A stretch of 64,000 bases of DNA, taken from contig JAULBX010000226.1 in the NCBI GenBank assembly GCA_032358255.1, positions 95,948-159,947 of the forward strand, read 5' to 3'. The position numbers were made by a program, and so were the translations under genes. Source of the DNA: Heterotrichella gracilis. Lineage: Eukaryota; Sar; Xanthophyceae; Tribonematales; Xanthonemataceae. Shown here piece after piece: positions 1 through 64,000 of this stretch; the stretch's first letter is position 1, and the number at the start of each line of letters is the position of its first letter. The notes under the pieces are model-generated. The model was given only the letters and a program-made list of their open reading frames with translations, made no database searches and was not told the origin of the DNA.

Positions 1-1065
1 TGTAGTTTCGACTGCGGAGTTAGGGTTTCGTCTTCTGTACCGCAGTAGTGTCAACGGTTGTGAAAGTTGGCACGTTTCACGACCAGATGGGCGGGGAGGG
101 GGGTGTGGGGGGGGGTGAGGCGTAGCCGGGGCACCCCCACATCTGCGTACCTCGTCGACAGTCAGTTGGGTAGATCTGTGCGTTTGCAAACTAGCAGACG
201 GCAAACTAGCTTACGGCTCTAAAGGCTCTTTCGTTTCGCCGAAGTATCAGCGTTCGAAGGTTTGTGCAAGCTCTGAACGTGGGTTTGATGTGGACCGTCC
301 GTGTGCACGTGTTCCAGCCTGTTTGGCATCGCATCCCATGGGCAGGGAGGGGGGGTGAAGCGTAGCCGGGGCTGTGTGAACGTTCGTCAACGCTCCAACG
401 TTTGAACGTTTGCCAAACGAGCAAGCCTCGGCGGTTCGCAGCGGCTCCACGCTGCCTCCACGGTTTGATACGGCAGTACAATTGGGTCGCGCGAACCCTA
501 GTTAAGAGAAACCCTTCGTTTGGAGAAAAGCGCGGGAAAGCGACGGACATTTCTATGTACACAAGCACAACTCCCGTAGGGCTTGGAAGTTGGGGAAGGA
601 CAACAAGGGGGTTGATATCAAGGCGCTCAAGCCCAACAATACATACCCAGCAATGGAACACTCAGTCTGATATATAGAGCACTACTGCCACAAGAGTGAC
701 TCAGCCGCTCTAGCATTGTACCAGGATTTTACTGCGTTATGCGCATCAAGTATTCAGCAAGAATGGAGTGCAGCCAAGCTAGCTTAGATCACATTTTACT
801 GCCAAATACAGTTTGTCACGCAATTACAAGGGCAATCTTAATTCCCTTGACAAAGGATGCTGAGAGGCGCAAGTCAGTCACGAACCCAAATATTGCACCC
901 GAATGTTGCACATGCGCTGTGTGCCAACTGCATCCAACCAAGGGGAGTTCTGAGGATGTACACAAGCCATGCGTGCACTGAATGCACACACAACCACAGC
1001 AGCATGTCCCTCATAGGCAAGGTCAGCCTGCTCTTGCTGCGCTCGCCATTGGGCGTAGCTCAAAA
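1..1065. other. No gene seen; short direct repeats
   Basis: I see no supportable gene here. The block around 90-131 and the block around 340-380 are similar G-rich segments, both ending in a GCGTAGCCGGGGC-like string. A short repeat, CAAACTAGC, occurs twice near 187-210. The open frames are GC-driven and resemble nothing I know. Confidence 0.5.
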
Positions 1066-2746
1066 TTATATGCTAAATGCTAGGGTATTGCTTCCTGTTC
1101 CAGCAGCAGCTCGGCGCAAGTGACCCTGCACCCACCGCACGGCGGCTTGCCTGTCGCAATCATCCATCACCGCTGCCCCATGATCCGCCTCCAGCGCCTC
1201 CACCGGCTGCCCCTCCACCTCCTCCACCCTGACGCGCCTCTCCTGAACCTCCACCTGATCAACGCCAATCTTCACCACTGCTACCTCCCACCCCTGCCCC
1301 ACCACTCGCAAGGGCGGAGAGCCATCCAGTGAGCCATGGAGCTGAAGGTCAGGGTGGATGGGAGCGGCGAGGGTCAAGCAGTACATGCTCCTACCCATAT
1401 GGAGAGAGGTGAGCTTGGGCAAGGCGGGCAGCCTGACATCATCACACCGGCCGTTGAATATCCTCAGGCGCAGCTCCTGGAGGGTGGTTGGCATGTGGGG
1501 CATCAGCTGTACCCTCATGACGTGGTTGGAAACAATCTCCATTGTACGCACCGGAGGCAGCTTGAAGCGTGTCCAATCACACCCATCTGCCCAGCCCATG
1601 CATGGTTTGGCGTTGAGGGTGAGTTTCTCCAAGCCAGCAGGCCACCAGGGCTACCACTGGGGCAGTTCTAGCACGCCGTGAATGAGATTCAGCCCTAAGG
1701 AGGTCAGTGCGGTTGCGGATCGCAGGTCCAATGTGAACTGGGTACCCAGCACCCTTAACGTCAGGCTGCGCAGCTGGGGCAGGCTGTTAAGGGGAAGGCG
1801 CGCCTGGACTGGGAGTGCGAGATTGTAGTCGGGGCCCACATCCAGTTGCGCGTCGACCACAGAGGGCAGGAGGGGCAACGGGTAGGGAGCAACGTCGACA
1901 CCGGATTTGTTCACGTTGTGAAAGCCCAATGATAGGCTGGTGAGCGCTGTGAGGTGGCTGAGGTGTGTGGTGACGGCTGCCATGCTTTCATACACTGCTG
2001 CCTTGTCCCCTTGTAGACCTGGGTTGTGGTGAGAGCAAAGGCGCAAGCTCAGGACCTGCAGCCTGTGCAGGCGCCCACACGCCACAAGGAGCGATTCGTA
2101 CCACTCCAGAAGCGGTACTTGTACGTCTGTCCAAATCGACTCTGCCAGCAGCAAAACTTGGGCACGTGCAGGTGACAGTGCAGTGACCGTCTGCAAAATG
2201 TTGACTGTGGTCCAGTCCCCTGAACAATGCACATCTTGTTCGCTGAGGTCCAGTTCCCTTGTGTGGTGCAGGTGCTTACACAGCCTGTCCAGGAGCAACC
2301 TGCACTGCCTGCCCTCTACCCGCTCCCACAGCACGCCCTGGCAGTTGAGCAGGGTGTGCCAGCGCTGGCACACGGTGGTGGCTTGGGCAGCTCACGCAGC
2401 GGCAGGCACAGCAGCACCTGCGGGGGGTGGGTTATTGCTGGTGTGAACGTAGTTTTTCATGCTTGGCACCCGCTGCTATCGTTTCCGCTAGAATGGGCAG
2501 TTAAGCTTGTTGCACCGGGCTGTTGCTCAGGGTACTTCACCATCCCTGGCCAACAACAACTGGAATATTTCACTGCCCAGTAAGCTCTTGGGTTGATGCA
2601 CACTCTCACAGTGATACAGCATCACGCACGCGGGACCAAAGGGGAGGCAGGGGCTGGGCAGGGGCGGGTACCTGTGCCAGTGCGCCATCAGGCAGGCTGT
2701 GGATGTGACCTCCCCCGCCCTTCACTGCAGGATGGAGAGTGCCCAT
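1066..2746 (-). pseudogene. F-box/leucine-rich paralog, copy 1, decayed
   Basis: This is a fifth member of the F-box/leucine-rich family found at 39-49.5 kb, on the opposite strand. Exon 1 (2746-2672) encodes MGTLHPAVKGG and the start of an F-box (HIHSLPDGALAQ). A GT-AG intron follows, and exon 2 starts at 2417 with VLLCLPL. Two lesions are visible. One base is missing near 2383-2395 relative to the paralogs, which shifts the frame inside the F-box. An in-frame TAG lies at 1651-1653, where the paralogs read ELPxxS then WWP. Beyond the stop the frame continues with family motifs (LPPVR, LPALPKLTSL, LRVVGQGWE, AAVRWVQGH). Intact members would be expected to act as SCF ubiquitin-ligase substrate receptors. 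With two independent lesions this copy is most likely a pseudogene; a sequencing error could explain one but hardly both. Confidence 0.75.
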
Positions 2747-3851
2747 GACAGGAAGCTGTTGCTGTTATGTTGCTGCAAAGGCAAATATTCACACGTCTGC
2801 TGCTGGGTAGGCCTCCTTCAGCTGATAGCACACAGCTGGAAGAATAGGTGCACTGGCAAGGGGAAGTCCCAGTTGTCGCACCCCTAGCGCAAAAAAAAGA
2901 CAGCTATCAATACTTAAGTTGGCTAAGCGTGTGTTCGGGCGCATGAGTTTTACAGGCACAGCTTTCTTCAACCCAGCTGGTAGCCGCTGCATATATATAT
3001 GCATGCATGCATGATTCCCGGGGTCAGTACTGGTACCCCGTTGGCTCCATACGAGTTTCAAGACACCAAGTATGCACTTAATAGCGATCTGTGAGCTTAG
3101 GATTGGTTGTGGTGCTTATAAATGGCAAAGATGGCTACGGGTCCCCTTTACTGGCCAAGGGGGGGCCTATAACAAAGTTACACGAGGATCATGACCATGC
3201 CTGGATGGCATTTCTTTTCATGGCACTCAGTGTGCAATTGCTGTAAAGTATTTACATGGATCTGTTGCCAAACTAGCAGTAGTACCAGCCCAAGTGACTG
3301 GCCTCTGTCAATGTTGACTCACGTGGACGCGTACAATGCAAAATTTGGGGAACGCCCGCCTATCCCCAAGGCACTCCAATCATCGGACAATGGGATGGTG
3401 CTAGAAAGCCGGACATATCCATGGGATGATGCCAACTCTGCAAGATATGAGCTGTGCAGTGTAGGGGGAGTTTTATGAGATTGAAGCATGCACGCAACAG
3501 CTTCGCCAAAACAAAAGAGGTCAACCAGCAGGGATGCCTCCAACATAGCTGCCAAAAAATGGGTTCTGATAGGATTCTCAAAAATGATTGGCAGTGGGAT
3601 ATAAACATTGCAAGCATTACTGCGCCACAATGTCACAGTCACTGCACCGCTCATGCCACCGCCACGCCACCGCCATGCCACCTTCCTCCGGACAAGATGA
3701 ATAGTGCAAGCAAATGGATGCACACAAAACCCCCAGTCTGTCTAGATTAGTCGCTCACTAAAAGACAGCTCCCTTGCTGCCATCCCCCACTAGATATCAC
3801 CACATCCCCTGACTGCTCCCCAAGAGAAATAATTGAACCACACCGCTGCCC
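2747..3851. other. Intergenic: upstream of F-box copy 1, downstream of IBTK-like gene
   Basis: This holds the presumed promoter of copy 1, including the TGCATGCA motif, and the 3' flank of the IBTK-like gene. I see no further coding exon. A run of CACCGCCACGCCACC repeats lies near 3655-3680. Confidence 0.45.
2998..3011 (-). promoter_or_regulatory. TGCATGCATGCATA motif upstream of F-box copy 1
   Basis: The 14-base motif reads toward copy 1, about 250 bases before its start codon, and is fused to a TATATATAT run. The same motif lies upstream of the other four family members. The role is inferred from conservation only. Confidence 0.45.
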
Positions 3852-6800
3852 CTATTTCACACCCCTTGGCTCCCCTCCGTGTGCCAGCGGTGGGGTGGGC
3901 TTCACGATCCGCACGTTCCCCCTGCCATACACCCTGCTCAGCTCCTGAATGGCCGCCTCCTCGGTCTGTATACTCCTCAAGGGGACCACGGGCACCTCCT
4001 CCGAAATGAACCACTTGCTGTCCTTGGGGGAGCGGGAATATATGAATGTGGGTTGGGAGGAGGAGGGGGAGGAACCGAACAGGGGTCCAGGGGAGGAACC
4101 CATGGCCATGGCGGCGGTGGCGGTGGAGGCTGCGCATGGGTCAGAGGTGCGGCCGATGGTGAGGGTGGCTGTGCGGCTGGTGGTGCGGCTGGTGGCGGGG
4201 GTGGTGGCGGGGCTGGCGGAGGAGGGGGGGAGGGGGGCTGACGGGGTGGCAGGCTTGGAGCCTGTGGGTAGGGCAAGGGATGTGGTAAGAAGGGCCCATG
4301 GGCAGGCACAATGCACACCATCACAAACGCTGCAAACCTGACCGCGTTTCACCACACAAAGGAGTCAAAGAATCAAAATTTGCGGAGCAAAGATAACACA
4401 GAGCAACACGCTCCTATCCACCCACTCGGCCCACCACCCACCAAAAAGCACAGCAAAAAAAACCAACACACCCGCCAGCAACCCACAACCCGCACCTGAC
4501 GCCGATGCGGACGCCTGCATCCAGCTGCGCTGCAGGTTCTCCCGCACAAACTGCTGCTCCGCCTGGATCTGGCTCAATGAAGGGCCCCGGGAGGAGGGAG
4601 GGCTATTCCCCGCCGGTCCCCCCCATGCAGCCTTGGCAGCTGCAGATGCGCTGCCGCTGCTGTCAACCCTAGTAGGTTTTCTGACCAGCGTGGAGAGCGG
4701 TACCCGCAGGGAGGTCCCGGGTTCGTTGCCAGAGAAGGTGAGGTCGCTGCTGGCTGGGGGCTTGTCGGCGGCAGGCGGGGTGCGGGCGGGTTTAGAGGGT
4801 TTTGCGCTGGAGTCTGCAAGGGAGGGGATGGGGATGAGATTGATGGCGCTGACAGGGTAAATGAGTCCCATGACCCTGGCTGGAAGGGCATGTTGCGCAA
4901 GCCACTTGATTAACACCGCCCAATTACTCACTACCCAAGCACGTTCAGTTAAGAACAACTGCCCCACAAGCATTGGCACCTACCCCACGCACGCGCACTA
5001 TGCCACTTCACTTGGCAGGCGTCACCAAGGAACGAGGAGGACATAACCCATGTGCGCACTTCTTGGCACATCTCTATACACCTCTCGGATGCCACCATGC
5101 AGTAGACGTCAGAAACCCTCACACCATGCAGGTGACGCAATGAACTACGCAACATCTCATGCACCCCTCCCCGCGCCCTCAATCGGCCCCTACCCGGCGT
5201 GGTGGTGGAACGCGCCTCCTCCTTCTGAATGTCCCTCAGCGACAGCGCCCCCACACCCCCCGCCACCCCCGCCGCCACCCCACCCCACGGCACCCCTCCC
5301 GCGCTGACACGTGGCGACGAGGTGCCGGATGACTCTGGAGTGATCGGTGCAGATTTCTCCAATTGGCCCTGGAGGAACATGGACAAGCTGCCCTTGCGCT
5401 GCGACTTGGGCTTGGTGGCAACCCCTAGCTTGGGGTTTTGACTAGAATTTTGGAGGCCGGCGCGCGCCAGGGCTGAGGCTAGGGAGCCGGTTGCAGCTGG
5501 GGCTGGGGATGGGGATGGAAAGAAGCCCGGGGATGGCCACTCCGGGGCGCCCACTGCGAAGCCCTCGGTGCGGGTGGTGGGCGGGAGGTCAAACCCTTGT
5601 TGAACCCTAATCCCAGACCCCGCGGCCTGCTCGCCGGTGCTCGGGAACCCTGCATCCCCCCGTGCTGTGGAAGGAAGGGGTAGAGAAGCTGACGCGTCTG
5701 CATCGTCTGTAGGGTTGATGCTGGGGTTTTCTGGCCTGCCCTTTGACTTTTTTCGCTTCTTATCCCCTTCCTTGCCAAGACCTGCTGGTGGTGTAGTGGT
5801 GTGTGCGGTGCTGGTGGAGGCCGCAAAACCCTGGTCTAGGGTTAGCAGCTGGTGCACATCCTCCAGGCGGGCACCGGAGTCAAGCGCCTCCAAGGCTTGG
5901 AGGACCACCTGTAGGATTCGGGGGAAAGCGGATGAGGAAGCATCAAGCTGGCACTCGACATGGATACGGGCAGATGCCATCAGTGACGGAGACTTATGTT
6001 TCACTAACTGAAGGGGCGAGGGCTAGCACTGTGCAGCGAATTTGTGAAGGACAGATGCATGGCGCGGGGGCACCCTCACCATTGCATTAAAATCACAAGT
6101 ACCATCACATGCACAGCGCAGACTAACCCAATGATGAACATTCACGCCGATTGCATTCAGCCCTGCCCATGCACCCGTTTTCAGTTGGTCCGCAATGCCA
6201 CTGCCCCGACTCAGTCCTATTACCTTTCCATGCGGAATGCAGGTGGCTATGTTTATGAAGACCCACACATGGTTACCGTATCCCATTTTCCATGCAAGCC
6301 CCAAAAACACACCCACACCTGCTTCTGCCCCAGCTTCGCAACCTGCTGGCCATCCAGCACCCCCCCACTGGCCACCACCGCCTCCAGAGTCTCAATCTGC
6401 TGCAGCTTCTTCCTCAGCGCACGGCTCCTGCGGGCCACACCAGCAGCCGCAGCAGCCTCCGCCTCGTGGGTGAAGCTGGAGGTGGTGGGGGGTGGTGGGG
6501 CGGAGGTGGTGGGTGTGTCTGGGAGGGGCCGCAGGTCGAGGTCGAGGAGGGGGGGGAGGGGGGTGGTAGTGGAGGCGGAGGGGGGTTGCTCATCTGCGTG
6601 TGTGGGGGGTTGTGAGAGATGAGCGGATCAGCAAGGTGAGGACGACAAGGAAAGGGGTGTAAGAGGTGGGGAGGGAGGGGCAGCAGGAGGAGAGTAAAAG
6701 GAGACAAGGGGTGTATAACCCGGGATACCCACCAGCATTGCCACCTCAACAACAACAACAACAGTCTGTGGAGCTTGAATCAGGCTTTAATTGCGCGATT

Positions 6801-9800
6801 CTTACCCCAGCATCACACACCAAGCAAAGGAACACTACCAGCCCAGCAGGCCACTTGCGGCATGCATCAAGACTCATTGATATAACATGAAAAAACGGTA
6901 CCCATGCATACAACCTAACCCCTAATACCGTACCTTGAGCCTCCCTGGCTGCAGTTGGTCGCCGCGAGCACATCCACCAATCCACCATCCTCCTTCCCCC
7001 CTCCTCCTCTGCCCCTTCCTCTACCACCCCTTCCTCCTCCCCATCCACCACCCCCTCCTCCTCCCCTTGCACCACTGCACCCCCCATCCCTGCCCCTGCC
7101 GCGGCTGCAGGGGGGGCGCAGTCGCTGAAGCGCGCTTTGTACAGCGCCTCCATTTGTTCCAGCAGGTGTGGTGCCAGGTCAGCAAAGGAGGCCCGGGCTT
7201 CAGTCAAAACCACATCCAGGTTGGCCAGTGCTGCAGGGGGAGGGGGAGGGCGTCAGCCTTATGTGCCCACGAGGTGCTAGGAATCCTACCAAAAGATGCC
7301 AGTGTTGTATGCAGGGGTTTGCATACTTGAGACCTGCTGCGGAAGCTTATTTTCATGGTCGTTCTCTCAATCTGTGCAGGAGAGGGGGCAGGGTTCCGTG
7401 CACATGCAGAGGAAGCGCCAAGGCGGTGCCCCCACACCACAAGCCCTAGGCAGGTAAACAGGGCAACTTCCCCACCACCCTTCCCTAAACCCTCCCACAC
7501 CCTGCGATCGCGCACCTGTCATCATGCAGTGCGTGGCCAGCACGTGTGCCCCCGCCACGTCAGCATACCCCAGCAGCTCAAGTGCGGTGCGCGGGCCAAC
7601 CAGGTGACTGGCCACGGCACCCTCACACAGGCGCTGCAGGGTAGGGGGGCCGCAACCGGGCGGGCTGCGCCAGGGGAGGGTGGTGGCGTCACAAGGAGGG
7701 GGGTGCCGAGTGCTGAATGGGGTACAGGCACGTCAGCTGACGGTGTGTGCGGCTGGGATGTTAGGCCAAAAGCTGGAGTTTGCATAAGGCATTGCGGTAG
7801 ATTGGTGTGTTTGTGTAGGGCGCACTTATCTGTGGTGGATACGCTGATATTTTTATTTGTACGGTGGTAAATGCCAGCATGGGTGCGCAACGTCGGGACA
7901 TGCTCAAGGAGGGAGTGCGCAAATACAGGGAATCTAGAACATGCGGGCGGGTCAACCAGCATGCCACCACCAACCCCCTCCGCACCACCCACCTTTCCCT
8001 GTCCTCCCGCTCCCCGCCTCCCCCCTGCATCAACGCCCCTGACACCCACTCCTCCCACACACGCAACAGCAGCCGCTGGCGGCGCAGGGGGTCCCCACCA
8101 CCCTCCGCACCCTCCCCACCCGCCACGTCAGCATCATCTTCATCGCTGACATCAGCATGGGGGTGCTCTGTTGCCTGCTGACAGTCGCTGGCTGTGGTGG
8201 TGGTGGGTGTGGATGTGGGTGTGGCTGTGGGTCCCACACACCATCTCTGGACCAGGAGGGAGTGCTTCTCCCCCACCGCCACCCCAGTTATCCTTTTTGC
8301 GCCTTCCACCCTGGGTGATAAGGGGGTGACCTACTTACGCTACATCCCATGACGCAAAATTCATCATGGAAACACTACACCGCAAACCTCAGGCACATCG
8401 CAGCACGATCTCCCGCATACTTCATTGTATCTAGTACCCCTTGTTGTTAATCTGACTGGACTGCCGAAACGCATGCATGTCAATAGCCCTTCCCATCTAA
8501 TGCACATGCCACACGGGCTCAGCTGAACATGCATTTCTCCTCCCCATGCAGAACCCCACCTGACAGGCACCACCGGAGGGAAGGGCGGCTCCCGCTGTGC
8601 CCTCTTCCGCACGCTGACCTGGACCAATGGCGCCTGGCCACTGGCCACATCACTCGCTGAGCTGGCATCCCCTGGCCCCGACAAATCGACTGCTGACACG
8701 GTGTTGGGCAGTGAGGCGACGTGCTTGAGGGAGGTCGAAAGGCGCCCCAGGGGCGGCTTAGGGATGGTCGCATTTTTGTGGGGATCGCAATCCCACATGA
8801 ACACATCCCCGTCAGCCGTCACTGCTGCGGCGCGGTCCTTGCCTGCGGGGAGCAGGGGTTGGGATGCATTTGTGAGGGTATTCGTGGGGTTTGTGCAGTA
8901 TTGTGTGGGGTTTTGTGTCCGATTCGAGTTGTCGACAAGATGCAGAGGCCCTACATCCCAATCCCCTACCCCTTCAGAAATGCGCACCCACCCCCAACAC
9001 CTACAAATCCCCACCACCCACTCCCATTCCCCAAAACGCACCGCCCGCCCTATCAGTCCCCCCTCAACCTCCACTGCCTGCAACTCCGCACCCGCCGAAC
9101 GCCACACCAGCACCGCCTCGATGGCCTACAAAAGCATGGCTCTCATCTACCCCCACCACCCCCGCCACCACCCCACCCCCAACCCCCACCACGCACCGGC
9201 CGCCACCGCCACCACCCTCCGCCCAGCCAGCCCCCCGCCAACCTCCATTGCCCGCAGCTCAGCATCCGCCGACCGCCACACCAGCACCTCCCCGGTGCTT
9301 GTGAGGGCGAGGGAGTGCATGGCGCCAGCCGCCACCGCCACCGCCAGCGGCCGCACCACCTGGCCGCGGTGGAACTTGATGCACTCGGGGCGGTCGCCCT
9401 TGACCTTCATGCGGCAGGCGTCGCGCGTGCCTGTGTGGGGAGCGAGTTGAGGTTGGTCAGGGTGGGGTGGGGCTAGAATTGCAATGGAGCAAGGTAAATG
9501 CAATAATAACAGTCCTGCGAATTTTCATAAAAACATTAGATAGAAGTGCACTCCCGCCTGTCCCTAAAATACAGTGTAATACCCATGTCCCTTCGTTTCT
9601 TTTGTTGTAGTTTCTATGCCAAAGGGTAAGAATCGCAGCATCAATTTCCACACTGAACTCATTGCCACAAACTCCCATTATTGGGTCTTGCAACCACCCC
9701 TTTCCCCACCTCCAACTTCACCCTTGTGAGCCTCGCCACCGTAATCCCCTCGTCACCAAAACCCCACCCACCCCTCCCACCCTCCACCCCCCACCTGCCA

Positions 9801-12800
9801 GCTTCACTCGAGTGGGCGTGACCACCCTGTGCCCCCAAGTGTACACGTCGCCCTCCTTGGTCACAACCACAGTGTGGCGCTTGGCGGCCGCCGCCCCCAC
9901 CACCACCCTCCCCCGCACCCCCTCCACCAGCCTGGGGGTGCAGTTGGATGAGGAGTCGCTGGTGCCGTAGCCCAGCTGGCCATCGCTGTTGCAGCCCCAG
10001 GAGAACACCGCACCTGCATGGTGGGAGTGGGTTTTAACGTTGTGGGAGGGGAAACCCGCGGGGGCAGAGTTGTGCGTCATGGCCATCGCCATCGCTGTTG
10101 CATCCCCAGGAGAACACCGCACCTGGGGGAAAGAGGAGGATCCATGTGAATGGTGTGTGGGTGCATGTGGGTGTGGGGGGGAGGGGTGTGGGAGGGCGGG
10201 AGGGGGGAGGGAGGTTGACACGGCTGTGCATGTGTTGGAGTGGGCGGGGGGGTTCATACGGACAGGGCTATGCATGTGGGGGTGGGGAGGATAGGGGTAC
10301 AACGCCGGGCTCAACTGCATTGTGTGTGATCCTCCATGCCCACACAGGGCATGCGGGGGAAGCATGTACCATGCATCATGTGATCCACCGCCACCACCAA
10401 AGTCCACCCCCACATTCAACCACAACCATCCCACCCACCATTGGTAGCCACCACCACGCTGTGCTTATTGGCCGCAGCCACCACCGCCACCCGCTGCTTC
10501 AGACCCCCCACTCGCCGGGGGGTGGCCTGGGTGTCCACCGCGGGGTAGCCCAGCCTCCCCTCCCTGTTGCTCCCCCACGAGTATACCTCCCCCTGAGCAG
10601 TGGCGATCAGGGTGTGGTGCTTGGCGGCTGAGAGGGAAACCACCTGCTTGCGGCCCAGGCCGGATACCAGTCGGGGCAGGATGACTGCGGCCTCGCCAGA
10701 GTGGATGTCAAATTCGGGATGGCCTGTGGGTGGGTGGGGAGTGGGTTGTGATGTGGGATGCACACAGCAGTGGTGGGTGGCGGGGGAGAAGTAGTGCGCC
10801 AATATAGCCTAGCATATTGCCTAGCATGAACATAGCCAGGTGATCTGGCGCCAGACCAACAATGGTCATGAATGTAGTGAAACAGCAATTACTATTTGCT
10901 TTACACAGTGCCAGGGCCGATCTTCTTGACACTGCATGTGCAAGACTGACCACTAATCTGGCTGTATTGCCGGCTAAATTGCTGGAATGTGTGTAACCGC
11001 TTAACCACCCAAGGCGCCAGCCCTGCACCCCACCATTGCCAGCCACCCGCAAAACTCATCCCCACCACCCCACCCCACGCACCTAGCCGCCCGCCGCGCC
11101 CAAACCCCCACGTGTACAGGCGCCCATCCTCCCCCACCCCCGCGCTGTGGAACTTTGCAGCAGCCACCGACACCACGCCATGACCGTGCACCGCATCCAC
11201 ACGCACAGGCGCCCTCTGGAGGCCTAAGGGGGGGGGAGGGGAGGGCGTGACAACTCACGCAGGGTTGCATGTCAGTTTTCCGTAGGGTTGCATGTCAGTT
11301 TTCTGTAGATTTGCACATAATAAATTGTAAACAGGATTGTGCAGCATGCTGATCGATGGTTCAAGATGTGTTCGCGTAAAAATGGGGTTTTTTATGGAGT
11401 AACACTTTTGCAAAATCTTTTTGCCCCTCCCATACACGCTGTGGTTACGGGGGTTCCAAACCAGCAAGCATGAAATGAGGACAGAAATTGCAATGCGGGT
11501 GCAAATTGTCAACATGATACGCCGGTACGATAGCCCACATAGGGACATGTAATCGTGTGCAATAGCCACGTACCCGTGGAGGTTGTCCCCAGCTGGTAGT
11601 TGGCCCCATTGCCAAAGCTGAACACCTCCCCTGCACCCCCCTGTGCACTCATCCCCTTGGCAAGCTCCTCTGAAACAAGGTCTGCTGGCAGGCGGCCCTA
11701 AGATAGGGTACATGCGGCGTGGGTTTATGGGGAGATGGGAATGCAAAACGGCGCTTGACTGCGGCATTAGGTGATCAGGGCTGTAAGGTGGCATATGGGT
11801 TGTGCCGGAATGCATTAATATTTACTAGTTGGATAAATGGGTTCCAGCAATACATGTTATAGGCTGTGCCACCCAGCTCTAATTGGCGCCGCTTATGTTC
11901 AACATCCTTAACACTCAGGGCAGCCCAGAAGGTAATGCGTCTATGATAGCAACAGCCCTGTGACGCAGGAGGCATTTAGCAGATGGCAGCGCAGTTGACA
12001 GCAGCGCGCACCTTGAAGCCCTGTGCGTTAAGGCGCGCCCCTTCACTGAGAAGCAATTTAGGGTTTATGATCAAGGGTTTAAGGCTGCAGCGCGCACCTT
12101 GAAGTCCTGTGCGTTGAGGCGCGCCCCCTCGTTAATGAGTCGCGCCGCCACAGCCAGGTGACCCCAGTACAGGGCGCGGTGCAGGGGGGTCCTGCAACAA
12201 GTGCACAATAGTGGACTCATAGGATAGAGGCATGGGGTGAGATGCACGTCAACATGGGCACTTAGTTGGGGCTGGTGCTGTAGAAAAACAGCAACAGATA
12301 TGTGGGTCCAGTTTAGGGTCGAGGAGGGCTTCCCAGGCCGGCATGGGCACGAGCTTTTGCTGGGATGGACACATGCCTCCCGCAACTGCATGCAGTGGGC
12401 ATTGCGCCGGGCATCACAGTGCTCGATGCAGTGCACCAGCAATACTGTCACCTTCGCCCGTATTAGTGTTTTATCCCACCCCACGCAAGGGTATTGCCCC
12501 AGGGTGCACACAGGACGCGCCCATGTACAGGGCATATACTGTGCTTGACTGCATGCATATATGCGGAAAACAACGACTGAGTGGACGCATTGCTCCTGCA
12601 TGGCTTTGCAACGCACCATCCTGACTCGCCATCTGGTTTGTTCAGCAACTCCTTGTGTTCCAACAGGGCGTCCACCGACTCCATGTTATTCGCAAACACC
12701 TGGCCGTGCAGAGACCGTCAGGTCAGAAAACAAGGTTGCAAACCCATGCCTTCAAGACAAACCTGCAAACCGACAGGTGCTGAAAATACAGACTTACCGC

Positions 12801-13007
12801 TGCGCTGAGTGTTGAAGGTGCGTGACTGAACCTGTGCCGAAGTTGCAAGCAATGAGGAGGATGCCCAGTCAGATCGGAGGGATGCATCATTATCCAATAC
12901 ACGAATAACCAGGGTGCATACCTTCCATTCTCAAGCTTTGGGCGATCAAGAGGTTCGAGGCCTGCGAAGTATGCCCCGTACGGATAGGAGTTGCTAGGGC
13001 TAGTCAT
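3852..13007 (-). CDS. IBTK-like protein (ankyrin, RCC1 repeats, BTB)
   Basis: This is a multi-exon gene of about 1,350 residues, matching the size of animal IBTK and the order of the plant ankyrin/RCC1 homologues. Exons read on the minus strand: 13007-12922, 12831-12798, 12699-12617 and 12191-12098 (ankyrin, TPLHRALYWGHLAVAARL); 11669-11574, 11223-11083, 10723-10439, 10013-9795, 9430-9197 and 8842-8560 (RCC1 repeats with GEVFSFGNGANYQLG, RLYTWGFGRGGRLG, EVYSWGSNREGRLGY, DVYTWGHRVVTPTRV); from 8310 (end unresolved, acidic loop); 7633-7516 and 7230-6934 (BTB part, RLCEGAVASHLVGPRTALEL); 6593-6319 (RALRKKLQQIETLEA, conserved in plant homologues); 6007-5194, 4813-4496 and 4261-3852 (long disordered tail with SLRDIQKEE, SLSQIQAEQ and PLRSIQTEE motifs, stop TAG). 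Phases agree at nearly every junction. A small exon between 12098 and 11669 and the 8000-7634 segment remain unresolved. IBTK proteins are CUL3-type substrate adaptors; that role is inferred here. Introns carry ghost copies of exon ends. Confidence 0.85.
9056..9117 (-). repeat. Ghost of IBTK-like exon 3' end in intron
   Basis: Read on the minus strand this encodes VLVWRSAGAELQAVEVEGGL, nearly the same as the end of the real exon at 9430-9197 (VLVWRSADAELRAMEVGGGL). It lies in the following intron. No acceptor AG fits in front of it, so it looks like a decayed tandem duplicate of the exon end. Confidence 0.75.
10081..10123 (-). repeat. Ghost of IBTK-like exon 5' end in intron
   Basis: On the minus strand this repeats the acceptor and first bases of the real exon starting at 10013 (GGTGCGGTGTTCTCCTGGGG, then GCAACAGCGATGGC). 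It lies in the intron just upstream of that exon. Only a few bases differ. Confidence 0.75.
12001..12055 (-). repeat. Ghost of IBTK-like ankyrin exon 3' end
   Basis: On the minus strand this copies the end of the ankyrin exon (GGGGCGCGCC, then AACGCACAGG and TTCAAG) plus its GTGCGCGCTGC donor. It sits about 90 bases into the following intron, in the same order as the real junction. Confidence 0.75.
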
Positions 13008-13690
13008 CGTAACCCTTGCCAAATTCTGGGCGCATCTGGGTTTTGGATGTTAAAAGAGGTAGGTCCTGCAGTTGACCTCTCAGGCCGATGTGCGTATACC
13101 ACTTAACGTCTACATGGCAGCGGGTCCATCGTTCGTCGTCCTTCCCTTGCCCAACCACCCAACAATGCCGAGCACCTTCCAATAACTATCGCCTGTGCAT
13201 GTGAACCAGCTCTTCGTGCAGCAATGTACTAACTCGGTGCAATTGTATGGCGCACTGAGAAAACCAGCAGACGAGGCTGCTTGCAGCCGTTGCGTGGCGA
13301 GGAATGCTCTTGCATGTTGGTGCGCCATCGCGTTTGCTTATGTGTGTATGGCAGCAGTTTGACTGCCTCAGAATATTCGCATGCATTTTCATTTTCTCCG
13401 AGGGGGAAAAATCAATTCGAATTTTGAATAAACAAGGCACCAAGGGGTCCTGACTCAGCATGTTAACAGGTCACGAGGAGGAACACATCCACGTGGCAGG
13501 CTGGGCAAAAATGGGCCTGAGCGGCTGGGATCGTGATAAGCTTTTGGCAGAGATGAGAGTGGGGCGCACACGAAATGCACGAACTGCCTAACCTGCACCC
13601 GCGCAGCACCTCTGCCGTCCAATTCATGCGTGTGTGGCTTGCGACCCGCAGCATCCCTTCCCAGGCACCCACCAGCCCGGCTCAGACACG
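13008..13690. promoter_or_regulatory. Divergent promoter region
   Basis: This spacer of about 680 bases lies between the head-to-head start codons of the IBTK-like gene (-) and the plastid protein gene (+). It must hold both promoters. I could not point to a convincing TATA box or a recognised motif. Confidence 0.4.
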
Positions 13691-15159
13691 ATGATTGCTG
13701 CACAGACTGCCTCCACGGGGGCCAAGGCCTTCCAGACCACCCGCACTGCCCCACGGTCGTCCGTGCGCTCCCTGCGGGTGTGCTGTGCACAGAGGCAGGG
13801 TACGTAGCCCAAACCCGCCAACGTGCATAAGATGCGCCTGCTCGCAGCCGTTTGTAAGCCATTTGTACCCTACTGCATTGCGACTGGGGGGCTGATTGGG
13901 CTGGCATGGGTTTGTTCCAGGTGCCTCCGATGAGACCTCCCTCAAGCTGCTGGCAGCTGGGTTTGCTGCTGCAGCTATCCTGGGCGCCGCCCCAGCCAAC
14001 GCGGGTGTGATCATGTACCAGGCAGAGACCAAGAAGGTATTGATACTGCCAGGCATTGGCCCAGCAGTCACTGTCCAAAGCTGATCCCCTGCTGGGACTG
14101 GACCAATGCAGCCCTGCAGCCAGTGGCTATGAGTTTCATTCTTCTAATTGTGCCTGATGAACACGTGGGGCTAGTATACTAGCTGTTCTGCGTGAGGCTG
14201 CACTGTACTAGCCTCAGCAACAGTGAGGGGGGTTCACCTGGGGGTCCAAAACCGCTTGAGGGGTTTTAGGCCAGAGGAAGGGTTGCAAGCTCTGTTGCCA
14301 ACGTGCAGGTTTTCCAGAACGAGCCCTCTGCACCTAAGCCCAAGGCAGAGAAGGTGGCCTCAGCCCCCTCCTCCAGCACTGGCAGCAGTGCATCCTTCTC
14401 TGGACCCACCTTCTCTGCACCCGACGTCGGCATCGCAATCCTGCCAGGTAGCTATTGACCACCAAGCCAGCTTTCCACTTTGGGCACCTCCAAACGCTCT
14501 CATGTTGTCCCACTCGCCTGCTCTTAAGGGCTTAGCCTGGTGTTGGACAAGCTGCACTTTCCTGGTCCATGGCACTGTGAAAGTGGGGCCCGCTGGTGAA
14601 AGGCAGGTGTGCTACTCTGTTATGGAGCCGGGCAAACATGGTGAATTGGGTTTTGTGTTGTTGCAGTCAGCATCGCGGCCTTGGTTGGGGGCTACGTGGC
14701 GCTGTCCAAGCTGGACCCCGAGTTTGCTGATGTGGTGAAGAAGACAGTCATCAAGGTAGGGGTCCAGTCCTACTGCAATAGCAGTACTCTTGAGTTGCAC
14801 ACTACTGCTGCTCAGGGAATGGGCCCAGTATTTCAAAAGGGCTGCACGGGCTGTTTACAACAATGTGGGAGTGCTGTCCTAACACTGCTGTGTGCTACAG
14901 GACTCCAACATCGACGGCGCAGGCTACGAGGCATTCCTGAAGGAGGGCGGCGTGTTGGCTGCCAAGCCAAAGGTGCGCCCAGCACTGCTCCTGTTGGCTA
15001 CTTGCCCTTGCTGATGGCTGTGGTTCCGGCGTTGGGAATTGGGAAGCAGGGGGGCGCAATGGTTGTGTACAACAGGGGGGTCATGCTGCAATGGTGACCT
15101 TGTTACCTGTGGTTTTGCAGGGGAAGAAGGGAACCATGTTCTTCAGCAAGAAGAAGTGA
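13691..15159 (+). CDS. Chloroplast/thylakoid-targeted small protein, function unknown
   Basis: Six exons (13691-13799, 13921-14036, 14309-14447, 14667-14755, 14901-14972, 15121-15159) join in phase to a 187-residue protein with standard GT-AG junctions. The N-terminus (MIAAQTASTGAKAFQTTRTA, then RSSVRSLRVCC) is rich in Ala, Ser, Thr and Arg, like an algal transit peptide. It is followed by a hydrophobic stretch, LLAAGFAAAAILGAAPANA, which looks like a thylakoid lumen signal with an AxA cleavage site. A Ser/Pro/Lys linker leads to a second hydrophobic segment, VGIAILPVSIAALVGGYVAL, then a Lys-rich tail (GKKGTMFFSKKK). I do not recognise the family. Inference: a bipartite-targeted thylakoid protein with one mature transmembrane helix. 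The start is the first ATG with an open frame, 13 codons ahead of the first basic residues. Confidence 0.7.
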
Positions 15160-16404
15160 ATGTAGCGCCGCATATATAGTGGGTTGATGTGCATCGTCTC
15201 GATGCCAGGGAGAGCTCTTCCATTTTGTCTTACTTTGAAGCTGGGCAACAACCAGTACAGCTTCACCCCTGACCAAAGGCACTACAAGCTCACAGGACCT
15301 TGTGACAATGACTCCTTTGGGAGCAGCGGAACACCCTACAAGGGATGCTAGGGTTTCTGCAGCTGGCAGCTGAGAGCAAGCCACTGCAGATCCTTGATTC
15401 TTTTGGCGACCACCAATAGATCAGCGCAGTTCTTGCAGCAGCTTGCAACGTGTTATGAGAGGACTACGTGTGTTTCATATGCCACATACCTCTGCGCGCA
15501 TGCAAATTGACTCGCCCCCCTTGATCCCCAAGTCAGCAAATTTTTTAACGTCTCACTTCCTGTTATAAATCACGAGTGTTTGAGCAGTTTGTGGGCTGCT
15601 CACAGGCAAGGCGGGCAGCACATAAGCGTGGCTGCCATGGTCACCAGTGCAAAACCGACACGGGTCGTGCAATTATGATATGCAGGGGCATCCACATAAC
15701 ATGCCTCTCCTGCGCAGCGCACAAGCGGTGACCGGGCCGATGCTCTGTGCATCCCCTCCCTTTCTTTCTTTCTGCTGGCACTGTCTCCCAACCTGTGGTA
15801 TGCTACTCCAGCGGGTTATCGCCCACTTGCAGCCTACATCCTCTTGAAAAAGGAATTGCCACAGGTTGCACCTGGGGTGGGATCACATGGGCAGCATACT
15901 CGGGGCCCCACAGTGTCACACCTCGAGGGTGATGCCATCGTTACGGTCACCACGAGTCCATGACCAACTTTCGTCCAACAACTTACCTGCCCAACATTTG
16001 GTGATAGGTGCAGGTTCATGGTGGGTTTGCATTTGTTCAACGGTGATAGGTTCAGAACCATGCACAGGGCGGGTTTCAGATGACCAGTCCACTTGGCGCA
16101 GCCTCCCATCCTAGACCCTAACCTAGGGTTCACTCGAGCAGTGCTGACTCGGATCAACGCGACCCACAGGCAAAGGTTGCTGTGGCCAAACGGCATATAC
16201 GTTCATAAACGCACCAGTGGTGTAGTTGACCATAGTTGTTGAAACGAAGGAAGCAGTGTGGCAGCTACATTGCGCCCATCGTTGCATCGTTTCGTTTCGG
16301 TGTTTGTCTCGGAGAATTAGTATGCATCATTGTGACTTCGAACGAACGCAGGCAAATTGACACGATTTCACTTGACACCAGCTCTTGTTTGCTGTTTGGC
16401 GACC
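15160..16404. other. Intergenic, no gene seen
   Basis: This holds the 3' flank of the plastid protein gene and the upstream region of the acyl-CoA oxidase gene. Short open frames are present on both strands, but none has recognisable motifs or paired splice signals. Confidence 0.45.
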
Positions 16405-19400
16405 ATGATGAGCACGCAACAAAGGCGCATTGCTCAGGTGGTGGGCCATCTGCAGCCATCGCCGGCAGGTGAAGCCGCCTCCACCACAGGACTGGTGCTG
16501 GCGCCCACTGCTGCAATACGGTCTTTGCCCCGCTTTGACCCCACCATTCTGGAGGTGTACCTCGATGACCAGCGAGAAGTGAAGCTGGAGATTTACGAGC
16601 TGTTCAGGCAGCACCCAGAGCTCCTGCCCCCAGTGGAAGAGGGGATGACGAAAGGTGAAACCACCAGGTTTCAACCACGCCTGGGATATGCCGCCGATGT
16701 GTGTTGAATCGTAGCAAGAAACCATACAAGCGTACCTTTATTGGTGACATCAATACCCAGTTGCCCTTGGATGTCCTGAATTTGCTTTCGGAAGGTGCCC
16801 ATCTGAAGATGCATCGTGGCTGTGAGTCAGCCTCTGGGAAGCGATTTCACACCCGTGGCTGCAACCTGTGCAGAGGAGCACCGGGAGCTGGTGAGGAAGT
16901 GCCTACGGGTCCTCCTGGACGCTGGCTTCAGCCCCATGAAGTACTTCAGCAAGGACCAGAAGAAGTACTTCTACATGGCAGAGCTGGCTGCGCTCATAGA
17001 CCTGTCTTTGGTGAGTGACAGACGGCATATGCTGGGCAGCGGGGTACCGTGCAGCAATGTATTAGTTATGGGGTGCTTTCCATTGTGCAGCAAGTTGAGC
17101 AAGTGCATCAGGCCTCTGAACACCAGTTGATGCTGCCTGGTTGGCAAGGGTTCATAAGATCCTGGATATGAGTACAACCGGTTGTTGGTGGGCATGAAAC
17201 GTGTTTGGCACGGCGCAGACTGTGAAGATGGGCGTCCAGTACAGCCTGTGGGGCGGCAGCGTGTTCAACCTGGGCACTGAGAGGCACAGGAAGAAGTATT
17301 TTGATGACATTGACAAGCTGCGCCTACCAGGTATATTGCCCGCTGCCATTATATGGCACAACGCCAGCACCGCACCAAATTCCTCTACACTCCACCAAAT
17401 TAAATCCAGGACGCACTTTGCTCAAGCCCAATGCCGCGGCTGCCATCAGGGTACATTAATTAATTTTGAGAAATATGTACGATAAACTAATGCAAGCCTT
17501 TGCACCCACCTGCAGGTTGCTTTGCCATGACTGAGCTGCGCCACGGCAGCAACGTGGCCGGGCTGCAGACGGAGGCCATTCTGGATGTGACCACAGATGA
17601 GTGGGTGGTGCACACGCCAGACGATGGCGCAATCAAGTGGTGCGTGCCCGCTGCCAAGCACCATGTTGTGGGTGCATGCTGGGAAGGCACAGCCAGCTGC
17701 CATGGTTGAAAACCTGGATTACAACCATTAATGGGTGCATATTGTTTGCCGGAATGATTGATTAGCAAAATAAGTACTCCATTGCCCAATTTCCATTATT
17801 TAAGTGCTTTGGATTGGCAATGAAGCCACGCCACACCCCGCGGAATACACAGCTTGCTGTGAAAGCTCCCTAGCTCCCTACCCACAGCCTCTTAAGAAGA
17901 TCCCTACCCCCCCAGGTGGATCGGCAACGCCGCGCAGGACGGCAAGATGGCCACGGTGTTTGCTCGGCTCAAGGTGCCCTCCCCAGATGGCAGCGGCGGC
18001 CTGGACGACCACGGCGTGCATGCATTCATCGTGCCCCTCAGGGGGGATAACGGCGATGCGCTCCCAGGGGTGGAGATCCGTGACTGCGGGTACAAGGTGG
18101 GGGGCGCGGGGAATGGGGATGAGAATGAGGGGGGCCTGCATGAGCTGGTGGGCGAGCGGGGTCCAGCAAGCATTGTCAGCGCATGCAGCCGCCTTCCACA
18201 TGCTATAATTCAATTTTCTTGTGCAGCAGAAATTGGATTTCTGATATCCCATTGACAAAGCACCGCCATACCACTAGCGCACCACCCACACCCCATGAAC
18301 CGACCCACACCACACCCAAACCGCCATCTTTTAAAATCACCCTTCCGCCCCAGCGCCCACCCCACCTCACCTCACCCCTTACTAAACCCTAGGTGGGCCT
18401 CAACGGCGTTGATAACGGCGCCATCAAGTTCCACAAGGTGCGGGTGCCCAGGGAGAACCTGCTGGACCGATTCGCGGCTGTGGACCGCAGCGGCAGGTAC
18501 AGCAGCCCGCTACTGTCTCCCAACAAGCGCTTTGCGGCCACGCTGGGGGAGCTGACGGGGGGGCGCGTGGGCCTGACCTGCTCCTCGGTGTCGGTGCTCA
18601 AGGTGGGTGATGGCTGGGGTGATGATGGTTTGGCGCTGGGTGGGGCAGTGGTGTGGGATAGGAGCTTGGTGGGGGGGGGCGTGGGGCTGGCAAGCTCTGA
18701 GACTAGGTTGTTGGCTGCGATGTTGGAGACGGGGAGTGGAGTATGCGAATGCCAGGTGGAGTATGCGAATGCTGTTTTTGGGTCTTCTTTGTCTTTTGAA
18801 CACTCATCCCCCACCCCCACCCCCCACAGGGCGGCCTCACCGTGGCCATCCGCTACTCCGCGCACCGCCAGCAGTTTGGCCCCGCAGACGGCGCCGAGGT
18901 GGCTGTGCTGGACTATGCCAGCCAGCAGCAGCGCCTGATGCCCATGCTGGCCACGTGCTACGCGCTGCACTTCACCATGCGGGCCCTGGTGAGCAAGTAC
19001 GTGGACATGAAGCGGAGCAGGAGCGAGGAGCTGGTGGCGGATGTGCACTCGCTGTCCGCAGGTGGGTGTTGGAGCCTGAGTAGGGGGGTTTGATTGGGGG
19101 GTGGGGAGTAAGGGTTGGGGAAGTGGGTAAATTGGTTTGGTGACATGTATGCGTTGCCTGGTGCTCAACTATGTGGACATGAAGAGGAGCAGGAGCGAGG
19201 ATTTGGTGGCGGAGGTGCATGCCCTGTCGGCAGATGAAGAAGGGTTTTGGAGCTGGAGTGGGGTTTGCTAGCTGTTGGCAAGCGGGTAGACAGCAATCCT
19301 GGTGAGGGTTTTGGACAAAGTGAGGCAGGATATGCGAGGGTTTCTACACGGTGTATGAACCCTAAACCCTACTCCTGAAGCCTGACCCGTGCCTTGCTTG

Positions 19401-21479
19401 CACCCCCAGGCCTCAAGGCCTACACCACCGCCTACACTGCCAACGCGCTGTCTGTGTGCCGTGAGTGCTGCGGGGGGCACGGCTACGCGGCGGTCAATAG
19501 GCTGGGGGCGCTGCGCTCGGACCACGACATCTTCCAGACGTTCGAGGGGGACAACACAGTGCTGCTGCAGCAGGTGGGGGCGCAGAAAGGAGTGGGGACT
19601 GTCTCTGTGGGGTCAGGGTTTAGGGGTCGGAGCATGCAGGAGGTGGGGGCCAGAAAGGGAGGGGTCCAGTTGGGGAACAGGGAGTAGGGTTTTGGATTGT
19701 GCATTTTGAGGGGGGCAGCATCATGCTGCTGCAGCATGTGGGGCTCAGTAATGGTGTGGGGACCATTTGTGGCAGGGTTCAAGGATCAGGATGTTGACCA
19801 TGCATATGTTTGGGGGAGACACAGGGGCTGCAAGGCCGCAAGGCTGGCGCAAGGGTGGGAGGCTGCTCTCCAAAAGCGCCAAGCAATACTGCATCACATT
19901 CCTCCCGAATCCAACTGCTCCCATGCACAACCTTTCACGACATCCCCCCCACACTTCCCACCAGGTTGCGGGCCAGCTGCTGAAGGAGTACCAGCAGCGC
20001 TTTGCCGGCTCCCCCCTGACCGCCACCTGGAGCTACCTGCGCCAGTGGGCCACAGACACGCTGCCTGCCAACCCGCTGGTGTCGCACGAGACTGACCCCA
20101 GGCACCTGCGCGACCCCGCCTTCCTGGTGCGCACGCTGAGGTAAGCAAGCGGATGCGGAGACCCTAGGTTTTAAATCCTCAATTGTGACCGTCCATTGTA
20201 GACCCTTCCTGGTGCGCATGCTGGGGCAAGGAAACGGGGGTGGAGACCCTAGATTGTCAACCCTTGTCGGGGGCACTTGCTGGCATCGTGCGTAGTGGAA
20301 GCCCTTAATGAGAGGCTTTTGTCTTAAGACCCTGAGATGGGATCAAGGTTTTGGGGTGGGACAGGATACCTTGGTGAAAACCCTGGGTGATAGGATGTGA
20401 CACTGATTTTTCTCTGGATGTAGAATATGCACCATGCCAGCCAGGGCTGCCATAGGGGTGGAATTAAGGCCTTTTCCCCTCTCCCCAGGTACCGCGTTGC
20501 CCGCCTGCTGCACACCGCCGCCGCACGCTATATGAAGCACAAGCGCCGCCTGGGAGACTTCCAGGCGTGGAACAAGTGCCTCACACACTTCCTGGTAAGA
20601 TGAGAGTGAATCTTGCACATTGCATCTTGCAATCAATCTATAAAAGTAGCCTCATGTCTTAAACTAAAAATAAGAATTAAATAAAAATAGTTTACATAAT
20701 ATTGTATTGTTTTTCTTTTTTTTCAAAGCAGCATCCTTCTGATCACCCACCCTTTGCCCCCTCAGGCCCTTGCGCGTGCCCACATTGAGGCGGTGATGCT
20801 GGACAGCATGCTGGCGGGCGTGGCGGGGTGCGTTGACCCTGACTGCCGCCAGTCCCTCAAGGCCATGGCGCACCTGTTTGCACTGGACAGGATCCAGTCG
20901 GACATGCTGTTCAGGAACGACGACTACGTGGCGCCGGAGAAGGTGCGCGGGGGGGAAGGGGGAGGTGGACGTGCTAGGGTTTAGCTGTGTCGGAGGTTGT
21001 GCATGCAAGCAGGCTGTGGCGGTGGTGGGGTGGGTGGAGGCGCGTGGTGCAGGGGTAGGTAGGTCAGCGGCGCTGCCATACCACCATTTGGCTGTGCTTG
21101 CCATCTGTTTGTTGGTGTTTGGGTCACGATCACATATGATCCTCGATTCTTTTGCCTAATCATCACAATCCCTGATGAAAGAATTGAGCATCATTTATTG
21201 GTGGTAATTTCCCCCGCTTGCCACCTCTACCCCACTCATGTCAAGCAATGCTCCACATTCTTGCCACCCAATCCTACTCACCCCCCATCTTTTACAACCC
21301 CACAGGCTAAGGCCATCCAGCGCCTGGTAGAGGAGTTGTGCCTGGAGGTGAGGGGTGTGGCGGTGCCACTGGTGGACGCGTTTGCCATTCCTGACCACAT
21401 CCTGCGCGCACCCATCGGCCTGTCAGCAACCTCCCAGGATATGTATGCAGAGTACCTACACGCGGTGGGGTTTGACTGA
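16405..21479 (+). CDS. Acyl-CoA oxidase, ACX2-like, peroxisomal
   Basis: Twelve exons (16405-16654, 16874-17010, 17219-17330, 17516-17639, 17916-18096, 18393-18602, 18830-19061, 19410-19573, 19965-20140, 20489-20594, 20766-20942, 21306-21479) join in phase to 680 residues, close to plant ACX2. The enzyme makes 2-trans-enoyl-CoA from long-chain acyl-CoA with FAD and passes electrons to O2, giving H2O2: the first step of peroxisomal beta-oxidation. Family blocks seen include [73 protein letters not shown] and [10 protein letters not shown]; the Glu in EGDN is the expected catalytic base. Residues 8-16, RIAQVVGHL, fit the PTS2 signal R-(I/L/V)-x5-H-L exactly, and there is no C-terminal PTS1 (it ends GFD). 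This supports the chosen start. Introns 7, 8 and 9 contain ghost copies of exon ends. Confidence 0.95.
19158..19233 (+). repeat. Ghost of acyl-CoA oxidase exon 7 end
   Basis: This lies in intron 7 and copies the last ~76 bases of exon 7 (TGGACATGAAG, then GGAGCAGGAGCGAGGA and GGTGGCGGA). The intron bases that follow are similar too. The donor is lost: CAG is followed by ATGAAG instead of GT. Confidence 0.85.
19633..19790 (+). repeat. Two degenerate copies of the exon 8 donor region
   Basis: The exon 8 end and donor read CTGCTGCAGCAG, GTGGGGGCGCAGAAAGGAG. Related strings recur at about 19633 (ATGCAGGAGGTGGGGGCCAG) and 19723 (ATGCTGCTGCAGCATGTGGG), each followed by intron-like sequence resembling the first intron bases. 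Confidence 0.65.
20203..20260 (+). repeat. Ghost of acyl-CoA oxidase exon 9 end
   Basis: CCTTCCTGGTGCGCATGCTG repeats the exon 9 end (CCTTCCTGGTGCGCACGCTG). The following TGGAGACCCTAG repeats the first intron bases (GCGGAGACCCTAGG). The GT donor is replaced by GC. Confidence 0.75.
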
Positions 21480-23511
21480 GGTGGGGGCTGGTGGTGGGTG
21501 GGGGTGTTGGAGGTGGGATTTGAGGATGGGCAGGGGATGAGGGGCGGGGTTTCCTTGATAATGGACACAGCAGCTAGTCGTGGTAGTTGTGGGTGGCTGG
21601 TGCGTGGAGGGGTGTTGCTGCGGGGGGAGCGGGAGTGTGTGCAAGGGGGGAGCAGGGGGGTGATTGCCGCCATGTGCTACGGGGCAGCTGCGCTTCTTCA
21701 TGCATGATCAAGGGTGGCCATCCCTGCCGAGGAGGGTGGAGATGATGCTGGGCCAGGGCGCCTGCGGTAGCAAAGCAAACAATGTGTATGGCACAGGATT
21801 GCAAACTGGCTGGGTCAGGTTTTGGTAGCGGGGCATGGTTGCCGGTGTTGTCGTGCATGCTGATGCGCAGTAGGGTTGTGACAAGGTCCTTGATTAGTGA
21901 ACCCAGGTTGTTCTGGGGTAGTGACGCAAACGATGTGACCAGATGTTTTGGCTGTTTGAGCACCTTTTTTGCGCAGCAAGGTGTTGTCTCTGGAAGTTTT
22001 CTGGCAAAAGGCTGTGCAACGGCTGCGCATTTGTATTGGACCCAGTCCTGACCAGTTATGTTCTGACAATATGCAGAAAATATAAATTTCAAATGCAAGT
22101 CGCACCCAATCATGCCACCATGATATTTTGCCATACAGTTGGGCAGAGACAACACGTTGTGAAGCGTCTGATTAGTTTATTCATTTATGCAGTTTAATTC
22201 TCATTTAGATTTGATATGTACATGTAGCTCTAGAGTTCGGTTGCATGCCATGCCAGCATGCATATGATGGCCATGGTTTTTGATGTAGCATAGCTTTCTT
22301 TTCTAGTGTCAGTCAGTAGACTACTAAGTATCCATTTTAGAAGCATACAGTCAAATCCACATCGGCTATGCGCAAGTGCTGTCATTCTGCACCTGCAGAT
22401 TTGCACCGAGTCTACAGCAGAGTCCCGGTTACAAAATTGTATACAATCATTGCATGAGGCAGGTAGCAGCGCTTTTTTCAATGACTACCGTAGTAACAAT
22501 GTGACGTCCATGTTTACTACTTGGTGGTGTGTACTATTATCATATTGCTGTTCAGCAAAAGCAATGGCATATATCATAAATTGGTATCATGGTTGTCTCA
22601 GACTGGCCAAATGCCATGCCTGCACAGTCTGCCAACCGGCGTTGCGCAGCACAAACTGCATACCAGCCAGGCGCTGCGACAACGGGGCACTGTTGCTACT
22701 AAAAAAAAGCTAAGCTATATCCAGGCATGCTGGATCAAACTTTGGTTGAACTCCACTATGCTTGCTATAATATATTATACCAGGTCCTGCGGCATCATTG
22801 TGCCCAATCACGACAATTCATAATTGCTCATAAAAAACACTGATGTCAAAGCAGCTACTGTCAGCAACGCTGTTCACCACACATAAAATCTGTCATTCGG
22901 ATTTTGAAAAATCAAAGATCCACTTTTGAATGACTCATCCTCAGAGGATGGCACACCAGTGTTCTGCCAAATCTAGTAATCCTGACTCAGTCCATTGTCG
23001 ACATTGGCAAGCACTGCTTGAAGCAACAATTGACATATAATATATTATGGCTAATCTCATCTCTACTGTGTTCAGCTGAAGCTGCGGCCAAGTAGATCAC
23101 TCACTACACCCTTGTGCGATAAATGAGACATTGTATCCCACTTTCTTATCTTTAAATTACTGATGATCAAAAGTTGCTGTGCCAATTGCTCGGGTTGAGC
23201 CCATCACGCTTCGCTTGCAAAAATACTCCAATCTTGCTATTAAATTCCTAATGCGCACTCAAAATGCTGCCAGCGGCTGGTCGCCCTGAGGGTAGCTGGT
23301 TGTTTCAAAGCTAGTTGATTCATTGAGTAAATTTCTGGCTGCGCCATTCAAATTGGTTGCGCCATGCATCATGTGAACTGACACGGTTCAACTTGTGGCA
23401 CTCACGGTGGCTGTGCTTGAGGCTCGAGTTGGTACTAGCATACTGGCAGCCCCCTCCAACTTCAGGTCCTGTGAGAGCGCCTCAGGCTGCTCATGATGCT
23501 GCCACAATCCA
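21480..23511. other. Intergenic, relatively AT-rich, no gene seen
   Basis: This is the 3' flank of the acyl-CoA oxidase gene and then a stretch clearly richer in A and T (about 22000-23350) than its surroundings. I found no exon with recognisable protein motifs on either strand. Confidence 0.5.
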
Positions 23512-25271
23512 TCACCACCTTATCAGCTTCCTCCGCCTCCACAAACACGCCAGCCATTGCGGACCAGTCACTGAGGTCCTGCTGTCTGCCCTGCCTGCCA
23601 CAGCCATGATGGTTGCATCTGATGGTGCTGCTGAGTGGGACACAGGCGATGCGCCTGTTGAGCCCTTGCTGCTGCAACCTGGCGAATTGACCAATGCTGG
23701 CGGCGCCTGTAACTTCTTGCTGTTGCGCAATGCTGTCAAGTAAATGTTTGCAGCAGCAAGCTTCGATCTGAACTTGGTATTGGAGCCATGCAGCTTGGTG
23801 ACTCCAAGGGTTGCTGCTCCCTTTGGCGCGGCTGACACCTTCTTTGCTACTGTGGCTGCATATGTGGGGTGCATGCCAGTGCATGGGACAGCGGCTGCAT
23901 TGATGCTGACTGTGGTGGGGTTGCAACCCTTGTCATTGCTGCTGCCGATGCTTGTGTGAGGGTCCACGGTGGCAGGAATGCTGAAAGTGCTGTCTATGGC
24001 GCGGCGCGGGCTCTTGGTTGCTAGTTTGCTTAGCCCTTCGAAGGAAATTGATCCAGCTGTGTACAGTGTGGTGCCTGTGCAGCTTGAGGTGGTGTCGCTG
24101 GCTGGGGAATGAACTGACAGGGTACTCTGGATGCGGCCTGGTGGAGATTTCTTGGACTCGATTAGCAATGGATCTGCAAATGGGTTGTCATGCTGAGCCT
24201 CCTCGACAGGTGTGAAGGAGGGAGAGGGAGAGCTTGCTGGGGTTGAGTAAGTATCTGCAACTGGAGCAAGGGGTGAAGGAGCTTCATATGGAGGTGGCGC
24301 GACGCCATGGAGCTTGGTGATGATCATGGTGGCCTTCCCAATTGGGGACATTGTGGCAATGGTTGTCAGCGGCTCTGACTGTGCATCATGGAACTGGTCT
24401 CCAGCATCTTCAGGAAAATGAAGGGGGATGGCTGGCACAATGATTGCGACTGAAGCACCTACAGGCAAAAAAACTTGTAAACATGCTGCCAGCTTCACAG
24501 AACAGCTACATGGCCAGTCGTACGATGACAATGAGCAGCATGGTCAGCATTAGGTACTGTGTCCACCGTGCTTCCCTTTTGAAATGGATGTGCTGCCCAG
24601 TGCGCGCGATGCATGGTGCCTGTGTTTACGCGCAATGGCTCACCTGACAAGTCAGCACCCTGCTGTGCTGATGGGCGTGCCGCTTCCAGGCCAAGGGTCT
24701 TGAGCTGTGAAGGTAGTGCAGTGGTTGCACCTGATGAAGAGTGGGCAGCTGCAGGTCCTGAGTGAGCTGAGGTCTCAGGCTTGGGTGATGACTTTGCGTC
24801 AGGCTGCGGCTCTGAGAAGGCCCTGTCCTTCGTTGCCAGACTGCTGAGTGACATCCTGTCGGGCATGGTGGTGTCCTGAAGGGGGACTGCAGCAGAGGCA
24901 TCCTCAGCATCTGAGGTTGCGCAGCAAAGGAGAGCATAGTCAGCAAGAAGCTTTTTTTCATGTGCATACCCAGTATGCCTGCAACAGGGTGCGTGGGTTC
25001 CTGGGGCTAGTTGGTCAGTACCTTGCTTCAATAAGTCCAAAGAAGCATCACTCTCCTTGCACTCAGGAGTGCTCCTGACAGGCAAATGATCTGCAATGAA
25101 GCCATCGTCAGTTGTCGTTGCAACAGGCTTGGGAGGGCCTGCTGTGAAAGGGACTTTGAAACTTCTGGCAGGCTTGTTTGCAGGGGCGTTGTCCAGGTTG
25201 GAGAAGGTTGCAGCACCAGTGGTGTCTTGTTCAGCCTGCAGGCGAGCCATGGTCATGACTGGCCAGTTCAT
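23512..25271 (-). CDS. Predicted disordered protein, no recognised domain
   Basis: Two exons, 25271-24644 and 24458-23512, join in phase (donor GTGAGC, acceptor TGTAG) to about 524 residues. The protein is rich in Ala, Ser, Thr and Pro with scattered Lys/Arg, such as SPASDTTSSCTGTT and TKSPRRAIDSTFS, and I recognise no domain. The string TKLHG occurs twice (ITKLHGVAPPP and VTKLHGSNTKF). An extra in-frame intron near 25021-24915 is possible. Upstream coding exons may exist in 25290-25680 on the same strand (frame containing LGKEVQNSLFDEAELKQ before a GTATTT donor), but the phases do not join cleanly, so I left them out. It is divergent from the 26.2 kb gene. A long uninterrupted frame in GC-rich DNA is weak evidence, so this is a tentative gene. 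Confidence 0.45.
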
Positions 25272-26222
25272 GAGTTACCTGATAATAGAAAACGAAAACG
25301 TACCAAGTGGCAAGACAGGTTAATACAGGGGCTAGCATTTACGCAGGTCACAAAAAATACCTGTTTGAGTTCTGCTTCGTCGAACAGCGAGTTCTGGACT
25401 TCCTTCCCCAGGAAAGACCTCCACACTGGACTCCCAGCACACCACAGCTCATTGGACCAAAACTGGTACGGTGCACTTGTCCGTCCGTCGACAACGCTCG
25501 TGTTGGATTCTGCATCTGTGATAGAGTCTCCAGCTTGCCTTGGAGTGCTCTTGCACTGCTGCTGGAAGCGCAAGCCAGCACACACCAAAACCGACAGCTT
25601 CACAGCCAAAAAGAGAGTGGGATGCAGTATCCACTCGAGTACTATGAAAATACTGACAGGGACGAGCCACTCCATTCCTGATGCTCAAGACAAAGGCCTA
25701 AAGTCCGTGAACATGAACCTAGCTGAAGCTAGCCTGGCGGCACAGTCAAAGTCTTGGATGAAAACACATGCCGCAAAACACATGCCGCAATGGATGCCGC
25801 AAAGGATCCACAAAAATTTAGCTCGGTCCACAAAGGTTAAACTGAAAGGTTGTTTTTCTCACGCTCAAGACTTCTGAAGACCTAAAACTGTGCTGCATTT
25901 CCGGAAGGTGAGTGGTTTTGTAGGCTCAGCAACTTGCCAATTGGGGGCAGGGGAGTCACCAAAAACCATTGGAAAACAATACTAGTCCCTTCTTTTACAC
26001 GAACGAAATGCTTGCAACCACACGGACATAATAGTTTTTATGGAGCACTTGTTCGTATGAGCCTATGTAGGCTGCTGAAGGGACGTTGGTGAGGGTACCC
26101 TGGATCGGCAAGGCATGGAAGGGTGTTGTGCTTTTTGGTACAGCACTCACCGCTCTCTAACCCCTGACAGCACACTGTTTGCTTGACTCGTAGCGTTACA
26201 TTGAACTTCGTGTCATAGCAGG
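25272..26222. other. Spacer between two divergent disordered-protein genes
   Basis: This presumably holds both promoters. A minus-strand frame at 25675-25290 may be an upstream exon of the neighbouring gene. Three copies of an ATGCCGCAA-type string occur at about 25766-25802. Confidence 0.35.
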
Positions 26223-27299
26223 ATGTCTTCTGATACGTACAAGAAGATCAAGAAATGGGGACCAAGCAAGTCGAGGGCAGCTTCCAAGCCATTCCCCACT
26301 AGGGTTCCAGCAAAACCTGCCAGCCAACGTGATACTTGGAGTCACAGCCACCACCACCCACCACCTGCCGCTGAAGATAGCTCTGGCAAAGTGCTGAGCA
26401 CCTCATCCACACCAACAGTAACCACCCAACTAGCCAATCAAGGTAAACAGCTTGCAAGGTTCAATTACAAGGAGGGTAAAGAAGACACACAGCTGGGTCA
26501 GCAAACAGGACAGAGGAAGCCCCTGTGGAGTTTGGTGGCCACCAGCAGCCCAGATGCAGGACAAGTGTCACCGCATGTTCTTAGGCCAGCAATGACCAAG
26601 GGTGAGAAGGAGCGGCAAGCACCACAGGCACTGGCAACCGCACCCAAGAATAAGCACGGACTCTCCACACTCAAAAAACGGCTCTTCTCCTGGAGACCTA
26701 CCTCGGGTCAGGGATTGTATGGGAAGCAGCAAAGCACGGAGCAGACTGACTGCCCCCAGGCTACCAATGCGGAAGTCGCAAGCTGCAGCAAGCTACCTGC
26801 TAAGTTTGCAGTGCTTACCATCACGCTCCCAAGCAGCCCGGGCACAAAGCTCGCTACAGCTATATTGAAAGAACTTGCACCTCCACATCCAAGGACGCGT
26901 GCGCAGCTAGTCACTGACAGGCCAACTCCTGGACAAGGTGCAGCACCACATCGACATGCAACCACAGCGTGCTCACCAGGAGACAACCTGCTCATGCCAT
27001 CACAAGCCGCACGCCTGGTCCTGGCAGTGGAGCGAGAACTGCTCCAAAAGCCAGCCCAAACCTCCCCCTCTCAAGCGCAAGGTGACAGTCCCGCAGAGCC
27101 TGTATCAGACCCAGCAAGGGTGCCTGCAAGGAAGTCATTTGCCAAGGCAATGCAAGGCTTGAGCAAGAGAACAAAGGGCTCCCGCAGCTTGAACGCATCC
27201 AGCGCCAAGGGGAGCAAGGACACATTGCCCCGCAAGCAATGTGAGCCTGTGCCTCAGTGGCCACCAATATCAGACATGTACGAGGATGTTCCACTGTGA
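26223..27299 (+). CDS. Predicted basic disordered protein, single exon
   Basis: An uninterrupted frame of 358 residues starts at ATG (MSSDTYKKIKKWGPSKSRAA) and ends in TGA. The protein is rich in Lys, Pro, Ser, Ala and Gln, with basic patches such as LSTLKKRLFSWRP and KAMQGLSKRTKGSRS, and an acidic end (ISDMYEDVPL). I recognise no domain, and the composition suggests intrinsic disorder. No introns are needed, which is unusual here, where most genes are spliced. The length of the frame and the ATG with a purine at -3 support it. It sits head to head with the gene at 23.5-25.3 kb. The function is unknown. Confidence 0.55.
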   Translation: MSSDTYKKIKKWGPSKSRAASKPFPTRVPAKPASQRDTWSHSHHHPPPAAEDSSGKVLSTSSTPTVTTQLANQGKQLARFNYKEGKEDTQLGQQTGQRKPLWSLVATSSPDAGQVSPHVLRPAMTKGEKERQAPQALATAPKNKHGLSTLKKRLFSWRPTSGQGLYGKQQSTEQTDCPQATNAEVASCSKLPAKFAVLTITLPSSPGTKLATAILKELAPPHPRTRAQLVTDRPTPGQGAAPHRHATTACSPGDNLLMPSQAARLVLAVERELLQKPAQTSPSQAQGDSPAEPVSDPARVPARKSFAKAMQGLSKRTKGSRSLNASSAKGSKDTLPRKQCEPVPQWPPISDMYEDVPL

Positions 27300-28045
27300 G
27301 GCGATAAGGCGACAGCAGCAAGTCATGGTCTACATTGCATGTGAAGTAGAAGAAGGGGGGTGGAAGGGGGTGGAAGGGGCGTCGTACGACTAGCAAAAGC
27401 ATCCATGCCTTTGACAAGTGCTACATTACATTCGATTCATAATTATGACCACATTTGAAAGCCTTAGTTTAACCATTGACCGTCACAAAGTGGCAAGCAT
27501 CAAACGTCGGCATTGCTGTAAACGTATCATCCCAGATGACGGTGCTTATTCATTCTATATAGAACACATCAAGTTTGCAGGTTTGATTGACTGGTGACAT
27601 TTACCTAAGTTGAATGCCATGGGGTAGAAAAGAGACAATGCACAACTGCAAATTAGAGTAGGGAGCAAATGCGCAAGTCAAAGGCTCACAGCCGGGTTAC
27701 ACTGGGCACCTGGGCCAACTAGGACACCACAGCCACATCAGGCAGCCTGACATAAGTAGTATTCAATACGGTACACGCAGCATGGCATGATCGCGCATTG
27801 CACTGCCGCAGTAAATGCCAGCACCTGATGCGCCAAACTCATCTCGTGCATTCAACTCTTAATAATGTGATACGTCCAAAATCGCCCCACAAAGAATAAA
27901 TACAGAAAAAGGTAACGTACCTACGATACCTACATCGCAAATTAGAGTCTTTCAAACCAAGGGCCTGTCCGGGGTGAAACTCAGTGCAGTCCATCCACTG
28001 TCAATTCATAGTATCAGCACTCAACCCCCTCCTGCAGCCCATCCT
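27300..28045. other. Intergenic between convergent genes, no gene seen
   Basis: This is the shared 3' flank of the disordered-protein gene (+) and the eEF2 kinase gene (-). No coding or RNA feature was recognised. Confidence 0.5.
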
Positions 28046-31000
28046 TCAGCTCCCGTCCCCTTCCAGCGCTTGGCACGTCACCTCCGCCTGCGCCGCCAGC
28101 TCATAGTAGCGAGTGGCAGCCTTAGCCTGTGTGCATGGAAGTGAATAAAGAAATGCATGATTGATTGATATCATGCACCAGAATTTGTATAAACATAGCA
28201 ATGAATACACAGCAGATAAAAAAGTGGAATAACAAATTACTTCCAAGATGAAGTCTCAGGTGAGAGGGCATGGATAGGTGGTGGAGAAGAAAGACAGGGT
28301 CAGGCAACTCCAGGCTCAAGAGTTATATTATTTCCTCACGCCTCCCCAAACATGTCTTATGGATGGCAACGCCAAAGCCTACCTGGGCCTGCTCCTTCCG
28401 AGTTAACCACCATAGCCAAATGTCGCTTATCCCTACCATAGCAAGGAACTTAAAAACCCCTACACCCCAACCCATGTCCCACCTTCATGCACTCCATTGC
28501 CAGGTCAGCCGCCTCCTGGTACAGGTCAGCGGCCAGGCGGGGCTGGGCGGGCGCGCCAGGGCCCCCGTGCGACACCAGCGCTGCGCGGCAGGCCAGGAGC
28601 TCGTAGGGCTGGAGGCTGCCGCCTGGGGGGTGGGGTGGGGTGGGGTGGAGTGGGGTGAGGTGTCAGGGTGTGAAGTTTGAAGCAAGTTTATTTAATGAAC
28701 TCCGTGGGGTCCCAGAGCCTGTCTAGCCCCAAGATATAGATAGCTAGGGGCCAAGGTGCGCCGTACCTCTGTGAGCATTTCACCAGTAAATAGTATTTTT
28801 AATATGATGGCATTGACCCATGTGACATCGTATGACAGGATTGATTGACAGCGGTATATCACAATTTGACACCAACATGGGGCTTGCATCCCCCCCACCT
28901 GGCAGTGCCGCCGCCTCCTCCTCCACCTCCTGCGCAGCCGCCTCGCCCTCGTACGCGCGCTCATACCTGAGCAAAGGAGGAAATGGGTTTAGAGTGTGAG
29001 CAAGGATGACTTGGCAGACATGGATCAAGTTCCACCTCTGCATTCTCCCGAGAGGTGTCAATACTATAATTCCTGGATTATCTGTTCCCGCTAATGTTGA
29101 AACAGCAAGCTCCGGTTTCCCAGCGTGCATAGACAGATGCAATGGAGGTGATTCTTATGCACCTCCCACCCTTTCTCCCTCCCGATCATGAGTGCAGTTG
29201 ATGCCTTTTGGGATTCAAGGACTCCATCTTGATCCATCATATGGCATCCCCAACATCACATCATAACTTTCTCGCCCATCCAGCTTTCGCGATCACAAGT
29301 GTTATATTATGAGCCTTGAAAGCGCAATACTCAATTCCCAACGGTGTTTCATCAAGTACAATACATCACATTGCACAACAACCGGGGTTCTCACCAGTCC
29401 ACCGCCTCGCGCGTCCACGTCTCCGCGCGGCTGATTGCGTTGCCGCCAAATGCGCCGGTGGCCACCGCCTCCCCCACCGCAGCGCACGCGCTCTTCACAC
29501 CCTGCTGGGCAGCCAGGCGCACGTACTGCAGGGCAAGGTCGGGGTCCGGCTGGAGCTCGCCTGGAGAAGGGGGGGGTACTATCAATTACTAGTAAATGGG
29601 AAAACAAAAAATGATGATTACTAATATTATTCGTTATTTAAAATGGATTCAGAACATCCATTAAGCAGTTGAAATAGTAGTTGGAAGATAGGGATGATGT
29701 CCCTCCCAAAAGGTGTACCATATTGTGCATCCTGCACCTCACAAAGGATATGGTGACGGGGGAGAGAGGTTGCACCCTCGCACCTTTGCCCTGTCCCAAC
29801 CCCCACCCCCCGACATTGCCACCCACCATGCTTCATTGCCTCCCGTGCCAGCGCCGCCAGGATGGTTGATGATGGCGGCACCTCGAGGTGTACCCGGGCC
29901 AGCACAGCGCATGCAAGGGGGAGGCGGGCACGGCCAGCCTGCAGCACAAGGGGTGGTCTCTCAAGGCAATTCATCATGCAAAAAAAGAAATGTTTACTGA
30001 ATTGAAATTCTAACCCATATGTAAGACTTAACAAATTTTTGGAGGTTTTTGATAGGTGTAACCGCTTTTGTAACATTAACATTTGAAGAAGAATGTTATT
30101 TGTACACGAAATAAGGTAGCACCCTGAGCCTGCAGGGTGTTATACCTTAAGCAGGTGGAACAGCCCAGCCCTGCGCGCCGCCACCACCTCCTCGTCAGCA
30201 TACAGCTCAGGAATGGCAACCACCTCTGCGTGAAGCTTGGCTACTTCAAAATGGATGCTGCAGCGGGGGAGATACAGGATAAATGAGGGAGCGGGGCATG
30301 AAGGTAGTGGTCGCACTCGCCGCGGGTGCATGCACCCCCTACTGGCCCGGATGTATCACAGGATGTCTGTCGCTGTGATTGAACAGAGAGCGGTGAAGTG
30401 ACAGGAGGATAACGGCACCGGGTTGCCGCCAAAACCCTATAACACAATGAAGACTCGCTAAACCCTAGAACACAATGAAGACTCGATGAAGTTTCTTCAT
30501 CACAACCGTGACAAATCCTTGAACATCCTATCCCCCAAACCCCACTCACACAGCAACCTGTCTACCATCTGCCCGTGCGCTCCACCGCCAGCGCCGCCAG
30601 GTGCCCTAAACTCCAACCAAAACCCTATCCCAAACCCCATTCACGCAGCAAACTTGTCCCACATGTCCCTGGGGCGCCACCGCCAGCTCCGCCAGCTCCG
30701 CCAGCTCCGCCAGCTCCGCCAGGTGCGCTAGGCCCTAAACCTCAACCGAAACCCTACCCCGACCCCACGCACGCGGCAGATTTGTCCCACATGTGCCCGT
30801 GCGGTCCACCGCCAGCGCCACCAGGTGTGCCACACCCTAAACCCTTACCAAAACCCTTTCCCAACCCACTCACGCGGCAAACTTGTCCCACATGTGCCCC
30901 TGGGGCGCCACCGCCAGCGCCGCCAGGTGCTCCTCCTTGTCAAAGGGGGGCAGGGTGTACAGGGAAGCAGGCTGCGCGTCATGCTTGCGCTGCAGCGTCT

Positions 31001-34000
31001 GGCTCTTGAGCCAGGTGCGCACAAACGTCCCGCTTGTGGCCATGCCGCTGGAGCTCATTGAGCTGGTCACGCCAGGGGCAGCCAGGTCATCAGTGCACCT
31101 GAGGGGGTTGGTCAGGGTTTAGGGCTGTAGTGTTTATGTTCTGTGGAATGGCATTGAGGTGCATCTGGGTAAGGACATGATTTACATCCCATGATGGGAT
31201 TTCCTTTTAGGGTTTACGTCGCATGATGGGTAAGGGTTGACATCACCGTCAGTGCCAAGATAATACTCACTGACGCAACTTGTGCATGGCTGGACGCTGC
31301 CTGGCTGAATTGCTGGAGATGTATATGCATGCACCTAGCTACATACACATACCTGTGGAAGGTCTTGAGGCTCAGCCGCTCGCACAGCGGGTTGCACTCA
31401 TGGGTGCGGAAAAACAACGCCATCCCCCGCTTGCCCATGTTGCCCGCGCCATACGCCGCCCCGTCCCATGTGTGTATCTGGGGGTCGGTGTACAGGTCAC
31501 CCACCCCCTGGATGTCCACACACAGCTTGTCCCCGTTGGTCACCTGCCATGAAAAGTGGCTAAAGGCCTGGGGAGTGTTGCGCAGCACCTGCAAGGATGG
31601 AGAGCAGTCGGCTGGGGATTGTGAATCCTGCAAGTGGCGATGCTGCTTTGCCCTGCCCTGTGCTCCCGCTTTGCTTAAGCATGCAACAACAGGGCGTTAT
31701 TCTGTTGCTAGGATATGGTTTGGACGGGCCGCGGCATGTGATAACTCCTATTGACAGTCGTGTGCAACACCTGCCAGGGTGGCGTGTGTAGGGTGGGGGA
31801 ATAGCAACAGTGGGAAGCAGGCACGGCAACTGTTGAACATTTGCCCTGCAGCATGCGGACCTGCCCCTTTCCAAATGTTGCTGGAATGAGCTCTCAGGAG
31901 CAAGAAAAGGGGAGATATATAAGCACCTACACTGGTGACAATAGATTGACTTATATGGATCCCTGGCTCTAGAGCCATACCTAACCATTGGCTCGCACAG
32001 CCCAGCGCCCACGCCCCGCACCTCGTCATTTGCTACAAACCCGCTGTTTGAGTTGTACTTGATGTAGTCCCCCTCAATGAGGTGCTCCACACAGAACAGG
32101 TTGTCAGACTGGCCAGGGGACCCATCCCCATCCCCCTCCTCCTGATCATTGTCGTCAATCTCCATCACACAAGTCTGCGGGATGCGGGGGACGAGGTGCA
32201 TGCCGTCTTTTCACAGTGCATTGGATCATGTCAAGTTACATTGCATTAAATGGACAGTAACCTTGCCATGCGCCTGATGATTGTGCAACGAAGATGAAGG
32301 TCCAACAGCAGCCCGCACTTGAATGCAATGAAATACAAGCTGTCCACGCCAGGACCAACACCCTGCCTTCCAGTTCCTCTACAATATCCCCATCCCCAAA
32401 CGCATCCCCTTCCCACCCCCACCTTCCCCTCACCTGCACTACATCCATCCCCTTCCCAACCCCCCCTTTTCCTCACCTGCACCACGTCCACCTTCTTGGG
32501 CGGGTCGGTTTTCGAGTACAGCTCCCCCAGCGCCTTAGCATCCATCTGCAGCCGCACATCGTCAAAGTACACCTCCCGGGGGGCCGGCACCTTGTAGCGC
32601 TTGGCCACAAAGTTGGAGGCCCGCACCCAGTCGATGTGCACGCTGCTGGTGAAGGTGGACAGCTTCTTCATGGGGAAGCACTCGCGCATGGCCCCGTTGG
32701 CAAAGGGGCGGTCCTCCACCTTGACCAGGACTGTGGACAGGAGGCGGGTGAGAGCGTGTGGTAATGGTGTGCCACTAGTGGATTGGAATTGCTACGGGAT
32801 AAAAACGGGTGTGGGTGGGGTGGCCATGGGTGAATGTGGACAGCTTCTACATGGGGAAGCATTCTCTCATGCCCTCAATTCAAAGGGGCGGTCCTCAACC
32901 ATGACCAGGACTCTGGGTATGGGGTTGGGGTTGGAGGAGAGGGGCTAGGTATTGGATTGACCACTATCCCAATCACGTGGGATGCGATGGAGGACAGGGG
33001 TAGGATTTGATGCCAGCCCATTGTTGGCAGGATTTGATGGCAGGCCATTGTTGGTTGAAATGGCATGCAAGGATAATCAGTACATTATCTTTGGGGATGG
33101 GGTACTGGATAACCTGAGCATCAATAGCAGCGGTTGCAAAGGGGTGAGATGCTGGAGGTTGTGGAATACCCACCGCCTGTGTATGGCCATGCAAGAGAGA
33201 CCACGATTTCACTTGGTACATACTGAAAGAATGGTAGGATAGTGTGTAATAACACAGCAATGAATGTACATTTGGGCAGTCTGTGTGCTGACCTACACGG
33301 CAAAGAGCTGGGCATACCGCCCCCGTGTATGCGTACCTTCGTCTATCACCCACGACTGCGTCTGCGGGTTGAATCGGTGGCGTATGCACCTGTGCGGGTG
33401 CAGCAGGTGTATGCCCCGCTCCAACCAGGGGTCAGATGTGTGCAGCGCCAGCTGCATGGCCTTGTTCCACCGCCTGGCGGGGCTGCCTTCCAGCTCCACA
33501 AGCCTAGCCATATCCATAGTTAGGGTTTAGGGTTTTAGGGTTACGGGTAGGGTTCATAGGTTCAGTTCCTTCCATGCACAAGCTTGCACTGGTGAATGGC
33601 CCACTACAGAAACCAGTGGCGTACAGCATACTGAGGCAGAAGTTCAATGGCGTACTGGTAAAATAGCCTTGAAGCTATCTGGTTATTGATGGTGTGCGTG
33701 TGCGGCTTGGAGGCTACAAACCATCGCTTACCCGGTTGAGACCGCTTTGGTCAGGCTTGCTTGTTTCCGCACATTGATTTCTGGCAGCGCGTCGCCCTGG
33801 CTGAGTAGCAAAAGACTCTTTGCAACAACCTGCATGCCAAAGCCAGTGTCAGCAAGTTGGATGGCTGGCTGAGAACGACCCTTGCCAGTGCTGCCAGTGC
33901 TGCAAAGACAGCAAGGCACTTTGCACAGGACAGGAGGCTGCTGAAACTTAGTATGACTGCCCACCTGCACGGTTGCTGCCGTCCCAAAGTGCTTCTGGGC

Positions 34001-34186
34001 TCTTTGCACAATGGTCTGAATTGCCTCCTCATACTGCTGCAAGGTCAGCTCCTCTGATGGCAAGTATGAAAGCTGGGGCTGACTAGAGAAGGAGCTGCGC
34101 AGGCTAGGTGGCACTTCCACAGGTGAAGACTTGGCCTCCGGGGATAGTTTGCTGCTCCCCTTCAGGTTGAACGACAGCTTCTTCAT
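28046..34186 (-). CDS. Eukaryotic elongation factor 2 kinase (alpha-kinase)
   Basis: Thirteen exons (34186-33965, 33829-33732, 33503-33337, 32730-32477, 32174-32022, 31588-31353, 31098-30874, 30257-30146, 29938-29827, 29560-29395, 28966-28899, 28622-28483, 28126-28046) join in phase to 677 residues; human eEF2K has 725. It should phosphorylate eEF2 and slow translation elongation. Near residue 117, RRWNKAMQLALHTSDPW resembles the calmodulin-binding helix of animal eEF2K, including its key Trp. The alpha-kinase domain follows: FANGAMRECFPMKKLS, SNFVAKRY (Lys ~206, ATP), DYIKYNSNSGFV, DIQGVGDLYTDPQIHT, GNMGKRGMALFF and the zinc-site block THECNPLCERL. The linker is shorter than in human. The C-terminus has Sel1-like helices (DLALQYVRLAAQQG, RLAADLYQEAADLAMECMK) and ends with a Tyr-containing helix (AATRYYELAAQAEV) like the eEF2-targeting tail. 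Introns 3 and 7 contain ghost copies of exon ends. Confidence 0.93.
30540..30870 (-). repeat. Three tandem ghosts of the eEF2 kinase exon 7 donor
   Basis: The real exon 7 end (minus strand, around 30930-30874) reads GCACCTGGCGGCGCTGGCGG, then the ACATGTGGGACAAGTTTGC block and a GTGAGTGGG donor. Three further degenerate copies follow in the intron, near 30775-30835, 30640-30730 and 30545-30605. Their spacers carry AACCCTAAA-like strings. One copy has gained four GGCGGAGCT units. Unit length is roughly 100 bases. Confidence 0.85.
32832..32910 (-). repeat. Ghost of eEF2 kinase exon 4 start
   Basis: On the minus strand, AG then TCCTGGTCATGGTTGAGGAC and CGCCCCTTTG copy the first ~80 bases of exon 4. 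Relative to the exon it has an indel and a TAG in place of an AAG codon (ATGTAGAAG), so it cannot replace the exon. It lies upstream of exon 4 in intron 3. Confidence 0.85.
33519..33552 (+). repeat. Interstitial telomere-like repeats in eEF2 kinase intron
   Basis: TAGGGTTTAGGGTTTTAGGG is followed by GTTACGGGTAGGGTT. These are imperfect TTTAGGG/TTTTAGGG units of the plant and green-algal telomere type, inside intron 2. Confidence 0.7.
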
Positions 34187-34876
34187 TGGAGCAGGCTAGC
34201 CCACTAGACAGCACCGCAACTACTACTCAACAGTCCTTGAACAATAATACAGAATTCCCAGGCTTGATAATAATACATGCGGGGTATTGAAGGGGGGAGG
34301 CACGGGAATACGTTTTGGGGAAGGCCAAAGCTGAGATCTTTAGCGCATGGCAATGGTGGGTGGTGGCCTTGATGCACAAGCTTCTGCAAGAAAGCCGAGT
34401 AGAGAATCCTCGAGATCTATACAAAATATGTATTGGGCAGTCTACAGCAGGTGCTTGGTGGTGTCGTATCGTTCGAAACAAGTGAGCTAGTTCCAACAGA
34501 AATGTCTCGGAAATGCATGCATGCAGTGTTGGAGGTGTGAACCAGGTTCGGAGGCAGGCAACCTCGGTGGGGGTCGCCGAGCTTCAGCTTAAGGCTTAAC
34601 ACGACACAGACGTCTTCTGCACTGTCCTAGCAGTTGTCTACCTCAGGGAATTTGTCTGCATTGGGAAGTGATATACTAGTGTGAGAGGGGAGGACTATCG
34701 GAACGTTCTGCAATCGCCCATCTGATGATGCACACCCATAAAGCTTCCAATAATGGCTGCAGACTCTTATTCACTCTAATCCTGCGTTTGTGATACTGTA
34801 TATTGTCTCACAAAGCACCAGGTGGTAGCATTTGCTTTTAACATTGGACAACTGGAGTCAGTGTGAACAGGTAATA
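34187..34876. promoter_or_regulatory. Divergent promoter region
   Basis: This spacer lies between the head-to-head starts of the eEF2 kinase gene (-) and the p47-like gene (+). It contains ATGCATGCATGCAG at 34513, similar to the motif ahead of the F-box genes. Confidence 0.4.
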
Positions 34877-36811
34877 ATGGACCAGGACGATGCACAGGCC
34901 CAGTTCATCTCCATCTCAGGAGCTCAACCCGAGGCTGCACATTTCTTTCTTGAAAGTGCCAATTGGGATTTGCCCGCTGCCTTGGATGCGTTTTTCAACT
35001 CTGGTGGCGCTATTGGGCAGGAGGAAGAGGAGGACGTTCCAGACTTGGAGCCAGAGGCAGATCAAGAGTTGCCCGTGTTTGAGGACCCACCCATTGCGCC
35101 ACCACCACGCGCAGCAATGGCAGACCCAAAACAGGGCAGGCGGTCGGCGCCCAAGGGGAATGTGAAGAGCCTCTCGGACTTGAGGGACGAGGAGTCTGAG
35201 GAGGAAGATGACGAGTTCAATGAGTATTATGCTGGTGGAGAGAAAAGGTAGGAACAGCAGGGTGGTATTCTATGCAGCAACCTGGTTACAGCAAAATCGT
35301 TCCAGCTCTCAGCACTGCTTTGTCAGAATCGTTGCTTACCAAGCTGTGTTTGGCATTGCAGTGGCCAGGTGGTTCGTGGTGCGCCCAAGAACCAGGTAAG
35401 CATGTCACGCTGTTGCTTGTTTTGCAAGATCTCGAAGTTTTATGCAGCTTTCTCATATGCATGCATTGGCAGGAGGATGCCAAAAACAACATCGAGGGGC
35501 TGTTCAACTCAGCCAGGGAGCATGGTGCCACCGCGGGTACCACGGAAGACCTGGGGGGTGGGCCGGGGCTAAGGTCCAGCGCTTTCACAGGCACTTCCAG
35601 AACCCTTGCTGGTGGTGAGGCAGAGCAGCAGCCAGAGCAGCCAGCCACGACCGCTGGGCCCATTGTCCACACAATTGCCTTTTATGAGAACCAGGTGTTC
35701 ACCGTCAATGATGGTAAGGACACCCCGGGAGCGAACCAACCCTAAAACCCTAAACCTGTGAGCAATCCCCAGACAAACCAGGCATGACAACCTGATGTGC
35801 AGAATGCTGCTGGGCAGTGGCCATCCATCTGTTGGGAGGTGTTTGCCTGACCTGTCTGTGAATTGGAGCATCTTTAAAGGTTGTTGTTTTGATGCGGACA
35901 TGCCGGCATACTGCTGCGGCTGTTGTTCAGTGGATATTAACTCAAGTGCACAACTTTGTAGCTTTACTAATGGTGGCACCTGACTTGCTGCAGGCGAGCC
36001 ACGCGCCGTGTCAGACCCGGCCAATGCCTCGTTCATGAACAGCATCAGCAGGGGCGAGTGCCCGCGTGAGCTGGAGCCGGAGGACCGCTCACAGCAAGTG
36101 ACCGTCAACCTCATCCGCAAGCCGCACGAGTACCAGCCACCTGAGCAGCCAAAGTACACGGCGTTCCAGGGGAAGGGCCGCTCGCTGGCAGGTATGGCCT
36201 GATGACGCATGCCATGGGACATTGCTTGCGCTCCTCGCCAAGTGGTTCACAACAAAGCCCCACTGGTGCTTATATGCACGCGCTCAGCAATGCAGCAGTC
36301 AGGATAGCATTTTCCCTTGCACCAGCACAGTATCGCTATTGCACTCCATGGCAAGGCGTTTAGCTGCAAACACTGCGCACTGTTTTGGTGCCACACGGCC
36401 TGTTGCTTGCACTGGCACTGCTCAGCTTTATAAGTTAACTTTGGACCTGAAACCTGTGTGCTTATTGGTGCAGAATCTGGTGCTGCACCCCCGGCAGCAG
36501 CCATCCCCGGCCCATCCAACGCTGCGGCAGCCCCCACCGCGCTGGCAAGCCAGATTGAGTGGGAGGGCATCGACGAGGCGCAGCCAGCAACGTCTATTCA
36601 GCTGCGCCTGGCTGATGGGTCGCGCCTGGTGGCAAGGTTCAACCTGACACACAGCATTGCAGACATACGCCGTTTCATAAAGGCAGCTCGGCCAGACCTG
36701 CCAGAGTCTTACAAGCTGGTGACTGCCTTCCCTTCAAAGGCACTGACAGACGACACCAAGACAATACAGGAGGAGGGCCTACAGAACGCGGTGGTCATCC
36801 AGAAAAACTGA
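34877..36811 (+). CDS. p47/Shp1-type Cdc48 cofactor (UBA, SEP, UBX)
   Basis: Five exons (34877-35247, 35362-35395, 35473-35713, 35994-36191, 36474-36811) join in phase to 393 residues. The protein links the AAA ATPase Cdc48/p97 to ubiquitinated or membrane-fusion substrates. Residues ~5-45 form a UBA-like domain ([31 protein letters not shown]). An acidic linker leads to [20 protein letters not shown]. The SEP domain spans about residues 195-265 ([33 protein letters not shown]). The C-terminal UBX domain (~310-393) shows [18 protein letters not shown] and [20 protein letters not shown]. In the UBX loop, AFPSKAL replaces the more common FPR-type motif that contacts p97; the plant p47-like proteins (PUX4/5 type) are the closest known form. 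It is divergent from the eEF2 kinase gene. Confidence 0.93.
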
Positions 36812-37074
36812 GGCAGCAGGCCGCGTGGACAGCATCGAGTCTTGTAAAAGCAGCAACTCATCAGCGCTTGACTATTGTCAACAAATGGAAATCTACTGTA
36901 CAACCGAACTTGTGCTGCCTATTAATAGTCAGAAGTAGCTACTGGTAGACAAGGTGGCCATAGGGCTTGCGAGAACCACTTGCTCTCGTGTGTCCATGAG
37001 TGCAGTGGCCCAAATTGTGCACTGCTCAAAATTGATCGGCTAACGGTGTAACTGATGAAAATGAATGCTGGAGC

Positions 37075-37782
37075 TCATAGGATGTTTGCAGCAACCATCA
37101 AGTCTCTGAACTCCCCTTGGCTGAGCAGGCCGTCACCATCCCTGTCAAACTCGTCCATCAGCGTTTGCACTACCTCAACCAGCTGCTGCTCCCCAATGCC
37201 CTTGCCGCTGACCTTGCGCAGCATGGCATACACCTCTGATGCCGACACGAAGCCATCGTTGTCTTTGTCATACAAGTTGAACGTCACTGCAGGGTTGGCA
37301 AGGTTGGTAAAGGGTTATTGAAAACAGGTTACAAGATGAGCAGCGGGGGGCGTTTTTGCTCCAAAGACTTACAGTTGAACTTGGACTCTGCGTTGTTGAT
37401 CTCACTGAAAGCTTCCATCATTTTGGTCAGCTCGGGGATATCTATGTAACCGTCGTTGTTTTTGTCAAACAAGTCCAGCATGTGCAATACGTGTGGGTTG
37501 TTTTGAAACTCTGGCACCAAAACAAAGTCTGCAATGGGGTACTCGTCCACCCCCCCCGAAATCCTTTTGAACCTGCAAAACAGTCCCACTTGACACAACA
37601 AGATTGGTATCTGATGCACTCTGCACAGTTGGCAGCAAAGTCATGTGGTAAGGTCTAAGAACTTGAAGGGGTGTGTGGTAAGGCCTGAGGACTTGAAGGT
37701 GTCTGTACCTGCGCTGCATGCGGTCCACTTCAGCCTTTGACAGGTATCCCATTCCACTCAGTTTGGAGCCTTCTATCCCCAT
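37075..37782 (-). CDS. Calcineurin B-like EF-hand protein
   Basis: Three exons (37782-37709, 37572-37373, 37286-37075) join to 161 residues, near the usual ~170 of calcineurin B. It starts MGIEGSKLSGMG, with Gly2 suitable for N-myristoylation. Three canonical EF-hand loops are seen: DKNNDGYIDIPE, DKDNDGFVSASE and DRDGDGLLSQGE. The first EF-hand (around GGVDEYPIADFV) is degenerate. The block VPEFQNNPHVLHMLDLFD matches the calcineurin B pattern (LPELQQNP in animals). The expected role is the Ca2+-binding regulatory subunit of a PP2B phosphatase; the CHP or CBL families are alternatives. Intron 1 holds a ~30-base tandem duplication (CTTCAAG, then CCTTACCACA, twice). The 3' end converges on the p47-like gene, with 263 bases between. 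Confidence 0.85.
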
Positions 37783-38983
37783 GGCTGGTTGACAGCTACT
37801 GCAATTGGCAGCTGTTCTGAGAGCTTCAGGTTGTCCCTCCTGTGCAAGCGTTCAGTGAGTTTGAGTCCTGGTGTTGAACACTGGTTTCAACACTGGCTTC
37901 ACATCCTGTTATATACTTTCCCCAGTGGCAACTCCTCAGGGGGACCTGTAAGGCGTGTATGGAACATGCGCTCATACAAGAGAACTGACAGTGCTTTCCT
38001 TGCAGAAAAATGCTTCTGGTGTAAGAAGATAGGTAACGTGGCCAGTGGAAGAGTGTTGGGTTCACACACTCCCATCAGCATCGTGTTCAGCAGGGTACAA
38101 AACCATGCCGCTCACAATGTAGAACTTTGACTGACGGGTCTGTTGGTAAGAGCTTCACCTTGTAGTTCGGTTTGCCGGGAGCCGCTCTATAAGACCTGCT
38201 GTTGATGCGTTTGTCCAAGCTGGTCAACTTAGAGTAATAACAGATATAAGACCGAAAACACGGGGCAATAAGTGGTTTGTGCAAAGCAAACACTAAAAGG
38301 AGTTAGAGTGTGCCATCTACTCTATATACTGTTGGTTGAGAGAGGTGAGTGCTTTGGTCAACCCTGCAGCAGTTTAGCATTTTTTCCAGCGTGACTGCTG
38401 ACTCAGTTCAGTTAACTTCAAGTCGACGTGCGTTCAAGTCGTGCGACGTCGTGCGATTGGCAGTAAACGAGCATATGTCGTGCTTGCGAACCGCATAAAT
38501 TGATATCAGCTCGAGTAAGGCAACGTCTAGACACGTCTGAAAATTCTCTAGGAGATCGGGGACAGGGGACAGGGACGCGGGAAACTAGGGCGAAAGAAAT
38601 TGGGATCACTGCAATCACCCACATATACCCAGGTGGGTCAAACTCCACTCCACTTGTAACCTCGTACCCACTATTACTGTTATCAGAGTGGCGACTTGAG
38701 GCGCGTATTGAGGCAACAACCAGGACTGGCCATTAATGCATGCATGCATATGCAGTTGAGTCATGCAGGTGGCTACCCAGCTAGTTTGAGAGCGCTGTGC
38801 CCGCGAAACACGCACCGATCACGTGATTATGAACCTTTCTATGACAATGGCATTTTTTTGCGCTAGGTGCGCCCCTATTCTTTAACCCACCTCGCTCACC
38901 CACCCACCCACTACCTCCAAGTTGGTGAACCCAGAAGCTGTCCTTTGATACACTGCCTTCGCAGCAGCCACCAGCATCACGCC
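37783..38983. other. Intergenic between calcineurin B-like gene and F-box array
   Basis: Promoters of the calcineurin B-like gene (-) and F-box copy 2 (+) lie here. The only clear motif is TGCATGCATGCATA at 38737. No gene seen. Confidence 0.4.
38737..38750 (+). promoter_or_regulatory. TGCATGCATGCATA motif upstream of F-box copy 2
   Basis: An exact 14-base motif ends 234 bases before the copy 2 start codon. The same motif precedes the other family members. Confidence 0.45.
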
Positions 38984-40787
38984 ATGGCCACTCTACATCC
39001 TGCACTGGAGAGAACGGGAGGAGACATCCACAGCTTGCCTGACGTCTCCCTGGCACAGGTACTCTCCCCTAACTCCTGTTGGCACTGTGCATCATGTGGT
39101 TGCTTGTAGCAAGCCGAGGGGTTGCTTCACGGGCTTGTTATCACCTAGCTGCTGATGTTGGCCTGGTCACTCAAAAGCATATGAGTGTGCAACAATACTG
39201 GTTTGCTCACCCACAGGGTAGCCGAAAGTATAAGAGAGCTGCATAGCAGCGTGGTGTTACACCAACAACGACATACACACTGCAGGTGCTGCTATATCTT
39301 CCCTTTCGTGAGCGTACCCGAGCCACCACTGTGTGCCAGCGCTGGCACAACCTGCTCACCCGCCAGGGCGTGCTGTGGGAGCTGGTAGACTTGGAGTGTT
39401 ACTGGCCAGAAGACAGGCTGTGCAAGCAGCTGCACCACACAAGGGAGCTGGACTGCCGGAGCAACATTGCAGGGAGCGTGCAGATGATGGCTTCTTTGTC
39501 GCCTGCACGATCTCGCGTGTTGCGGCTGGCAGTGAATGATTCGTCACCCACACCAGCCCTGCAGGCCTGCGAATCACTCCTGGTGGCATGTGGGCGCCTG
39601 AATCAGCTTCAGGTCCTGCATTTGCAAGTGCTGCTACATCGCCGAGAACCAGGAATACAAGGGAACGATGCAGCAGTATGCGATAGCATGGCAGCCGTCA
39701 CCACACACCTCAGCCACCTCACAGCGCTCACCAGCCTGTCGTTGAACTTCGACTACAGTGAGAAGTACTTTGAAAGCGATCCCATCATTCCATACCCTTT
39801 GCCCCTCCTACCGTCTGTCATTGACATCACTTTGCATGTAAAGGGGCCGACCGACCCTGAGCGCACCCACGTCGCTTGGCGCCTCCCTCTCAGCAGCCTG
39901 CCCCAGCTGCGCAGCCTGACATTGAGCATGAAGTGGGTGGTGTTCATGTTGGACCTGCTCCCTGCAACGCGCTCACCTCCCTGGTGATGGATGTGGAACA
40001 TCCAGCACTGGAGCTGCCACACGAGTCATGGTGGCCCACCAGCCTGGAGGAGCTAACCATCACGGGGTGCCCCTCCGTGCACAAGGAGGATTGGGCACGC
40101 TTTCTGCCACCCGTGCGCAGCCTGCAGCTTGTTGGTCGCAGGGTTGAATCAAAGCTGATGCCCCATCTGCCAAGCACGCTGCAAGAGTTGAGCGTGAGCA
40201 CCAGCGAGTGGCAGTTGATCAGCCTTCCCGCCTTGCCCATGCTCACCCACCTCTCCGCACATGGCAGCATATCCCGCGTGACCCTCACGGCTCCCTTCCA
40301 CCCTGCTCTACTGGCTGATGTCCACGGCTCGCCGCGCTTGCGAGTGGTTGGGCAGGGGTGGGAGATTGCGTTGGAGGTCGACGGCGTTTACCTGCCGGAG
40401 AGGCAGGGGAGGCATGCCATTATGGAGGAGCAAGAGGAGCAGCCGGGGGTGGGGGTGGATGATGGCGACAGGCTAGCTGCCTTGCGGTGGGTGCAGGGCC
40501 ATGTGTGCCGTGCTGAGGACATATCTTACAGAATAGTGTGTTATACCAGGTCATCACCATCGTCATCATCAGCATCAGCCTCGTCTGAAGGTGAGCATGA
40601 CTCTGAACATGACGGTGAGCATGACTATGGGCATGACTATGAGGATGACTATGGGCATGATCATGGGCATACCTTTAAGCATAACTATGAGCATAACTAT
40701 GGGTATAACTATGGGTGTAACCATGGGTATGACTATGAGCATAACTATGGGTATAACGATGAGCATGACTCGTCACCATCAAGCTAG
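38984..40787 (+). pseudogene. F-box/leucine-rich protein, copy 2, frameshifted
   Basis: Exon 1 (38984-39058) encodes MATLHPALERTGGDIHSLPD and then VSLAQ. Exon 2 (39286-40787) completes the F-box (VLLYLPFRERTRATTVCQRW) and the leucine-rich part (LSHLTALTSLSL, LPQLRSLTL). One base is missing near 39968 (CCTGCAACGCGCTC against CCTGCAACCGCG in copy 5), which ends the first frame at 39987. The rest (ALELPHESWWPTSLEEL, LRVVGQGWEIAL, RLAALRWVQGH) is open in the shifted frame to TAG at 40785-40787. The C-terminus is unlike the other copies: a Ser-rich stretch and then a His/Tyr/Asp repeat. The lesion could be a real mutation or an assembly error. If functional, the protein would be an SCF substrate receptor. 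Confidence 0.65.
40588..40775 (+). repeat. 12-base-period repeat encoding a His/Tyr-rich tail
   Basis: Units like GAGCATGACTAT and GGGCATGACTAT repeat in tandem and encode HDYGHDYEDDYGHDHGH, then a HNYEHNYGYNYG pattern. The repeat is at the end of F-box copy 2 only. Since unit lengths are multiples of three, copy-number change would keep the frame. Confidence 0.8.
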
Positions 40788-41795
40788 GGTGCCTGGATTC
40801 CCAAAGGCACGCAGTCAGCGCCTCCTTACAAGGCTTCTATTTGTGTAAAAAATATGACACACACAAGGGTGCAGTAGGTATGAGGCTGTGCCTCAGATCA
40901 TATGGCATCTGGCTGGCCCTTTGGTTAACTAGGCGAGCGCTGGGGAGATCTTGTGAGGTTGATTTGAGATATGGCGCTCACCACCATTGCCACAGCGTGT
41001 GTTACTACGGAGTATTCCCTATGCTTTAACGATTTGCGGAATGGTGCATGTGACCAGGCCCGTAATATTGGGCCATTGCATTAAGTTTCAGGCCTTGCTT
41101 AATCTGCGCAGACCTTTCCCATGGTGCATACTACCTCCGGGTGGGCAATGATTATGCTGATGCTGACGTTGTGACATTTCATAGGCCAACATGTTGAAAA
41201 CATGAACATTTTAAAAATTAATCTGATGCATACTTTCTGGTATCTGGGCAGAGAGGAACACAGAGGCTTTTTGTACCTGGCTTATTACCTGTGCGCTTTT
41301 CAAGTCACAAGGGCATGGCCTGCGGCAGGGATCAAGTTGGGGACCGGGAATCGAGTTGGGACCGGGGATAATGTCGACCGGTCTTGAGGAAACTGGGATA
41401 CCACTGGCACTGGTAGACAATCACCGACAGTCTAGACAGAAGGGGGCAACCACACACCGGAATTTAATCGTAAGCTTGCACCGCTCACTCTCAGTTGCGC
41501 CGTCAGTCCCAAGTTGGTGTTGCCTGGAGACAGTGTCGCAGATGCATGCATGCATAAATCGAGGAAGGTGGTCCTTACAGCTGACTGGACAGCCTATGCA
41601 GCAGCTACCCAGCCAAAATGCACGTTTTTTAAACCTATCGATAGGTTGGAAGTATGCGCTACTTGTGGGACTCATAGGACGTGGGTCGTTTCATGTGCCC
41701 CAGACCACCTGACTTGTTGCCAGCTTGATTGTTACACAATCACAGAGGTCAACGCATACTGCGTTCGCAGCACAACATAGCAGTAGCATCCCGTC
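40788..41795. other. Intergenic between F-box copies 2 and 3
   Basis: No gene seen. A run of GGGACCGGG-type strings (GGGACCGGGAATCGAGTTGG) lies near 41339-41370, and the shared F-box upstream motif is at 41543. Confidence 0.4.
41543..41556 (+). promoter_or_regulatory. TGCATGCATGCATA motif upstream of F-box copy 3
   Basis: An exact 14-base motif ends 240 bases before the codon aligned with the family start codon. Confidence 0.45.
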
Positions 41796-43261
41796 CTGGG
41801 CACTCAGCAGCCTGCAGTGGAGCGATCGGGAGGACACATTCACAGCCTGCCAGATGACGCCCTGGCACAGGTACTCGCCCCAACCTCTAACAACCTCTTG
41901 CTGGCATAGCGCACTGCGCTTGCTGTAGTGCCACGGGTGCGTTGCACAGTGTCACTGTGTAACAAGGCTTCTTGCAGTCTAGTTGCTAGCCAAGTGCACA
42001 CAAAACGTGCTATAAAACATCCTCAACCCACCCCCCGCAGGTGCTGCTGTGCCTGCCACTCTATGAGTGTGCCCAAGCCACCACCGTGTGTCAGCGCTGG
42101 CACACCCTGCTCAACTGCCAGGGCGTGCTGTGGGAGCGGGTAGACTCGCCAGGCCCCTGCTTTCGCCTGTTGTCAGTCAGCAAGCTGTGCGAGCACCTGC
42201 GCCACACAACGGAACTGGACCACATGGGGCCAGTCGTGGGCACTCTGCAGAGTGTGCAACTGTTGACGTCACTGACGCCTGCACGTGCGCGAGTGTTGCG
42301 CCTATCAGTGATGGATTGGTCAAGCACGCCAGCCCTCCAGTGCTACGAATCGCTCCTGGCAGCGTGTGGGCGCCTGCATCGGCTGGAGGTCCTGCACTTG
42401 CGCGTGGACACACTCGGGCAGCGTGCAAGGCAAAGGGACGGGACAACGCTGTATCAAAGCTTGGCTGCAACCACCACACACCTCAGCCACCTCACAGCGC
42501 TCACCAGCATTTCTTTGGGGTTCAAGAACAAAACCAACTCAGGCATAGGCAACGGGCCTTACCCGTTGCCCCTCCTACCCTCAGTAATTGATGTCAAACT
42601 GGATGTGGGAATGGATCCCAGGCTAAACAGGCTAGTCGAGTGGCACATCCCCTTTGGCAGCCTGCCCCAGCTGCGCAGCCTGACACTTACGGTCAAGTGG
42701 TCGGAGTTCAAGTTGGATCTGCGCCCTGCAACCATGCTCACCGCCCTGGCGCTGGATGTCAACGATGCGCTGTTGGTGCTGCCGCGCGAGTCGCCATGGT
42801 GGCCCACCAGCCTCGACAAGCTAGCCCTCACCGCCACAGGCGACTTCTACGAGCAGATCAGGAATGATTGGACACGCATGCTGCCGCCCGTGCGCAGCCT
42901 GCACCTTGCTGCAAGCGACTTCATTGGAGCACAGCTGATGCCCCACCTGCCAACCATGCTGCAGGAGCTGAGCATCAGGATCATCAGTCTGGACCTGCCT
43001 GACATCACCCTCCCCGCCTTGCCCAAGCTCACCTCCCTCTCCACGCCCCGTGGCACACCTTGCTTAACCCTCACCGCTCCCATCCACCCTCATCGATGGA
43101 GGGTGGCTGGCATAGATATCTGCAGCTCCGTGGCTGGCTGGCATCGCGAGTGGTTGGGCCGGGCTGGGTGGTGGCGGTGGGGCCTGGCGGCGTTCAGCTG
43201 CTGGAGGGGCATGGGGTGTAACAGCCAGCGAAAGGGCGTGTTGGAATGGGAATTCTCGTAA
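41796..43261 (+). pseudogene. F-box/leucine-rich protein, copy 3, no ATG and altered 3' end
   Basis: Exon 1 (41796-41870) aligns with the other copies but has CTG where they have ATG. It has no in-frame ATG, and a TAG lies five codons upstream. Exon 2 starts at 42041 (VLLCLPLYECAQATTVCQRW) and is open through the family blocks (LSHLTALTSISLGF, LPQLRSLTLTVKW, PWWPTSLDKLAL, LPALPKLTSL, LTLTAPIHP). Soon after LTLTAPIHPH, an insertion near 43096-43122 shifts the frame, so the family C-terminus (LRVVGQGWE...) is replaced by an unrelated Trp/Gly-rich tail ending in a hairpin at 43231-43298. Either CTG initiation is used or the copy is dead; I favour decay. Confidence 0.6.
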
Positions 43262-43298
43262 CATGTGGTACGAGAATTCCCCCACCAACGCGCCCTTT
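43231..43298. repeat. Near-perfect 30-base inverted repeat at F-box copy 3 end
   Basis: The left arm 43231-43260 (AAAGGGCG, then GTTGG and GGGAATTCTCGTA) is matched by the right arm 43269-43298 with three mismatches over 30 bases and an 8-base loop. Weaker pairing extends outward to about 43217 and 43314 (GTGTAACAGCCAGC against GCTGACTCTAACAC). It could be a hairpin RNA, a MITE-like remnant or a cruciform. Confidence 0.8.
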
Positions 43299-43749
43299 TT
43301 GCTGACTCTAACACTTGGGAGGCGCAAAAGGATGGAGGAGGTGGCGGGGCAGAGGGTGGGGATCCTATGCGCGGGGTTGGCGGCGGTGGTGGGAGACAGG
43401 AACAACCTTGGACAATAGTTTGTAATGCCGCACGTCATGTCAGGTAGCAGTTGATTGTGCGTATATGGTGGGAGGAACAATGGACAGGGAGGCAGAGCCT
43501 CTCATTTGCTGAATCCTCTTTCTTACCTACTGCGATTGTTCAACAACTGGGCCAGAATGGGGCTGTGTGGATAATTTTTATCCATGTACTTGTGTGATTG
43601 TGCTTGCATGTTTCTGTTGAGTGCATGGATTTAGGCTGGGCCATTTGCTATATCACATCACGGCTTAGCATTGTACTGTTCATTGACATGCATTGGAAGC
43701 GAAATGTTGTATCGGCGCGAGCCTAACAGACACCGCCATCCCAGCTTTG

Positions 43750-43827
43750 TATGGTGCCACAGGTATGACCCCAAGTATGTAGCAGGCACGAAAGTTTACA
43801 TACTTGGGGCCATATCTTGGCACCATA
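43750..43827 (+). ncRNA. Small-RNA-precursor-like hairpin (candidate)
   Basis: Arm 43750-43781 (TATGGTGCCA, then CCCCAAGTATGTA) pairs with arm 43797-43827 (TACATACTTGGGG, then TGGCACCATA) over about 31 positions, with a few mismatches or bulges and a 15-base loop. Arm length and imperfect pairing fit an algal microRNA or siRNA precursor. There is no expression evidence, and the palindrome could equally be a transposon remnant. Confidence 0.4.
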
Positions 43828-44465
43828 TGTTAACTTTTTTGGTTGTCTGTATGGCTACAGATCCAGGCATTGCTTGCCACCACATCAAGACTCTTTTTGA
43901 GAGGCAATAGGCTGGTCAACTAGACATTTTGCATCCCCCTACTCAGCACCAATACCAGAATGGCGCCAACTCCACTGTAATATCAATGCAGACGATCCGA
44001 CGTCAGAACACGATTGGCTGAGCAATCTGACTATTTGAATGAGCTCTGTCAGTGTTTTGCAGTGGTCAGGGCAGCTGATGTTCAGCAAACTTTCCAGTCA
44101 ACCGCCTCGAAGCATTACCCAATCGTGTTAATTCCAGAATAGTGCAGTGTTAATCTCAGAGGCTTGATAAACGATCAGACAGAAGGAAACTGGGATAAAT
44201 GAGGCATAATATGTATCCCATGGGGTCATTCCTGCCCTGATTAAGGACATCACTGATCTTTTTAGTAAAAAGAAGCGTTATGTGTTTTTGCAATGAATAT
44301 ATTTACAAAAATACCGTGTGTTTTTGAAACCATGGTAATATTGCAGGTTTTGTGTTGCAACCTGTCTATCACCACGACAAAAAGGCAGATACCTCACATT
44401 CCCTTCGTCATACAGTCCACTGGTGCTGTTTACAAGGTACTTAGTGAGGCAACGGGGTCTTGGGG

Positions 44466-44479
44466 TGCATGCATGCATA
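44466..44479 (+). promoter_or_regulatory. TGCATGCATGCATA motif upstream of F-box copy 4
   Basis: An exact 14-base motif lies 83 bases before the usable ATG, much closer than in the other copies (234-252 bases). It is followed by TATAACA. Confidence 0.45.
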
Positions 44480-44561
44480 TAACAGGGCTTATACACACCA
44501 TTGGCTCAATAATCGCAGCACATAGCAGCAGCTTCCAGTCTTGGGCACTTTACAGCCTGCA

Positions 44562-46547
44562 ATGGACGGCAGGGAAGGACACATCCACAGCCTGCCTGAT
44601 GGCGCCCTGGCACAGGTACTGTCCTAGCATCGTGCACTGCGCTAGAAGTTTTCTGTGTAGCGAAGCATGGGTGTATTACATAGGTCCCTATACTATGTGG
44701 GGATCGTTGATCCTGGGTGGTCAAGCCACCCTATCATTGTACAGGGCAAGCTTACCCCTTGCCGCCCCTAACTTCCCAGGTTGCGAGATAGAAGCACTGT
44801 GGCTTTAAAGTAAAGTGTTTGACCCATCTCAGGTCCAACCTTCGTACTGTATTTGGGGCAACCAACAAACAGGTCATTAGTTGTGTACCCACTGGAGCAT
44901 GCTAGTGGACGTTCCCTGCTTTGCCCTTTGCCCCCAGCCACCCCCTCCTGCCTGTGTCTTGTTGGTCACCAACCTAGGGATCAGCCGAGTATGTGTTGTC
45001 ATATGCCCTAAGTTGTGCACCTAAACCCCGTTTGGAATATTATTTTTTCGAGCAAAGTCGGGTGGCCAAGCCATCTTGTTATGTACCAACGCTGGTTGCT
45101 CAGTTTGGCTGCAGATAAGGAGCAGACGTGCATACGAGTTGTTAATACAGCAACAACTGTCACACCGCAGGTGCTGCTGTGCCTGCCGCTGCCAATGCGT
45201 GCGCAAGCCACCACTGTGTGCCAGCGCTGGCACAACCTGCTCAATGGCCAGGGCGTGCTGTGGGAGCGGATAGATGCGGCATACTGCCACTTGCCAGTAG
45301 ACAGGCTGTGCACACACCTGCACCACACAAGGGAATTGGACCGCACTGCCAACATTGAGGAGAGCGTGCAGATGGTGGCTTCGATGAGTCCTGCACACGC
45401 GCAGTCCTTGGGCCTGACAGTGGAAGATTTGTCTAACACGCCAGTCCTGCAGAGCTACGATTGGCTCCTTGCCGCGTGTGGGCGCCTGCACAGGCTGCAG
45501 GCCCTGGACTTGCGCGTGGCCTCAGCCCGTGACAGAACACCAGGGGTCCACGCCACACTATCTCAAGGCATGGCAGCTGCCACCACACACCTCAGCCACC
45601 TGACAGCGCTCACCAGCATTTCATTGAGGTTCAGGCACTACGATGGTGCGGACTACAGGTCAATTGTCTCCTACCCGTTGCCCCTCCTGCCCTCTGTGGT
45701 TCACGCCGCCTTGGAAGTGGACACTGGGCCATTTGATGGCATCCCCATCCCAGCCTCATGGAGTCCACCTCTCAGCAGCCTGCCCCAGCTGCGCAGCTTG
45801 ACACTGAGGGTTGAGGGTGATGAGTTTGCATTGGACATGCGCCAGGCAAGTGCCCTCACAGCTCTCGATCTACGTATTAAACATGCAGTACTGAAGCTGC
45901 CTCTTGGGTCATCAGCCTGGTGGTCCACCAGCCTCGAGAAGTTCACCATCCACTCCAGCTCACATGCCCTGCAAGGTTTGAACACAAGGAATGTTTTGGC
46001 ACATCTGCTGCCACCCGTGCGCATCATGGAGCTTGCTGTCTCACCCGAGATTGTGCCACAGCTGCTGGCACTCCTGCCAACCACTCTCCAGGAGCTGACT
46101 GTCAGTCTATCGGCGGGGTGCCTGCCGTACGCCAGCTTCCCCGTCTTGCCCAAGCTCACCTACCTATCCACGCCGTCTGCCACACACATCGTGACCCTCA
46201 CCGCTCCCATCCAGCCTCATCTGCGGCTCCATGGCTGGCTGCCCTTGCGAGTGGTGGGGCAGGGGTGGGAGATAGCGGGGGCCTGCGAAAAGGCTCACCT
46301 GCCGAAGATTCAAGGGAGATGCGTATGGATGGAGGAGGTGGTGGGGCAGCCGATGGGGGCGCTACCGACAGAGCTGATGGCAGCGGTGGATGGTGGTGGA
46401 AGACTGGCTGCCTTGCGGTGGATGCAGGGCCATGTGGAGGGGATGCGTGCTCGCGACATCAAAGTGCTCGCCAGCTTGAGCGCCCACTTCAATGTCAGGA
46501 CTGATATGCCTGCATATTGCATAGCATGTTACGATACGGCATGCTAG
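44562..46547 (+). CDS. F-box/leucine-rich protein, copy 4, intact
   Basis: This is the only copy with an uninterrupted frame: exon 1 44562-44615 and exon 2 45171-46547, 476 residues. The F-box is split by the intron (HIHSLPDGALAQ, then VLLCLPLPMRAQATTVCQRW, HNLLNGQGVLWERID). The rest is leucine-rich (LSHLTALTSISLRF, LPQLRSLTLRVEG, LLALLPTTLQELTV, LPKLTYLSTP) and ends with the family blocks LRVVGQGWEIAGACE and GRLAALRWMQGHVEG. The codon aligned with the family ATG is TTG (44541-44543), so translation should start at the next in-frame ATG, seven codons downstream, which keeps the F-box. Expected role: Skp1-binding substrate receptor of an SCF ubiquitin ligase. The substrate is unknown. Confidence 0.75.
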
Positions 46548-47851
46548 TGTAGGAGTAGCAGGCATGCCTTCCTCTGACACAGCTGCGGCACTGGGGATGT
46601 AGAACACCCTTGTGCTGCACTGTACATGTGCAGTGTGTGGGTTGATGACCCAGTTACAACATGGTGCAAGGCATTGTTTTTGCCATAATGGGGCTGAGCA
46701 CCCTATTGTGGTAATTGACAAGGGAGTAAACTGCCAGTTCATTTTTTCTTAGAGGTTGAGGTGTACTAGGAGTCACGGAATTGACAGGTTTTCCAAGCAC
46801 AAATAATTGGTTGTTTGCTGGCGCATGGTGATCACTGCTACGATTATTGCGATGATGGTCACGATGGTCACCGCCAGGCATGCCGCAAGCTGCAAAATAG
46901 GGTGGTCAGAGCATTATGCAGACATCTGTTATTACAGCTTTATGCTCTACTGTTCTAGAGGGTAAATTCCAGAGCATGCCTAGTTGTAGGATGTAGATGG
47001 GAAGCTGTTGCCAGGTGCCACCGCCGGTGCACTCTGGAGACAGCTTGCTGGCATGTTATGCAATTTAAGGGTACGAAACGGGGACTTGAATTTTAGATTT
47101 GCTCATCGTTAACTAGTGTCAATAGGACAAACCTGTTTAAGCTGGCCCCATCATCTGAGGTTGCAGACCATCCAGAGCCATCACATGCCGGCATCCACAC
47201 GTGGCCATGCGGCGCTAGGCATTGAACTAGGGCGCTCCATGGGGTCAATGGTCAGTGCAAGTGATTTTATCCAACGGCATACAACGGGGCGGATATGCTT
47301 TCCATGAAAGCCTGACCAACAAAGGGAACATGCTGCTGAAGTGATCCTTGCCAGAGGATTCGCAGTAAGAAGCCATTACCCATATACTTAAATATATGGG
47401 TTTTATTATTTCAGAAAATGTTATTCCATCATAAAAATGTTTTGGTGCACCAGGTGACCTGTCAAAACCCAAACCTCTTGAAAACACAACTGCTCGACTC
47501 AATGTAAGTCGCTACCCAGTCCATATAAGAAACCGCGCCATTGCATTGTCTGACGAGACGGTAAGGGCGACGGGGCCCTGATTCCAAGCATGCATGCATA
47601 TCGAGGCAAGTGACAGCTAACAAACGCAGACCCACCTGTGTACCGTCCCCGTCTAAATAAGGGTTCTGATTATCTTGAGCGCTAGACGCGGGACGTATAG
47701 ATCGTGGGCCCTTTCCTTGGCAGCGCACCCTTACCCTTCCCAGGCATCTCCCTGCTTGGTGCTATCCAATTCACATAGCTCCACCAGAACAGCCAGCCAA
47801 TTGACAGTTGACGTTGCCTGCACAACCACACAGGAACAGCAGCAGCCTATC
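46548..47851. other. Intergenic between F-box copies 4 and 5
   Basis: No gene seen. An AT-rich patch lies at about 47385-47440, and the shared F-box upstream motif is at 47588. Confidence 0.4.
47588..47600 (+). promoter_or_regulatory. GCATGCATGCATA motif upstream of F-box copy 5
   Basis: The motif lacks only the first T of the version seen at the other copies and ends 252 bases before the start codon. Confidence 0.45.
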
Positions 47852-49477
47852 ATGGCCGCTTTACAGCCTGCAGTGGGAGCACACATCCACAACCTGCCAG
47901 ATGGCGTTCTGGCACAGGTACTCTACCGTACTCTGCCTGTTTCGAGCGTTGTGCACTGCTGCATTGCGTCTGGATTTTGTCATGTGTGCGCTGCAGAGGG
48001 TCCGGTCCACCTAGCTTCTTGACATCAGGCATTCCAACGTGCAACAAGCCTATCTGCTGAGGCAAGTGCACACAAAAGTGGTTTCAATAGCAATACCCCT
48101 CACACCGCAGGTGCTGCTGTGTCTGCCCGTGAACATGCGTGCCCAAGCCACCACCGTGTGCCAGCGCTGGAACAACCTGCTCAACTGCCAGGGCGTACTG
48201 TGGGAGCGGGTAGACCCAACTTGCTGGTTGTCAGGCGACAGGCTGTGCACGCACCTGTACCACACAAGGGACTTGGACTGCTTCGGCAACAGTGAGAAGG
48301 TGGTGCAGATGGTGGCTTCCCTGGCGCCTGCACAAGCGCAGTCCTGGCGCGTGTTCATAAGGCAGGAGACAGACACTCCACTCCTCCAGTGCTACAAACC
48401 ACTCCTTGCAGCGTGCTTTGGGCGCCTGCACCGGCTGCAGGCCCTGCACTTGATGGTGTTCTCAGCCCGGGTCACACATGGAGTACATGGGGAGCACGCC
48501 GCAATATCCCAAGGCACGGCAGATGTCATCACACACCTCACCCACTTGACAGCGCTCACCAGCCTTTCCTTGGGGTTGAGGCACGACACTGATTCGGACA
48601 CCAAGGCGATAGTCTCCTACCCCTTGCCCCTCCTACCCTCTGTGGTGGAGGCCGAATTGGAGGTGGATACTGGATCAATTGACGGCAACCCCATCCCAGC
48701 CTCCCTCTCAGCAACCTGCCCCAGCTGCGCAGCCTGACAGTGAGGGTGGAGGGTGCAGAGTTCATATTGGACATGCGCCCTGCAACCGCGCTGACAGCCC
48801 TCGAGCTGGATATAGTTTCCGCAGAGCTGAAGCTGCCTCATGGGTCATCACCCTGGTGGCCCGCTGGCCTTGAGAAGTTCACCTTTGTCGCCTGGGAACT
48901 TCACCCTCATGACCTGCAAGACGACAAGGATTGGGCACACTTTCTGCCGCCAGTGCGCGACCTGAAGCTCGTTAGTGCTAATGACTTCATTGAGTCACAT
49001 ATGCTGCCTCACCTGCCAACCACGCTCCAGGCGCTGACGGTGAAACCGCCGTGGGGGCTGGATGAGGAGGGTATGCAAGTGACCATCCCCACCTTGCCCA
49101 AGCTTGTCTCCCTTTCCCCGCCGTATGATGCATCCAGCTTGACCCTCACCGCCCCCATCCACCCTTATTTGCGGATCCACGACTCACCGCCCTTGCGGGT
49201 GGTGGGGCCAGGGTGGGAGATAGCGGTGGGGGCTGTCATCGCTCACGTGCCCCAGACCTTGTGGCAGGGGAGGCGCGTCAGGTTGGAGGAGCTGGCAGGG
49301 CAGCCGGTGGCGGGGGTGGATGATTGTGACAGGCTGGCTGCCTTGCGCTGGGTGCAGGGCCATGTGGAGGGGGTGAGTGGTCGCGATGTGGAAGTCCGTG
49401 GCAGCGTCACGACTCGTGCCAGGGCAATGGACATTGAGCATGCCTATGGCATAGTATGCTACGCTACTTCATGCTAG
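47852..49477 (+). pseudogene. F-box/leucine-rich protein, copy 5, frameshifted
   Basis: Exon 1 (47852-47917) encodes MAALQPAVGAHIHNLPDGVL and then AQ. Exon 2 (48111-49477) completes the F-box (VLLCLPVNMRAQATTVCQRW). At about 48697 the sequence lacks ten bases relative to copy 4 (CCAGCCTC joined directly to CCTCTCAGC). This shifts the frame and gives a stop at 48737. The remaining part is open in the new frame with family blocks (ALELDIVSAELKLPHGSSPW, LPHLPTTLQALTV, LRVVGPGWEIAVG, RLAALRWVQGHVEGV) to TAG at 49475-49477. The start codon, F-box and C-terminus are all well preserved, so the lesion is recent or an assembly error. Confidence 0.65.
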
Positions 49478-50588
49478 GGTTACGGTAAACTGGACTAGGC
49501 ATGATCGTTCATGTGGGGCAGTGACGGCAGGTGCGGCACTGACGGTGTCCACAGTCAGTGCACCTAAATTTTTCTGTCTGAAGCAGTAGGCAGCGCAAGT
49601 GCACAATGTGGGTGTATGGTACCCACAAGCTATGCCTTTTGCATGTCACCTGTTATAGTGATAACATATTCATATCTTTTTATTTTTATTTTTGCCTTGC
49701 CTCAGACTAGGAATGTCAAGGGACAAGCCCTTAACGAAGAATTGTCACAATTCTTCAAAGTTTGCGATTTGACGTGGCGCGCAATTTATGTTTTGCCATG
49801 ATACAATCAAATCCAATTTGATTGTTGCTATATATAATGAGCTAGCAGCTGCTGCTACATGCAGTTCTGGTAATAATATCTGACACGACCGGCACTGTGC
49901 CACTGGCACAACCCTGTGACAGTGGCTTCGGTCTCCAGTAAGGACACAATTTGACAATTGAACCGATGTTGCCACTATTACAGCGCAGCTAGGAAGCTGG
50001 TGCAGTGCTGTGTGCAATGTGTCAACATCGCTGTCATCAGTGATATATATATACTGTTGAAAAGAAACACAACCCGGTACCCACAACCGTTCGAACCTGG
50101 ACATGTGTGTTACTGTGTCCTCCGACCAGGTCCTTCCCACACAATAATCCAACACTGCCATTCCCTCTGATGGATAATATCACGCATGCACGGGTAGGCA
50201 ACCTGCAACAGGTCATGCCACATGAGCCAGCCATACACCTTCTCAACCCTTGCTGGCCAAAGTGTCAAAGTGCAGCCCATGTTGCTCGTAGAGCTCGACA
50301 AGCGCAGAGCGTGGAAACCAGCAACATTGATAAAACGTTCCATATCTTGGCCTTCTTGACATACGCCAGGCTCAGTGCACATGCGCCAAAGGGAACAGGC
50401 ACCGACGGGAATGATCAACTGCCCAATTAATGGCTGTACATGCACCCCAGCCCTGCCACATCAAAGGGTGTTGCCAAGCGCCACCATCACCCCACCTCAG
50501 CATCAAGTGCTGGCCCCTTTCCACACCGTTTCCACACCCGCTGGGTAAATATGGACACCAGATTTCCATGTCAGAAACCCACGCCATC

Positions 50589-50643
<55 letters not shown>

Positions 50644-50653
50644 NNNNNNNNNN

Positions 50654-50694
<41 letters not shown>

Positions 50695-51014
50695 GCCCTC
50701 TAGTCACCCAAGACCGCAACAGAACCTGCTCCGTTCCTGGTGCCAGAACCCACGAATAGCTCCGCATGTGCTTGGTGCCAACTGGTGCTGCTGCTGCTGC
50801 CGCCGCACGCTCCCCCCCCGCCAACCGGGCCATTGCTGCACCCAGATGATGCCTGGCGCCCACACCACCTCACGTCATGCCTTGCAGACCAAGGTCCTTC
50901 TGCTCCCAAGCCAATGCCTGGCACTCGCACCAGCTCAATCCATGCGGGAGTATGGCGTGCCGCTCAGGGACCAAACCTCGCACACCATCCCCCGCAGCTG
51001 CGCCAGTGCGCGCT
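49478..51014. other. Intergenic with assembly gap
   Basis: No gene seen on either side of the gap at 50591-50692. The region lies between F-box copy 5 (+) and the 3' end of the SmB gene (-). Confidence 0.45.
50591..50692. other. Assembly gap: 53 G, 10 N, 39 C
   Basis: A run of G (50591-50643) is followed by exactly ten N (50644-50653) and a run of C (50654-50692). This is a placeholder gap where reads failed in homopolymers. The true length and sequence are unknown, and the left and right sides may not be contiguous as shown. Confidence 0.95.
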
Positions 51015-53103
51015 CTACTGTGGCGGGCCAGGCCTGTATCCTGGTGGGGGCATGCCAGGTGGCATCATCCCAGGCCTCATGCCGGGTGGTGGGCCCATGC
51101 CCGGTGGGGGCATTCCAGGCCTGAAGCCGGGAGGGGGCATGCCGGGGGGTCCCATTCCAGGGCGCATGCCGGGGGGTGGCCCCATGCCCGGTGGCCCCAT
51201 GCCTGGTGGCCCCATGCCTGGTGGGGGCATCCCAGGCCTGAAGCCTGGTGGGGGCATGCCGGGGGGTGGGCCGCCCATTGGGGGCCTGGCGCCCTGCTGG
51301 GGGGGGCCGCCTGCACAGGGGGTGAAGGGTGGGGGGTCATGGGGGTTGCAAAATACCTGCTGCGTGCCTGGCCTCGTCTTAACGAAATGCAGCTATCTGC
51401 AGAAACCTGGTCCCCCTTTTGAGCCATGTAAACTCGGCGTTTCGACGTTCACAACAAGCCATGTCTCCCCCACAAGCTGCCCCAGGCCATTCTGTCAAGA
51501 CACTGCAGCACTCGACAACACCACAGTCCTGCACGATTCCTGAAATTGTGTAGCTAAGCTTGCATGATGTGTCGCCCTCACCTGGTGGTGGCATGCCTGG
51601 CCTGGGGGGTCCGCCAGGTGGCGGCCTCTGAGCGGGCACTGGGCCAGCTTGCATCTGTGGCCGAGGGAGCATCATGCCAGGGGCGGGGCCGCCCACTCCC
51701 CTTGCAGGGCCCGACAGACCCTGGAAATACACAGGGGACACATCAGTCGAGGCACGGGCTGGCACCCCTCATGGGCGCCCCCTAAAGCAGGTGCCGCTGG
51801 GGATGCAATCGCTTGTAGGTTTAGTTTGTGCAGCGTGGTGGTCTTTAAGTTACGGCGCAGACAGCCAGCAAATGCAGGGCAGGGACATTGACGACGAAGT
51901 GCACAGGCGAGCACATCTTAATTGGAGGTTGTGAGTTGGCCAGTGCAACAGGTACAAGGGAAGTGCGATCAGATGTGCCCAGGATAGTAAGGATCTTGGA
52001 GCAAAAGTTAAATAAATACATAGCCTGTCAACACACAGCTGGGTGGGCCACTGGAAGCCTGGCTGTACCCTACACAAGCAGCTATCGATGTCATTGAATG
52101 ACTACGGTTCAGTCTCACTTACCGCTGGTGCCTGGCCTGGAGCAGGGGCAGGGAGGCCGCGGCCAGCGGCCCGGCCCATACCGGGGCCAGCCTGCAAAGG
52201 CAAGTTACAAGAAGGTTCAGAAAGGGTATGCATAAGAGCATCACGCACGTGCAGGTGTGGGGTTCAAACCCACAAGACCAGGTTGGTCCAAAAGGACAGC
52301 GACAAGTGGGTGCAGAGGCCTGGCGCAGGCCTCTTTCCTCCTCAGAGAGACTTTGAGGGCAGGAGGTCCTGTGTTTATGACATGCAAGGGGAAGTGGTAG
52401 CAAGCGTGGTGCTGGGCGCAACGGGTTTCTACCAACACAGCAGCCACGTACCGCGCCAGCTTGTGCCTTTGAAAACCGCTCTTCTGACGGCGGAGGCCCC
52501 TCAATCGTGATGGATATCACCTCGTCACCCCGCAGGAGCACCATACCCAGCACTCTCCGCTCCTCCCTCTGCACGCGCACAGAACGCAGTTTGCATCGCA
52601 GCTCCCAATGCCATCAATTGAGACGCTTGAAAGTGAACCCAAGGCACCCACAAGCCATACAGCATATAACACCCGACGATCAACAGCAGAAAAGGCTACA
52701 AAGAGCACTAAGAGCGCACCTCATCTTCAGACTTGCCCTTCTTTGGGGGCAGTTTCCTGAACTCCTCAGTGTCCCCCAGCACAAGGTTCATGTGCCTGTC
52801 GAATGCCATAAACCTACACGTATGTGCGCAGGTTGAGTCAGAAACGGTTGGGCTGCTGCATGTTGTGCTGATGCAGCCAGGCAGGTGTGACTTGGCCTTT
52901 GCCCGTTGGGCCAGCATATGCATGCATGCAGGGGATTTACCTGCCCACGAGCTGCCTCCCATCCAGGATAGTTACCCGCATGCCTGCAACATAAAGGGTG
53001 GTTAGTGTGTGTTGAAGGCGAAACTCGCTAGTTAGCGGGCCAGGAACCTTTACTCACGGTAGTTGATGTATTGTAAGAGCTTGGATGTCTTAGAGATCGA
53101 CAT
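51015..53103 (-). CDS. Spliceosomal Sm protein B (snRNP-associated SmB/B')
   Basis: Seven exons (53103-53058, 52983-52941, 52813-52720, 52568-52452, 52191-52123, 51720-51582, 51310-51015) join in phase to 267 residues. SmB is part of the seven-member Sm ring on spliceosomal U snRNAs. The Sm1 motif (MRVTILDGRQLVGRFMAFD, RHMNLVLGDTEEF) and Sm2 motif (RRVLGMVLLRGDEVISITIE, GPPP) are clear. They are followed by the SmB-specific AGPGMGRAAGRG segment and a Pro/Gly/Met tail of repeated PPPGM, FRPGM and MRPGM units, as in animal SmB. The start MSISKTSKLLQYINYRMRV matches the family (SKMLQ..NYRMR). Stop TAG. It is divergent from the SSRP1 gene. Confidence 0.95.
51018..51280 (-). repeat. Minisatellite coding the SmB proline/glycine/methionine tail
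   Basis: Related units of 12-18 bases (GGCATGCCCCCACCAGGCTT and similar) repeat in frame and encode PGMPPPGFRPG and PGMGPP blocks. A larger ~75-base unit appears twice (PGMPPPGFRPGMPPPGMGPP). Confidence 0.8.
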
Positions 53104-53805
53104 CTTGGCCAAGCCTCCTTCCTGGCGGCTGTAGTTCTACAGTATTGCGCTTTCAGCGACCCAGTTGAGGCTCAAACTTGCTGTGTAAGCTGTCCTGGAC
53201 CTATTCAAACCCCATCAACAATTGGGCTTGGGCAATCACGGGCCATGGTCCCAACTCCCCTGCATCAACCACTGTGAAGGAGAATAATTATGCGCACGGG
53301 TTCACATCAACGGGTCACACTGGCTGAAGGAAAGTGGGCGTTGCTGGTGCCAAAGTCTGCGATTTTCTGGTCTGAAAGGGATGAAGGGCTTGGCCAGCAG
53401 CCGCTTTCCTTTGCCACTGCAGGAACAATTTGACCCCTGTACAGACCTTCATCACATCTGCCAGGCATTATCGGGTACTCAAATTGGGATCCCGCAGGCA
53501 ATTGATTCCGCCCCACTCAATCTGTCTGTATTTCGCAGAAATTGAAAAGTATTTTACCCACCACGTCGATTGCAGTTCAAAATCACTCGCCTCTATTTTT
53601 TAAACCAACTGATGCGGTGCAACACGGCATAGAGTTTGCACCATCGTCAGCGATATCGCTTGTATTTGCAATTCAACGCGTTGTATCCAAACCGCTAAAC
53701 TGCAAGTGCCCAACGAATGCAAGGATGAGTATCGTAACTGTGCCCACCCAGTTTTGAGACGTTGCCTATCGGACCTGGCTTGGTATAGCGTTCAATACAC
53801 CAACT
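53104..53805. promoter_or_regulatory. Divergent promoter region
   Basis: This spacer of about 700 bases lies between the head-to-head starts of the SmB gene (-) and the SSRP1 gene (+). I recognised no specific motif. Confidence 0.4.
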
Positions 53806-56800
53806 ATGGCGGAGGGGGTGCAGCAATTTGGCAACATCCTGCTGGCCTCTCGGACGGGCTTGGTGAGTTGGCCAACTATGCATGCATATGCAACCTCGCC
53901 AGGAAAACTCCAATCACTGACCTTCCTGCCCCGCAGAGCTCCGGCCAGTTGCGGATTACCTCTTCCGGTTTCGTGTGGAAAAAAGTCAGTGGAGGCAAAA
54001 CAGTGGAAATCGCCTCTAAAGGTAATCCTTACCTGAATCCCACCTTACCAAGCTCTAGTTTTCCGAACGCATTAGCACCCATAAGGCATAGCAGGAAGAC
54101 CTTGAGCAACCAACAACCAAGGTCGTGTTGGCTTAAATACATATTCAGACTAAAGTGTCACGCCGTGATTGGAACACACCCATCTTGCAATATGGGCCAA
54201 GATCACCCCGCAGTACGGCATCCGCTGGATACCCACCCAGTATGCCTCAGACTCACGGCTTTATTGGTGAGCTTTGCGTACGTCACACTTGTTCTTTTAT
54301 CCTCACGCTGATGGGTTTCCCGTTTCAGATGTTGACAGCTTGGTATGGACACGCATCTCCCGGGGGTGCCAGCTCAGCGTGCGGCGAAAAGATGGGCACA
54401 CAACCAACTTCATAGGCTTCAAAGACAAGGTAAAGCTCCCACATTACAGCAGCGCCTGCACATTGGGATGGCGACACGTTGAACAGTAGGCTGGCGGCAT
54501 GGGCACCAATTGGCATGGCAGCACACGCTGTACACGGTGAATGACACATACATGGAACATGGACCTCAATGACTATGCAGCGCTGCATGTCCTGGCGTGA
54601 TTACATGGTTGATTGTAACCTTCTGCAGGATGTGGAGTCTGTCAAAGAGGCGATCAGCTCGTCCTTTGGACTGGAGGTGGAGGTGAGAAAACCCTAAGGG
54701 AGGTGGAAATCCCTAACGGCGCATGGCCAAATGATCATGGCCATAAAGTAGCCCAATGCTGATCTACCAGGACATGAAAACCTTGAGACGATCTATGTAC
54801 AGAAACCGCAAGTGATTCGGGTCATGTGTGCCAACTTGGGGCCCCGCCATGCCATCCTGACAAACCCCTTACATTTTTGTCTGCTCACCTATCTCATTCT
54901 ATTGCCAGTAGTTCACCAGCTACATGCCAACTGTCTTCAATCCCACCGAACAGAATGGTGGCAGGTGTCCGCCGCAGCAACGCATGCATGAAATTCCATA
55001 TGACACCCCGGTGCACTCTCCTCCTCATCCCGCTTCCGTATCCCTCTGCCAGGAGCAAGTGATGGGTGTGTCGGGCCGCAACTGGGGCAGCGCAACTCTT
55101 GAGGGTTCCTCATTGCTGTTCAAAGTGGCGGACAAGCCCACCTTCCAATTGCCACTCAAGGACGTGTCACAGGTGGGTACAAAGCCCTGGTCAAAACCCT
55201 AGCCATGAAATCCTAATCGTCCTCTCCCGTATCTTACTCTTTCATACTGTATAATACATACAGGCTGTAGCGCTGCAGCCTGATGAGGGATTTTGCCAAT
55301 ATATGAACCGCAGGCTGAAGGGTGTGGCGTTTGTGTAGCTGTCTTGTAAACCCAACCGTACGACCCAAATCATTATATCATGCTGTGCCTGCCACCCTCA
55401 CTGCTTCTAGGATAACCTGGCGGCTTGTGTCTACCACTGCTGCTGGCTTCGGCAAAATCGTAACCCTATTTGCGCATCTGGCAAGGTCTAAATGCTGCGC
55501 ATGCTGCCCATGTGCCTCCCTTACAACCCTCCATAACCCTTCCCAAAACCCTATCTCAAAACCCTATTAAGAACCCTTGCCTCAACCCCCGTTGCAGGTG
55601 AACCAGGGCAAGGACGAGGTCCTGCTTGAGTTCCCTGTGGATGACACCACGGGGGAGCGGGAGGACGCGCTGGTGGAGATGAGTTTCTACATCCCCAAGG
55701 ACAATCCAGACTATCCCGGGGATGAGGAGACGCCGTCGTACAAGGTGGGGACGGAGGCCCATCCACTGGCCATGAAAGTTTTGGGGTATCATGCAAGCGG
55801 CAAAGGATGTAGCGGGTGCATCATGGATCCAATATTCATCATGCATGGGCATAGCAGCTGACATATAAATTGGCTGGCATATTGCACAAGGCCTGCACTC
55901 AGGCCATGGACATGCTCACCCGTACCCCTTCCACCCACACCACCGTCACCTCCACCTCCAATCCCTCCCCCTCAACCCCGCCACCACCACTGCACCCCCC
56001 AGGCGTGCATGGACCGCCTGCTCCAGCACCCATTCTTACACACAGCCCCCTTCCCCTCCCCCATTTGTTTATTACTCTTTGTCAACCCCCAGGTGTTCAT
56101 GGACCGCCTGCTCCAGCACACCGACGTGGCTGCCAGCGTGGGCGAGGCGGTGGTCACCTTTGACAATGTGGCTGTGCTGGCGCCACGTGGCAGGTTCATG
56201 GTGGAGATGTACATGAGTTTTATGAAGCTGGTGGGACAGGTGAGAGGGGGAAAACCCTAGGGCTAGGTTCAAGACAGGTGACAGGAAACATAGGCTAGGG
56301 GGGTGGTGCGTGCTGGTGTGGGGGCAAGTGTGGGGGAACCCTAGCCAAGGATGTTGGTGTAACTGTGCTGGTGGGACCTGCTACCCTCCAGCCGACCCAC
56401 TGCCTGCCTCAACGCCTGTGCCGCACAATCAGAGCGCCAGCATTGCTCCCCATGCGATCCACCTCCCCTTTCCTTGACCCCACCCCACCCCCCACCACCC
56501 TGCAGAACCAGGACTACCGCATCCAGTACGACTCCATCGTGCGCCTGTTCCTGCTGCCCAAGACCCACACCCCGCACACCCTGGTGGTCATCACCCTGGA
56601 CCCACCCATCCGCAAGGGGAACACCTTCTACGCGCACCTGCTGTGCCAGTTCCACTCGGACGAGCACATCACAAAGGATCTGGACATCACACCGGACGGC
56701 CTGGCGGCCAAGAATGAGCAGGTGGGCGAGGGTTCTAGGGTTTTTGGAGCAGGTGGGTGAGGACTGCCTGGGCTGCGGCAGGGGCTTTGGGGGTTGGGTA

Positions 56801-59800
56801 GGGTTTTGGTGCAGTTGGTTTCCTCTCTATTAGTGGATCAGTGCGAAGTTTTTAATGCAGAATGTCTCAAGGACTGACATAGCGAGATCATTCTTGCCAT
56901 TCATTGGTCTGGGGAACACACACACTTGCTGTGCCAGTTCACTGGAGAGAGACGTCTGGTGAATCTTGGCATGCATTTGAACTTCCGGAAGTGGCGCTGG
57001 AATGTGCCACCATCAAGGGGGGGAAGAGGGTGGATAGTTAATTTTTTAATTTTCTGATACATGGGGAGTCCTTTGGCGTGGGTGCAATTGGCAACACCCT
57101 GACAGCCTGTGGGGAAGACTCTGGCATTTGCGCCAAGACGCTCCGTTACTAGGCAGGCTCCTAGCCCCTACCCACCCAGCCCATTGCCCTCCTGACCCCC
57201 CCCCCCTCCAACCCCTGCAGTGCGGCGGCAAGCTGGCGAGCCAACTTGAGGGCCCTTTGTTTGAGGTGTTTGCGCGCGCGCTGCGTGGCCTGGCCAACAC
57301 CAAGCTCATCAAGCCAGGCACATTCCGCACGGCAGACACGCTGGGCTATGGCCTCAGGTGCTCATATAAGGTGCGGGAAAACGCAAGGAAACCCTAAGTA
57401 TTGTATCTCCTAAACCGTAAGTGTTCAGTCTCCTAACTCTGCCCTGGATCTCCTTGAATGTGGCTGATGATGCCACATCAGCATCATGTGGCACATGATG
57501 CTGCAGATCAGATAGCCACATGATCTATCATGATCTAAACCTACATGTCCTTCATTCTCATCTGCGCAGATGCCCTTCCTGAATCCTACAACTTTCTTTT
57601 AATCTGGTCTCCTAACATTGCCTCTTTTCAGGCTGATGACGGCTACCTGTAACCCCCTTGCGCTCGCCTATTTCTATGTGCAAAAAGCCCCTGAAGCCCT
57701 AAACCTAAACCCTAATTCCTGAAACCCCCTTCCCCAGGCTGACGACGGCTACTTGTACCCCCTTGAGCGCGCCTTCTTCTACGTGCACAAGCCCCCACTG
57801 CTGCTGGTGCACGACGAGATGGAGGGGGTGGAGTTCATGCGCCAAGGAGGGGGCGCGCTGGCCAGCGTCAAGACCTTTGACCTTGCCATCCGCATGAAGA
57901 ACGACCAGGAGTACTTGTTCAGGGGCATCCAGCGGGGGGAGTGGGTCAACCTGTTCAAGTTCCTGCAGGTGGGTGGTGGGGTTGGCGGGAGTGATGGTGG
58001 TGGTGGGGGTGCAGTGGCGATTTTTTTTCCAGGGGGTATGGTGGTGGTGGTGGTGGTACTGGTGGTGGTGGTGGTGTGGTTGGCCATCCGCACAATGCAT
58101 GGCCAGGCATACCTGGTCAAGGGTGTGAAGTGTGGGGAGTGGGTCAACATGTACCCGCAGGTGGGTGAGTGTGTTGGGGAGGGTGGTACTGCCTGGGGTT
58201 ATTCACCCTTCCCCTTGCCACTTCACATGCCTGTCCCCTTGAGCTGGCCACTCTCTCCCCTCCCATCTCCAAACACCTTTCCATTCTTGCGCCTACCTGC
58301 TAGCACTTAGTCACACCTCCCCAAACGCAATTTTCACACTACCCTGTAAACCAATTTATTGTGTCAATGTCGTAGACCTGAATTTCACTATCTATGTGGA
58401 AATGTATCTAATTTTTCTCAACTTCCTCCTCTTGCAGGCCAAGCGTCTGAACATCGAGAACCTGCGCGAGGCGGAACAGGGCCCAGGGGGGGCGGGCCGT
58501 GCACTGGACCTAGGGGATGACATCGATGCAGGTTTTGCAAGGCTGGAGGCGCAGGTGGGTGACAGCTGGCTGATGGACAAGGGTTTCAGATGTAGGGTTT
58601 AGCACGTTTTAGGTCTTGTGTGACAGAATAACCGAACAGAGTAATGATGACAGCCCGCCGCAGCCCGAAGACCATGGGTCTTGTGTGCCACAACTCCGTT
58701 GATGTCAATTTCCCCGTCCACCCCTTGGCGTCACACACCCTTTCCCCCTTTGCCCAGGGCGACTCCGATGAGGAGGATGAGGACTTTGATGCCCAGGGGG
58801 GAAGCGATGATGATGACGACGACGACGATGATGATGACGCATCAGGCAGTGATGCGGAGATGGTGGAGGTGAGAGGCTGGCTATTCATTTTTTCTTTATC
58901 AGTTGGATGCATTCCAGCAATAGTTCCAGCAATACAGCCTAATCACCAGTCAATCTTGTACATGCGGCGCCAAGCAATCCGGTCCAGGCATTTGTTCTAC
59001 CCTTCATTTATGGGCTAGCCTGGTAGCACATCATTGGCGCGGCTGGAGAGCGATTTCAAATGTGTAGTTTCCGCATGACATACCCAAACCCTAATCTAGG
59101 GCATTGCTTACCCTTAGGTCGCAAGATCCTCCCTAAAGTCTCTCCTATGATATATGCATTGCACACACTTGCTTAGGGCATTTTGCAACATTTCTCCCCC
59201 ACAGGAGGATGCCCCCAAGCCCAAGAAGAAGCGGCCCGCTCCAGAGGCCAAGGCGCCCAAAGCACCCAAGGCGGCCAAGGTGGCCAAGGGTGAAGGAGGT
59301 CCCTCCCCTGCGGATGCCAAGGGGGGAAAGAAGAAGCGCGCCAAGAAGGACAAGGATGCGCCCAAGAAGGGGCTGTCGGCGTTCATGTTCTTCTCAAACG
59401 CTATCAGGGACCAGGTGCGGGGCAGGGGGCCAAATTGGGAATGTGGAAGAGTCTTGGTTAAAATTCTGTTCACTTTCTCATTCTCGGTGTCGTTCTCATT
59501 GTCATTGTTTATTCTTATTCTCTTTATTTTTCACCTCGTGTTTACATTGTATTCTCCATGCCCATGTTTATGTTCACGCCCCATTTCAGTTTGTTTTCTC
59601 ATACATTTCCGTGTCCTTGTCCTTGTTTTTTATCCCCAATCCCCGCTCCCACCCACCAACTCCTCCTGCAGGTCAAGGCCGACAACCCCGGCATTGCCTT
59701 TGGTGAGGTGGGCAAGGTGATTGGCGCCAAGTGGAAGGAGCTGTCAGCCGAGGACAAGGTGCAGTATGAGAAGAGGGCAGCGGAGGACAAGGTGCGGTAC

Positions 59801-59869
59801 GAGGAGGCCAACGCAAAGTACAAGGCGGGCAAGGCGGCAACTGCAGACGCAGGGGAGGCGTCGGATTGA
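53806..59869 (+). CDS. FACT complex subunit SSRP1
   Basis: Fourteen exons (53806-53862, 53937-54021, 54329-54429, 54629-54682, 55053-55172, 55598-55744, 56093-56239, 56506-56721, 57221-57370, 57738-57968, 58438-58554, 58758-58868, 59205-59414, 59672-59869) join in phase to 647 residues, similar to plant SSRP1. With SPT16 it forms FACT, the histone H2A-H2B chaperone for transcription and replication. Seen in order: N-terminal domain (GQLRITSSGFVWKKVSGGK, VSGRNWGSATLEGSSLLFKV), double PH-like middle domain (DYRIQYDSIVRLFLLPK, LDPPIRKGNTFY, DDGYLYPLERAFFYVHKPP), an acidic stretch with eleven Asp in a row, a Lys-rich segment (PKPKKKRPAPEAKAPK), and a C-terminal HMG box split by an intron (KKGLSAFMFFSNAIRDQ, then GEVGKVIGAKWKELSAEDK). 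Introns 6, 9 and 10 hold ghost exon ends. Confidence 0.95.
56003..56029 (+). repeat. Ghost of SSRP1 exon 7 start
   Basis: CCCCCCAG then GCATGGACCGCCTGCTCCAG repeats the acceptor and first 27 bases of exon 7 (real exon starts at 56093), ninety bases upstream in intron 6. Confidence 0.85.
57632..57690 (+). repeat. Ghost of SSRP1 exon 10 start, with stop codon
   Basis: TTTTCAG then GCTGATGACGGCTACCTGTA copies the start of exon 10 (57738) but has TAA at the codon that is TAC in the exon. Similarity continues for about 60 bases (CTATTTCTATGTGCAAAAAG against CTTCTTCTACGTGCACAAGC). Confidence 0.85.
58081..58160 (+). repeat. Ghost of SSRP1 exon 10 end, frame still open
   Basis: In intron 10 this encodes LAIRTMHGQAYLVKGVKC then GEWVNMYPQ, against LAIRMKNDQEYLFRGIQR then GEWVNLFKFLQ in exon 10. 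The CAG-GTGGGT donor is kept, but I see no acceptor AG in front of it. Confidence 0.8.
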
Positions 59870-60952
59870 GGGGAATTTGGGTTGGGGGGCGGGGGTGGGG
59901 TGGGAGCAGCTGATTCAGATGGAGGGGAGGCGTCGTAATAACTGAGTTTATTCGCTAGGGTGGGTGGGAGGGGGGAAGGGTCTTTTGGCATTTGGATGAT
60001 GGGGTTTTGCGAATAGGGAGGGGTGGGTGCAGGCCATGGGTGAAGTGGTCTGCTCCACGCATATACAGCAAATGCTCTAGAAGCGGGGTTGTATTATGTG
60101 CACAGAGAAGTTGAGGCTGGGCGTTGAAACGGGTGGGATGGGTAGAGGATGAACACAGATAGCTGGCCCCAGGGGTAATGCTTGGTCAGTATATCAGTGA
60201 TCACTACCAGTACACCCCCATGGGTGAGAGGGGGGTGAGGAGAAGCAGGGACAGGGCCCCTGGTTAGTGACGCCATATTGGCATGGCATGCACAGTTGGT
60301 TATTTTCCAAATGCAATGGTTGCACAATGTTGTTCCAAACTCAGTGAACATTGGGATGCATTCCTGAGAAGCTGGCGTATGGCATACTATGCTGAACACC
60401 TGGAACATATTATGCCAGTGCTCAGCTGCCAACATGGCGGTCGAGAACGTATCCTGTAAACGATTTCTTATTCACATGGATCCATGTGCTATGCATGGCA
60501 ATGCCATGAGCCCCTGAGGTACCTCATGGGTAAATCACCTGGAATTTATTGTTGTTTACTTGGGATGGGATGCGCAAATTGCACATCGAATGTACGAGCC
60601 CAATCAATATTGGCAATAATTTTAACATGGCGTTTATGGATGACCTGGTCCGATTCCGTGCTGAGTCTGGGAGTGGGCATTTGCCGGCCAAATTGTGACA
60701 TGGCTTCACAATATTCAGAGTTTGCAACATCATGTAGGCGCATGGTCTGTAAGGAGACCCCCGGGGGGTGATGATCAACCACACAGCGCCATACTATCTT
60801 TGATTTGATAGAAGGGGGGTCCTGTACCCTTCCCCCGCCTCAGGCTAGTAGGCTACACCCGGTGGAGGCCCTGCGCCTTCCAGGCTGTTTGGCATTCTGC
60901 CTGATTCTCCCGGCTGCCACTTAGTATACCCCCGGGCGCCAAACGTGGTTGG
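59870..60952. other. Intergenic between convergent genes, no gene seen
   Basis: This is the shared 3' flank of the SSRP1 (+) and IQ-motif protein (-) genes. No coding exon or structured RNA was recognised. Confidence 0.5.
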
Positions 60953-62943
60953 TCAGCACTCTGCATCATCACCCTCCGTGTCACTGTGCCCCTGCTCCTT
61001 GCGCCGCGAGGGCAGCCTGAGCACGTCCGCCACCCTGCCCCTGGCCTGGGCCTGCTGCCGCGCACTCTCACTGCCCAGCTCTGCGCTCCTGTTCCGCACC
61101 TGGTGGAGGAAGAACGATGTTGCATTCAATGTGCAGCGCGCATCCTTTCTGACAGCAGGCATGCTGGTTGAAACAGGCATGCGACATGATGATCTCACAG
61201 CGCATCCAATAGAGCGGATCTCTTGCACGTCAGAAGCTTTTCAGCGGAGGTGGTGCCATGCCGCAGTTGTCTGCAGCACCCATTTTGCCATACGCCCATG
61301 CAGATCCCCCACATGGCGTGTCACTCTACCTCACCTGCTGGAGCACAGCCAGTGCAGCCGGGTGTGCAAACGCCTCCCAGTCATCGCTCCGGGTGGCCCT
61401 CTGGGTGGTGCTGTGCTTCCTTTGGGGGGCGGGATAGGTGTGTGCTGACTGGGCCCGGGGACGTAGGTGGGGTGGTGGTGGCATCTCCTGGGTGGACTGG
61501 AGAGGGTGCAGATGCGCATTGGCAGGGGAAAGGCTGCGCAGAGCAGTCTGCTGTTGGCGGGTCCTGTAGCGCCGGTAGTGGTGCTGGATGCATAAGGCTG
61601 CAATAGTGTGCATTTGGAGCTGCTGCTGCTGCCTTTTGTGCATGTAGCGTTGGTAGTGGCGCTGTACACATGTGGCCGCTTGGTGGGAAGCGGCATGCTG
61701 CTGCCGCAGTTTTTGTGCCATCACGCGGGCTTGGTGCCCTCTGGAATGGCTCTGGATGCGCACCGCTGCGGCAGCAGCTGATCGATGCTCAGCAACTTGT
61801 TTCCTCGCAAGCCATCCCCTCCAATGCCGCTGCAACGTCACAGCTGCAGCGGCCAGGCCTTCTTCTTGGAAACTGCTGGTGGATGTCTCTGTAATGTCGC
61901 TGTCAAAGCTGCTCTGCTCGCTCAAGTCACTGTCCTGGCTACTGCTGTCGTCCTGTTGGGAATGTGGCTGTTCTGGGGCTGACTCTGAGCTGCCACAAGG
62001 GGCACCACTCCTACTGCCACTGCTACGTTCAACGTGTGGGTCGCCATGAGTATCTGGCTGTTCCCTGGTTCTGCTGCTATAACCCTCCTTGCTGCTAAAG
62101 TGTGGGTTGCCTTCGCTCCTTAGGTGGCCACTGCTGCTTCTGATACTGCTGCTGCAACTGTCTCTGCCAGTTTCACTGCAGATGTCACTGTCATCGTCGC
62201 TGAGGTTTTGCTTTCTGGGGTACCAAGGACTGTGTGTGGACGCTATGATGGGGGGCTCAACTGGCGGTGATTGGCCTCCATCGGGCGGTGCAGAGGTACT
62301 GTATCCACCAGACACGAGCCCCTGCAAGGGAAAAGAAGCGTGAAAAGCGTCATGAAACGTGCCATGAACAGGTGAAGGCAGGTGACTGGGGTCCCAGCAG
62401 GTTCTATGTGGGTCGTACATCGCTTAGGAGGGTGTTAAGTCGCCGTACTCGGGCTAAAGCATCCTCTCCCCGTTCGCCGTTCACAGCTTGTGCCCACGCA
62501 AGCCTGGCGGTTTCTCGTGTGGTTTCATCCTCCACTATTTGCTGTATGCTTGCTTTGTTTAATGCCATTTGGTTTGAACCATTGCTCGTTGAGGGTGTAT
62601 GGGACAAGATCGAGTCCAAGAAGAAAATGAGTGTTCCTGAAGTCATACGGAAAAATTGTGATAATTGCAACTCAGAGTCACTGCCCAAAGTGTCTGATAT
62701 CACGAGGGTCTCGTTTGTTGCGGTCCAACAAACAGGGATGCCGGTGCATGCAGGACGGCAACTCACACTGAAAACGTATTGTGACGTGAATGCTCCGCTC
62801 AAATATTTTAAGACTTCAAACCCTTCGTTGAAACTGTTTACATCACCACACGCGTCTCTCAAGCTGCATCTGCTGTCACTGTTGTTCAATATGTGACACG
62901 TGGTGGCGGGCAGGGGAGTTTCGCCCCAACATGCTGCCGCCAT
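60953..62943 (-). CDS. IQ-motif (calmodulin-binding) protein, family unknown
   Basis: Three exons (62943-62419, 62321-61335, 61099-60953) join in phase to 552 residues. The N-terminal ~175 residues (MAAACWGETPLPATTCHILN..., ending ALARVRRLNTLLSD) look folded but I do not recognise them. A long Ser-rich acidic region follows (SDDDSDICSETGRDSCSS, QQDDSSSQDSDLSEQSS). Four IQ motifs lie at about residues 333-433: AAVTLQRHWRGWLARK, AAVRIQSHSRGHQARV, AATCVQRHYQRYMHKR and AALCIQHHYRRYRTRQ. The C-terminus is charged (VADVLRLPSRRKEQGHSD). Tandem IQ motifs normally bind calmodulin or related light chains. No motor or GAP domain is present, so this is not a myosin or IQGAP. The start is the ATG in good context (GCCATGG). 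Confidence 0.7.
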
Positions 62944-63445
62944 GGCAAATTTGGTGTGCATGCACGGTGTGATAAGCAGCAACGCCAGCAGTGGCACAGG
63001 TTACAGGTAACAGTTCCATGCTCTCAAGTCACGAAGCTCCCAGCCACAACCTTGCGACAGACTAACCATATTTCTTGGCAGAAGCACGGAACCGCATAAA
63101 AAGCCGCAGTTTTTTTGAGGCCTCAACAAGTTACACTAGCCGTTGCAACGTTTCAAGGTGGTGGCAAGCTCCTCACCATACGTTGTCCTTTATCACACTG
63201 CCACTGCTGCCCATGCTTGCGTGAAGGAAGTTGAAGGAGGCCGTCGGCGGGTGCAGAAGTGTGTTTGTTTCAACCAGCTCTTGGCCACATACCACGCTGG
63301 TTCTGGTTTGGAATCAACACCAGAACAAGCTGCTGTTGTTCCGGCTATTATACCAAGTGCGCCTTGCAACAACCTGCGGCGCTAGTGCGGTTGGGCCACT
63401 TTCCCGCCACCTCTGGACAGCCTCACCGCGGGTGATAGGTGCACC
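62944..63445. promoter_or_regulatory. Region between two divergent starts
   Basis: This lies between the IQ-motif gene (-) and a possible gene start at 63446 (+). No motif was recognised. Confidence 0.3.
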
Positions 63446-63521
63446 ATGGGCAGCAATGGCTTGCGCGCCGCAGGAGGCGTGGCCAAAAAGGCGGCTAAAA
63501 AGTTGGGGGGAGGGTTTTCAG
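63446..63521 (+). CDS. Possible first exon of a gene leaving the window
   Basis: ATG in good context (ACCATGG) opens MGSNGLRAAGGVAKKAAKKL and then GGGFS, followed by a GTGCGT donor. The Ala/Lys-rich start could be the N-terminus of a larger protein. No second exon is recognisable before the window ends, so this rests on a start, a frame and a splice donor only. Confidence 0.3.
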
Positions 63522-64000
63522 GTGCGTGCACCCCACCCACTGTTGTGCCGCATATGCATGCATATGCACTTCAGGTCTAGTGGCTTTGTCATGTTTTGGG
63601 TTCTGGCTTGCTTTGTCGGATTATGAAAGGCACACAACCTAGAAAATAGCGGACATTTATACACCTCACACAAAGCGCTGCGTGCGCGTGTGAGAACAGT
63701 ACGCCTGGGCAGCACCGCTGTATCGTGCGAACCCCGGCATAGGCTACGGACAGGAACGTGTAAACCCTACGCCAAAACCCCACAGGGTGGCTTAGCCTGC
63801 CGCACTTAGCCACCACCCTTTGGCGCGGCAGTGTGAGCAACCCCCTACCGCACACACGGCCCATCTCCTCCTCACAACCCTGGCTCAAGCGCCTCGGCCC
63901 CCACCTACAAACACCAACCCCGCATACAGGCAGACACTATCCCCGCCGCCGTCTACCACCAACCCCTTCCTCCCTCCCCCTCCCTCCTCTTGGCCTACCC
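63522..64000. other. Window end, no clear exon
   Basis: If the 63446 exon is real, this is its first intron. It contains CATATGCATGCATATG at 63551 and ends in a C-rich tract. Confidence 0.3.

What the first reader, a model, noticed from the sequence alone, without database searches (positions are those of the whole stretch)
9056..58160. Introns filled by decaying tandem copies of neighbouring exon-intron junctions
At least eleven introns or intron parts in four unrelated genes (IBTK-like, acyl-CoA oxidase, eEF2 kinase, SSRP1) contain a degenerate copy of the adjacent exon end plus its splice site. Donor-side copies follow the exon and acceptor-side copies precede it. Many have a stop codon, an indel or a lost GT/AG. 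This suggests frequent short tandem duplication across splice junctions, with the spare copy decaying inside the intron: a possible route of intron lengthening or splice-site shift in this lineage.
Basis: seen in the sequence. Interest (0 to 1): 0.8.

Follow-up and report, generated by a model that had tools for sequence, protein, structure and literature searches.

The report
Introns grown by exon-edge duplication scars
In this 68-million-base genome, probably of a green alga, many introns contain a freely decaying spare copy of the neighbouring exon's edge, often glued in with telomere-like repeats, so faulty DNA repair at exon borders appears to be lengthening introns.

Summary
Introns resemble the edge of their own neighbouring exon in 40 of 714 tests; every control class gave none. 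Three contigs (314 kb) hold 140 direct but only 2 inverted local repeat pairs. Copies straddle the splice junction more than random placement predicts: 45 of 88 pairs against 18.3. Mismatches fit one constrained coding copy and one free copy: 10.4%, 10.6% and 20.3% at codon positions 1, 2 and 3. Introns with a ghost are longer, median 490 against 255 bases. Stops and lost splice sites are uncommon, not 'many'. Best explanation: break repair or template switching duplicates the junction, sometimes with telomere repeats added, and the spare copy survives because it is spliced out. Each ingredient is known; their combination, frequency and junction preference look like a new variant. Long repeats marking creation of whole introns were not found; short ones could not be excluded.

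The parts
9039..9123 (-). ghost copy of IBTK-like exon segment 9213-9297, 3' of it in gene orientation
   Evidence: 85 columns, 80% identity
10088..10125 (-). acceptor-side ghost (CAG plus 35 exon bases); real copy 9979-10016
   Evidence: 38 columns, 97% identity, 71-base unique filler; my gene model starts the exon at the ghost, the RCC1-type protein favours the other copy
12001..12044 (-). donor-side ghost (33 exon bases plus GTGCGCGCTGC) of real copy 12087-12130
   Evidence: 44 columns, 93% identity, 42-base filler with telomere-like word
19149..19267 (+). donor-side ghost of acyl-CoA oxidase-like exon end 18977-19092
   Evidence: 122 columns, 77% identity
19635..19658 (+). donor-side ghost of exon end 19566-19590
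   Evidence: 25 columns, 92% identity
19705..19763 (+). second donor-side ghost, of exon end 19541-19599
   Evidence: 60 columns, 80% identity
20204..20264 (+). donor-side ghost of exon end and donor 20119-20179
   Evidence: 61 columns, 80% identity
30534..30830 (-). three donor-side ghosts in a roughly 100-base array following the eEF2-kinase-like exon edge 30860-30930; telomere-like words between copies
   Evidence: pairs of 73-252 columns, 71-82% identity; telomere words at about 30733-30741 and 30834-30845
32829..32916 (-). acceptor-side ghost of eEF2-kinase-like exon start 32648-32736
   Evidence: 89 columns, 84% identity
55993..56029 (+). acceptor-side ghost of SSRP1 exon start 56083-56119
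   Evidence: 37 columns, 92% identity, 53-base filler; my gene model starts the exon at the ghost
57629..57691 (+). acceptor-side ghost of SSRP1 exon start 57735-57795; filler holds CCCTAAACC-type repeats
   Evidence: 63 columns, 84% identity
58083..58185 (+). donor-side ghost of SSRP1 exon end and donor 57885-57993
   Evidence: 109 columns, 70% identity; my gene model runs the exon into it

Best explanation
The ghosts are scars of local DNA duplication. A break with long protruding ends, or a template switch at a break or stalled fork, copies some 25-145 bases spanning an exon-intron border a second time in the same orientation. The two copies are joined through filler, which in about a third of cases holds the cell's own telomere repeat (TTTAGGG), as expected if telomerase sometimes extends the broken 3' end. 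If the duplication carries the splice site into the intron, the original or restored junction can still be spliced and the extra copy plus filler leaves with the intron. The scar is then nearly neutral, the spare copy drifts, and the intron is longer. SHOWN here: the copies, their direct orientation, junction preference, roughly neutral drift, telomere filler and the intron-length association. INFERRED: the break-repair step, telomerase as source of the filler, and unchanged splicing.
For: Direct local pairs 140 vs inverted 2, and 18 vs 1 in eleven further small loci (these loci were picked by a repeat or by telomere words, and 15 of the 18 lie in two of them). Adjacent-exon matches 40 of 714 with zero in every control. 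Among 88 non-redundant pairs with filler, 45 pair a junction copy with a noncoding copy (18.3 +/- 3.8 expected by random placement) and only 9 are noncoding with noncoding (35.6 +/- 4.5 expected). The bias holds at >=90% identity: 13 vs 3.8, and 4 vs 11.6, of 25. Fillers with a 9-base telomere word: 26 of 88, vs 5.7 +/- 2.3 in matched random stretches and 6 and 8 in the flanks; 18 of the 49 junction events. Intronic telomere-like tracts flanked by direct repeats: 41 of 122 vs 78 of 732 random intron sites. TTTAGGG is the telomere unit: 209 exact (overlapping) 28-mers vs 0 for the reversed control, with arrays at the starts of contigs C70 and C140. Codon-position mismatches of 10.4/10.6/20.3% and 17.7% in the intronic part fit one drifting copy and one constrained copy. 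Paralogues: the shorter intron (151 bases as modelled) has one ghost; its paralogue has that ghost plus a further copy with telomere-like filler. Literature: protruding-end breaks give tandem duplications (PMC5730883, passages); telomere repeats are inserted at break repair, with target-site duplications in some cases (PMC2246262, passages).
Against: Non-telomeric fillers (7 of 7 tested) have no other match at E <= 0.01 in the assembly, in a search that skips common words, so their source is unknown. They could be ancestral intron with the ghost inserted later, rather than filler added by the event. Pyrimidine content just upstream of 33 acceptor ghosts (0.60, against 0.50-0.53 in intron interiors and 0.61 at true acceptors) favours filler added by the event but does not prove it. 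No microhomology or overhang signature was measured. The junction preference, and the short intronic part of most copies (k<=15 in 28 of 49, 15.3 expected), are not explained by neutrality alone. Splice dinucleotides are kept slightly more than expected (30 of 34, 25.3 expected). 7 of 29 fillers do resemble a flank, as true tandem units would. Exon-intron structure rests on my own gene finder, without RNA.
Confidence: 0.6

Rival explanations
1. Templated insertion: a break inside the intron is repaired by copying a nearby exon edge (polymerase-theta-like), so the filler is the old intron and only the ghost is new.
For: Seven non-telomeric fillers are unique in the genome search and the real acceptor keeps a pyrimidine tract (0.63 upstream of the real copy); direct orientation would fit copying from the opposite end of the break.
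Against: A copy inserted in an intron need not contain the splice site, yet 49 pairs are junction events and only 8 pair an exon-interior stretch with noncoding DNA; ghost upstream flanks are pyrimidine-rich; snap-back (inverted) copies are almost absent (2 of 142).
Confidence: 0.25
2. Telomere-like tracts already present in introns are fragile or recombinogenic and cause slippage or unequal exchange, duplicating the neighbouring exon edge; telomerase is not involved.
For: The second copy in paralogue B repeats exon edge plus telomere tract as a unit; C266:141713-142096, locus L036 and window 30534-30930 are arrays with telomere-like words between copies.
Against: 62 of 88 fillers contain no telomere word; at C101:32115/32187 a telomeric filler lies between the copies with none in the 60-base flanks shown.
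Confidence: 0.25
3. The ghosts are alternative or duplicated exons under selection.
For: Splice dinucleotides are retained in 38 of 42 ghosts, 30 of 34 when alignment ends are trimmed, 25.3 expected; in-frame stops 2 of 49, 6.4 +/- 2.2 expected under a crude model.
Against: Half of the mismatches (140 of 274) lie at codon positions 1 and 2; copies are partial (median 42 exon bases) and carry frameshift gaps in 11 of 49.
Confidence: 0.04
4. Chance similarity, low complexity or assembly artefact.
For: None found; the dust filter was on in the BLAST searches for pairs.
Against: Zero hits in the matched controls; codon-position pattern; seen on three contigs and in extra loci.
Confidence: 0.01

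Closest known systems
Staggered double-strand-break repair in new introns of Daphnia (PMC4202315, passages including part of the abstract)
   Same: Direct repeats within introns taken as scars of staggered breaks; proposed passive growth of introns.
   Different: There the repeats shared with an adjacent exon are 4-12 bases and lie at the opposite end of newly gained introns; here they are tens of bases, lie on the same side, include the splice site, and often have telomere filler.
Interstitial telomeric sequences inserted at break repair in mammals (PMC2246262, passages)
   Same: Telomere repeats at internal sites, with duplication at the site in 6 of 130 (rodent) and 4 of 25 (primate) insertions.
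   Different: Here tracts are concentrated in introns (11.1 vs 3.8 telomere-like bases per kb between genes) and 41 of 122 intronic ones are flanked by direct repeats, in many cases of exon edges.
Tandem genomic duplication as intron-gain mechanism (PMC3443670, passages; PMC4974935, start of abstract in a listing)
   Same: Local duplication of exon sequence next to a splice site.
   Different: That creates a new intron from AGGT-bearing exon; here a long repeat bridging both splice sites was not found.
Tandem duplications from breaks with protruding ends (PMC5730883, passages)
   Same: Offset nicks with 46-base overhangs give tandem duplications through end joining.
   Different: Laboratory breaks in mouse cells; no telomere filler or splice-junction preference in the passages seen.
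Direct repeats near intron borders (PMC11782384, abstract and passages)
   Same: Direct repeats near exon-intron borders attributed to break repair.
   Different: Repeats of 4-30 bases at both borders, read as insertion of whole introns.

Membership tests
Break-repair duplication with filler (protruding-end break or template switch) | Direct copies in the same orientation | tested here: met
   140 direct, 2 inverted
Break-repair duplication with filler (protruding-end break or template switch) | Filler absent from the ancestral, ghost-less allele | not testable with these tools
   No relative is held; the paralogue introns printed did not let me decide
Break-repair duplication with filler (protruding-end break or template switch) | Microhomology or overhang signature at the joints | not tested
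   Joints of telomeric fillers were only read by eye
Interstitial telomeric sequence inserted at break repair | Filler is the species' own telomere unit | tested here: met
   TTTAGGG arrays at two contig starts; telomere words in 26 of 88 fillers; not met for the other 62
Interstitial telomeric sequence inserted at break repair | Flanked by duplications more often than chance | tested here: met
   41 of 122 vs 78 of 732
Contiguous tandem duplication | Period equals copied length; no filler | tested here: not met
   For most pairs: median filler 87 bases among the 88 pairs selected for gap >=10; 7 of 29 high-identity fillers resemble a flank; some contiguous arrays exist (gap near or below 0 in the list)
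Intron gain by tandem duplication or staggered break | Direct repeat bridging donor and acceptor at the same offset | tested here: inconclusive
   Score >=10: 1 of 465 vs 0.17; score >=6: 40 vs 1.1 and >=8: 8 vs 0.25, which the shared CAG|G splice consensus may give (inference); so no long repeats, short ones undecided
Copy via spliced RNA | Ghost spans an exon-exon joint | tested here: not met
   1 of 398 joints, where only 10 bases of the upstream exon match
Transposon or introner element | Same element at many sites | tested here: not met
   Seven fillers and one event-rich 4-kb stretch matched only themselves; another 4.4-kb stretch had two ~94-base, 79% matches on C229 and C61, not examined

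The most novel reading that the evidence does not exclude
Exon-intron borders in this lineage are preferred sites of DNA breakage or template switching, with telomerase taking part in the repair, so intron growth here is driven by a repair process tied to gene structure rather than by transposons; C-rich telomere filler may also supply ready-made branch-point and pyrimidine-tract sequence that keeps the junction spliceable.
Probability: 0.3. Interest if true: 0.82.

Novelty: new variant of a known kind. Interest (0 to 1): 0.62.

Why it matters
How introns lengthen without transposons, and what break repair leaves behind in genes, are open questions for which clear cases are few. Here 37 of 357 tested introns carry a dateable scar with a constrained copy beside it, so rate, size, filler and survival could be measured genome-wide and against relatives. 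The link to telomere repeats suggests a testable role of telomerase in everyday gene repair.

Tried and rejected
Contiguous tandem duplication: 22 of 29 high-identity fillers match neither flank, 7 do. Spliced-RNA origin: 1 of 398 joints, weak. Intron creation: no long bridging repeats, short ones undecided. Fillers copied from elsewhere in the genome: none of 7. Alternative exons: disfavoured on codon positions. First gene-finder settings gave chains of tiny exons and were replaced; searches stopped on script errors. Searches for paralogues of two event-rich stretches gave no gene-length match elsewhere: none for one, two ~94-base matches at 79% on C229 and C61 for the other, not followed up; the useful tandem paralogues lie on C101 itself. 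Lineage comparison was not possible: I found no other eukaryote genome in these tools. The organism was not identified; 'green alga' is inference. In the listings of literature searches I saw no report of exon-edge copies joined by telomere repeats in introns; this covers only that library and those terms. The paired-nick work in plants (Schiml et al.) I know from recall and as cited in PMC5730883.
Full report
WHAT WAS CHECKED. The window is G000:C5:95948-159947 of a 68.5-Mb genome in 903 contigs. To see whether this is general I fetched 200 kb of contig C101 and 50 kb of C266. I wrote a gene finder trained on these sequences (of which 19 and 20 failed and 21 was discarded): 59 gene models, 525 exons, 466 introns, median exon 140 and intron 271 bases. 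It is not backed by RNA, it merges some neighbouring genes, and it sometimes swallows a ghost into an exon, as in several window cases, so ghost counts probably lean low.

THE SIGNAL. In 314 kb there are 140 direct and 2 inverted repeat pairs 40-350 bases apart (the 140 include redundant pairs within arrays; 88 remain after merging and requiring a gap of at least 10 bases). Eleven further small loci gave 18 direct and 1 inverted, but they were picked by a repeat or by telomere words and 15 of the 18 lie in two of them. Comparing each intron with exon edges gives 40 hits in 714 tests for the neighbouring exons and none in any control class; 37 of 357 introns tested carry a ghost (109 of 466 introns were left out). 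Ghost introns have median length 490, others 255; the ghost fraction rises from 0 of 37 (60-120 bases) to 10 of 25 (600-1500 bases). Longer introns also offer more room, so the length link is partly geometric.

ANATOMY. Typical structure in gene orientation is A-X-filler-X'-B, X holding tens of exon bases plus the splice site. Of the 88 pairs, 49 are junction events by my rule, 33 acceptor-side and 16 donor-side, with median exon part 42 bases and intron part 11; 8 pair an exon-interior stretch with noncoding DNA; the other 31 are mixed (coding repeats, noncoding pairs, mis-modelled ghosts). Fillers have median 87 bases, and a 9-base telomere word lies in 26 of 88, against 5.7 expected and 6 and 8 in the flanks. 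Telomere 12-mers occur 259 times against a mean of 0.2 for 19 other units of the same composition. Telomere-like sequence covers 11.1 bases per kb of intron, 3.8 of intergenic and 0.3 of exon. TTTAGGG is the terminal repeat: arrays open contigs C70 and C140. Of 122 intronic telomere-like tracts, 41 are flanked by direct repeats, against 78 of 732 random intron sites. Of four perfect (TTTAGGG)4 loci looked at, two (L036, L037) lie between such copies and two (L034, L035) do not (read by eye). In the last fifth of introns 24 of 30 tracts are C-rich on the coding strand; in the first fifth 21 of 38 are G-rich.

DECAY. Mismatches between exon and ghost, alignment ends trimmed, are 69/664, 71/668 and 134/659 at codon positions 1, 2 and 3; the intronic part of the copies differs at 182/1029. 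This fits one copy free to drift and one constrained copy that changes mainly at third positions; two coding copies would put most changes at third positions (my expectation, not computed). In-frame stops are 2 of 49 (6.4 +/- 2.2 expected if all changes were random and on the ghost, which I take as an overestimate, since some third-position changes belong to the exon), frameshift gaps 11 of 49, altered splice dinucleotides 4 of 42. Dinucleotides are kept somewhat more than expected (30 of 34, 25.3 expected), which could be residual selection or alignment bias.

JUNCTION PREFERENCE. Random placement of the same pairs predicts 18.3 junction/noncoding pairs and 35.6 noncoding/noncoding pairs; observed 45 and 9, and the skew holds at >=90% identity (13 vs 3.8; 4 vs 11.6). 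Ghosts next to a conserved exon stay detectable longer; I judge that this cannot give the whole effect at high identity, but I did not simulate it. Viability explains why a copy must carry the splice site; it does not explain why the intronic part is so short (k<=15 in 28 of 49, 15.3 expected). This remains unexplained.

HISTORY. Tandem paralogues on C101 (about 151-160 kb and 160-168 kb, merged in my model; BLAST pieces 69-86% identical) share an intron. Both have an old ghost after telomere-like filler; paralogue B has a further exon-edge copy with more filler, showing that copies accumulate in steps. Another B intron (518 bases, A: 180) holds a 97%-identical ghost; no such pair was found in A.

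MECHANISM. The best single account is local duplication at a break or template switch, joined with filler that can be telomeric, tolerated because it is spliced out. Whether the non-telomeric filler is new or old intron is open: the seven tested have no other match in the genome, and the flank upstream of 33 acceptor ghosts is pyrimidine-rich (0.60 vs 0.50-0.53 in intron interiors), which hints that the ghost sits in the original 3' splice context. Intron creation: a repeat bridging both splice sites scores >=10 in 1 of 465 introns (0.17 expected) but >=6 in 40 (1.1 expected); the shared CAG|G consensus may account for the latter, so only long repeats are excluded. Related facts from print: protruding-end breaks yield tandem duplications (PMC5730883); telomere repeats enter mammalian break sites, some with target-site duplications (PMC2246262); Daphnia neointrons carry staggered-break repeats (PMC4202315).

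VERDICT. It is a new variant of known repair scars rather than a new kind of system; the telomere filler and junction preference are the surprising parts. No other eukaryote could be compared here, so lineage specificity is untested.

Noticed in passing
window 10897-10973: A 65-77-base element in an intron of the IBTK-like gene has at least 38 other copies at 79-85% identity across the genome: a dispersed short repeat, perhaps a MITE.
   Followed up: no
window 39000-49500 and 1107-2444 (opposite strand): A tandem family of similar genes (67-73% DNA identity) with an inverted member at the window start; no Pfam match for the one fragment tested.
   Followed up: partly
introns of the three sampled contigs: Telomere-like tracts near the 3' end of introns are mostly C-rich on the coding strand (24 of 30 in the last fifth), where CCCTAAAC-type sequence could serve as branch point plus pyrimidine tract.
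   Followed up: partly
window 51028-51285: In-frame Pro/Gly/Met-rich repeats (PGGGMPGG type) within a predicted exon, unrelated to the ghosts.
   Followed up: no
C266:115936-116412 and 117065-117602 (L030): Junction-spanning tandem units of 186 and 207 bases at 88% and 94% identity, repeating exon plus intron pieces.
   Followed up: no
C266:105502-105595 and 103408-103492 (L029): Two stretches of about 85-94 bases with 79% matches on C229 and C61, perhaps a dispersed repeat.
   Followed up: no
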